From positions 28,013,795 through 28,077,794 of the forward strand of contig NC_092670.1 of the NCBI RefSeq assembly GCF_964355755.1: a stretch of DNA of 64,000 nucleotides, in the 5' to 3' direction. The first letter of the stretch is position 1; each line of letters opens with the position of its first letter. Made by a program: the position numbers and the translations under genes. The notes under the pieces were generated by a model that worked only from the letters and a program-made list of their open reading frames with translations, was not told where the DNA came from and ran no database searches. Source of the DNA: Antedon mediterranea. Taxonomy: Eukaryota > Echinodermata > Crinoidea > Comatulida > Antedonidae. Shown here piece by piece: positions 1 to 64,000 of the stretch.

Positions 1-264
1 CACTTTGATGTTTTTATGTTAACAACTTTTTTAGAAAATTACAAAATGGTGTAAAACGTCTCCAAATGCGATTTGAAGCTATTCTAAGCAATTTCGTGTT
101 TTTATGTTAACAAGTTTTTTCGAAAATCACAAAATGGTCTAAAACGTCTCCAAATGCGATTTGAAGCTATTCTAAGCACTTTTGTGTTTTTATGTTAACA
201 AGTTTTTTCGAAAATCACAAAATGGTCTAAAATGTCTCCAAATGCGATTTTAAGGTATTCTAAG

Positions 265-352
265 CACTTTGGTGTTTTTATGTTAACAAGTTTTTTCGAA
301 AATCACAAAATGGTCTAAAACGTCTCCAAATGCGATTTGAAGCTATTCTAAG
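265..352 (+). repeat. Type A monomer, consensus reference copy (88 bp)
   Basis: This copy matches the commonest form at every position I compared. It opens with CACTTTGGTG and ends with CTATTCTAAG. It contains two perfect palindromes: TGTTAACA at monomer positions 17-24 and TTTTCGAAAA at 29-38. Homopolymer A/T tracts sit at about 11-15 (T), 27-32 (T), 35-38 (A), 43-46 (A), 53-56 (A) and 64-66 (A), several of them 8-10 bp apart. It has three CpG sites: in TTCGAA, in ACGTC and in TGCG. Base count gives 28 G+C of 88. Hundreds of near-identical copies fill the spaces between B/C pairs. Recurrent variants swap GGTCTAAA for GGTGTAAA or GGTATAAA, and CGATTTGAAGC for CGATTTTAAGG. Confidence 0.97.
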
Positions 353-2090
353 CACTTTGGTGTTTTTATGTTAACAAGTTTTTTCGAAAATCACAAAATG
401 GTGTAAAACTTCTCCAAATACGATTTTAAGCTATTCTAAGCAATTTGGTGTTTTTATGTTAACAAGTTTTTTCGAAAATCACAAAATGGTATAAAACGTC
501 TCCAAATACGATTTGAAGCAATTCTAAGCACTTTGGTGTTTTTATGTTAACAAGTTTTTTCGAAAATTACAAAATGGTATAAAACGTCTCCAAATGCGAT
601 TTGAAGATTTTCTAAGCACTTTGGTGTTTTTATGTTTACAAGTTTTTTCGAAAATCACAAAATGGTCTAAAACGTCTCCAAATGCGATTTGAAGCTATTC
701 TGTACACTTTGCTGTTTTGTGTGAATAATTTTGTCAAAATGCTCAAAATGGTCAAAAACGTTTTTAAATACTATATTAAGCTATTTTGTGTTCTTTGATG
801 TTTTTGTGTGAAAAGTTTTATCGAAATGCTCAAAATGGTCTAAAACGGTTTCTAATGAAATGATTTTAAGAACTTTGATGTTTTTATGTTAACAACTTTT
901 TTAGAAAATCACAAAATGGTCTAAAACGTCTCCAAATGCGATTTGAAGCAATTCTAAGCACTTTGGTGTTTTTATGTTAACAAGTTTTTTCGAAAATCAC
1001 AAAATGGTATAAAACCTCTCCAAATGCGATTTTAAGGTATTCTAAGCACTTTGGTGTTTTTATGTTAACAAGTTTTTTCGAAAATCACAAAATGGTCTAA
1101 AACGTCTACAAATGCGATTTGAAGCTATTCTAAGCACTTTGGTGTTTTTATGTTAACAAGTTTTTTCGAAAATCACAAAATGGTATAAAACGTCTCCAAA
1201 TGAGATTTTAAGGTATTCTAAGCACTTTGGTGTTTTTATGTTAACAAGTTTTTTCGAAAATCACAAAATGGTCTAAAACGTCTACAAATGCGATTTGAAG
1301 CTATTCTAAGCACTTTGGTGTTTTTATGTTAACAAGTTTTTTCGAAAATCACAAAATGGTCTAAAACGTCTCCAAATGCGATTTGAAGCTATTCTGTACA
1401 CTTTGCTGTTTTGTGTGAATAATTTTTGTCGAAATGCTCAAAATGGTCAAAAACGTTTTTAAATACGATATTAAGCTATTTTGTGCTCTTTGATGTTTTT
1501 GTGTGAAAAGTTTTATCGAAATGCTCAAAATGGTCTAAAACGGTTTCTAATGTGATTTTAAGCACTTTGATGTTTTTATGTTAACAACTTTTTTAGAAAA
1601 TCACAAAATGGTCTAAAACGTCTCCAAATGCGATTTGAAGCAATTCTAAGCACTTTGGTGTTTTTATGGTAACGAGTTTTTTTGAATATCACAAAATGGT
1701 CTAAAATGTCTCCAAATGCGATTTGAAGCTATTCTGTACACTTTGATGTTTTTTTGTTAACAAGTTTTTTCGAAAGTCACAAAATGGTCTAAAACGTCTC
1801 CAAATGCGATTTGAAACTATTCTAAGCACTTTGGTGTTTTTATGTTAACAAGTTTTTTCGAAAATCACAAAATGGGGTAAAACGTCTCCAAATGCGATTT
1901 GAAGCTATTCTAAGCACTTTGGTGTTTTTATGTTAACAAGTTTTTTCGAAAATCACAAAATGGTGTAAAACTTCTCCAAATACGATTTTAAGCTATTCTA
2001 AGCAATTTGGTGTTTTTATGTTAACAAGTTTTTTCGAAAATCACAAAATGGTCTAAAACGTCTCCAAATGCGATTTGAAGCTATTCTGTA

Positions 2091-5000
2091 CACTTTGCTG
2101 TTTTGTGTGAATAATTTTTGTTGAAATGCTCAAAATGGTCAAAAACGTTTTTAAATACTATATTAAGCTATTTTGTGCTCTTTGATGTTTTTGTGTGAAA
2201 AGTTTTATCGAAATGCTCAAAATGGTCTAAAACGGTTTCTAATGTGATTTTAAGCACTTTGATGTTTTTATGTTAACAACTTTTTTAGAAAATTACAAAA
2301 TGGTGTAAAACGTCTCCAAATGCGATTTGAAGCTATTCTAAGCACTTTGGTGTTTTTATGGTAACGAGTTTTTTTGAATATCACAAAATGGTCTAAAATG
2401 TCTCCAAATGCGATTTGAAGCTTTTCTAAGCACTTTGGTGTTTTTATGTTAACAAGTTTTTTCGAAAATCACAAAATGGTCTAAAACGTCTCCAAATGTG
2501 ATTTGAAGCTATTCTAAACACTTTGGTGTTTTTATGTTAACAAGTTTTTTCGAAAATCACAAATTGGTCTAAAACGTCTCCAAATGCGATTTGAAGCTAG
2601 TTTAAGCACTTTGGTGTTTTTGTGTAACCAAGTTTTTTCGAAAATCACAAAAGGGTCTAAAATGTCTCAAAATGCGATTTGAAGCTATTCTGTACACTTT
2701 GATGTTTTTTTTGTTAACAAGTTTTTTCGAAAGTCACAAAATGGTCTAAAACGTCTCCAAATGCGATTTGAAGCTATTCTAAGCACTTTGGTGTTTTTAT
2801 GTTAACAAGTTTTTTCGAAAATCACAAAATGGTGTAAAACGTCTCCAAATGCGATTTGAAGCTATTCTAAGCAATTTGGTGTTTTTATGTTAACAAGTTT
2901 TTTCGAAAATCACAAAATGGTGTAAAACGTCTCCAAATGCGATTTTAAGCTATTCTAAGCAATTTGGTGTTTTTTTATGTTAACAAGTTTTTTCGAAAAT
3001 CACAAAATGGTCTAAAACGTCTCCAAATGCGATTTGAAGCTATTCTGTACACTTTGCTGTTTTGTGAGAATAATTTTTGTCGAAATGCTCAAAATGGTCA
3101 AAAACGTTTTTAAATACGATATTAAGCTATTTTGTGCTCTTTGATGTTTTTGTGTGAAAAGTTTTATCGAAATGCTCAAAATGGTCTAAAACGGTTTCTA
3201 ATGTGATTTTAAGCACTTTGGTGTTTTTATGTTAACAAGTTTTTTCGAAAATCACAAAATGGTCTAAAACGTCTCCAAATGTGATTTGAAGCTATTCAAA
3301 ACACTTTGGTGTTTTTATGTTAACAAGTTTTTTCGAAAATCACAAATTGGTCTAAAACGTCTCCAAATGCGATTTGAAGTTATTTTAAGCACTTTGGTGT
3401 TTTTGTGTAACCAAGTTTTTTCGAAAATCACAAAAGGGTCTAAAATGTCTCAAAATGCGATTTGAAGCTATTCTGTACACTTTGATGTTTTTTTGTTAAC
3501 AAGTTTTTTCGAAAGTCACAAAATGGTCTAAAACGTCTCCAAATGCGATTTGAAGCTATTCTAAGCACTTTGCTGTATTGTGTGAATAATTTTTGTCGAA
3601 ATGCTCAAAATGGTCAAAAACGTTTTTAAATACGATATTAAGCTATTTTGTGCTCTTTGATGTTTTTGTGTGAAAAGTTTTATCGAAATGCTCAAAATGG
3701 TCTAAAACGGTTTCTAATGTGATTTTAAGCACTTTGATGTTTTTATGTTAACAACTTTTTTAGAAAATCACAAAATGGTCTAAAACGTCTCCAAATGCGA
3801 TTTGAAGCAATTCTAAGCACTTTGGTGTTTTTATGGTAACGAGTTTTTTTGAATATCACAAAATGGTCTAAAATGTCTCCAAATGCGATTTGAAGCTTTT
3901 CTAAGCACTTTGGTGTTTTTATGTTAACAAGTTTTTTCGAAAATCACAAAATGGTCTAAAACGTCTCCAAATGCGATTTGAAGCTATTCTGTACACTTTG
4001 CTGTTTTGTGTGAATAATTTTTGTCGAAATGCTCAAAATGGTCAAAAACGTTTTTAAATACGATATTAAGCTATTTTGTGCTCTTTTATGTTTTTGTGTG
4101 AAAAGTTTTATCGAAATGCTCAAAATGGTCTAAAACGGTTTCTAATGTGATTTTAAGCACTTTGATGTTTTTATGTTAACAACTTTTTTAGAAAATCACA
4201 AAATGGTCTAAAACGTCTCCAAATGCGATTTGAAGCAATTCTAAGCACTTTGGTGTTTTTATGGTAACGAGTTTTTTTGAATATCACAAAATGGTCTAAA
4301 ATGTCTCCAAATGCGATTTGAAGCTTTTCTAAGCAATTTGGTGTTTTTATGGTAACGAGTTATTTCGAAAATCACAAAATGGTCTAAAACGTCTCCAAAT
4401 GCGATTTGAAGCTATTCTGTACACTTTGCTGTTTTGTGTGAATAATTTTTGTCAAAATGCTCAAAATGGTCAAAAACGTTTTTAAATACTATATTAAGCT
4501 ATTTTGTGCTCTTTGATGTTTTTGTGTGAAAAGTTTTATCGAAATGCTCAAAATGGTCTAAAACGGTTTCTAATGTGATTTTAAGCACTTTGATGTTTTT
4601 ATGTTAACAACTTTTTTAGAAAATTACAAAATGGTGTAAAACGTCTCCAAATGCGATTTGAAGCTATTCTAAGCAATTTGGTGTTTTTATGTTAACAAGT
4701 TTTTTCGAAAATCACAAAATGGTCTAAAACGTCTCCAAATGCGATTTGAAGCTATTCTAAGCACTTTTGTGTTTTTATGTTAACAAGTTTTTTCGAAAAT
4801 CACAAAATGGTCTAAAATGTCTCCAAATGCGATTTGAAGCTTTTCTAAGCACTTTTGTGTTTTTATGTTTACAAGTTTTTTCGAAAATCACAAAATGGTC
4901 TAAAACGTCTCCAAATGCGATTTGAAGCTATTCTGTACACTTTGCTGTTTTGTGTGAATAATTTTTGTCAAAATGCTCAAAATGGTCAAAAACGTTTTTA

Positions 5001-5240
5001 AATACTATATTAAGCTATTTTGTGTTCTTTGATGTTTTTATGTGAAAAGTTTTATCGAAATGCTCAAAATGGTCTAAAACGGTTTCTAATGTGATTTTAA
5101 GAACTTTGATGTTTTTATGTTAAAAACTTTTTTAGAAAATCACAAAATGGTCTAAAACGTCTCCAAATGCGATTTGAAGCAATTCTAAGCACTTTGGTGT
5201 TTTTATGTTAACACGTTTTTTCGAAAATCACAAAATGGTC
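2091..5240 (+). repeat. Core-like block in the left mosaic (offset ~8,192 to alpha-1)
   Basis: B spacings 959, 516, 428, 428 and 516 repeat the first five HORs of every alpha and beta unit. Marker variants agree: the CTAGTTTAAG monomer at 2597 corresponds to 10789, and TTAACACG near 5210 corresponds to 13401. The opening B at 2091 is of another subtype (TGTTGAAA, not TGTCAAAA), so similarity seems to start in its C monomer. After about 5,240-5,283 the sequence leaves the core order: alpha-1 goes on to CACAAAGTGG, whereas here it goes to a CACTTTTGTG monomer and then a CGATTTTAAGG monomer, as in the alpha tail. Confidence 0.85.
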
Positions 5241-5279
5241 TAAAACGTCTCCAAATGCGATTTGAAGCTATTCTAAGCA

Positions 5280-6560
5280 CTTTTGTGTTTTTATGTTAAC
5301 AAGTTTTTTCGAAAATCACAAAATGGTCTAAAATGTCTCCAAATGCGATTTTAAGGTATTCTAAGCACTTTGGTGTTTTTATGTTAACAAGTTTTTTTGA
5401 AAATCACAAAATAGTCTAAAACGTCTACAAATGCGATTTGAAGCTATTCTAAGCACTTTGGTGTTTTTATGTTAACAAGTTTTTTCGAAAATCACAAAAT
5501 GGTATAAAACGTCTCCAAATGCGATTTGAAGATTTTCTAAGCACTTTGGTGTTTTTATGTTTACAAGTTTTTTCGAAAATCACAAAATGGTCTAAAACGT
5601 CTCCAAATGCGATTTGAAGCTATTCTGTACACTTTGCTGTTTTGTGTGAATAATTTTGTCAAAATGCTCAAAATGGTCAAAAACGTTTTTAAATACTATA
5701 TTAAGCTATTTTGTGTTCTTTGATGTTTTTGTGTGAAAAGTTTTATCGAAATGCTCAAAATGGTCTAAAACGGTTTCTAATGAAATGATTTTAAGAACTT
5801 TGATGTTTTTATGTTAACAACTTTTTTAGAAAATCACAAAATGGTCTAAAACGTCTCCAAATGCGATTTGAAGCAATTCTAAGCACTTTGGTGTTTTTAT
5901 GTTAACAAGTTTTTTCGAAAATCACAAAATGGTATAAAACCTCTCCAAATACGATTTTAAGGTATTCTAAGCACTTTGGTGTTTTTATGTTAACAAGTTT
6001 GTTCGAAAATCACAAAATGGTCTAAAACGTCTACAAATGCGATTTGAAGCTATTCTAAGCACTTTGGTGTTTTTATGTTAACAAGTTTTTTCGAAAATCA
6101 CAAAATGGTATAAAACGTCTCCAAATGAGATTTTAAGGTATTCTAAGCACTTTGGTGTTTTTATGTTAACAAGTTTTTTCGAAAATCACAAAATGGTCTA
6201 AAACGTCTACAAATGCGATTTGAAGCTATTCTAAGCACTTTGGTGTTTTTATGTTAACAAGTTTTTTCGAAAATCACAAAATGGTATAAAACGTCTCCAA
6301 ATGCGATTTTAAGCTATTCTAAGCAATTTGGTGTTTTTATGTTAACAAGTTTTTTCGAAAATCACAAAATGGTCGAAAATGTCACAAAATGCGATTTGAA
6401 GCTATTCTAAGCACTTTGGTGTTATTATGTTAACAAGTTTTTTCGAAAATCACAAATTGGTCTAAAACGTCTCCAAATGCGATTTGAAGCTATTTTAAGC
6501 ACTTTGGTGTTTTTGTGTAACCAAGTTTTTTCGAAAATCACAAAAGGGTCTAAAATGTCT
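5280..6560 (+). repeat. Alpha-tail-like block in the left mosaic (offset 13,287)
   Basis: The block from the B start at 5630 through the GGTCGAAAATGTCAC monomer at 6371 keeps exact spacing to 18917 and 19658 in alpha-1 (both 13,287 bp away). It carries the B/C version with a shortened GAATAATTTTGTC and the AATGAAATG insertion at 5779. It then runs through the TGTTATTATG monomer and the TTGTGTAACC monomer before joining, within about 6,560-6,630, a block that matches the beta tail near 29,100 (marked by TCTAAAAAGTCTCC and GTTTTATCGAAAATC). Confidence 0.82.
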
Positions 6561-7623
6561 CAAAATGCGATTTGAAGCTATTCTGTACACTTTGATGTTT
6601 TTTTGTTAACAAGTTTTTTCGAAAGTCTCAAAATGGTCTAAAAAGTCTCCAAATGCGATTTGAAGCTATTCTAAGCACTTTGGTGTTTTTATGTTAACAA
6701 GTTTTATCGAAAATCACAAAATGGTGTAAAACGTCTCCAAATGCGATTTGAAGCTATTCTAAGCACTTTGGTGTTTTTATGTTAACAAGTTTTTTCGAAA
6801 ATCACAAAATGGTGTAAAACGTCTCCAAATGCGATTTTAAGCTATTCTAAGCAATTTGGTGTTTTTATGTTAACAAGTTTTTTCGAAAATCACAAAATGG
6901 TCTAAAACGTCTCCAAATGCGATTTGAAGCTATTCTGTACACTTTGCTGTTTTGTGAGAATAATTTTTGTCGAAATGCTCAAAATGGTCAAAAACGTTTT
7001 TAAATACGATATTAAGCTATTTTGTGCTCTTTGATGTTTTTGTGTGAAAAGTTTTATCGAAATGCTCAAAATGGTCTAAAACGGTTTCTAATGTGATTTT
7101 AAGCACTTTGATGTTTTTATGTTAACAACTTTTTTAGAAAATTACAAAATGGTGTAAAACGTCTCCAAATGCGATTTGAAGCTATTCTAAGCAATTTCGT
7201 GTTTTTATGTTAACAAGTTTTTTCGAAAATCACAAAATGGTCTAAAACGTCTCCAAATGCGATTTGAAGCTATTCTAAGCACTTTTGTGTTTTTATGTTA
7301 ACAAGTTTTTTCGAAAATCACAAAATGGTCTAAAATGTCTCCAAATGCGATTTTAAGGTATTCTAAGCACTTTGGTGTTTTTATGTTAACAAGTTTTTTC
7401 GAAAATCACAAAATGGTCTAAAACGTCTCCAAATGCGATTTGAAGCTATTCTAAGCACTTTGGTGTTTTTATGTTAACAAGTTTTTTCGAAAATCACAAA
7501 ATGGTGTAAAACTTCTCCAAATACGATTTTAAGCTATTCTAAGCAATTTGGTGTTTTTATGTTAACAAGTTTTTTCGAAAATCACAAAATGGTATAAAAC
7601 GTCTCCAAATACGATTTGAAGCA

Positions 7624-7670
7624 ATTCTAAGCACTTTGGTGTTTTTATGTTAACAAGTTTTTTCGAAAAT
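7624..7670 (+). other. Junction between irregular mosaic and regular 23.5-kb array
   Basis: The block 7104-7670 follows sequence like 1-567 (offset 7,103), including GCAATTC at 7623 which matches 520. From 7624 it agrees instead with 31109 onward (offset 23,485), while at 7671 it no longer matches the 1-567 block (C here, T at 568). The switch thus falls within 7624-7670, in an ordinary type A monomer rather than a B monomer. Confidence 0.75.
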
Positions 7671-8323
7671 CACAAAATGGTGTAAAACTTCTCCAAATAC
7701 GATTTTAAGCTATTCTAAGCAATTTGGTGTTTTTATGTTAACAAGTTTTTTCGAAAATCACAAAATGGTCTAAAACGTCTCCAAATGCGATTTGAAGCTA
7801 TTCTGTACACTTTGCTGTTTTGTGTGAATAATTTTTGTTGAAATGCTCAAAATGGTCAAAAACGTTTTTAAATACTATATTAAGCTATTTTGTGTTCTTT
7901 GATGTTTTTGTGTGAAAAGTTTTATCGAAATGCTCAAAATGGTCTAAAACAGTTTCTAATGTGATTTTAAGCACTTTGATGTTTTTATGTTAACAACTTT
8001 TTTAGAAAATCACAAAATGGTCTAAAACGTCTCCAAATGCGATTTGAAGCAATTCTAAGCACTTTGGTGCTTTTATGTTAACAAGTTTTTTCGAAAATCA
8101 CAAAATGGTATAAAACGTCTCCAAATGCGATTTGAAGCAATTCTAAGCACTTTGGTGTTTTTATGTTAACAAGTTTTTTCGAAAATCACAAAATGGTATA
8201 AAACGTCTCCAAATGCGATTTTAAGGTATTCTAAGCACTTTGGTGTTTTTATGTTAACAAGTTTTTTCGAAAATCACAAAATGGTCTAAAACGTCTCCAA
8301 ATGCGATTTGAAGCTATTCTGTA

Positions 8324-8410
8324 CACTTTGCTGTTTTGTGTGAATAATTTTTGTCGAAATGCTCAAAATGGTCAAAAACGTTTTTAAATACGATATTAAG
8401 CTATTTTGTG
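8324..8410 (+). repeat. Type B monomer, reference copy (87 bp)
   Basis: B is the divergent monomer that opens each punctuation pair. It begins CACTTTGCTG and differs from type A mainly in its first half: the TGTTAACA palindrome is replaced by TGTGTGAATA, and ATCACAAAATGG by TGCTCAAAATGG. Its right half reads AAAAACGTTTTTAAATAC and ends CTATTTTGTG. B is almost always entered from a type A monomer ending CTGTA rather than CTAAG; exceptions are 3566, 11757, 22910, 35243 and 46396, entered from CTAAG, and 17106, 28259, 40592 and 51745, entered from CTTTA. Subtypes are position-specific: TGTCGAAA with TACGAT, TGTCAAAA with TACTAT, TGTTGAAA, TGAGAATAA, and GAATATTTTTT. I counted 96 B starts. Confidence 0.95.
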
Positions 8411-8487
8411 CTCTTTGATGTTTTTGTGTGAAAAGTTTTATCGAAATGCTCAAAATGGTCTAAAACGGTTTCTAATGTGATTTTAAG
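8411..8487 (+). repeat. Type C monomer, reference copy (77 bp, short)
   Basis: C always follows B. It opens CTCTTTGATG or TTCTTTGATG and carries GTGTGAAAAGTTTTATCG where type A has the palindrome region. It ends GTGATTTTAAG and lacks about 11 bp at its 3' end relative to type A (the CTATTCTAAG part), so it is 77 bp. It shares the TGCTCAAAATGG core with B, so B and C look like sister variants that diverged together from type A. A 3-bp longer form (AATGAAATGATTTT) occurs in specific units, for example near 854, 9486 and 19066. Confidence 0.95.
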
Positions 8488-8575
8488 CACTTTGATGTTT
8501 TTATGTTAACAACTTTTTTAGAAAATCACAAAATGGTCTAAAACGTCTCCAAATGCGATTTGAAGCAATTCTAAG
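8488..8575 (+). repeat. Type D monomer (88 bp) that usually follows B/C
   Basis: D is a type A derivative placed directly after most C monomers. It differs at CACTTTGATG (A for G) and at AACAACTTTTTTAGAAAA where type A has AACAAGTTTTTTCGAAAA, which destroys the TTTTCGAAAA palindrome and its CpG. Two sub-versions recur: one continues AATCACAAAATGGTC and ends GAAGCAATTCTAAG; the other continues AATTACAAAATGGTG. In some HORs (for example after 20390) C is followed by a plain type A monomer instead. The B-C-D order makes a conserved ~252-bp module. Confidence 0.93.
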
Positions 8576-8663
8576 CACTTTGGTGTTTTTATGGTAACGA
8601 GTTTTTTTGAATATCACAAAATGGTCTAAAACGTCTCCAAATGCGATTTGAAGCTATTCTAAG
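8576..8663 (+). repeat. GGTAACGAG-variant monomer (88 bp), usually right after D
   Basis: In this variant the TGTTAACA palindrome becomes TGGTAACG, followed by AGTTTTTTTGAATATCAC, so both palindromes of the consensus are lost while length stays 88 bp. It recurs in fixed HOR slots, usually as the first or second monomer after D (for example near 3830, 4260, 12030 and 12450). A related version keeps GGTAACGAGTTATTTCGAAA and restores TTCGAA (for example near 4350, 10210 and 12540). Its positional fixity makes it a good marker for aligning HORs. Confidence 0.9.
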
Positions 8664-8894
8664 CACTTTGGTGTTTTTATGTTAACAAGTTTTTTCGAAA
8701 ATCACAAAATGGTGTAAAACGTCTCCAAATGCGATTTGAAGCTATTCTAAGCACTTTGGTGTTATTATGTTAACAAGTTTTTTCGAAAATCACAAATTGG
8801 TCTAAAACGTCTCCAAATGCGATTTGAAGCTATTTTAAGCACTTTGGTGTTTTTGTGTAACCAAGTTTTTTCGAAAATCACAAAAGGGTCTAAA

Positions 8895-9006
8895 ATGTCT
8901 CAAAATGCGATTTGAAGCTATTCTGTACACTTTGATGTTTTTTTGTTAACATGTCTCAAAATGCGATTTGAAGCTATTCTGTACACTTTGATGTTTTTTT
9001 GTTAAC
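8895..9006 (+). repeat. 56-bp partial-monomer tandem duplication, beta-0
   Basis: A 56-bp stretch that opens ATGTCTCAAAATGCGATTTG and ends TTTGTTAAC occurs twice in direct succession, at 8895-8950 and 8951-9006. It spans the end of the TTGTGTAACC-type monomer and the start of the following one, so the array loses its 88-bp phase here. This explains why the HOR from 8324 is 1,012 bp (164 + 9 x 88 + 56). It is the only partial monomer that recurs as a fixed part of a unit, apart from the short C type. Confidence 0.93.
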
Positions 9007-10282
9007 AAGTTTTTTCGAAAGTCACAAAATGGTCTAAAACGTCTCCAAATGCGATTTGAAGCTATTCTAAGCACTTTGGTGTTTTTATGTTAACAAGTTT
9101 TTTCGAAAATCACAAAATGGTGTAAAACGTCTCCAAATGCGATTTGAAGCTATTCTAAGCACTTTGGTGTTTTTATGTTAACAAGTTTTTTCGAAAATCA
9201 CAAAATGGTGTAAAACTTCTCCAAATACGATTTTAAGCTATTCTAAGCAATTTGGTGTTTTTATGTTAACAAGTTTTTTCGAAAATCACAAAATGGTCTA
9301 AAACGTCTCCAAATGCGATTTGAAGCTATTCTGTACACTTTGCTGTTTTGTGTGAATAATTTTTGTCAAAATGCTCAAAATGGTCAAAAACGTTTTTAAA
9401 TACTATATTAAGCTATTTTGTGTTCTTTGATGTTTTTGTGTGAAAAGTTTTATCGAAATGCTCAAAATGGTCTAAAACGGTTTCTAATGAAATGATTTTA
9501 AGAACTTTGATGTTTTTATGTTAACAACTTTTTTAGAAAATCACAAAATGGTCTAAAACGTCTCCAAATGCGATTTGAAGCAATTCTAAGCACTTTGGTG
9601 TTTTTATGTTAACAAGTTTTTTCGAAAATCACAAAATGGTATAAAACGTCTCCAAATGCGATTTTAAGGTATTCTAAGCACTTTGGTGTTTTTATGTTAA
9701 CAAGTTTTTTCGAAAATCACAAAATGGTCTAAAACGTCTACAAATGCGATTTGAAGCTATTGTAAGCACTTTGGTGTTTTTATGTTAACAAGTTTTTTCG
9801 AAAATCACAAAATGGTCTAAAACGTCTCCAAATGCGATTTGAAGCTATTCTGTACACTTTGCTGTTTTGTGTGAATAATTTTTGTCGAAATGCTCAAAGT
9901 GGTCAAAAACGTTTTTAAATACGATATTAAGCTATTTTGTGCTCTTTGATGTTTTTGTGTGAAAAGTTTTATCGAAATGCTCAAAATGGTCTAAAACGGT
10001 TTCTAATGTGATTTTAAGCACTTTGATGTTTTTATGTTAACAACTTTTTTAGAAAATCACAAAATGGTCTAAAACGTCTCCAAATGCGATTTGAAGTAAT
10101 TCTAAGCACTTTGGTGTTTTTATGGTAACGAGTTTTTTTGAATATCACAAAATGGTCTAAAATTTCTCCAAATGCGATTTGAAGCTTTTCTAAGCACTTT
10201 AGTGTTTTTATGGTAACGAGTTATTTCGAAAATCACAAAATGGTCTAAAACGTCTCCAAATGCGATTTGAAGCTATTCTGTA

Positions 10283-13200
10283 CACTTTGCTGTTTTGTGT
10301 GAATATTTTTTGTCAAAATGCTCAAAATGGTCAAAAACGTTTTTTAATACTATATTAAGCTATTTTGTGCTCTTTGATGTTTTTGTGTGAAAAGTTTTAT
10401 CGAAATGCTCAAAATGGTCTAAAACGGTTTCTAATGTGATTTTAAGCACTTTGATGTTTTTATGTTAACAACTTTTTTAGAAAATTACAAAATGGTGTAA
10501 AACGTCTCCAAATGCGATTTGAAGCTATTCTAAGCACTTTGGTGTTTTTATGGTAACGAGTTTTTTTGAATATCACAAAATGGTCTAAAATGTCTCCAAA
10601 TGCGATTTGAAGCTTTTCTAAGCACTTTGGTGTTTTTATGTTAACAAGTTTTTTCGAAAATCACAAAATGGTCTAAAACGTCTCCAAATGTGATTTGAAG
10701 CTATTCTAAACACTTTGGTGTTTTTATGTTAACAAGTTTTTTCGAAAATCACAAATTGGTCTAAAACGTCTCCAAATGCGATTTGAAGCTAGTTTAAGCA
10801 CTTTGGTGTTTTTGTGTAACCAAGTTTTTTCGAAAATCACAAAAGGGTCTAAAATGTCTCAAAATGCGATTTGAAGCTATTCTGTACACTTTGATGTTTT
10901 TTTTGTTAACAAGTTTTTTCGAAAGTCACAAAATGGTCTAAAACGTCTCCAAATGCGATTTGAAGCTATTCTAAGCACTTTGGTGTTTTTATGTTAACAA
11001 GTTTTTTCGAAAATCACAAAATGGTGTAAAACGTCTCCAAATGCGATTTGAAGCTATTCTAAGCATTTGGTGTTTTTATGTTAACAAGTTTTTTCGAAAA
11101 TCACAAAATGGTGTAAAACGTCTCCAAATGCGATTTTAAGCTATTCTAAGCAATTTGGTGTTCTTTTATGTTAACAAGTTTTTTCGAAAATCACAAAATG
11201 GTCTAAAACGTCTCCAAATGCGATTTGAAGCTATTCTGTACACTTTGCTGTTTTGTGAGAATAATTTTTGTCGAAATGCTCAAAATGGTCAAAAACGTTT
11301 TTAAATACGATATTAAGCTATTTTGTGCTCTTTGATGTTTTTGTGTGAAAAGTTTTATCGAAATGCTCAAAATGGTCTAAAACGGTTTCTAATGTGATTT
11401 TAAGCACTTTGGTGTTTTTATGTTAACAAGTTTTTTCGAAAATCACAAAATGGTCTAAAACGTCTCCAAATGTGATTTGAAGCTATTCTAAACACTTTGG
11501 TGTTTTTATGTTAACAAGTTTTTTCGAAAATCACAAATTGGTCTAAAACGTCTCCAAATGCGATTTGAAGCTATTTTAAGCACTTTGGTGTTTTTGTGTA
11601 ACCAAGTTTTTTCGAAAATCACAAAAGGGTCTAAAATGTCTCAAAATGCGATTTGAAGCTATTCTGTACACTTTGATGTTTTTTTGTTAACAAGTTTTTT
11701 CGAAAGTCACAAAATGGTCTAAAACGTCTCCAAATGCGATTTGAAGCTATTCTAAGCACTTTGCTGTTTTGTGTGAATAATTTTTGTCGAAATGCTCAAA
11801 ATGGTCAAAAACGTTTTTAAATACGATATTAAGCTATTTTGTGCTCTTTGATGTTTTTGTGTGAAAAGTTTTATCGAAATGCTCAAAATGGTCTAAAACG
11901 GTTTCTAATGTGATTTTAAGCACTTTGATGTTTTTATGTTAACAACTTTTTTAGAAAATCACAAAATGGTCTAAAACGTCTCCAAATGCGATTTGAAGCA
12001 ATTCTAAGCACTTTGGTGTTTTTATGGTAACGAGTTTTTTTGAATATCACAAAATGGTCTAAAATGTCTCCAAATGCGATTTGAAGCTTTTCTAAGCACA
12101 TTGGTGTTTTTATGTTAACAAGTTTTTTCGAAAATCACAAAATGGTCTAAAACGTCTCCAAATGCGATTTGAAGCTATTCTGTACACTTTGCTGTTTTGT
12201 GTGAATAATTTTTGTCGAAATGCTCAAAATGGTCAAAAACGTTTTTAAATACGATATTAAGCTATTTTGTGCTCTTTTATGTTTTTGTGTGAAAAGTTTT
12301 ATCGAAATGCTCAAAATGGTCTAAAACGGTTTCTAATGTGATTTTAAGCACTTTGATGTTTTTATGTTAACAACTTTTTTAGAAAATCACAAAATGGTCT
12401 AAAACGTCTCCAAATGCGATTTGAAGCAATTCTAAGCACTTTGGTGTTTTTATGGTAACGAGTTTTTTTGAATATCACAAAATGGTCTAAAATGTCTCCA
12501 AATGCGATTTGAAGCTTTTCTAAGCACTTTGGTGTTTTTATGGTAACGAGTTATTTCGAAAATCACAAAATGGTCTAAAACGTCTCCAAATGCGATTTGA
12601 AGCTATTCTGTACACTTTGCTGTTTTGTGTGAATAATTTTTGTCAAAATGCTCAAAATGGTCAAAAACGTTTTTAAATACTATATTAAGCTATTTTGTGC
12701 TCTTTGATGTTTTTGTGTGAAAAGTTTTATCGAAATGCTCAAAATGGTCTAAAACGGTTTCTAATGTGATTTTAAGCACTTTGATGTTTTTATGTTAACA
12801 ACTTTTTTAGAAAATTACAAATTGGTGTAAAACGTCTCCAAATGCGATTTGAAGCTATTCTAAGCAATTTGGTGTTTTTATGTTAACAAGTTTTTTCGAA
12901 AATCACAAAATGGTCTAAAACGTCTCCAAATGCGATTTGAAGCTATTCTAAGCACTTTTGTGTTTTTATGTTAACAAGTTTTTTCGAAAATCACAAAATG
13001 GTCTAAAATGTCTCCAAATGCGATTTGAAGCTTTTCTAAGCACTTTTGTGTTTTTATGTTTACAAGTTTTTTCGAAAATCACAAAATGGTCTAAAACGTC
13101 TCCAAATGCGATTTGAAGCTATTCTGTACACTTTGCTGTTTTGTGTGAATAATTTTTGTCAAAATGCTCAAAATGGTCAAAAACGTTTTTAAATACTATA

Positions 13201-16200
13201 TTAAGCTATTTTGTGTTCTTTGATGTTTTTATGTGAAAAGTTTTATCGAAATGCTCAAAATGGTCTAAAACGGTTTCTAATGTGATTTTAAGAACTTTGA
13301 TGTTTTTATGTTAAAAACTTTTTTAGAAAATCACAAAATGGTCTAAAACGTCTCCAAATGCGATTTGAAGCAATTCTAAGCACTTTGGTGTTTTTATGTT
13401 AACACGTTTTTTCGAAAATCACAAAATGGTCTACAACGTCTCCAAATGCGATTTGAAGCTATTCTAAGCACTTTGGTGTTTTTATGTTAACAAGTTTTTT
13501 CGAAAATCACAAAGTGGTATAAAACGTCTCCAAATGCGATTTTAATGTATTCTAAGCACTTTGGTGTTTTTATGTTAACAAGTTTTTTCGAAAATCACAA
13601 AATGGTCTAAAACGTCTCCAAATGTGATTTGAAGCTATTCTAAACACTTTGGTGTTTTTATGTTAACAAGTTTTTTCGAAAATCACAAATTGGTCTAAAA
13701 CGTCTCCAAATGCGATTTGAAGCTATTTTAAGCACTTTTGTGTTTTTGTGTAACCAAGTTTTTTCGAAAATCACAAAAGGGTCTAAAATGTCTCAAAATG
13801 CGATTTGAAGCTATTCTGTACACTTTGATGTTTTTATGTTAACAACTTTTTTAGAAAATCACAAAATGGTCTAAAACGTCTCCAAATGCGATTTGAAGCA
13901 ATTCTAAGCACTTTGGTGTTTTTATGGTAACGAGTTTTTTTGAATATCACAAAATGGTCTAAAATGTCTCCAAATGCGATTTGAAGCTTTTCTAAGCACG
14001 TTGGTGTTTTTATGTTTACAAGTTTTTTCGAAAATCACAAAATGGTCTAAAACGGCTCCAAATACGATTTGAAGCTATTCTAAGCACTTTGGTGTTTTTA
14101 TGTTAACAAGTTTTTTCGAAAATCACAAAATGGTCTAAAACGTCTCCAAATGCGATTTGAAGCTATTCTAAGCACTTTGGTGTTTTTATGTTAACAAGTT
14201 TTTTCGAAAATCACAAAATGGTGTAAAACGTCTCCAAATGCGATTTGAAGCTATTCTAAGCAATTTTGTGTTTTTATGTTAACAAGTTTTTTCGAAAATC
14301 ACAAAATGGTCTAAAACGTCTCCAAATGCGATTTGAAGCTATTCTAAGCACTTTTGTGTTTTTATGTTAACAAGTTTTTTCGAAAATCACAAAATGGTCT
14401 AAAATGTCTCAAAATGCGATTTGAAGCTATTCTGTACACTTTGCTGTTTTGTGTGAATAATTTTTGTCAAAATGCTCAAAATGGTCAAAAACGTTTTTAA
14501 ATACTATATTAAGCTATTTTGTGTTCTTTGATGTTTTTGTGTGAAAAGTTTTTTCGAAATGCTCAAAATGGTCTAAAACGGTTTCTAATGTGATTTTAAG
14601 CACTTTGATGTTTTTATGTTAACAACTTTTTTAGAAAATTACAAAATGGTCTAAAACGTCTCCAAATGCAATTTGAAGCAATTCTAAGCACTTTGGTGTT
14701 TTTATGTTAACAAGTTTTTTCGAAAATCACAAAATGGTCTAAAACGTCTCCAAATGCTATTTGAAGCTATTCTGTACACTTTGCTGTTTTGTGTGAATAA
14801 TTTTTGTTGAAATGCTCAAAATGGTAAAAAACGTTTTTAAATACGATATTAAGCTATTTTGTGCTCTTTGATGTTTTTGTGTGAAAAGTTTTATCGAAAT
14901 GCTCAAAATGGTCTAAAACGGTTTCTAATGTGATTTTAAGCACTTTGGTGTTTTTATGTTAACAAGTTTTTTCGAAAATCACAAAATGGTCTAAAATATC
15001 TCCAAATGCGATTTGAAGCTTTTCTAAGCACTTTGGTGTTTTTATGTTAACAAGTTTTTTCGAAAATCACAAAATGGTCTAAAACGTCTCCAAATGTGAT
15101 TTGAAGCTATTCTAAACACTTTGGTGTTTTTATGTTAACAAGTTTTTTCGAAAATCACAAATTGGTCTAAAACGTCTCCAAATGCGATTTTAAGCAATTC
15201 TAAGCACTTTGGTGTTTTTATGTTAAAAAGTTTTTTTCGAAAATCACAAAATGGTCTAAAACCTCTCCAAATGCGATTTGAAGCTATTCTGTACACTTTG
15301 CTGTTTTGTGTGAATAATTTTTGTCGAAATGCTCAAAATGGTCAAAAACGTTTTTAAATACGATATTAAGCTATTTTGTGCTCTTTGATGTTTTTGTGTG
15401 AAAAGTTTTATCGAAATGCTCAAAATGGTCTAAAACGGTTTCTAATGTGATTTTAAGCACTTTGGTGTTTTTATGTTAACAAGTTTTTTCGAAAATCACA
15501 AAATGGTCTAAAACGTCTCCAAATGTGATTTGAAGCTATTTTAAACACTTTGGTGTTTTTATGTTAATAAGTTTTTTCGAAAATCACAAATTGGTCTAAA
15601 ACGTCTCCAAATGCGATTTGAAGCTTTTCTAAGCACTTTGGTGTTTTTATGGTAACGAGTTATTTCGAAAATCACAAAATGGTCTAAAACGTCTCCAAAT
15701 GCGATTTGAAGCTATTCTGTACACTTTGCTGTTTTGTGTGAATAATTTTTGTCAAAATGCTCAAAATGGTCAAAAACGTTTTTAAATACTATATTAAGCT
15801 ATTTTGTGTTCTTTGATGTTTTTATGTGAAAAGTTTTATCGAAATGCTCAAAATGGTCTAAAACGGTTTCTAATGTGATTTTAAGAACTTTGATGTTTTT
15901 ATGTTAAAAACTTTTTTAGAAAATCACAAAATGGTCTAAAACGTCTCCAAATGCGATTTGAAGCAATTCTAAGCACTTTGGTGTTTTTATGTTAACACGT
16001 TTTTTCGAAAATCACAAAATGGTCTACAACGTCTCCAAATGCGATTTGAAGATATTCTAAGCACTTTGGTGTTTTTATGTTAACAAGTTTTTTCGAAAAT
16101 CACAAAGTGGTATAAAACGTCTCCAAATGCGATTTTAAGGTATTCTAAGCACTTTGGTGTTTTTATGTTAACAAGTTTTTTAGAAAATCACAAAATGGTC

Positions 16201-19200
16201 TAAAACGTCTCCAAATGCGATTTGAAGCAATTCTAAGCACTTTGGTGTTTTTATGGTAACGAGTTTTTTTGAATATCACAAAATGGTCTAAAATGTCTCC
16301 AAATGCGATTTGAAGCTTTTCTAAGCACTTTGGTGTTTTTATGTTAACAAGTTTTTTCGAAAATCACAAAATGGTCTAAAACGTCTCCAAATGCGATTTG
16401 AAGCTATTCTGTACACTTTGCTGTTTTGTGTGAATAATTTTTGTCGAAATGCTCAAAATGGTCAAAAACGTTTTTAAATACGATATTAAGCTATTTTGTG
16501 CTCTTTGATGTTTTTGTGTGAAAAGTTTTATCGAAATGCTCAAAATGGTCTAAAACGGTTTCTAATGTGATTTTAAGCACTTTGATGTTTTTATGTTAAC
16601 AACTTTTTTAGAAAATCACAAAATGGTCTAAAACGTCTCCAAATGCGATTTGAAGCTTTTCTAAGCACTTTTGTGTTTTTATGTTTACAAGTTTTTTCGA
16701 AAATCACAAAATGGTCTAAAACGGCTCCAAATACGATTTGAAGCTATTCTAAGCACTTTGGTGTTTTTATGTTAACAAGTTTTTTCGAAAATCACAAAAT
16801 GGTCTAAAACGTCTCCAAATGCGATTTGAAGCTATTCTAAGCACTTTGGTGTTTTTATGTTAACAAGTTTTTTCGAAAATCACAAAATGGTGTAAAACGT
16901 CTCCAAATGCGATTTGAAGCTATTCTAAGCAATTTTGTGTTTTTATGTTAACAAGTTTTTTCGAAAATCACAAAATGGTCTAAAACGTCTCCAAATGCGA
17001 TTTGAAGCTATTCTAAGCACTTTTGTGTTTTTATGTTAACAAGTTTTTTCGAAAATCACAAAATTGTCTAAAATGTCTCAAAATGCGATTTGAAGCTATT
17101 CTTTACACTTTGCTGTTTTGTGTGAATAATTTTTGTCAAAATGCTCAAAATGGTCAAAAACGTTTTTAAATACTATATTAAGCTATTTTGTGTTCTTTGA
17201 TGTTTTTGTGTGAAAAGTTTTTTCGAAATGCTCAAAATGGTCTAAAACGGTTTCTAATGTGATTTTAAGCACTTTGATGTTTTTATGTTAACAACTTTTT
17301 TAGAAAATTACAAAATGGTCTAAAACGTCTCCAAATGCGATTTGAAGCAATTCTAAGCACTTTGGTGTTTTTATGTTAACAAGTTTTTTCGAAAATCACA
17401 AAATGGTCTAAAACGTCTCCAAATGCGATTTGAAGCTATTCTGTACACTTTGCTGTTTTGTGTGAATAATTTTTGTTGAAATGCTCAAAATGGTCAAAAA
17501 CGTTTTTAAATACGATATTAAGCTATTTTGTGCTCTTTGATGTTTTTGTGTGAAAAGTTTTATCGAAATGCTCAAAATGGTCTAAAACGGTTTCTAATGT
17601 GATTTTAAGCACTTTGGTGTTTTTATGTTAACAAGTTTTTTCGAAAATCACAAAATGGTCTAAAATGTCTCCAAATGCGATTTGAAGCTTTTCTAAGCAC
17701 TTTGGTGTTTTTATGTTAACAAGTTTTTTCGAAAATCACAAAATGGTCTAAAACGTCTCCAAATGTGATTTGAAGCTATTCTAAACACTTTGGTGTTTTT
17801 ATGTTAACAAGTTTTTTCGAAAATCACAAATTGGTCTAAAACGTCTCCAAATGCGATTTGAAGCTATTTTAAGCACTTTGGTGTTTTTGTGTAACCAAGT
17901 TTTTTCGAAAATCACAAAAGGGTCTAAAATGTCTCAAAATGCGATTTGAAGCTATTCTGTACACTTTGATGTTTTTTTGTTAACAAGTTTTTTCGAAAGT
18001 CACAAAATGGTCTAAAAAGTCTCCAAATGCGATTTGAAGCTATTCTAAGCACTTTGGTGTTTTTATGTTAACAAGTTTTATCGAAAATCACAAAATGGTG
18101 TAAAACGTCTCCAAATGCGATTTGAAGCTATTCTAAGCACTTTGGTTTTTTATGTTAACAAGTTTTTTCGAAAATCACAAAATGGTGTAAAACGTCTCCA
18201 AATGCGATTTTAAGCTATTCTAAGCAATTTGGTGTTTTTATGTTAACAAGTTTTTTCGAAAATCACAAAATGGTCTAAAACGTCTCCAAATGCGATTTGA
18301 AGCTATTCTGTACACTTTGCTGTTTTGTGAGAATAATTTTTGTCGAAATGCTCAAAATGGTCAAAAACGTTTTTAAATACGATATTAAGCTATTTTGTGC
18401 TCTTTGATGTTTTTGTGTGAAAAGTTTTATCGAAATGCTCAAAATGGTCTAAAACGGTTTCTAATGTGATTTTAAGCACTTTGATGTTTTTATGTTAACA
18501 ACTTTTTTAGAAAATTACAAAATGGTGTAAAACGTCTCCAAATGCGATTTGAAGCTATTCTAAGCAATTTCGTGTTTTTATGTTAACAAGTTTTTTCTAA
18601 AATCACAAAATGGTCTAAAATGTCTCCAAATGCGATTTTAAGGTATTCTAAGCACTTTGGTGTTTTTATGTTAACAAGTTTTTTCGAAAATCACAAAATG
18701 GTCTAAAACGTCTACAAATGCGATTTGAAGCTATTCTAAGCACTTTGGTGTTTTTATGTTAACAAGTTTTTTCGAAAATCACAAAATGGTATAAAACGTC
18801 TCCAAATGCGATTTGAAGATTTTCTAAGCACTTTGGTGTTTTTATGTTTACAAGTTTTTTCGAAAATCACAAAATGGTCTAAAACGTCTCCAAATGCGAT
18901 TTGAAGCTATTCCGTACACTTTGCTGTTTTGTGTGAATAATTTTGTCAAAATGCTCAAAATGGTCAAAAACGTTTTTAAATACTATATTAAGCTATTTTG
19001 TGTTCTTTGATGTTTTTGTGTGAAAAGTTTTATCGAAATGCTCAAAATGGTCTAAAACGGTTTCTAATGAAATGATTTTAAGAACTTTGATGTTTTTATG
19101 TTAACAACTTTTTTAGAAAATCACAAAATGGTCTAAAACGTCTCCAAATGCGATTTGAAGCAATTCTAAGCACTTTGGTGTTTTTATGTTAACAAGTTTT

Positions 19201-21434
19201 TTCGAAAATCACAAAATGGTATAAAACCTCTCCAAATGCGATTTTAAGGTATTCTAAGCACTTTGGTGTTTTTATGTTAACAAGTTTTTTCGAAAACCAC
19301 AAAATGGTATAAAACGTCTCCAAATGCGATTTGAAGCAATTCTAAGCACTTTGGTGTTTTTATGTTAACAAGTTTTTTCGAAAATCACAAAATGGTATAA
19401 AACGTCTCCAAATGAGATTTTAAGGTATTCTAAGCACTTTGGTGTTTTTATGTTAACAAGTTTTTTCGAAAATCACAAAATGGTCTAAAACGTCTACAAA
19501 TGCGATTTGAAGCTATTCTAAGCACTTTGGTGTTTTTATGTTAACAAGTTTTTTCGAAAATCACAAAATGGTATAAAACGTCTCCAAATGCGATTTTAAG
19601 CTATTCTAAGCAATTTGGTGTTTTTATGTTAACAAGTTTTTTCGAAAATCACAAAATGGTCGAAAATGTCACAAAATGCGATTTGAAGCTATTCTAAGCA
19701 CTTTGGTGTTATTATGTTAACAAGTTTTTTCGAAAATCACAAATTGGTCTAAAACGTCTCCAAATGCGATTTGAAGCTATTTTAAGCACTTTGGTGTTTT
19801 TGTGTAACCAAGTTTTTTCGAAAATCACAAAAGGGTCTAAAATGTCTAAAAATACGATTTGAAGCTATTCTGTACACTTTGATGTTTTTTTGTTAACAAG
19901 TTTTTTCGAAAGTCACAAAATGGTCTAAAACGTCTCCAAATGCGATTTGAAGCTATTCTAAGCACTTTGGTGTTTTTATGTTAACAAGTTTTTTCGAAAA
20001 TCACAAAATGGTGTAAAACGTCTCCAAATGCGATTTGAAGCTATTCTAAGCACTTTGGTGTTTTTATGTTAACAAGTTTTTTCGAAAATCACAAAATGGT
20101 GTAAAACTTCTCCAAATACGATTTTAAGCTATTCTAAGCAATTTGGTGTTTTTATGTTAACAAGTTTTTTCGAAAATCACAAAATGGTCTAAAACGTCTC
20201 CAAATGCGATTTGAAGTTATTCTGTACACTTTGCTGTTTTGTGAGAATAATTTTTGTCGAAATGCTCAAAATGGTCAAAAACGTTTTTAAATACGATATT
20301 AAGCTATTTTGTGCTCTTTGATGTTTTTGTGTGAAAAGTTTTATCGAAATGCTCAAAATGGTCTAAAACGGTTTCTAATGTGATTTTAAGCACTTTGGTG
20401 TTTTTATGTTAACAAGTTTTTTCGAAAATCACAAAATGGTCTAAAACGTCTCCAAATGTGATTTGAAGCTATTCTAAACACTTTGGTGTTTTTATGTTAA
20501 CAAGTTTTTTCGAAAATCACAAATTGGTCTAAAACGTATCCAAATGCGATTTGAAGCTATTTTAAGCACTTTGGTGTTTTTGTGTAACCAAGTTTTTTCG
20601 AAAATCACAAAAGGGTCTAAAATGTCTCAAAATGCGATTTGAAGCTATTCTGTACACTTTGATGTTTTTTTGTTAACAAGTTTTTTCGAAAGTCACAAAA
20701 TGGTCTAAAACGTCTCCAAATGCGATTTGAAGCTATTCTAAGCACTTTGGTGTTTTTATGTTAACAAGTTTTTTCGAAAATCACAAAATGGTGTAAAACG
20801 TCTCCAAATGCGATTTGAAGCTATTCTAAGCACTTTGGTGTTTTTATGTTAACAAGTTTTTTCGAAAATCACAAAATGGTGTAAAACTTCTCCAAATACG
20901 ATTTTAAGCTATTCTAAGCAATTTGGTGTTTTTATGTTAACAAGTTTTTTCGAAAATCACAAAATGGTCTAAAACGTCTCCAAATGCGATTTGAAGCTAT
21001 TCTGTACACTTTGCTGTTTTGTGTGAATAATTTTTGTTGAAATGCTCAAAATGGTCAAAAACGTTTTTAAATACTATATTAAGCTATTTTGTGTTCTTTG
21101 ATGTTTTTGTGTGAAAAGTTTTATCGAAATGCTCAAAATGGTCTAAAACGGTTTCTAATGTGATTTTAAGCACTTTGATGTTTTTATGTTAACAAGTTTT
21201 TTCGAAAATCACAAAATGGTGTAAAACGTCTCCAAATGCGATTTGAAGCTATTCTAAGCACGTTGGTGTTTTTATGTTAACAAGTTTTTTCGAAAATCAC
21301 AAAATGGTCTAAAACGTCTCCAAATGCGATTTGAAGCAATTCTAAGCACTTTGGTGTTTTTATGGTAACGAGTTATTTCGAAAATCACAAAATGGTCTAA
21401 AACGTCTCCAAATGCGATTTGAAGCTATTCTGTA
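10283..21434 (+). repeat. Alpha-1 unit (11,152 bp, 17 HORs)
   Basis: B starts: 10283, 11241, 11757, 12185, 12613, 13129, 14437, 14777, 15294, 15722, 16414, 17106, 17446, 18313, 18917, 20227, 21007. Spacings: 958, 516, 428, 428, 516, 1308, 340, 517, 428, 692, 692, 340, 867, 604, 1310, 780, 428. The first 13 form the ~8.03-kb core shared with beta; the last four (3,122 bp) are alpha-specific. Copy-private changes include a 1-bp deletion in AAGCATTTGG near 11065 (958 rather than 959) and ATGGTAAAAAACG at 14826. Alpha-diagnostic changes shared with alpha-2 are TTTGGTTTTTTATG near 18141 (1 bp short) and TTTTTTCTAAAATC near 18597. Confidence 0.95.
20391..20742 (+). repeat. Conserved four-monomer cassette (4 x 88 bp), reference copy
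   Basis: Four variant monomers travel together in this order. The first (20391-20478) has AAATGTGATTTGAAG and ends CTAAA. The second (20479-20566) has CACAAATTGG and ends TTTTAAG; this copy has a private-looking CGTATCC. The third (20567-20654) has TTTTTGTGTAACCAAG, CACAAAAGGG and TGTCTCAAAATGC, and ends CTGTA. The fourth (20655-20742) has GATGTTTTTTTGTTAACAAG and CGAAAGTCAC. The same cassette or its last three members recur many times, for example 2500-2800, 10700-10980, 11490-11760, 17780-18050 and 22650-22910. The third member lacks the TGTTAACA palindrome. Confidence 0.9.
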
Positions 21435-24400
21435 CACTTTGCTGTTTTGTGTGAATAATTTTTGTCAAAATGCTCAAAATGGTCAAAAACGTTTTTTAAT
21501 ACTATATTAAGCTATTTTGTGCTCTTTGATGTTTTTGTGTGAAAAGTTTTATCGAAATGCTCAAAATGGTCTAAAACGGTTTCTAATGTGATTTTAAGCA
21601 CTTTGATGTTTTTATGTTAACAACTTTTTTAGAAAATTACAAAATGGTGTAAAACGTCTCCAAATGCGATTTGAAGCTATTCTAAGCACTTTGGTGTTTT
21701 TATGGTAACGAGTTTTTTTGAATATCACAAAATGGTCTAAAATGTCTCCAAATGCGATTTGAAGCTTTTCTAAGCACTTTGGTGTTTTTATGTTAACAAG
21801 TTTTTTCGAAAATCACAAAATGGTCTAAAACGTCTCCAAATGTGATTTGAAGCTATTCTAAACACTTTGGTGTTTTTATGTTAACAAGTTTTTTCGAAAA
21901 TCACAAATTGGTCTAAAACGTCTCCAAATGCGATTTGAAGCTAGTTTAAGCACTTTGGTGTTTTTGTGTAACCAAGTTTTTTCGAAAATCACAAAAGGGT
22001 CTAAAATGTCTCAAAATGCGATTTGAAGCTATTCTGTACACTTTGATGTTTTTTTTGTTAACAAGTTTTTTCGAAAGTCACAAAATGGTCTAAAACGTCT
22101 CCAAATGCGATTTGAAGCTATTCTAAGCACTTTGGTGTTTTTATGTTAACAAGTTTTTTCGAAAATCACAAAATGGTGTAAAACGTCTCCAAATGCGATT
22201 TGAAGCTATTCTAAGCAATTTGGTGTTTTTATGTTAACAAGTTTTTTCGAAAATCACAAAATGGTGTAAAACGTCTCCAAATGCGATTTTAAGCTATTCT
22301 AAGCAATTTGGTGTTCTTTTATGTTAACAAGTTTTTTCGAAAATCACAAAATGGTCTAAAACGTCTCCAAATGCGATTTGAAGCTATTCTGTACACTTTG
22401 CTGTTTTGTGAGAATAATTTTTGTCGAAATGCTCAAAATGGTCAAAAACGTTTTTAAATACGATATTAAGCTATTTTGTGCTCTTTGATGTTTTTGTGTG
22501 AAAAGTTTTATCGAAATGCTCAAAATGGTCTAAAACGGTTTCTAATGTGATTTTAAGCACTTTGGTGTTTTTATGTTAACAAGTTTTTTCGAAAATCACA
22601 AAATGGTCTAAAACGTCTCCAAATGTGATTTGAAGCTATTCTAAACACTTTGGTGTTTTTATGTTAACAAGTTTTTTCGAAAATCACAAATTGGTCTAAA
22701 ACGTCTCCAAATGCGATTTGAAGCTATTTTAAGCACTTTGGTGTTTTTGTGTAACCAAGTTTTTTCGAAAATCACAAAAGGGTCTAAAATGTCTCAAAAT
22801 GCGATTTGAAGCTATTCTGTACACTTTGATGTTTTTTTGTTAACAAGTTTTTTCGAAAGTCACAAAATGGTCTAAAACGTCTCCAAATGCGATTTGAAGC
22901 TATTCTAAGCACTTTGCTGTTTTGTGTGAATAATTTTTGTCGAAATGCTCAAAATGGTCAAAAACGTTTTTAAATACGATATTAAGCTATTTTGTGCTCT
23001 TTGATGTTTTTGTGTGAAAAGTTTTATCGAAATGCTCAAAATGGTCTAAAACGGTTTCTAATGTGATTTTAAGCACTTTGATGTTTTTATGTTAACAACT
23101 TTTTTAGAAAATCACAAAATGGTCTAAAACGTCTCCAAATGCGATTTGAAGCAATTCTAAGCACTTTGGTGTTTTTATGGTAACGAGTTTTTTTGAATAT
23201 CACAAAATGGTCTAAAATGTCTCCAAATGCGATTTGAAGCTTTTCTAAGCACATTGGTGTTTTTATGTTAACAAGTTTTTTCGAAAATCACAAAATGGTC
23301 TAAAACGTCTCCAAATGCGATTTGAAGCTATTCTGTACACTTTGCTGTTTTGTGTGAATAATTTTTGTCGAAATGCTCAAAATGGTCAAAAACGTTTTTA
23401 AATACGATATTAAGCTATTTTGTGCTCTTTTATGTTTTTGTGTGAAAAGTTTTATCGAAATGCTCAAAATGGTCTAAAACGGTTTCTAATGTGATTTTAA
23501 GCACTTTGATGTTTTTATGTTAACAACTTTTTTAGAAAATCACAAAATGGTCTAAAACGTCTCCAAATGCGATTTGAAGCAATTCTAAGCACTTTGGTGT
23601 TTTTATGGTAACGAGTTTTTTTGAATATCACAAAATGGTCTAAAATGTCTCCAAATGCGATTTGAAGCTTTTCTAAGCACTTTGGTGTTTTTATGGTAAC
23701 GAGTTATTTCGAAAATCACAAAATGGTCTAAAACGTCTCCAAATGCGATTTGAAGCTATTCTGTACACTTTGCTGTTTTGTGTGAATAATTTTTGTCAAA
23801 ATGCTCAAAATGGTCAAAAACGTTTTTAAATACTATATTAAGCTATTTTGTGCTCTTTGATGTTTTTGTGTGAAAAGTTTTATCGAAATGCTCAAAATGG
23901 TCTAAAACGGTTTCTAATGTGATTTTAAGCACTTTGATGTTTTTATGTTAACAACTTTTTTAGAAAATTACAAATTGGTGTAAAACGTCTCCAAATGCGA
24001 TTTGAAGCTATTCTAAGCAATTTGGTGTTTTTATGTTAACAAGTTTTTTCGAAAATCACAAAATGGTCTAAAACGTCTCCAAATGCGATTTGAAGCTATT
24101 CTAAGCACTTTTGTGTTTTTATGTTAACAAGTTTTTTCGAAAATCACAAAATGGTCTAAAATGTCTCCAAATGCGATTTGAAGCTTTTCTAAGCACTTTT
24201 GTGTTTTTATGTTTACAAGTTTTTTCGAAAATCACAAAATGGTCTAAAACGTCTCCAAATGCGATTTGAAGCTATTCTGTACACTTTGCTGTTTTGTGTG
24301 AATAATTTTTGTCAAAATGCTCAAAATGGTCAAAAACGTTTTTAAATACTATATTAAGCTATTTTGTGTTCTTTGATGTTTTTATGTGAAAAGTTTTATC

Positions 24401-27400
24401 GAAATGCTCAAAATGGTCTAAAACGGTTTCTAATGTGATTTTAAGAACTTTGATGTTTTTATGTTAAAAACTTTTTTAGAAAATCACAAAATGGTCTAAA
24501 ACGTCTCCAAATGCGATTTGAAGCAATTCTAAGCACTTTGGTGTTTTTATGTTAACACGTTTTTTCGAAAATCACAAAATGGTCTACAACGTCTCCAAAT
24601 GCGATTTGAAGCTATTCTAAGCACTTTGGTGTTTTTATGTTAACAAGTTTTTTCGAAAATCACAAAGTGGTATAAAACGTCTCCAAATGCGATTTTAATG
24701 TATTCTAAGCACTTTGGTGTTTTTATGTTAACAAGTTTTTTCGAAAATCACAAAATGGTCTAAAACGTCTCCAAATGTGATTTGAAGCTATTCTAAACAC
24801 TTTGGTGTTTTTATGTTAACAAGTTTTTTCGAAAATCACAAATTGGTCTAAAACGTCTCCAAATGCGATTTGAAGCTATTTTAAGCACTTTGGTGTTTTT
24901 GTGTAACCAAGTTTTTTCGAAAATCACAAAAGGGTCTAAAATGTCTCAAAATGCGATTTGAAGCTATTCTGTACACTTTGATGTTTTTATGTTAACAACT
25001 TTTTTAGAAAATCACAAAATGGTCTAAAACGTCTCCAAATGCGATTTGAAGCAATTCTAAGCACTTTGGTGTTTTTATGGTAACGAGTTTTTTTGAATAT
25101 CACAAAATGGTCTAAAATGTCTCCAAATGCGATTTGAAGCTTTTCTAAGCACGTTGGTGTTTTTATGTTTACAAGTTTTTTCGAAAATCACAAAATGGTC
25201 TAAAACGGCTCCAAATACGATTTGAAGCTATTCTAAGCACTTTGGTGTTTTTATGTTAACAAGTTTTTTCGAAAATCACAAAATGGTCTAAAACGTCTCC
25301 AAATGCGATTTGAAGCTATTCTAAGCACTTTGGTGTTTTTATGTTAACAAGTTTTTTCGAAAATCACAAAATGGTGTAAAACGTCTCCAAATGCGATTTG
25401 AAGCTATTCTAAGCAATTTTGTGTTTTTATGTTAACAAGTTTTTTCGAAAATCACAAAATGGTCTAAAACGTCTCCAAATGCGATTTGAAGCTATTCTAA
25501 GCACTTTTGTGTTTTTATGTTAACAAGTTTTTTCGAAAATCACAAAATGGTCTAAAATGTCTCAAAATGCGATTTGAAGCTATTCTGTACACTTTGCTGT
25601 TTTGTGTGAATAATTTTTGTCAAAATGCTCAAAATGGTCAAAAACGTTTTTAAATACTATATTAAGCTATTTTGTGTTCTTTGATGTTTTTGTGTGAAAA
25701 GTTTTTTCGAAATGCTCAAAATGGTCTAAAACGGTTTCTAATGTGATTTTAAGCACTTTGATGTTTTTATGTTAACAACTTTTTTAGAAAATTACAAAAT
25801 GGTCTAAAACGTCTCCAAATGCAATTTGAAGCAATTCTAAGCACTTTGGTGTTTTTATGTTAACAAGTTTTTTCGAAAATCACAAAATGGTCTAAAACGT
25901 CTCCAAATGCTATTTGAAGCTATTCTGTACACTTTGCTGTTTTGTGTGAATAATTTTTGTTGAAATGCTCAAAATGGTCAAAAACGTTTTTAAATACGAT
26001 ATTAAGCTATTTTGTGCTCTTTGATGTTTTTGTGTGAAAAGTTTTATCGAAATGCTCAAAATGGTCTAAAACGGTTTCTAATGTGATTTTAAGCACTTTG
26101 GTGTTTTTATGTTAACAAGTTTTTTCGAAAATCACAAAATGGTCTAAAATATCTCCAAATGCGATTTGAAGCTTTTCTAAGCACTTTGGTGTTTTTATGT
26201 TAACAAGTTTTTTCGAAAATCACAAAATGGTCTAAAACGTCTCCAAATGTGATTTGAAGCTATTCTAAACACTTTGGTGTTTTTATGTTAACAAGTTTTT
26301 TCGAAAATCACAAATTGGTCTAAAACGTCTCCAAATGCGATTTTAAGCAATTCTAAGCACTTTGGTGTTTTTATGTTAAAAAGTTTTTTTCGAAAATCAC
26401 AAAATGGTCTAAAACCTCTCCAAATGCGATTTGAAGCTATTCTGTACACTTTGCTGTTTTGTGTGAATAATTTTTGTCGAAATGCTCAAAATGGTCAAAA
26501 ACGTTTTTAAATACGATATTAAGCTATTTTGTGCTCTTTGATGTTTTTGTGTGAAAAGTTTTATCGAAATGCTCAAAATGGTCTAAAACGGTTTCTAATG
26601 TGATTTTAAGCACTTTGGTGTTTTTATGTTAACAAGTTTTTTCGAAAATCACAAAATGGTCTAAAACGTCTCCAAATGTGATTTGAAGCTATTTTAAACA
26701 CTTTGGTGTTTTTATGTTAATAAGTTTTTTCGAAAATCACAAATTGGTCTAAAACGTCTCCAAATGCGATTTGAAGCTTTTCTAAGCACTTTGGTGTTTT
26801 TATGGTAACGAGTTATTTCGAAAATCACAAAATGGTCTAAAACGTCTCCAAATGCGATTTGAAGCTATTCTGTACACTTTGCTGTTTTGTGTGAATAATT
26901 TTTGTCAAAATGCTCAAAATGGTCAAAAACGTTTTTAAATACTATATTAAGCTATTTTGTGTTCTTTGATGTTTTTATGTGAAAAGTTTTATCGAAATGC
27001 TCAAAATGGTCTAAAACGGTTTCTAATGTGATTTTAAGAACTTTGATGTTTTTATGTTAAAAACTTTTTTAGAAAATCACAAAATGGTCTAAAACGTCTC
27101 CAAATGCGATTTGAAGCAATTCTAAGCACTTTGGTGTTTTTATGTTAACACTTTTTTTCGAAAATCACAAAATGGTCTACAACGTCTCCAAATGCGATTT
27201 GAAGATATTCTAAGCACTTTGGTGTTTTTATGTTAACAAGTTTTTTCGAAAATCACAAAGTGGTATAAAACGTCTCCAAATGCGATTTTAAGGTATTCTA
27301 AGCACTTTGGTGTTTTTATGTTAACAAGTTTTTTAGAAAATCACAAAATGGTCTAAAACGTCTCCAAATGCGATTTGAAGCAATTCTAAGCACTTTGGTG

Positions 27401-30400
27401 TTTTTATGGTAACGAGTTTTTTTGAATATCACAAAATGGTCTAAAATGTCTCCAAATGCGATTTGAAGCTTTTCTAAGCACTTTGGTGTTTTTATGTTAA
27501 CAAGTTTTTTCGAAAATCACAAAATGGTCTAAAACGTCTCCAAATGCGATTTGAAGCTATTCTGTACACTTTGCTGTTTTGTGTGAATAATTTTTGTCGA
27601 AATGCTCAAAATGGTCAAAAACGTTTTTAAATACGATATTAAGCTATTTTGTGCTCTTTGATGTTTTTGTGTGAAAAGTTTTATCGAAATGCTCAAAATG
27701 GTCTAAAACGGTTTCTAATGTGATTTTAAGCACTTTGATGTTTTTATGTTAACAACTTTTTTAGAAAATCACAAAATGGTCTAAAACGTCTCCAAATGCG
27801 ATTTGAAGCTTTTCTAAGCACTTTTGTGTTTTTATGTTTACAAGTTTTTTCGAAAATCACAAAATGGTCTAAAACGGCTCCAAATACGATTTGAAGCTAT
27901 TCTAAGCACTTTGGTGTTTTTATGTTAACAAGTTTTTTCGAAAATCACAAAATGGTCTAAAACGTCTCCAAATGCGATTTGAAGCTATTCTAAGCACTTT
28001 GGTGTTTTTATGTTAACAAGTTTTTTCGAAAATCACAAAATGGTGTAAAACGTCTCCAAATGCGATTTGAAGCTATTCTAAGCAATTTTGTGTTTTTATG
28101 TTAACAAGTTTTTTCGAAAATCACAAAATGGTCTAAAACGTCTCCAAATGCGATTTGAAGCTATTCTAAGCACTTTTGTGTTTTTATGTTAACAAGTTTT
28201 TTCGAAAATCACAAAATTGTCTAAAATGTCTCAAAATGCGATTTGAAGCTATTCTTTACACTTTGCTGTTTTGTGTGAATAATTTTTGTCAAAATGCTCA
28301 AAATGGTCAAAAACGTTTTTAAATACTATATTAAGCTATTTTGTGTTCTTTGATGTTTTTGTGTGAAAAGTTTTTTCGAAATGCTCAAAATGGTCTAAAA
28401 CGGTTTCTAATGTGATTTTAAGCACTTTGATGTTTTTATGTTAACAACTTTTTTAGAAAATTACAAAATGGTCTAAAACGTCTCCAAATGCGATTTGAAG
28501 CAATTCTAAGCACTTTGGTGTTTTTATGTTAACAAGTTTTTTCGAAAATCACAAAATGGTCTAAAACGTCTCCAAATGCGATTTGAAGCTATTCTGTACA
28601 CTTTGCTGTTTTGTGTGAATAATTTTTGTTGAAATGCTCAAAATGGTCAAAAACGTTTTTAAATACGATATTAAGCTATTTTGTGCTCTTTGATGTTTTT
28701 GTGTGAAAAGTTTTATCGAAATGCTCAAAATGGTCTAAAACGGTTTCTAATGTGATTTTAAGCACTTTGGTGTTTTTATGTTAACAAGTTTTTTCGAAAA
28801 TCACAAAATGGTCTAAAATGTCTCCAAATGCGATTTGAAGCTTTTCTAAGCACTTTGGTGTTTTTATGTTAACAAGTTTTTTCGAAAATCACAAAATGGT
28901 CTAAAACGTCTCCAAATGTGATTTGAAGCTATTCTAAACACTTTGGTGTTTTTATGTTAACAAGTTTTTTCGAAAATCACAAATTGGTCTAAAACGTCTC
29001 CAAATGCGATTTGAAGCTATTTTAAGCACTTTGGTGTTTTTGTGTAACCAAGTTTTTTCGAAAATCACAAAAGGGTCTAAAATGTCTCAAAATGCGATTT
29101 GAAGCTATTCTGTACACTTTGATGTTTTTTTGTTAACAAGTTTTTTCGAAAGTCACAAAATGGTCTAAAAAGTCTCCAAATGCGATTTGAAGCTATTCTA
29201 AGCACTTTGGTGTTTTTATGTTAACAAGTTTTATCGAAAATCACAAAATGGTGTAAAACGTCTCCAAATGCGATTTGAAGCTATTCTAAGCACTTTGGTG
29301 TTTTTATGTTAACAAGTTTTTTCGAAAATCACAAAATGGTGTAAAACGTCTCCAAATGCGATTTTAAGCTATTCTAAGCAATTTGGTGTTTTTATGTTAA
29401 CAAGTTTTTTCGAAAATCACAAAATGGTCTAAAACGTCTCCAAATGCGATTTGAAGCTATTCTGTACACTTTGCTGTTTTGTGAGAATAATTTTTGTCGA
29501 AATGCTCAAAATGGTCAAAAACGTTTTTAAATACGATATTAAGCTATTTTGTGCTCTTTGATGTTTTTGTGTGAAAAGTTTTATCGAAATGCTCAAAATG
29601 GTCTAAAACGGTTTCTAATGTGATTTTAAGCACTTTGATGTTTTTATGTTAACAACTTTTTTAGAAAATTACAAAATGGTGTAAAACGTCTCCAAATGCG
29701 ATTTGAAGCTATTCTAAGCAATTTCGTGTTTTTATGTTAACAAGTTTTTTCGAAAATCACAAAATGGTCTAAAACGTCTCCAAATGCGATTTGAAGCTAT
29801 TCTAAGCACTTTTGTGTTTTTATGTTAACAAGTTTTTTCGAAAATCACAAAATGGTCTAAAATGTCTCCAAATGCGATTTTAAGGTATTCTAAGCACTTT
29901 GGTGTTTTTATGTTAACAAGTTTTTTCGAAAATCACAAAATGGTCTAAAACGTCTACAAATGCGATTTGAAGCTCTTCTAAGCACTTTGGTGTTTTTATG
30001 TTAACAAGTTTTTTCGAAAATCACAAAATGGTATAAAACGTCTCCAAATGCGATTTGAAGATTTTCTAAGCACTTTGGTGTTTTTATGTTTACAAGTTTT
30101 TTCGAAAATCACAAAATGGTCTAAAACGTCTCCAAATGCGATTTGAAGCTATTCTGTACACTTTGCTGTTTTGTGTGAATAATTTTGTCAAAATGCTCAA
30201 AATGGTCAAAAACGTTTTTAAAAACTATATTAAGCTATTTTGTGTTCTTTGATGTTTTTGTGTGAAAAGTTTTATCGAAATGCTCAAAATGGTCTAAAAC
30301 GGTTTCTAATGAAATGATTTTAAGAACTTTGATGTTTTTATGTTAACAACTTTTTTAGAAAATCACAAAATGGTCTAAAACGTCTCCAAATGCGATTTGA

Positions 30401-33400
30401 AGCAATTCTAAGCACTTTGGTGTTTTTATGTTAACAAGTTTTTTCGAAAATCACAAAATGGTATAAAACGTCTCCAAATGCGATTTTAAGGTATTCTAAG
30501 CACTTTGGTGATTTTATGTTAACAAGTTTTTTCGAAAATCACAAAATGGTCTAAAACGTCTACAAATGCGATTTGAAGCTATTCTAAGCACTTTGGTGTT
30601 TTTATGTTAACAAGTTTTTTCGAAAATCACAAAATGGTTTAAAACGTCTCCAAATGCGATTTTAAGCTATTCTAAGCAATTTGGTGTTTTTATGTTAACA
30701 AGTTTTTTCGAAAATCACAAAATGGTCGAAAATGTCACAAAATGCGATTTGAAGCTATTCTAAGCACTTTGGTGTTATTATGTTAACAAGTTTTTTCGAA
30801 AATCACAAATTGGTCTAAAACGTCTCCAAATGCGATTTGAAGCTATTTTAAGCACTTTGGTGTTTTTGTGTAACCAAGTTTTTTCGAAAATCACAAAAGG
30901 GTCTAAAATGTCTCAAAATGCGATTTGAAGCTATTCTGTACACTTTGATGTTTTTTTGTTAACAAGTTTTTTCGAAAGTCACAAAATGGTCTAAAACGTC
31001 TCCAAATGCGATTTGAAGCTATTCTAAGCACTTTGGTGTTTTTATGTTAACAAGTTTTTTCGAAAATCACAAAATGGTGTAAAACGTCTCCAAATGCGAT
31101 TTGAAGCTATTCTAAGCACTTTGGTGTTTTTATGTTAACAAGTTTTTTCGAAAATCACAAAATGGTGTAAAACTTCTCCAAATACGATTTTAAGCTATTC
31201 TAAGCAATTTGGTGTTTTTATGTTAACAAGTTTTTTCGAAAATCACAAAATGGTCTAAAACGTCTCCAAATGCGATTTGAAGCTATTCTGTACACTTTGC
31301 TGTTTTGTGTGAATAATTTTTGTTGAAATGCTCAAAATGGTCAAAAACGTTTTTAAATACTATATTAAGCTATTTTGTGTTCTTTGATGTTTTTGTGTGA
31401 AAAGTTTTATCGAAATGCTCAAAATGGTCTAAAACAGTTTCTAATGTGATTTTAAGCACTTTGATGTTTTTATGTTAACAACTTTTTTAGAAAATCACAA
31501 AATGGTCTAAAACGTCTCCAAATGCGATTTGAAGCAATTCTAAGCACTTTGGTGCTTTTATGTTAACAAGTTTTTTCGAAAATCACAAAATGGTATAAAA
31601 CGTCTCCAAATGCGATTTGAAGCAATTCTAAGCACTTTGGTGTTTTTATGTTAACAAGTTTTTTCGAAAATCACAAAATGGTATAAAACGTCTCCAAATG
31701 CGATTTTAAGGTATTCTAAGCACTTTGGTGTTTTTATGTTAACAAGTTTTTTCGAAAATCACAAAATGGTCTAAAACGTCTCCAAATGCGATTTGAAGCT
31801 ATTCTGTACACTTTGCTGTTTTGTGTGAATAATTTTTGTCGAAATGCTCAAAATGGTCAAAAACGTTTTTAAATACGATATTAAGCTATTTTGTGCTCTT
31901 TGATGTTTTTGTGTGAAAAGTTTTATCGAAATGCTCAAAATGGTCTAAAACGGTTTCTAATGTGATTTTAAGCACTTTGATGTTTTTATGTTAACAACTT
32001 TTTTAGAAAATCACAAAATGGTCTAAAACGTCTCCAAATGCGATTTGAAGCAATTCTAAGCACTTTGGTGTTTTTATGGTAACGAGTTTTTTTGAATATC
32101 ACAAAATGGTCTAAAACGTCTCCAAATGCGATTTGAAGCTATTCTAAGCACTTTGGTGTTTTTATGTTAACAAGTTTTTTCGAAAATCACAAAATGGTGT
32201 AAAACGTCTCCAAATGCGATTTGAAGCTATTCTAAGCACTTTGGTGTTATTATGTTAACAAGTTTTTTCGAAAATCACAAATTGGTCTAAAACGTCTCCA
32301 AATGCGATTTGAAGCTATTTTAAGCACTTTGGTGTTTTTGTGTAACCAAGTTTTTTCGAAAATCACAAAAGGGTCTAAAATGTCTCAAAATGCGATTTGA
32401 AGCTTTTCTGTACACTTTGATGTTTTTTTGTTAACATGTCTCAAAATGCGATTTGAAGCTATTCTGTACACTTTGATGTTTTTTTGTTAACAAGTTTTTT
32501 CGAAAGTCACAAAATGGTCTAAAACGTCTCCAAATGCGATTTGAAGCTATTCTAAGCACTTTGGTGTTTTTATGTTAACAAGTTTTTTCGAAAATCACAA
32601 AATGGTGTAAAACGTCTCCAAATGCGATTTGAAGCTATTCTAAGCACTTTGGTGTTTTTATGTTAACAAGTTTTTTCGAAAATCACAAAATGGTGTAAAA
32701 CTTCTCCAAATACGATTTTAAGCTATTCTAAGCAATTTGGTGTTTTTATGTTAACAAGTTTTTTCGAAAATCACAAAATGGTCTAAAACGTCTCCAAATG
32801 CGATTTGAAGCTATTCTGTACACTTTGCTGTTTTGTGTGAATAATTTTTGTCAAAATGCTCAAAATGGTCAAAAACGTTTTTAAATACTATATTAAGCTA
32901 TTTTGTGTTCTTTGATGTTTTTGTGTGAAAAGTTTTATCGAAATGCTCAAAATGGTCTAAAACGGTTTCTAATGAAATGATTTTAAGAACTTTGATGTTT
33001 TTATGTTAACAACTTTTTTAGAAAATCACAAAATGGTCTAAAACGTCTCCAAATGCGATTTGAAGCAATTCTAAGCACTTTGGTGTTTTTATGTTAACAA
33101 GTTTTTTCGAAAATCACAAAATGGTATAAAACGTCTCCAAATGCGATTTTAAGGTATTCTAAGCACTTTGGTGTTTTTATGTTAACAAGTTTTTTCGAAA
33201 ATCACAAAATGGTCTAAAACGTCTACAAATGCGATTTGAAGCTATTGTAAGCACTTTGGTGTTTTTATGTTAACAAGTTTTTTCGAAAATCACAAAATGG
33301 TCTAAAACGTCTCCAAATGCGATTTGAAGCTATTCTGTACACTTTGCTGTTTTGTGTGAATAATTTTTGTCGAAATGCTCAAAGTGGTCAAAAACGTTTT

Positions 33401-33767
33401 TAAATACGATATTAAGCTATTTTGTGCTCTTTGATGTTTTTGTGTGAAAAGTTTTATCGAAATGCTCAAAATGGTCTAAAACGGTTTCTAATGTGATTTT
33501 AAGCACTTTGATGTTTTTATGTTAACAACTTTTTTAGAAAATCACAAAATGGTCTAAAACGTCTCCAAATGCGATTTGAAGTAATTCTAAGCACTTTGGT
33601 GTTTTTATGGTAACGAGTTTTTTTGAATATCACAAAATGGTCTAAAATTTCTCCAAATGCGATTTGAAGCTTTTCTAAGCACTTTAGTGTTTTTATGGTA
33701 ACGAGTTATTTCGAAAATCACAAAATGGTCTAAAACGTCTCCAAATGCGATTTGAAGCTATTCTGTA
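21435..33767 (+). repeat. Beta-1 unit (12,333 bp, 19 HORs)
   Basis: B starts: 21435, 22394, 22910, 23338, 23766, 24282, 25590, 25930, 26447, 26875, 27567, 28259, 28599, 29467, 30159, 31293, 31809, 32821, 33340. Spacings: 959, 516, 428, 428, 516, 1308, 340, 517, 428, 692, 692, 340, 868, 692, 1134, 516, 1012, 519, 428. The first 13 match the alpha core; the last six (4,301 bp) are the beta tail. The tail holds the CACTTTAGTG monomer (33680), AATGAAATG at 30308 and 32971, and the 56-bp partial monomer. Copy-private changes include TTAACACTTTTTTTCG near 27150, TTAAAAACTATATT near 30211, GGTTTAAAACG near 30640 and CTTTTCTGTAC near 32404. Confidence 0.95.
32380..32491 (+). repeat. 56-bp partial-monomer tandem duplication, beta-1
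   Basis: Same structure as the beta-0 copy, 23,485 bp downstream: the two 56-bp halves are 32380-32435 and 32436-32491. The first half carries a private change (CTTTTCTGTAC for CTATTCTGTAC, near 32404), so the halves are no longer identical. Confidence 0.93.
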
Positions 33768-36700
33768 CACTTTGCTGTTTTGTGTGAATATTTTTTGTCA
33801 AAATGCTCAAAATGGTCAAAAACGTTTTTTAATACTATATTAAGCTATTTTGTGCTCTTTGATGTTTTTGTGTGAAAAGTTTTATCGAAATGCTCAAAAT
33901 GGTCTAAAACGGTTTCTAATGTGATTTTAAGCACTTTGATGTTTTTATGTTAACAACTTTTTTAGAAAATTACAAAATGGTGTAAAACGTCTCCAAATGC
34001 GATTTGAAGCTATTCTAAGCACTTTGGTGTTTTTATGGTAACGAGTTTTTTTGAATATCACAAAATGGTCTAAAATGTCTCCAAATGCGATTTGAAGCTT
34101 TTCTAAGCACTTTGGTGTTTTTATGTTAACAAGTTTTTTCGAAAATCACAAAATGGTCTAAAACGTCTCCAAATGTGATTTGAAGCTATTCTAAACACTT
34201 TGGTGTTTTTATGTTAACAAGTTTTTTCGAAAATCACAAATTGGTCTAAAACGTCTCCAAATGCGATTTGAAGCTAGTTTAAGCACTTTGGTGTTTTTGT
34301 GTAACCAAGTTTTTTCGAAAATCACAAAAGGGTCTAAAATGTCTCAAAATGCGATTTGAAGCTATTCTGTACACTTTGATGTTTTTTTTGTTAACAAGTT
34401 TTTTCGAAAGTCACAAAATGGTCTAAAACGTCTCCAAATGCGATTTGAAGCTATTCTAAGCACTTTGGTGTTTTTATGTTAACAAGTTTTTTCGAAAATC
34501 ACAAAATGGTGTAAAACGTCTCCAAATGCGATTTGAAGCTATTCTAAGCAATTTGGTGTTTTTATGTTAACAAGTTTTTTCGAAAATCACAAAATGGTGT
34601 AAAACGTCTCCAAATGCGATTTTAAGCTATTCTAAGCAATTTGGTGTTCTTTTATGTTAACAAGTTTTTTCGAAAATCACAAAATGGTCTAAAACGTCTC
34701 CAAATGCGATTTGAAGCTATTCTGTACACTTTGCTGTTTTGTGAGAATAATTTTTGTCGAAATGCTCAAAATGGTCAAAAACGTTTTTAAATACGATATT
34801 AAGCTATTTTGTGCTCTTTGATGTTTTTGTGTGAAAAGTTTTATCGAAATGCTCAAAATGGTCTAAAACGGTTTCTAATGTGATTTTAAGCACTTTGGTG
34901 TTTTTATGTTAACAAGTTTTTTCGAAAATCACAAAATGGTCTAAAACGTCTCCAAATGTGATTTGAAGCTATTCTAAACACTTTGGTGTTTTTATGTTAA
35001 CAAGTTTTTTCGAAAATCACAAATTGGTCTAAAACGTCTCCAAATGCGATTTGAAGCTATTTTAAGCACTTTGGTGTTTTTGTGTAACCAAGTTTTTTCG
35101 AAAATCACAAAAGGGTCTAAAATGTCTCAAAATGCGATTTGAAGCTATTCTGTACACTTTGATGTTTTTTTGTTAACAAGTTTTTTCGAAAGTCACAAAA
35201 TGGTCTAAAACGTCTCCAAATGCGATTTGAAGCTATTCTAAGCACTTTGCTGTTTTGTGTGAATAATTTTTGTCGAAATGCTCAAAATGGTCAAAAACGT
35301 TTTTAAATACGATATTAAGCTATTTTGTGCTCTTTGAAGTTTTTGTGTGAAAAGTTTTATCGAAATGCTAAAAATGGTCTAAAACGGTTTCTAATGTGAT
35401 TTTAAGCACTTTGATGTTTTTATGTTAACAACTTTTTTAGAAAATCACAAAATGGTCTAAAACGTCTCCAAATGCGATTTGAAGCAATTCTAAGCACTTT
35501 GGTGTTTTTATGGTAACGAGTTTTTTTGAATATCACAAAATGGTCTAAAATGTCTCCAAATGCGATTTGAAGCTTTTCTAAGCACATTGGTGTTTTTATG
35601 TTAACAAGTTTTTTCGAAAATCACAAAATGGTCTAAAACGTCTCCAAATGCGATTTGAAGCTATTCTGTACACTTTGCTGTTTTGTGTGAATAATTTTTG
35701 TCGAAATGCTCAAAATGGTCAAAAACGTTTTTAAATACGATATTAAGCTATTTTGTGCTCTTTTATGTTTTTGTGTGAAAAGTTTTATCGAAATGCTCAA
35801 AATGGTCTAAAACGGTTTCTAATGTGATTTTAAGCACTTTGATGTTTTTATGTTAACAACTTTTTTAGAAAATCACAAAATGGTCTAAAACGTCTCCAAA
35901 TGCGATTTGAAGCAATTCTAAGCACTTTGGTGTTTTTATGGTAACGAGTTTTTTTGAATATCACAAAATGGTCTAAAATGTCTCCAAATGCGATTTGAAG
36001 CTTTTCTAAGCACTTTGGTGTTTTTATGGTAACGAGTTATTTCGAAAATCACAAAATGGTCTAAAACGTCTCCAAATGCGATTTGAAGCTATTCTGTACA
36101 CTTTGCTGTTTTGTGTGAATAATTTTTGTCAAAATGCTCAAAATGGTCAAAAACGTTTTTAAATACTATATTAAGCTATTTTGTGCTCTTTGATGTTTTT
36201 GTGTGAAAAGTTTTATCGAAATGCTCAAAATGGTCTAAAACGGTTTCTAATGTGATTTTAAGCACTTTGATGTTTTTATGTTAACAACTTTTTTAGAAAA
36301 TTACAAATTGGTGTAAAACGTCTCCAAATGCGATTTGAAGCTATTCTAAGCAATTTGGTGTTTTTATGTTAACAAGTTTTTTCGAAAATCACAAAATGGT
36401 CTAAAACGTCTCCAAATGCGATTTGAAGCTATTCTAAGCACTTTTGTGTTTTTATGTTAACAAGTTTTTTCGAAAATCACAAAATGGTCTAAAATGTCTC
36501 CAAATGCGATTTGAAGCTTTTCTAAGCACTTTTGTGTTTTTATGTTTACAAGTTTTTTCGAAAATCACAAAATGGTCTAAAACGTCTCCAAATGCGATTT
36601 GAAGCTATTCTGTACACTTTGCTGTTTTGTGTGAATAATTTTTGTCAAAATGCTCAAAATGGTCAAAAACGTTTTTAAATACTATATTAAGCTATTTTGT

Positions 36701-39700
36701 GTTCTTTGATGTTTTTATGTGAAAAGTTTTATCGAAATGCTCAAAATGGTCTAAAACGGTTTCTAATGTGATTTTAAGAACTTTGATGTTTTTATGTTAA
36801 AAACTTTTTTAGAAAATCACAAAATGGTCTAAAACGTCTCCAAATGCGATTTGAAGCAATTCTAAGCACTTTGGTGTTTTTATGTTAACACGTTTTTTCG
36901 AAAATCACAAAATGGTCTACAACGTCTCCAAATGCGATTTGAAGCTATTCTAAGCACTTTGGTGTTTTTATGTTAACAAGTTTTTTCGAAAATCACAAAG
37001 TGGTATAAAACGTCTCCAAATGCGATTTTAATGTATTCTAAGCACTTTGGTGTTTTTATGTTAACAAGTTTTTTCGAAAATCACAAAATGGTCTAAAACG
37101 TCTCCAAATGTGATTTGAAGCTATTCTAAACACTTTGGTGTTTTTATGTTAACAAGTTTTTTCGAAAATCACAAATTGGTCTAAAACGTCTCCAAATGCG
37201 ATTTGAAGCTATTTTAAGCACTTTGGTGTTTTTGTGTAACCAAGTTTTTTCGAAAATCACAAAAGGGTCTAAAATGTCTCAAAATGCGATTTGAAGCTAT
37301 TCTGTACACTTTGATGTTTTTATGTTAACAACTTTTTTAGAAAATCACAAAATGGTCTAAAACGTCTCCAAATGCGATTTGAAGCAATTCTAAGCACTTT
37401 GGTGTTTTTATGGTAACGAGTTTTTTTGAATATCACAAAATGGTCTAAAATGTCTCCAAATGCGATTTGAAGCTTTTCTAAGCACGTTGGTGTTTTTATG
37501 TTTACAAGTTTTTTCGAAAATCACAAAATGGTCTAAAACGGCTCCAAATACGATTTGAAGCTATTCTAAGCACTTTGGTGTTTTTATGTTAACAAGTTTT
37601 TTCGAAAATCACAAAATGGTCTAAAACGTCTCCAAATGCGATTTGAAGCTATTCTAAGCACTTTGGTGTTTTTATGTTAACAAGTTTTTTCGAAAATCAC
37701 AAAATGGTGTAAAACGTCTCCAAATGCGATTTGAAGCTATTCTAAGCAATTTTGTGTTTTTATGTTAACAAGTTTTTTCGAAAATCACAAAATGGTCTAA
37801 AACGTCTCCAAATGCGATTTGAAGCTATTCTAAGCACTTTTGTGTTTTTATGTTAACAAGTTTTTTCGAAAATCACAAAATGGTCTAAAATGTCTCAAAA
37901 TGCGATTTGAAGCTATTCTGTACACTTTGCTGTTTTGTGTGAATAATTTTTGTCAAAATGCTCAAAATGGTCAAAAACGTTTTTAAATACTATATTAAGC
38001 TATTTTGTGTTCTTTGATGTTTTTGTGTGAAAAGTTTTTTCGAAATGCTCAAAATGGTCTAAAACGGTTTCTAATGTGATTTTAAGCACTTTGATGTTTT
38101 TATGTTAACAACTTTTTTAGAAAATTACAAAATGGTCTAAAACGTCTCCAAATGCAATTTGAAGCAATTCTAAGCACTTTGGTGTTTTTATGTTAACAAG
38201 TTTTTTCGAAAATCACAAAATGGTCTAAAACGTCTCCAAATGCTATTTGAAGCTATTCTGTACACTTTGCTGTTTTGTGTGAATAATTTTTGTTGAAATG
38301 CTCAAAATGGTCAAAAACGTTTTTAAATACGATATTAAGCTATTTTGTGCTCTTTGATGTTTTTGTGTGAAAAGTTTTATCGAAATGCTCAAAATGGTCT
38401 AAAACGGTTTCTAATGTGATTTTAAGCACTTTGGTGTTTTTATGTTAACAAGTTTTTTCGAAAATCACAAAATGGTCTAAAATATCTCCAAATGCGATTT
38501 GAAGCTTTTCTAAGCACTTTGGTGTTTTTATGTTAACAAGTTTTTTCGAAAATCACAAAATGGTCTAAAACGTCTCCAAATGTGATTTGAAGCTATTCTA
38601 AACACTTTGGTGTTTTTATGTTAACAAGTTTTTTCGAAAATCACAAATTGGTCTAAAACGTCTCCAAATGCGATTTTAAGCAATTCTAAGCACTTTGGTG
38701 TTTTTATGTTAAAAAGTTTTTTTCGAAAATCACAAAATGGTCTAAAACCTCTCCAAATGCGATTTGAAGCTATTCTGTACACTTTGCTGTTTTGTGTGAA
38801 TAATTTTTGTCGAAATGCTCAAAATGGTCAAAAACGTTTTTAAATACGATATTAAGCTATTTTGTGCTCTTTGATGTTTTTGTGTGAAAAGTTTTATCGA
38901 AATGCTCAAAATGGTCTAAAACGGTTTCTAATGTGATTTTAAGCACTTTGGTGTTTTTATGTTAACAAGTTTTTTCGAAAATCACAAAATGGTCTAAAAC
39001 GTCTCCAAATGTGATTTGAAGCTATTTTAAACACTTTGGTGTTTTTATGTTAATAAGTTTTTTCGAAAATCACAAATTGGTCTAAAACGTCTCCAAATGC
39101 GATTTGAAGCTTTTCTAAGCACTTTGGTTTTTTTATGGTAACGAGTTATTTCGAAAATCACAAAATGGTCTAAAACGTCTCCAAATGCGATTTGAAGCTA
39201 TTCTGTACACTTTGCTGTTTTGTGTGAATAATTTTTGTCAAAATGCTCAAAATGGTCAAAAACGTTTTTAAATACTATATTAAGCTATTTTGTGTTCTTT
39301 GATGTTTTTATGTGAAAAGTTTTATCGAAATGCTCAAAATGGTCTAAAACGGTTTCTAATGTGATTTTAAGAACTTTGATGTTTTTATGTTAAAAACTTT
39401 TTTAGAAAATCACAAAATGGTCTAAAACGTCTCCAAATGCGATTTGAAGCAATTCTAAGCACTTTGGTGTTTTTATGTTAACACGTTTTTTCGAAAATCA
39501 CAAAATGGTCTACAACGTCTCCAAATGCGATTTGAAGATATTCTAAGCACTTTGGTGTTTTTATGTTAACAAGTTTTTTCGAAAATCACAAAGTGGTATA
39601 AAACGTCTCCAAATGCGATTTTAAGGTATTCTAAGCACTTTGGTGTTTTTATGTTAACAAGTTTTTTAGAAAATCACAAAATGGTCTAAAACGTCTCCAA

Positions 39701-42700
39701 ATGCGATTTGAAGCAATTCTAAGCACTTTGGTGTTTTTATGGTAACGAGTTTTTTTGAATATCACAAAATGGTCTAAAATGTCTCCAAATGCGATTTGAA
39801 GCTTTTCTAAGCACTTTGGTGTTTTTATGTTAACAAGTTTTTTCGAAAATCACAAAATGGTCTAAAACGTCTCCAAATGCGATTTGAAGCTATTCTGTAC
39901 ACTTTGCTGTTTTGTGTGAATAATTTTTGTCGAAATGCTCAAAATGGTCAAAAACGTTTTTAAATACGATATTAAGCTATTTTGTGCTCTTTGATGTTTT
40001 TGTGTGAAAAGTTTTATCGAAATGCTCAAAATGGTCTAAAACGGTTTCTAATGTGATTTTAAGCACTTTGATGTTTTTATGTTAACAACTTTTTTAGAAA
40101 ATCACAAAATGGTCTAAAACGTCTCCAAATGCGATTTGAAGCTTTTCTAAGCACTTTTGTGTTTTTATGTTTACAAGTTTTTTCGAAAATCACAAAATGG
40201 TCTAAAACGGCTCCAAATACGATTTGAAGCTATTCTAAGCACTTTGGTGTTTTTATGTTAACAAGTTTTTTCGAAAATCACAAAATGGTCTAAAACGTCT
40301 CCAAATGCGATTTGAAGCTATTCTAAGCACTTTGGTGTTTTTATGTTAACAAGTTTTTTCGAAAATCACAAAATGGTGTAAAACGTCTCCAAATGCGATT
40401 TGAAGCTATTCTAAGCAATTTTGTGTTTTTATGTTAACAAGTTTTTTCGAAAATCACAAAATGGTCTAAAACGTCTCCAAATGCGATTTGAAGCTATTCT
40501 AAGCACTTTTGTGTTTTTATGTTAACAAGTTTTTTCGAAAATCACAAAATTGTCTAAAATGTCTCAAAATGCGATTTGAAGCTATTCTTTACACTTTGCT
40601 GTTTTGTGTGAATAATTTTTGTCAAAATGCTCAAAATGGTCAAAAACGTTTTTAAATACTATATTAAGCTATTTTGTGTTCTTTGATGTTTTTGTGTGAA
40701 AAGTTTTTTCGAAATGCTCAAAATGGTCTAAAACGGTTTCTAATGTGATTTTAAGCACTTTGATGTTTTTATGTTAACAACTTTTTTAGAAAATTACAAA
40801 ATGGTCTAAAACGTCTCCAAATGCGATTTGAAGCAATTCTAAGCACTTTGGTGTTTTTATGTTAACAAGTTTTTTCGAAAATCACAAAATGGTCTAAAAC
40901 GTCTCCAAATGCGATTTGAAGCTATTCTGTACACTTTGCTGTTTTGTGTGAATAATTTTTGTTGAAATGCTCAAAATGGTCAAAAACGTTTTTAAATACG
41001 ATATTAAGCTATTTTGTGCTCTTTGATGTTTTTGTGTGAAAAGTTTTATCGAAATGCTCAAAATGGTCTAAAACGGTTTCTAATGTGATTTTAAGCACTT
41101 TGGTGTTTTTATGTTAACAAGTTTTTTCGAAAATCACAAAATGGTCTAAAATGTCTCCAAATGCGATTTGAAGCTTTTCTAAGCACTTTGGTGTTTTTAT
41201 GTTAACAAGTTTTTTCGAAAATCACAAAATGGTCTAAAACGTCTCCAAATGTGATTTGAAGCTATTCTAAACACTTTGGTGTTTTTATGTTAACAAGTTT
41301 TTTCGAAAATCACAAATTGGTCTAAAACGTCTCCAAATGCGATTTGAAGCTATTTTAAGCACTTTGGTGTTTTTGTGTAACCAAGTTTTTTCGAAAATCA
41401 CAAAAGGGTCTAAAATGTCTCAAAATGCGATTTGAAGCTATTCTGTACACTTTGATGTTTTTTTGTTAACAAGTTTTTTCGAAAGTCACAAAATGGTCTA
41501 AAAAGTCTCCAAATGCGATTTGAAGCTATTCTAAGCACTTTGGTGTTTTTATGTTAACAAGTTTTATCGAAAATCACAAAATGGTGTAAAACGTCTCCAA
41601 ATGCGATTTGAAGCTATTCTAAGCACTTTGGTTTTTTATGTTAACAAGTTTTTTCGAAAATCACAAAATGGTGTAAAACGTCTCCAAATGCGATTTTAAG
41701 CTATTCTAAGCAATTTGGTGTTTTTATGTTAACAAGTTTTTTCGAAAATCACAAAATGGTCTAAAACGTCTCCAAATGCGATTTGAAGCTATTCTGTACA
41801 CTTTGCTGTTTTGTGAGAATAATTTTTGTCGAAATGCTCAAAATGGTCAAAAACGTTTTTAAATACGATATTAAGCTATTTTGTGCTCTTTGATGTTTTT
41901 GTGTGAAAAGTTTTATCGAAATGCTCAAAATGGTCTAAAACGGTTTCTAATGTGATTTTAAGCACTTTGATGTTTTTATGTTAACAACTTTTTTAGAAAA
42001 TTACAAAATGGTGTAAAACGTCTCCAAATGCGATTTGAAGCTATTCTAAGCAATTTCGTGTTTTTATGTTAACAAGTTTTTTCTAAAATCACAAAATGGT
42101 CTAAAATGTCTCCAAATGCGATTTTAAGGTATTCTAAGCACTTTGGTGTTTTTATGTTAACAAGTTTTTTCGAAAATCACAAAATGGTCTAAAACGTCTA
42201 CAAATGCGATTTGAAGCTATTCTAAGCACTTTGGTGTTTTTATGTTAACAAGTTTTTTCGAAAATCACAAAATGGTATAAAACGTCTCCAAATGCGATTT
42301 GAAGATTTTCTAAGCACTTTGGTGTTTTTATGTTTACAAGTTTTTTCGAAAATCACAAAATGGTCTAAAACGTCTCCAAATGCGATTTGAAGCTATTCCG
42401 TACACTTTGCTGTTTTGTGTGAATAATTTTGTCAAAATGCTCAAAATGGTCAAAAACGTTTTTAAATACTATATTAAGCTATTTTGTGTTCTTTGATGTT
42501 TTTGTGTGAAAAGTTTTATCGAAATGCTCAAAATGGTCTAAAACGGTTTCTAATGAAATGATTTTAAGAACTTTGATGTTTTTATGTTAACAACTTTTTT
42601 AGAAAATCACAAAATGGTCTAAAACGTCTCCAAATGCGATTTGAAGCAATTCTAAGCACTTTGGTGTTTTTATGTTAACAAGTTTTTTCGAAAATCACAA

Positions 42701-44920
42701 AATGGTATAAAACCTCTCCAAATGCGATTTTAAGGTATTCTAAGCACTTTGGTGTTTTTATGTTAACAAGTTTTTTCGAAAACCACAAAATGGTATAAAA
42801 CGTCTCCAAATGCGATTTGAAGCAATTCTAAGCACTTTGGTGTTTTTATGTTAACAAGTTTTTTCGAAAATCACAAAATGGTATAAAACGTCTCCAAATG
42901 AGATTTTAAGGTATTCTAAGCACTTTGGTGTTTTTATGTTAACAAGTTTTTTCGAAAATCACAAAATGGTCTAAAACGTCTACAAATGCGATTTGAAGCT
43001 ATTCTAAGCACTTTGGTGTTTTTATGTTAACAAGTTTTTTCGAAAATCACAAAATGGTATAAAACGTCTCCAAATGCGATTTTAAGCTATTCTAAGCAAT
43101 TTGGTGTTTTTATGTTAACAAGTTTTTTCGAAAATCACAAAATGGTCGAAAATGTCACAAAATGCGATTTGAAGCTATTCTAAGCACTTTGGTGTTATTA
43201 TGTTAACAAGTTTTTTCGAAAATCACAAATTGGTCTAAAACGTCTCCAAATGCGATTTGAAGCTATTTTAAGCACTTTGGTGTTTTTGTGTAACCAAGTT
43301 TTTTCGAAAATCACAAAAGGGTCTAAAATGTCTAAAAATACGATTTGAAGCTATTCTGTACACTTTGATGTTTTTTTGTTAACAAGTTTTTTCGAAAGTC
43401 ACAAAATGGTCTAAAACGTCTCCAAATGCGATTTGAAGCTATTCTAAGCACTTTGGTGTTTTTATGTTAACAAGTTTTTTCGAAAATCACAAAATGGTGT
43501 AAAACGTCTCCAAATGCGATTTGAAGCTATTCTAAGCACTTTGGTGTTTTTATGTTAACAAGTTTTTTCGAAAATCACAAAATGGTGTAAAACTTCTCCA
43601 AATACGATTTTAAGCTATTCTAAGCAATTTGGTGTTTTTATGTTAACAAGTTTTTTCGAAAATCACAAAATGGTCTAAAACGTCTCCAAATGCGATTTGA
43701 AGTTATTCTGTACACTTTGCTGTTTTGTGAGAATAATTTTTGTCGAAATGCTCAAAATGGTCAAAAACGTTTTTAAATACGATATTAAGCTATTTTGTGC
43801 TCTTTGATGTTTTTGTGTGAAAAGTTTTATCGAAATGCTCAAAATGGTCTAAAACGGTTTCTAATGTGATTTTAAGCACTTTGGTGTTTTTATGTTAACA
43901 AGTTTTTTCGAAAATCACAAAATGGTCTAAAACGTCTCCAAATGTGATTTGAAGCTATTCTAAACACTTTGGTGTTTTTATGTTAACAAGTTTTTTCGAA
44001 AATCACAAATTGGTCTAAAACGTATCCAAATGCGATTTGAAGCTATTTTAAGCACTTTGGTGTTTTTGTGTAACCAAGTTTTTTCGAAAATCACAAAAGG
44101 GTCTAAAATGTCTCAAAATGCGATTTGAAGCTATTCTGTACACTTTGATGTTTTTTTGTTAACAAGTTTTTTCGAAAGTCACAAAATGGTCTAAAACGTC
44201 TCCAAATGCGATTTGAAGCTATTCTAAGCACTTTGGTGTTTTTATGTTAACAAGTTTTTTCGAAAATCACAAAATGGTGTAAAACGTCTCCAAATGCGAT
44301 TTGAAGCTATTCTAAGCACTTTGGTGTTTTTATGTTAACAAGTTTTTTCGAAAATCACAAAATGGTGTAAAACTTCTCCAAATACGATTTTAAGCTATTC
44401 TAAGCAATTTGGTGTTTTTATGTTAACAAGTTTTTTCGAAAATCACAAAATGGTCTAAAACGTCTCCAAATGCGATTTGAAGCTATTCTGTACACTTTGC
44501 TGTTTTGTGTGAATAATTTTTGTTGAAATGCTCAAAATGGTCAAAAACGTTTTTAAATACTATATTAAGCTATTTTGTGTTCTTTGATGTTTTTGTGTGA
44601 AAAGTTTTATCGAAATGCTCAAAATGGTCTAAAACGGTTTCTAATGTGATTTTAAGCACTTTGATGTTTTTATGTTAACAAGTTTTTTCGAAAATCACAA
44701 AATGGTGTAAAACGTCTCCAAATGCGATTTGAAGCTATTCTAAGCACGTTGGTGTTTTTATGTTAACAAGTTTTTTCGAAAATCACAAAATGGTCTAAAA
44801 CGTCTCCAAATGCGATTTGAAGCAATTCTAAGCACTTTGGTGTTTTTATGGTAACGAGTTATTTCGAAAATCACAAAATGGTCTAAAACGTCTCCAAATG
44901 CGATTTGAAGCTATTCTGTA
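33768..44920 (+). repeat. Alpha-2 unit (11,153 bp, 17 HORs)
   Basis: B starts: 33768, 34727, 35243, 35671, 36099, 36615, 37923, 38263, 38780, 39208, 39900, 40592, 40932, 41799, 42403, 43713, 44493. Spacings repeat alpha-1 in order, the only difference being 959 for 958 in the first. Its first B is the GAATATTTTTT form seen also at 10283 and 62763, a marker of the beta-to-alpha boundary. Private changes: CTCTTTGAAGTTTT and AATGCTAAAAATGG in the C monomer near 35337-35370, and a TTTGGTTTTTTTATGG form near 39128. The alpha markers (the 1-bp-short monomer near 41631, and TTTTTTCTAAAATC near 42083) are retained. Confidence 0.95.
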
Positions 44921-47900
44921 CACTTTGCTGTTTTGTGTGAATAATTTTTGTCAAAATGCTCAAAATGGTCAAAAACGTTTTTTAATACTATATTAAGCTA
45001 TTTTGTGCTCTTTGATGTTTTTGTGTGAAAAGTTTTATCGAAATGCTCAAAATGGTCTAAAACGGTTTCTAATGTGATTTTAAGCACTTTGATGTTTTTA
45101 TGTTAACAACTTTTTTAGAAAATTACAAAATGGTGTAAAACGTCTCCAAATGCGATTTGAAGCTATTCTAAGCACTTTGGTGTTTTTATGGTAACGAGTT
45201 TTTTTGAATATCACAAAATGGTCTAAAATGTCTCCAAATGCGATTTGAAGCTTTTCTAAGCACTTTGGTGTTTTTATGTTAACAAGTTTTTTCGAAAATC
45301 ACAAAATGGTCTAAAACGTCTCCAAATGTGATTTGAAGCTATTCTAAACACTTTGGTGTTTTTATGTTAACAAGTTTTTTCGAAAATCACAAATTGGTCT
45401 AAAACGTCTCCAAATGCGATTTGAAGCTAGTTTAAGCACTTTGGTGTTTTTGTGTAACCAAGTTTTTTCGAAAATCACAAAAGGGTCTAAAATGTCTCAA
45501 AATGCGATTTGAAGCTATTCTGTACACTTTGATGTTTTTTTTGTTAACAAGTTTTTTCGAAAGTCACAAAATGGTCTAAAACGTCTCCAAATGCGATTTG
45601 AAGCTATTCTAAGCACTTTGGTGTTTTTATGTTAACAAGTTTTTTCGAAAATCACAAAATGGTGTAAAACGTCTCCAAATGCGATTTGAAGCTATTCTAA
45701 GCAATTTGGTGTTTTTATGTTAACAAGTTTTTTCGAAAATCACAAAATGGTGTAAAACGTCTCCAAATGCGATTTTAAGCTATTCTAAGCAATTTGGTGT
45801 TCTTTTATGTTAACAAGTTTTTTCGAAAATCACAAAATGGTCTAAAACGTCTCCAAATGCGATTTGAAGCTATTCTGTACACTTTGCTGTTTTGTGAGAA
45901 TAATTTTTGTCGAAATGCTCAAAATGGTCAAAAACGTTTTTAAATACGATATTAAGCTATTTTGTGCTCTTTGATGTTTTTGTGTGAAAAGTTTTATCGA
46001 AATGCTCAAAATGGTCTAAAACGGTTTCTAATGTGATTTTAAGCACTTTGGTGTTTTTATGTTAACAAGTTTTTTCGAAAATCACAAAATGGTCTAAAAC
46101 GTCTCCAAATGTGATTTGAAGCTATTCTAAACACTTTGGTGTTTTTATGTTAACAAGTTTTTTCGAAAATCACAAATTGGTCTAAAACGTCTCCAAATGC
46201 GATTTGAAGCTATTTTAAGCACTTTGGTGTTTTTGTGTAACCAAGTTTTTTCGAAAATCACAAAAGGGTCTAAAATGTCTCAAAATGCGATTTGAAGCTA
46301 TTCTGTACACTTTGATGTTTTTTTGTTAACAAGTTTTTTCGAAAGTCACAAAATGGTCTAAAACGTCTCCAAATGCGATTTGAAGCTATTCTAAGCACTT
46401 TGCTGTTTTGTGTGAATAATTTTTGTCGAAATGCTCAAAATGGTCAAAAACGTTTTTAAATACGATATTAAGCTATTTTGTGCTCTTTGATGTTTTTGTG
46501 TGAAAAGTTTTATCGAAATGCTCAAAATGGTCTAAAACGGTTTCTAATGTGATTTTAAGCACTTTGATGTTTTTATGTTAACAACTTTTTTAGAAAATCA
46601 CAAAATGGTCTAAAACGTCTCCAAATGCGATTTGAAGCAATTCTAAGCACTTTGGTGTTTTTATGGTAACGAGTTTTTTTGAATATCACAAAATGGTCTA
46701 AAATGTCTCCAAATGCGATTTGAAGCTTTTCTAAGCACATTGGTGTTTTTATGTTAACAAGTTTTTTCGAAAATCACAAAATGGTCTAAAACGTCTCCAA
46801 ATGCGATTTGAAGCTATTCTGTACACTTTGCTGTTTTGTGTGAATAATTTTTGTCGAAATGCTCAAAATGGTCAAAAACGTTTTTAAATACGATATTAAG
46901 CTATTTTGTGCTCTTTTATGTTTTTGTGTGAAAAGTTTTATCGAAATGCTCAAAATGGTCTAAAACGGTTTCTAATGTGATTTTAAGCACTTTGATGTTT
47001 TTATGTTAACAACTTTTTTAGAAAATCACAAAATGGTCTAAAACGTCTCCAAATGCGATTTGAAGCAATTCTAAGCACTTTGGTGTTTTTATGGTAACGA
47101 GTTTTTTTGAATATCACAAAATGGTCTAAAATGTCTCCAAATGCGATTTGAAGCTTTTCTAAGCACTTTGGTGTTTTTATGGTAACGAGTTATTTCGAAA
47201 ATCACAAAATGGTCTAAAACGTCTCCAAATGCGATTTGAAGCTATTCTGTACACTTTGCTGTTTTGTGTGAATAATTTTTGTCAAAATGCTCAAAATGGT
47301 CAAAAACGTTTTTAAATACTATATTAAGCTATTTTGTGCTCTTTGATGTTTTTGTGTGAAAAGTTTTATCGAAATGCTCAAAATGGTCTAAAACGGTTTC
47401 TAATGTGATTTTAAGCACTTTGATGTTTTTATGTTAACAACTTTTTTAGAAAATTACAAATTGGTGTAAAACGTCTCCAAATGCGATTTGAAGCTATTCT
47501 AAGCAATTTGGTGTTTTTATGTTAACAAGTTTTTTCGAAAATCACAAAATGGTCTAAAACGTCTCCAAATGCGATTTGAAGCTATTCTAAGCACTTTTGT
47601 GTTTTTATGTTAACAAGTTTTTTCGAAAATCACAAAATGGTCTAAAATGTCTCCAAATGCGATTTGAAGCTTTTCTAAGCACTTTTGTGTTTTTATGTTT
47701 ACAAGTTTTTTCGAAAATCACAAAATGGTCTAAAACGTCTCCAAATGCGATTTGAAGCTATTCTGTACACTTTGCTGTTTTGTGTGAATAATTTTTGTCA
47801 AAATGCTCAAAATGGTCAAAAACGGTTTTAAATACTATATTAAGCTATTTTGTGTTCTTTGATGTTTTTATGTGAAAAGTTTTATCGAAATGCTCAAAAT

Positions 47901-50900
47901 GGTCTAAAACGGTTTCTAATGTGATTTTAAGAACTTTGATGTTTTTATGTTAAAAACTTTTTTAGAAAATCACAAAATGGTCTAAAACGTCTCCAAATGC
48001 GATTTGAAGCAATTCTAAGCACTTTGGTGTTTTTATGTTAACACGTTTTTTCGAAAATCACAAAATGGTCTACAACGTCTCCAAATGCGATTTGAAGCTA
48101 TTCTAAGCACTTTGGTGTTTTTATGTTAACAAGTTTTTTCGAAAATCACAAAGTGGTATAAAACGTCTCCAAATGCGATTTTAATGTATTCTAAGCACTT
48201 TGGTGTTTTTATGTTAACAAGTTTTTTCGAAAATCACAAAATGGTCTAAAACGTCTCCAAATGTGATTTGAAGCTATTCTAAACACTTTGGTGTTTTTAT
48301 GTTAACAAGTTTTTTCGAAAATCACAAATTGGTCTAAAACGTCTCCAAATGCGATTTGAAGCTATTTTAAGCACTTTGGTGTTTTTGTGTAACCAAGTTT
48401 TTTCGAAAATCACAAAAGGGTCTAAAATGTCTCAAAATGCGATTTGAAGCTATTCTGTACACTTTGATGTTTTTATGTTAACAACTTTTTTAGAAAATCA
48501 CAAAATGGTCTAAAACGTCTCCAAATGCGATTTGAAGCAATTCTAAGCACTTTGGTGTTTTTATGGTAACGAGTTTTTTTGAATATCACAAAATGGTCTA
48601 AAATGTCTCCAAATGCGATTTGAAGCTTTTCTAAGCACGTTGGTGTTTTTATGTTTACAAGTTTTTTCGAAAATCACAAAATGGTCTAAAACGGCTCCAA
48701 ATACGATTTGAAGCTATTCTAAGCACTTTGGTGTTTTTATGTTAACAAGTTTTTTCGAAAATCACAAAATGGTCTAAAACGTCTCCAAATGCGATTTGAA
48801 GCTATTCTAAGCACTTTGGTGTTTTTATGTTAACAAGTTTTTTCGAAAATCACAAAATGGTGTAAAACGTCTCCAAATGCGATTTGAAGCTATTCTAAGC
48901 AATTTTGTGTTTTTATGTTAACAAGTTTTTTCGAAAATCACAAAATGGTCTAAAACGTCTCCAAATGCGATTTGAAGCTATTCTAAGCACTTTTGTGTTT
49001 TTATGTTAACAAGTTTTTTCGAAAATCACAAAATGGTCTAAAATGTCTCAAAATGCGATTTGAAGCTATTCTGTACACTTTGCTGTTTTGTGTGAATAAT
49101 TTTTGTCAAAATGCTCAAAATGGTCAAAAACGTTTTTAAATACTATATTAAGCTATTTTGTGTTCTTTGATGTTTTTGTGTGAAAAGTTTTTTCGAAATG
49201 CTCAAAATGGTCTAAAACGGTTTCTAATGTGATTTTAAGCACTTTGATGTTTTTATGTTAACAACTTTTTTAGAAAATTACAAAATGGTCTAAAACGTCT
49301 CCAAATGCAATTTGAAGCAATTCTAAGCACTTTGGTGTTTTTATGTTAACAAGTTTTTTCGAAAATCACAAAATGGTCTAAAACGTCTCCAAATGCTATT
49401 TGAAGCTATTCTGTACACTTTGCTGTTTTGTGTGAATAATTTTTGTTGAAATGCTCAAAATGGTCAAAAACGTTTTTAAATACGATATTAAGCTATTTTG
49501 TGCTCTTTGATGTTTTTGTGTGAAAAGTTTTATCGAAATGCTCAAAATGGTCTAAAACGGTTTCTAATGTGATTTTAAGCACTTTGGTGTTTTTATGTTA
49601 ACAAGTTTTTTCGAAAATCACAAAATGGTCTAAAATATCTCCAAATGCGATTTGAAGCTTTTCTAAGCACTTTGGTGTTTTTATGTTAACAAGTTTTTTC
49701 GAAAATCACAAAATGGTCTAAAACGTCTCCAAATGTGATTTGAAGCTATTCTAAACACTTTGGTGTTTTTATGTTAACAAGTTTTTTCGAAAATCACAAA
49801 TTGGTCTAAAACGTCTCCAAATGCGATTTTAAGCAATTCTAAGCACTTTGGTGTTTTTATGTTAAAAAGTTTTTTTCGAAAATCACAAAATGGTCTAAAA
49901 CCTCTCCAAATGCGATTTGAAGCTATTCTGTACACTTTGCTGTTTTGTGTGAATAATTTTTGTCGAAATGCTCAAAATGGTCAAAAACGTTTTTAAATAC
50001 GATATTAAGCTATTTTGTGCTCTTTGATGTTTTTGTGTGAAAAGTTTTATCGAAATGCTCAAAATGGTCTAAAACGGTTTCTAATGTGATTTTAAGCACT
50101 TTGGTGTTTTTATGTTAACAAGTTTTTTCGAAAATCACAAAATGGTCTAAAACGTCTCCAAATGTGATTTGAAGCTATTTTAAACACTTTGGTGTTTTTA
50201 TGTTAATAAGTTTTTTCGAAAATCACAAATTGGTCTAAAACGTCTCCAAATGCGATTTGAAGCTTTTCTAAGCACTTTGGTGTTTTTATGGTAACGAGTT
50301 ATTTCGAAAATCACAAAATGGTCTAAAACGTCTCCAAATGCGATTTGAAGCTATTCTGTACACTTTGCTGTTTTGTGTGAATAATTTTTGTCAAAATGCT
50401 CAAAATGGTCAAAAACGTTTTTAAATACTATATTAAGCTATTTTGTGTTCTTTGATGTTTTTATGTGAAAAGTTTTATCGAAATGCTCAAAATGGTCTAA
50501 AACGGTTTCTAATGTGATTTTAAGAACTTTGATGTTTTTATGTTAAAAACTTTTTTAGAAAATCACAAAATGGTCTAAAACGTCTCCAAATGCGATTTGA
50601 AGCAATTCTAAGCACTTTGGTGTTTTTATGTTAACACGTTTTTTCGAAAATCACAAAATGGTCTACAACGTCTCCAAATGCGATTTGAAGATATTCTAAG
50701 CACTTTGGTGTTTTTATGTTAACAAGTTTTTTCGAAAATCACAAAGTGGTATAAAACGTCTCCAAATGCGATTTTAAGGTATTCTAAGCACTTTGGTGTT
50801 TTTATGTTAACAAGTTTTTTAGAAAATCACAAAATGGTCTAAAACGTCTCCAAATGCGATTTGAAGCAATTCTAAGCACTTTGGTGTTTTTATGGTAACG

Positions 50901-53900
50901 AGTTTTTTTGAATATCACAAAATGGTCTAAAATGTCTCCAAATGCGATTTGAAGCTTTTCTAAGCACTTTGGTGTTTTTATGTTAACAAGTTTTTTCGAA
51001 AATCACAAAATGGTCTAAAACGTCTCCAAATGCGATTTGAAGCTATTCTGTACACTTTGCTGTTTTGTGTGAATAATTTTTGTCGAAATGCTCAAAATGG
51101 TCAAAAACGTTTTTAAATACGATATTAAGCTATTTTGTGCTCTTTGATGTTTTTGTGTGAAAAGTTTTATCGAAATGCTCAAAATGGTCTAAAACGGTTT
51201 CTAATGTGATTTTAAGCACTTTGATGTTTTTATGTTAACAACTTTTTTAGAAAATCACAAAATGGTCTAAAACGTCTCCAAATGCGATTTGAAGCTTTTC
51301 TAAGCACTTTTGTGTTTTTATGTTTACAAGTTTTTTCGAAAATCACAAAATGGTCTAAAACGGCTCCAAATACGATTTGAAGCTATTCTAAGCACTTTGG
51401 TGTTTTTATGTTAACAAGTTTTTTCGAAAATCACAAAATGGTCTAAAACGTCTCCAAATGCGATTTGAAGCTATTCTAAGCACTTTGGTGTTTTTATGTT
51501 AACAAGTTTTTTCGAAAATCACAAAATGGTGTAAAACGTCTCCAAATGCGATTTGAAGCTATTCTAAGCAATTTTGTGTTTTTATGTTAACAAGTTTTTT
51601 CGAAAATCACAAAATGGTCTAAAACGTCTCCAAATGCGATTTGAAGCTATTCTAAGCACTTTTGTGTTTTTATGTTAACAAGTTTTTTCGAAAATCACAA
51701 AATTGTCTAAAATGTCTCAAAATGCGATTTGAAGCTATTCTTTACACTTTGCTGTTTTGTGTGAATAATTTTTGTCAAAATGCTCAAAATGGTCAAAAAC
51801 GTTTTTAAATACTATATTAAGCTATTTTGTGTTCTTTGATGTTTTTGTGTGAAAAGTTTTTTCGAAATGCTCAAAATGGTCTAAAACGGTTTCTAATGTG
51901 ATTTTAAGCACTTTGATGTTTTTATGTTAACAACTTTTTTAGAAAATTACAAAATGGTCTAAAACGTCTCCAAATGCGATTTGAAGCAATTCTAAGCACT
52001 TTGGTGTTTTTATGTTAACAAGTTTTTTCGAAAATCACAAAATGGTCTAAAACGTCTCCAAATGCGATTTGAAGCTATTCTGTACACTTTGCTGTTTTGT
52101 GTGAATAATTTTTGTTGAAATGCTCAAAATGGTCAAAAACGTTTTTAAATACGATATTAAGCTATTTTGTGCTCTTTGATGTTTTTGTGTGAAAAGTTTT
52201 ATCGAAATGCTCAAAATGGTCTAAAACGGTTTCTAATGTGATTTTAAGCACTTTGGTGTTTTTATGTTAACAAGTTTTTTCGAAATTCACAAAATGGTCT
52301 AAAATGTCTCCAAATGCGATTTGAAGCTTTTCTAAGCACTTTGGTGTTTTTATGTTAACAAGTTTTTTCGAAAATCACAAAATGGTCTAAAACGTCTCCA
52401 AATGTGATTTGAAGCTATTCTAAACACTTTGGTGTTTTTATGTTAACAAGTTTTTTCAAAAATCACAAATTGGTCTAAAACGTCTCCAAATGCGATTTGA
52501 AGCTATTTTAAGCACTTTGGTGTTTTTGTGTAACCAAGTTTTTTCGAAAATCACAAAAGGGTCTAAAATGTCTCAAAATGCGATTTGAAGCTATTCTGTA
52601 CACTTTGATGTTTTTTTGTTAACAAGTTTTTTCGAAAGTCACAAAATGGTCTAAAAAGTCTCCAAATGCGATTTGAAGCTATTCTAAGCACTTTGGTGTT
52701 TTTATGTTAACAAGTTTTATCGAAAATCACAAAATGGTGTAAAACGTCTCCAAATGCGATTTGAAGCTATTCTAAGCACTTTGGTGTTTTTATGTTAACA
52801 AGTTTTTTCGAAAATCACAAAATGGTGTAAAACGTCTCCAAATGCGATTTTAAGCTATTCTAAGCAATTTGGTGTTTTTATGTTAACAAGTTTTTTCGAA
52901 AATCACAAAATGGTCTAAAACGTCTCCAAATGCGATTTGAAGCTATTCTGTACACTTTGCTGTTTTGTGAGAATAATTTTTGTCGAAATGCTCAAAATGG
53001 TCAAAAACGTTTTTAAATACGATATTAAGCTATTTTGTGCTCTTTGATGTTTTTGTGTGAAAAGTTTTATCGAAATGCTCAAAATGGTCTAAAACGGTTT
53101 CTAATGTGATTTTAAGCACTTTGATGTTTTTATGTTAACAACTTTTTTAGAAAATTACAAAATGGTGTAAAACGTCTCCAAATGCGATTTGAAGCTATTC
53201 TAAGCAATTTCGTGTTTTTATGTTAACAAGTTTTTTCGAAAATCACAAAATGGTCTAAAACGTCTCCAAATGCGATTTGAAGCTATTCTAAGCACTTTTG
53301 TGTTTTTATGTTAACAAGTTTTTTCGAAAATCACAAAATGGTCTAAAATGTCTCCAAATGCGATTTTAAGGTATTCTAAGCACTTTGGTGTTTTTATGTT
53401 AACAAGTTTTTTCGAAAATCACAAAATGGTCTAAAACGTCTACAAATGCGATTTGAAGCTCTTCTAAGCACTTTGGTGTTTTTATGTTAACAAGTTTTTT
53501 CGAAAATCACAAAATGGTATAAAACGTCTCCAAATGCGATTTGAAGATTTTCTAAGCACTTTGGTGTTTTTATGTTTACAAGTTTTTTCGAAAATCACAA
53601 AATGGTCTAAAACGTCTCCAAATGCGATTTGAAGCTATTCTGTACACTTTGCTGTTTTGTGTGAATAATTTTGTCAAAATGCTCAAAATGGTCAAAAACG
53701 TTTTTAAATACTATATTAAGCTATTTTGTGTTCTTTGATGTTTTTGTGTGAAAAGTTTTATCGAAATGCTCAAAATGGTCTAAAACGGTTTCTAATGAAA
53801 TGATTTTAAGAACTTTGATGTTTTTATGTTAACAACTTTTTTAGAAAATCACAAAATGGTCTAAAACGTCTCCAAATGCGATTTGAAGCAATTCTAAGCA

Positions 53901-56900
53901 CTTTGGTGTTTTTATGTTAACAAGTTTTTTCGAAAATCACAAAATGGTATAAAACGTCTCCAAATGCGATTTTAAGGTATTCTAAGCACTTTGGTGATTT
54001 TATGTTAACAAGTTTTTTCGAAAATCACAAAATGGTCTAAAACGTCTACAAATGCGATTTGAAGCTATTCTAAGCACTTTGGTGTTTTTATGTTAACAAG
54101 TTTTTTCGAAAATCACAAAATGGTATAAAACGTCTCCAAATGCGATTTTAAGCTATTCTAAGCAATTTGGTGTTTTTATGTTAACAAGTTTTTTCGAAAA
54201 TCACAAAATGGTCGAAAATGTCACAAAATGCGATTTGAAGCTATTCTAAGCACTTTGGTGTTATTATGTTAACAAGTTTTTTCGAAAATCACAAATTGGT
54301 CTAAAACGTCTCCAAATGCGATTTGAAGCTATTTTAAGCACTTTGGTGTTTTTGTGTAACCAAGTTTTTTCGAAAATCACAAAAGGGTCTAAAATGTCTC
54401 AAAATGCGATTTGAAGCTATTCTGTACACTTTGATGTTTTTTTGTTAACAAGTTTTTTCGAAAGTCACAAAATGGTCTAAAACGTCTCCAAATGCGATTT
54501 GAAGCTATTCTAAGCACTTTGGTGTTTTTATGTTAACAAGTTTTTTCGAAAATCACAAAATGGTGTAAAACGTCTCCAAATGCGATTTGAAGCTATTCTA
54601 AGCACTTTGGTGTTTTTATGTTAACAAGTTTTTTCGAAAATCACAAAATGGTGTAAAACTTCTCCAAATACGATTTTAAGCTATTCTAAGCAATTTGGTG
54701 TTTTTATGTTAACAAGTTTTTTCGAAAATCACAAAATGGTCTAAAACGTCTCCAAATGCGATTTGAAGCTATTCTGTACACTTTGCTGTTTTGTGTGAAT
54801 AATTTTTGTTGAAATGCTCAAAATGGTCAAAAACGTTTTTAAATACTATATTAAGCTATTTTGTGTTCTTTGATGTTTTTGTGTGAAAAGTTTTATCGAA
54901 ATGCTCAAAATGGTCTAAAACAGTTTCTAATGTGATTTTAAGCACTTTGATGTTTTTATGTTAACAACTTTTTTAGAAAATCACAAAATGGTCTAAAACG
55001 TCTCCAAATGCGATTTGAAGCAATTCTAAGCACTTTGGTGCTTTTATGTTAACAAGTTTTTTCGAAAATCACAAAATGGTATAAAACGTCTCCAAATGCG
55101 ATTTGAAGCAATTCTAAGCACTTTGGTGTTTTTATGTTAACAAGTTTTTTCGAAAATCACAAAATGGTATAAAACGTCTCCAAATGCGATTTTAAGGTAT
55201 TCTAAGCACTTTGGTGTTTTTATGTTAACAAGTTTTTTCGAAAATCACAAAATGGTCTAAAACGTCTCCAAATGCGATTTGAAGCTATTCTGTACACTTT
55301 GCTGTTTTGTGTGAATAATTTTTGTCGAAATGCTCAAAATGGTCAAAAACGTTTTTAAATACGATATTAAGCTATTTTGTGCTCTTTGATGTTTTTGTGT
55401 GAAAAGTTTTATCGAAATGCTCAAAATGGTCTAAAACGGTTTCTAATGTGATTTTAAGCACTTTGATGTTTTTATGTTAACAACTTTTTTAGAAAATCAC
55501 AAAATGGTCTAAAACGTCTCCAAATGCGATTTGAAGCAATTCTAAGCACTTTGGTGTTTTTATGGTAACGAGTTTTTTTGAATATCACAAAATGGTCTAA
55601 AACGTCTCCAAATGCGATTTGAAGCTATTCTAAGCACTTTGGTGTTTTTATGTTAACAAGTTTTTTCGAAAATCACAAAATGGTGTAAAACGTCTCCAAA
55701 TGCGATTTGAAGCTATTCTAAGCACTTTGGTGTTATTATGTTAACAAGTTTTTTCGAAAATCACAAATTGGTCTAAAACGTCTCCAAATGCGATTTGAAG
55801 CTATTTTAAGCACTTTGGTGTTTTTGTGTAACCAAGTTTTTTCGAAAATCACAAAAGTGTCTAAAATGTCTCAAAATGCGATTTGAAGCTATTCTGTACA
55901 CTTTGATGTTTTTTTGTTAACATGTCTCAAAATGCGATTTGAAGCTATTCTGTACACTTTGATGTTTTTTTGTTAACAAGTTTTTTCGAAAGTCACAAAA
56001 TGGTCTAAAACGTCTCCAAATGCGATTTGAAGCTATTCTAAGCACTTTGGTGTTTTTATGTTAACAAGTTTTTTCGAAAATCACAAAATGGTGTAAAACG
56101 TCTCCAAATGCGATTTGAAGCTATTCTAAGCACTTTGGTGTTTTTATGTTAACAAGTTTTTTCGAAAATCACAAAATGGTGTAAAACTTCTCCAAATACG
56201 ATTTTAAGCTATTCTAAGCAATTTGGTGTTTTTATGTTAACAAGTTTTTTCGAAAATCACAAAATGGTCTAAAACGTCTCCAAATGCGATTTGAAGCTAT
56301 TCTGTACACTTTGCTGTTTTGTGTGAATAATTTTTGTCAAAATGCTCAAAATGGTCAAAAACGTTTTTAAATACTATATTAAGCTATTTTGTGTTCTTTG
56401 ATGTTTTTGTGTGAAAAGTTTTATCGAAATGCTCAAAATGGTCTAAAACGGTTTCTAATGAAATGATTTTAAGAACTTTGATGTTTTTATGTTAACAACT
56501 TTTTTAGAAAATCACAAAATGGTCTAAAACGTCTCCAAATGCGATTTGAAGCAATTCTAAGCACTTTGGTGTTTTTATGTTAACAAGTTTTTTCGAAAAT
56601 CACAAAATGGTATAAAACGTCTCCAAATGCGATTTTAAGGTATTCTAAGCACTTTGGTGTTTTTATGTTAACAAGTTTTTTCGAAAATCACAAAATGGTC
56701 TAAAACGTCTACAAATGCGATTTGAAGCTATTGTAAGCACTTTGGTGTTTTTATGTTAACAAGTTTTTTCGAAAATCACAAAATGGTCTAAAACGTCTCC
56801 AAATGCGATTTGAAGCTATTCTGTACACTTTGCTGTTTTGTGTGAATAATTTTTGTCGAAATGCTCAAAGTGGTCAAAAACGTTTTTAAATACGATATTA

Positions 56901-57253
56901 AGCTATTTTGTGCTCTTTGATGTTTTTGTGTGAAAAGTTTTATCGAAATGCTCAAAATGGTCTAAAACGGTTTCTAATGTGATTTTAAGCACTTTGATGT
57001 TTTTATGTTAACAACTTTTTTAGAAAATCACAAAATGGTCTAAAACGTCTCCAAATGCGATTTGAAGTAATTCTAAGCACTTTGGTGTTTTTATGGTAAC
57101 GAGTTTTTTTGAATATCACAAAATGGTCTAAAATTTCTCCAAATGCGATTTGAAGCTTTTCTAAGCACTTTAGTGTTTTTATGGTAACGAGTTATTTCGA
57201 AAATCACAAAATGGTCTAAAACGTCTCCAAATGCGATTTGAAGCTATTCTGTA
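44921..57253 (+). repeat. Beta-2 unit (12,333 bp, 19 HORs)
   Basis: B starts: 44921, 45880, 46396, 46824, 47252, 47768, 49076, 49416, 49933, 50361, 51053, 51745, 52085, 52953, 53645, 54779, 55295, 56307, 56826. Spacings match beta-1 throughout. Private or recent changes: AAAACGGTTTTAAATAC near 47825, CGAAATTCAC at 52281 (also in the duplicated tail at 57790 but not at the beta-1 equivalent), TTTTTTCAAAAATC at 52458 and CACAAAAGTGTC at 55858. The segment from 51745 to 57253 is the apparent source of the 5,509-bp extra copy that follows. Confidence 0.95.
55866..55977 (+). repeat. 56-bp partial-monomer tandem duplication, beta-2
   Basis: Halves are 55866-55921 and 55922-55977. It lies a further 23,486 bp on from the beta-1 copy. 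The monomer just before it carries the private CACAAAAGTGTC change at 55858. Confidence 0.93.
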
Positions 57254-57276
57254 CACTTTGCTGTTTTGTGTGAATA
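57252..57276 (+). other. Unequal-crossover junction (5,509-bp duplication)
   Basis: Up to 57251 the sequence follows a beta end (CTATTCTGTACAC), whereas the equivalent B entry at 51742 reads CTATTCTTTACAC. From 57277 it follows the 51745-type B (GAATAATTTTTGTC), whereas a true beta-to-alpha boundary has GAATATTTTTT. The switch therefore lies between these two informative positions, inside the first ~25 bp of a B monomer. This is the product expected when two B monomers about 5.5 kb apart mispair and recombine; replication-based mechanisms would look the same. Confidence 0.85.
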
Positions 57277-60200
57277 ATTTTTGTCAAAATGCTCAAAATG
57301 GTCAAAAACGTTTTTAAATACTATATTAAGCTATTTTGTGTTCTTTGATGTTTTTGTGTGAAAAGTTTTTTCGAAATGCTCAAAATGGTCTAAAACGGTT
57401 TCTAATGTGATTTTAAGCACTTTGATGTTTTTATGTTAACAACTTTTTTAGAAAATTACAAAATGGTCTAAAACGTCTCCAAATGCGATTTGAAGCAATT
57501 CTAAGCACTTTGGTGTTTTTATGTTAACAAGTTTTTTCGAAAATCACAAAATGGTCTAAAACGTCTCCAAATGCGATTTGAAGCTATTCTGTACACTTTG
57601 CTGTTTTGTGTGAATAATTTTTGTTGAAATGCTCAAAATGGTCAAAAACGTTTTTAAATACGATATTAAGCTATTTTGTGCTCTTTGATGTTTTTGTGTG
57701 AAAAGTTTTATCGAAATGCTCAAAATGGTCTAAAACGGTTTCTAATGTGATTTTAAGCACTTTGGTGTTTTTATGTTAACAAGTTTTTTCGAAATTCACA
57801 AAATGGTCTAAAATGTCTCCAAATGCGATTTGAAGCTTTTCTAAGCACTTTGGTGTTTTTATGTTAACAAGTTTTTTCGAAAATCACAAAATGGTCTAAA
57901 ACGTCTCCAAATGTGATTTGAAGCTATTCTAAACACTTTGGTGTTTTTATGTTAACAAGTTTTTTCGAAAATCACAAATTGGTCTAAAACGTCTCCAAAT
58001 GCGATTTGAAGCTATTTTAAGCACTTTGGTGTTTTTGTGTAACCAAGTTTTTTCGAAAATCACAAAAGGGTCTAAAATGTCTCAAAATGCGATTTGAAGC
58101 TATTCTGTACACTTTGATGTTTTTTTGTTAACAAGTTTTTTCGAAAGTCACAAAATGGTCTAAAAAGTCTCCAAATGCGATTTGAAGCTATTCTAAGCAC
58201 TTTGGTGTTTTTATGTTAACAAGTTTTATCGAAAATCACAAAATGGTGTAAAACGTCTCCAAATGCGATTTGAAGCTATTCTAAGCACTTTGGTGTTTTT
58301 ATGTTAACAAGTTTTTTCGAAAATCACAAAATGGTGTAAAACGTCTCCAAATGCGATTTTAAGCTATTCTAAGCAATTTGGTGTTTTTATGTTAACAAGT
58401 TTTTTCGAAAATCACAAAATGGTCTAAAACGTCTCCAAATGCGATTTGAAGCTATTCTGTACACTTTGCTGTTTTGTGAGAATAATTTTTGTCGAAATGC
58501 TCAAAATGGTCAAAAACGTTTTTAAATACGATATTAAGCTATTTTGTGCTCTTTGATGTTTTTGTGTGAAAAGTTTTATCGAAATGCTCAAAATGGTCTA
58601 AAACGGTTTCTAATGTGATTTTAAGCACTTTGATGTTTTTATGTTAACAACTTTTTTAGAAAATTACAAAATGGTGTAAAACGTCTCCAAATGCGATTTG
58701 AAGCTATTCTAAGCAATTTCGTGTTTTTATGTTAACAAGTTTTTTCGAAAATCACAAAATGGTCTAAAACGTCTCCAAATGCGATTTGAAGCTATTCTAA
58801 GCACTTTTGTGTTTTTATGTTAACAAGTTTTTTCGAAAATCACAAAATGGTCTAAAATGTCTCCAAATGCGATTTTAAGGTATTCTAAGCACTTTGGTGT
58901 TTTTATGTTAACAAGTTTTTTCGAAAATCACAAAATGGTCTAAAACGTCTACAAATGCGATTTGAAGCTCTTCTAAGCACTTTGGTGTTTTTATGTTAAC
59001 AAGTTTTTTCGAAAATCACAAAATGGTATAAAACGTCTCCAAATGCGATTTGAAGATTTTCTAAGCACTTTGGTGTTTTTATGTTTACAAGTTTTTTCGA
59101 AAATCACAAAATGGTCTAAAACGTCTCCAAATGCGATTTGAAGCTATTCTGTACACTTTGCTGTTTTGTGTGAATAATTTTGTCAAAATGCTCAAAATGG
59201 TCAAAAACGTTTTTAAATACTATATTAAGCTATTTTGTGTTCTTTGATGTTTTTGTGTGAAAAGTTTTATCGAAATGCTCAAAATGGTCTAAAACGGTTT
59301 CTAATGAAATGATTTTAAGAACTTTGATGTTTTTATGTTAACAACTTTTTTAGAAAATCACAAAATGGTCTAAAACGTCTCCAAATGCGATTTGAAGCAA
59401 TTCTAAGCACTTTGGTGTTTTTATGTTAACAAGTTTTTTCGAAAATCACAAAATGGTATAAAACGTCTCCAAATGCGATTTTAAGGTATTCTAAGCACTT
59501 TGGTGATTTTATGTTAACAAGTTTTTTCGAAAATCACAAAATGGTCTAAAACGTCTACAAATGCGATTTGAAGCTATTCTAAGCACTTTGGTGTTTTTAT
59601 GTTAACAAGTTTTTTCGAAAATCACAAAATGGTATAAAACGTCTCCAAATGCGATTTTAAGCTATTCTAAGCAATTTGGTGTTTTTATGTTAACAAGTTT
59701 TTTCGAAAATCACAAAATGGTCGAAAATGTCACAAAATGCGATTTGAAGCTATTCTAAGCACTTTGGTGTTATTATGTTAACAAGTTTTTTCGAAAATCA
59801 CAAATTGGTCTAAAACGTCTCCAAATGCGATTTGAAGCTATTTTAAGCACTTTGGTGTTTTTGTGTAACCAAGTTTTTTCGAAAATCACAAAAGGGTCTA
59901 AAATGTCTCAAAATGCGATTTGAAGCTATTCTGTACACTTTGATGTTTTTTTGTTAACAAGTTTTTTCGAAAGTCACAAAATGGTCTAAAACGTCTCCAA
60001 ATGCGATTTGAAGCTATTCTAAGCACTTTGGTGTTTTTATGTTAACAAGTTTTTTCGAAAATCACAAAATGGTGTAAAACGTCTCCAAATGCGATTTGAA
60101 GCTATTCTAAGCACTTTGGTGTTTTTATGTTAACAAGTTTTTTCGAAAATCACAAAATGGTGTAAAACTTCTCCAAATACGATTTTAAGCTATTCTAAGC

Positions 60201-62762
60201 AATTTGGTGTTTTTATGTTAACAAGTTTTTTCGAAAATCACAAAATGGTCTAAAACGTCTCCAAATGCGATTTGAAGCTATTCTGTACACTTTGCTGTTT
60301 TGTGTGAATAATTTTTGTTGAAATGCTCAAAATGGTCAAAAACGTTTTTAAATACTATATTAAGCTATTTTGTGTTCTTTGATGTTTTTGTGTGAAAAGT
60401 TTTATCGAAATGCTCAAAATGGTCTAAAACAGTTTCTAATGTGATTTTAAGCACTTTGATGTTTTTATGTTAACAACTTTTTTAGAAAATCACAAAATGG
60501 TCTAAAACGTCTCCAAATGCGATTTGAAGCAATTCTAAGCACTTTGGTGCTTTTATGTTAACAAGTTTTTTCGAAAATCACAAAATGGTATAAAACGTCT
60601 CCAAATGCGATTTGAAGCAATTCTAAGCACTTTGGTGTTTTTATGTTAACAAGTTTTTTCGAAAATCACAAAATGGTATAAAACGTCTCCAAATGCGATT
60701 TTAAGGTATTCTAAGCACTTTGGTGTTTTTATGTTAACAAGTTTTTTCGAAAATCACAAAATGGTCTAAAACGTCTCCAAATGCGATTTGAAGCTATTCT
60801 GTACACTTTGCTGTTTTGTGTGAATAATTTTTGTCGAAATGCTCAAAATGGTCAAAAACGTTTTTAAATACGATATTAAGCTATTTTGTGCTCTTTGATG
60901 TTTTTGTGTGAAAAGTTTTATCGAAATGCTCAAAATGGTCTAAAACGGTTTCTAATGTGATTTTAAGCACTTTGATGTTTTTATGTTAACAACTTTTTTA
61001 GAAAATCACAAAATGGTCTAAAACGTCTCCAAATGCGATTTGAAGCAATTCTATACACTTTGGTGTTTTTATGGTAACGAGTTTTTTTGAATATCACAAA
61101 ATGGTCTAAAACGTCTCCAAATGCGATTTGAAGCTATTCTAAGCACTTTGGTGTTTTTATGTTAACAAGTTTTTTCGAAAATCACAAAATGGTGTAAAAC
61201 GTCTCCAAATGCGATTTGAAGCTATTCTAAGCACTTTGGTGTTATTATGTTAACAAGTTTTTTCGAAAATCACAAATTGGTCTAAAACGTCTCCAAATGC
61301 GATTTGAAGCTATTTTAAGCACTTTGGTGTTTTTGTGTAACCAAGTTTTTTCGAAAATCACAAAAGGGTCTAAAATGTCTCAAAATGCGATTTGAAGCTA
61401 TTCTGTACACTTTGATGTTTTTTTGTTAACATGTCTCAAAATGCGATTTGAAGCTATTCTGTACACTTTGATGTTTTTTTGTTAACAAGTTTTTTCGAAA
61501 GTCACAAAATGGTCTAAAACGTCTCCAAATGCGATTTGAAGCTATTCTAAGCACTTTGGTGTTTTTATGTTAACAAGTTTTTTCGAAAATCACAAAATGG
61601 TGTAAAACGTCTCCAAATGCGATTTGAAGCTATTCTAAGCACTTTGGTGTTTTTATGTTAACAAGTTTTTTCGAAAATCACAAAATGGTGTAAAACTTCT
61701 CCAAATACGATTTTAAGCTATTCTAAGCAATTTGGTGTTTTTATGTTAACAAGTTTTTTCGAAAATCACAAAATGGTCTAAAACGTCTCCAAATGCGATT
61801 TGAAGCTATTCTGTACACTTTGCTGTTTTGTGTGAATAATTTTTGTCAAAATGCTCAAAATGGTCAAAAACGTTTTTAAATACTATATTAAGCTATTTTG
61901 TGTTCTTTGATGTTTTTGTGTGAAAAGTTTTATCGAAATGCTCAAAATGGTCTAAAACGGTTTCTAATGAAATGATTTTAAGAACTTTGATGTTTTTATG
62001 TTAACAACTTTTTTAGAAAATCACAAAATGGTCTAAAACGTCTCCAAATGCGATTTGAAGCAATTCTAAGCACTTTGGTGTTTTTATGTTAACAAGTTTT
62101 TTCGAAAATCACAAAATGGTATAAAACGTCTCCAAATGCGATTTTAAGGTATTCTAAGCACTTTGGTGTTTTTATGTTAACAAGTTTTTTCGAAAATCAC
62201 AAAATGGTCTAAAACGTCTACAAATGCGATTTGAAGCTATTGTAAGCACTTTGGTGTTTTTATGTTAACAAGTTTTTTCGAAAATCACAAAATGGTCTAA
62301 AACGTCTCCAAATGCGATTTGAAGCTATTCTGTACACTTTGCTGTTTTGTGTGAATAATTTTTGTCGAAATGCTCAAAGTGGTCAAAAACGTTTTTAAAT
62401 ACGATATTAAGCTATTTTGTGCTCTTTGATGTTTTTGTGTGAAAAGTTTTATCGAAATGCTCAAAATGGTCTAAAACGGTTTCTAATGTGATTTTAAGCA
62501 CTTTGATGTTTTTATGTTAACAACTTTTTTAGAAAATCACAAAATGGTCTAAAACGTCTCCAAATGCGATTTGAAGTAATTCTAAGCACTTTGGTGTTTT
62601 TATGGTAACGAGTTTTTTTGAATATCACAAAATGGTCTAAAATTTCTCCAAATGCGATTTGAAGCTTTTCTAAGCACTTTAGTGTTTTTATGGTAACGAG
62701 TTATTTCGAAAATCACAAAATGGTCTAAAACGTCTCCAAATGCGATTTGAAGCTATTCTGTA
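57254..62762 (+). repeat. Extra 5,509-bp copy of the beta-2 tail (recent segmental duplication)
   Basis: B starts: 57254, 57594, 58462, 59154, 60288, 60804, 61816, 62335, with spacings 340, 868, 692, 1134, 516, 1012, 519, 428. These repeat the last eight spacings of beta-2 (51745 onward). Every marker I checked lies exactly 5,509 bp from its beta-2 partner: CGAAATTCAC 52281/57790, CAATTTCGTG 53205/58714, AATGAAATG 53794/59303 and 56457/61966, GGTCGAAAATG 54210/59719, CACTTTAGTG 57166/62675. I noticed only a few differences between the copies: 52458, 55858 and the pair 61054-61055 (CTATACAC for CTAAGCAC). A full alignment would be needed for an exact count. Confidence 0.94.
61375..61486 (+). 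repeat. 56-bp partial-monomer tandem duplication, in the extra beta tail
   Basis: Halves are 61375-61430 and 61431-61486, exactly 5,509 bp from the beta-2 copy. It lacks the change seen at 55858, so that change arose after the 5,509-bp duplication. Confidence 0.93.
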
Positions 62763-64000
62763 CACTTTGCTGTTTTGTGTGAATATTTTTTGTCAAAATG
62801 CTCAAAATGGTCAAAAACGTTTTTTAATACTATATTAAGCTATTTTGTGCTCTTTGATGTTTTTGTGTGAAAAGTTTTATCGAAATGCTCAAAATGGTCT
62901 AAAACGGTTTCTAATGTGATTTTAAGCACTTTGATGTTTTTATGTTAACAACTTTTTTAGAAAATTACAAAATGGTGTAAAACGTCTCCAAATGCGATTT
63001 GAAGCTATTCTAAGCACTTTGGTGTTTTTATGGTAACGAGTTTTTTTGAATATCACAAAATGGTCTAAAATGTCTCCAAATGCGATTTGAAGCTTTTCTA
63101 AGCACTTTGGTGTTTTTATGTTAACAAGTTTTTTCGAAAATCACAAAATGGTCTAAAACGTCTCCAAATGTGATTTGAAGCTATTCTAAACACTTTGGTG
63201 TTTTTATGTTAACAAGTTTTTTCGAAAATCACAAATTGGTCTAAAACGTCTCCAAATGCGATTTGAAGCTAGTTTAAGCACTTTGGTGTTTTTGTGTAAC
63301 CAAGTTTTTTCGAAAATCACAAAAGGGTCTAAAATGTCTCAAAATGCGATTTGAAGCTATTCTGTACACTTTGATGTTTTTTTTGTTAACAAGTTTTTTC
63401 GAAAGTCACAAAATGGTCTAAAACGTCTCCAAATGCGATTTGAAGCTATTCTAAGCACTTTGGTGTTTTTATGTTAACAAGTTTTTTCGAAAATCACAAA
63501 ATGGTGTAAAACGTCTCCAAATGCGATTTGAAGCTATTCTAAGCAATTTGGTGTTTTTATGTTAACAAGTTTTTTCGAAAATCACAAAATGGTGTAAAAC
63601 GTCTCCAAATGCGATTTTAAGCTATTCTAAGCAATTTGGTGTTCTTTTATGTTAACAAGTTTTTTCGAAAATCACAAAATGGTCTAAAACGTCTCCAAAT
63701 GCGATTTGAAGCTATTCTGTACACTTTGCTGTTTTGTGAGAATAATTTTTGTCGAAATGCTCAAAATGGTCAAAAACGTTTTTAAATACGATATTAAGCT
63801 ATTTTGTGCTCTTTGATGTTTTTGTGTGAAAAGTTTTATCGAAATGCTCAAAATGGTCTAAAACGGTTTCTAATGTGATTTTAAGCACTTTGGTGTTTTT
63901 ATGTTAACAAGTTTTTTCGAAAATCACAAAATGGTCTAAAACGTCTCCAAATGTGATTTGAAGCTATTCTAAACACTTTGGTGTTTTTATGTTAACAAGT
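62763..64000 (+). repeat. Alpha-3 unit, start only (cut by window end)
   Basis: B starts are 62763 and 63722 (spacing 959). The first B has the GAATATTTTTT form that marks alpha starts at 10283 and 33768. The CTAGTTTAAG monomer at 63269 lies where the 23,486-bp period plus the 5,509-bp insertion predicts (34274 + 23,486 + 5,509). Thus the regular order resumes directly after the duplication. The window ends inside the second HOR. Confidence 0.9.

What the first reader, a model, noticed from the sequence alone, without database searches (positions are those of the whole stretch)
7640..64000. Four-level satellite hierarchy with a 23,486-bp super-repeat
B-monomer spacings form an exact ordered series that repeats: 17 HORs (11,152-11,153 bp) then 19 HORs (12,333 bp), twice over. 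Markers such as CACTTTAGTG (10195, 33680, 57166) and CTAGTTTAAG (10789/34274, 21941/45427) give 23,485-23,486 bp every time. Classic centromeric HORs are usually a few kb or less; an alternating unit of 36 sub-HORs is unusually long and implies homogenisation acting on >20-kb tracts.
Basis: seen in the sequence. Interest (0 to 1): 0.75.

Follow-up and report, generated by a model that had tools for sequence, protein, structure and literature searches.

The report
Recent large duplications in satellite array
A megabase-scale stretch of repetitive DNA on one chromosome contains a few nearly identical 23-kilobase copies that look like recent large duplications; this is a big local example of how such arrays are known to grow, not a new level of organisation running through the array.

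Summary
The 23,486-bp spacing is real. From window position 7,624 to about 57,277 a block of 36 units (17 in 11,153 bp, then 19 in 12,333 bp) occurs 2.1 times. Copies differ at 15-16 sites in 23-26 kb. In 124 kb around the window a 20-kb tract at 99.9% or more exists at only three lags; in another 200 kb of the same array the best 20-kb tract is 71%.

It is not a regular array-wide level. The order over 124 kb is a-b-b-(14.2 kb, mostly other satellite)-a-b-a-b, with a 5,509-bp duplication in the last b. A marker of the shared 7.8-kb core occurs 11 times in the 354-Mb genome, all within 239 kb of one contig, at irregular spacings. The left 200 kb holds other tandem duplications of 2-10 kb, about two to three copies each.

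Best explanation: nested, in-phase, homology-driven tandem duplication (break-induced replication or unequal exchange) in a probably centromeric satellite, with recent events of at least 23 kb. A toy simulation gives such super-repeats in 50 of 60 windows when events reach 40 units, in 1 of 60 when they stop at 4. SuperHORs and layered expansion are known. Centromere function, species and read support could not be tested.

The parts
1..64000 (+). AT-rich satellite array: A monomers (mostly 88 bp) with a divergent B dimer (87 + 78 bp) every 2-20 A monomers
   Evidence: TRF 88-bp arrays 1-61431 and 61433-64000; GC 0.286-0.313 in 1-kb bins; monomer decomposition
7624..31108 (+). super-repeat copy U1 (36 HORs, 23,485 bp)
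   Evidence: exact-match diagonals 23,485/23,486; 16 differences to U2 in 26,200 bp
31109..54594 (+). super-repeat copy U2 (36 HORs, 23,486 bp)
54595..57277 (+). partial third copy (tail of the Yb block); the period ends here
   Evidence: diagonal 46,971 from 7624 and last long exact run of diagonal 23,486 ending at 57,276; mismatch at 57,277
10306..18146 (+). shared core block X, copy U1a (13 HORs, 7.84 kb)
18147..21458 (+). variable tail Ya (4 HORs); X+Ya = 17 HORs, 11,153 bp
21459..29299 (+). core block X, copy U1b
29300..33791 (+). variable tail Yb (6 HORs); X+Yb = 19 HORs, 12,333 bp
33792..41632 (+). core block X, copy U2a (reference copy in the variant table)
44945..52785 (+). core block X, copy U2b
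51769..57277 (+). first copy of the 5,509-bp (8-HOR) tandem duplication
   Evidence: diagonal 5,509; junction in 25 identical bp between homologous monomers
57278..62786 (+). second copy of the 5,509-bp tandem duplication, interrupting the 23.5-kb register
62787..64000 (+). start of a further X-like block; the match (99.2% over 2.8 kb from 62,250) ends soon after the window
   Evidence: diagonals 41,328 and 17,842
1..7623 (+). out-of-register satellite between super-repeat copies (part of a stretch that begins about 3.4-3.9 kb before the window)
8891..9007 (+). 56-bp out-of-phase duplication used as a Yb marker; also at 32376, 55862 and 61371
   Evidence: TRF; phase break

Best explanation
The window lies inside an AT-rich satellite array with matches spanning at least 0.95 Mb of one contig of a 354-Mb eukaryotic genome. 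The array grows by nested, in-phase tandem duplication. A 7.84-kb core (X) was duplicated with two different tails (Ya, Yb), giving an [X-Ya][X-Yb] block of 36 units. That block was then copied as a whole at least twice, in tracts of 23 kb or more, and other events (a 5.5-kb duplication, a 14-kb interruption) broke the order. Shown: the copies, their identity, the near absence of partial monomers, one homologous junction, and the local extent. Inferred: the copying step is homologous recombination, most likely break-induced replication (BIR) out of register on the sister chromatid, or unequal sister exchange. Inferred and untested: that the array is the chromosome's centromere. The super-repeat itself probably has no separate function.
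For: (1) Growth is in phase: of 1,434 monomer steps in the 124-kb core 13 have an unexpected length, and 12 of these are six copies of one 56-bp event; in the left 200 kb 12 of 2,313 do. The monomers at the 7,624 and 57,278 junctions have normal length. (2) The 5,509-bp junction falls in 25 identical bases inside homologous monomers (the last A-class monomer before a B dimer), with 92-97% identity on either side. (3) Three copies of the 23.5-kb block differ pairwise at 12, 15 and 19 sites in 23,480 bp. (4) Five shared variants, 3 in X and 2 in Yb, join copies UL and U2 against the intervening U1; none conflict among 16 variable X sites and 6 internal Yb sites (4 edge columns of the Yb table left out; the 4 Ya sites are all unique to UL and uninformative). 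So the block moved as a unit. (5) Tandem periods of 2.2, 3.4, 5.3, 8.3 and 9.8 kb, at about 2-2.9 copies, occur in the left 200 kb (top 45 of 332 blocks shown). (6) Simulated random tandem duplication/deletion gives a primitive period of 30 or more units in 50 of 60 windows with events up to 40 units, and in 1 of 60 with events up to 4.
Against: No reads were available, so the copies could be partly an assembly product. BIR and unequal exchange leave the same junction and were not separated. The simulation is a toy with a uniform size distribution and a relaxed detection rule; at its lowest mutation rate, events up to 20 units already gave 17 of 20 and up to 10 gave 3 of 20. Only one junction was inspected base by base. 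That monomer starts map to monomer starts at each lag follows largely from the identity of the copies and is not counted as separate evidence. Letters were held for 324 kb of the array, plus eight 4.2-kb loci.
Confidence: 0.8

Rival explanations
1. A stable, array-wide super-HOR of 36 units kept in order by homogenisation.
For: Two near-exact copies in the window and one more a-b pair 50 kb to the left of U1.
Against: The exact core marker occurs 11 times in the genome, within 239 kb, at irregular spacing; order a-b-b-insert-a-b-a-b; no 20-kb tract above 71% in the left 200 kb.
Confidence: 0.05
2. An assembly product: false tandem copies or two haplotypes laid end to end, which would also give copies about 0.05-0.08% apart.
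For: Copies are nearly identical over lengths at or above typical HiFi reads (recalled, not tested); the difference level resembles ordinary heterozygosity (inference).
Against: Variants are phased over the a and b halves and join non-adjacent copies; nested events with different junctions; tandem duplications of many sizes in the left 200 kb.
Confidence: 0.12
3. Many small events (1-4 units) and short gene conversions built the pattern without any large copying step.
For: In-frame indels of 1-31 monomers are reported for Arabidopsis, and simulations of such events with gene conversion are said to account for megabase-scale HOR structure (PMC12321929 section 8).
Against: 20-kb tracts at 99.9% or more with variants co-inherited across the block; simulation with events up to 4 units gave 1 of 60 windows, though without gene conversion.
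Confidence: 0.05
4. Excision as an extrachromosomal circle, rolling-circle copying and re-integration.
For: Would also give head-to-tail copies without partial monomers (inference).
Against: No direct evidence. Copy numbers of 2-3 and the interleaved insert fit in-place events better (inference).
Confidence: 0.05

Closest known systems
superHORs of human and orangutan alpha satellite (PMC8336445 and PMC13060124, passages; PMC12428378, abstract)
   Same: HORs arranged in recurring combinations that form a further repeat level; copies nearly identical
   Different: Different satellite (88-bp monomer, irregular A_n-B units); unit of 272 monomers/23.5 kb against 58mers of alpha satellite; only 2.1 copies in a row, so not the three or more in a row that PMC13060124 requires
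Layered expansion / saltatory amplification of centromeric satellites (PMC11062924, passages; PMC12321929, passages and section 8)
   Same: Recent, local, nearly identical blocks inside a more divergent array; large structural changes
   Different: Seen here in one assembly only; no methylation, CENP-A/CENH3 or haplotype data
Break-induced replication out of register in satellites (review PMC12321929, section 8)
   Same: Predicts duplication of one or more sets of repeats through homologous annealing, in frame
   Different: The indels cited there for Arabidopsis are 1-31 monomers; the periods here are 25 to 272 monomers, and 579 at the 49,991 lag

Membership tests
higher-order repeat (HOR) array | diverged monomers within a unit, near-identical copies of the unit | tested here: met
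   A, b and c consensus monomers alike at 69, 70 and 61 of 88 columns; copies of the large blocks about 99.9%
higher-order repeat (HOR) array | a fixed unit repeated many times in a row | tested here: not met
   A monomers per B dimer vary from 2 to 20; read by eye, no long series of units runs more than about three times in a row; tandem blocks have about 2-2.9 copies
superHOR | recurring combination of HORs forming a higher repeat | tested here: met
   17+19 HOR series twice in the window and once more to the left
superHOR (as annotated in PMC13060124) | n-mer of HORs (n 2-9) repeated at least three times in a row | tested here: not met
   36 HORs, 2.1 consecutive copies, then interruption; the third a-b copy is 50 kb away
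functional centromere | CENP-A/CENH3 occupancy or other kinetochore mark | not testable with these tools
   no chromatin data
functional centromere | one large satellite array per chromosome, on every chromosome | tested here: inconclusive
CENP-B-box satellite | 17-bp CENP-B box | tested here: not met
   best match has 5 mismatches in 324 kb, both strands (box recalled)

The most novel reading that the evidence does not exclude
Single recombination events in a satellite array copy tracts of 23 kb, and possibly 50-73 kb, intact and in phase, about nine times the largest of the 1-31-monomer events quoted for Arabidopsis centromeres, so long-tract break-induced replication is a main driver of array growth in this species.
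Probability: 0.4. Interest if true: 0.45.

Novelty: new member of a known kind. Interest (0 to 1): 0.25.

Why it matters
If the copies are real, this locus gives nested duplication events with readable junctions and phased variants. It is a compact case for asking how large the copying tracts in satellite arrays are, and whether BIR or unequal exchange makes them. It also warns that an exact long period seen in one window can be a couple of recent duplications rather than a new level of organisation.

Tried and rejected
Array-wide alternation: rejected by the marker map and the 20-kb lag scan. Strong stem in the monomer: the 88-bp consensus strand folds no better than shuffles (z +1.37; 188 of 200 shuffles fold at least as well), although a TTTTCGAAAA palindrome is present in 79% of 88-bp A monomers of the core. 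CENP-B box: no close match. Naming the satellite or species: a full-text search for six short stretches of the monomer found 0 papers; of two searches for 88-bp centromeric satellites one found 0 papers and the other listed 20 of 478, none of which I could connect to it from the listing. A MAFFT alignment of the seven X copies misaligned and was replaced by register-based comparison; I use only the short Ya/Yb tables at its end. The first simulation counted multiples of short periods and was replaced. In one search the identity column is meaningless for chained blocks whose diagonal shifts; searches are used for identity instead. U1 and U2 give 16 differences in 26,200 bp inside the block; blastn extended past the block ends gives 63 mismatches in 27,001. 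I first counted the whole-unit periods as evidence of in-phase growth; since identical copies match in phase by themselves, I replaced this by the monomer-length count.
Full report
What was checked. The window is C1:28,013,795-28,077,794 of an unnamed 354-Mb genome in 18 contigs. All of it is one satellite: 88-bp monomers in a head-to-tail array with GC about 0.30. Monomer decomposition gives A monomers (mostly 88 bp) and a B dimer (87 + 78 bp) with 2-20 A monomers between dimers. The three consensus monomers are alike at 69, 70 and 61 of 88 aligned columns (A-b, A-c, b-c), so B is a diverged relative of A.

The spacing is real. Exact-match diagonals show 23,485/23,486 bp from 7,624 to about 57,277, and two copies align over 26,200 bp with 16 differences. 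In units of the B dimer, the series 9 4 3 3 4 13 2 4 3 6 6 2 8 (block X, 7.84 kb) is followed alternately by 5 13 7 3 (Ya; 17 units, 11,153 bp) and 6 11 4 10 4 3 (Yb; 19 units, 12,333 bp).

The pattern is local. With 40 kb to the left and 20 kb to the right the order is a-b-b-[14.2 kb of mostly other satellite, ending in a Yb tail]-a-b-a-b, with a 5,509-bp (8-unit) tandem duplication in the last b and mostly different satellite after it. A 50-base marker of X occurs 11 times in the whole genome as an exact match, all on C1 between 27.919 and 28.158 Mb, with spacings 57,671, 11,153, 12,333, 26,505, 11,153, 12,333, 11,153, 72,312, 11,153 and 13,189; the reversed control gives none. In the 124-kb core a 20-kb tract of 99.9% or more exists only at lags 23,486, 49,991 and 73,477. 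In 200 kb of the same array from 27.54 Mb the best 20-kb tract at any lag of 1.5-60 kb is 70.9%, and the best 10-kb tract is 99.97% at lag 9,843. Core and left parts share only 6 of 248 distinct unit sequences, and the longest match found of a 23.5-kb unit to the left part is 3.9 kb at 99.1% (its list stops at 5,000 matches).

How the copies relate. Three copies of the a-b block, called UL (about 50 kb left of U1), U1 and U2, differ at 12 (UL-U2), 15 (U1-U2) and 19 (UL-U1) sites over 23,480 bp. Among 16 variable sites in the seven X copies, one joins ULa with U2a and two join ULb with U2b. Of 6 internal variable sites in four Yb copies, two join ULb with U2b; the 4 Ya sites are all unique to UL and say nothing; four edge columns of the Yb table were left out. 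All five informative sites say that UL and U2 are sisters although U1 lies between them. Variants are thus inherited together across the block, as expected if blocks of more than 20 kb were copied whole. This also argues, without proving it, against a simple assembly echo of the neighbouring copy.

Mechanism. Growth is in phase: of 1,434 monomer steps in the core only 13 have an unexpected length, 12 of them six copies of one 56-bp event, and of 2,313 steps in the left part 12 do; the monomers holding the 7,624 and 57,278 junctions are of normal length. The one junction read base by base, at 57,278, lies in 25 identical bases between two homologous monomers, with 92-97% identity around it. That is what homologous, out-of-register copying leaves. 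Break-induced replication and unequal sister exchange both fit; a 2025 review favours the former (PMC12321929; passages, section 8). In a toy model of random tandem duplication and deletion, windows of 500 units showed a primitive period of at least 30 units twice over in 1 of 60 runs with events up to 4 units, 3 of 60 up to 10, 25 of 60 up to 20, 50 of 60 up to 40 and 52 of 60 up to 80. So no special ordering principle is needed, but events of about 10-25 kb or more probably are.

Comparison with the literature. superHORs are described for human centromeres (PMC8336445, passages; PMC13060124, passages: recurring HOR combinations fill about a third to a half of the chromosome 8, 9 and 15 arrays) and for orangutan (PMC12428378, abstract: 58mer). 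Evolutionary layers and saltatory amplification are described in PMC11062924 (passages). The review cites Arabidopsis mutation-accumulation indels of 1-31 monomers; the periods here are 25 to 272 monomers, and 579 at the 49,991 lag. I therefore file this as a new, large, local example of a known kind. Whether a 23.5-kb superHOR of any satellite is already in print I cannot say.

What is not known. The species, the presence of the satellite on other chromosomes and the centromere identity remain open: the whole-genome search for the B dimer and for histones did not complete. Read support is the main open point: copies 0.05-0.08% apart over 23 kb could in principle be haplotypes laid end to end.

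Noticed in passing
C1:28,472,687-28,504,085: At the right end of the mapped array most listed matches lie on the minus strand, with three on the plus strand, which suggests inverted blocks near that edge (capped list).
   Followed up: no
window 8891-9007, 32376-32492, 55862-55978, 61371-61487: A 56-bp out-of-phase tandem duplication inside the Yb block, carried along in later duplications (six copies in the core); it makes 12 of the 13 phase breaks there.
   Followed up: partly
L033 (window 64,581-72,500): A 3,736-bp (4-unit) tandem duplication; the core's two runs of 20 A monomers, the longest seen, lie to the right of the 5,509-bp duplication.
   Followed up: no
window -1,681 to 4,263 and 74,859 to 80,803: A 5.9-kb segment of the insert left of the super-repeat recurs right of it at 99.7% (lag 76,540), so the same other satellite flanks the super-repeat on both sides.
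   Followed up: no
A monomer, core: A TTTTCGAAAA palindrome in 79% of 88-bp A monomers, but the single strand folds no better than shuffles.
   Followed up: partly
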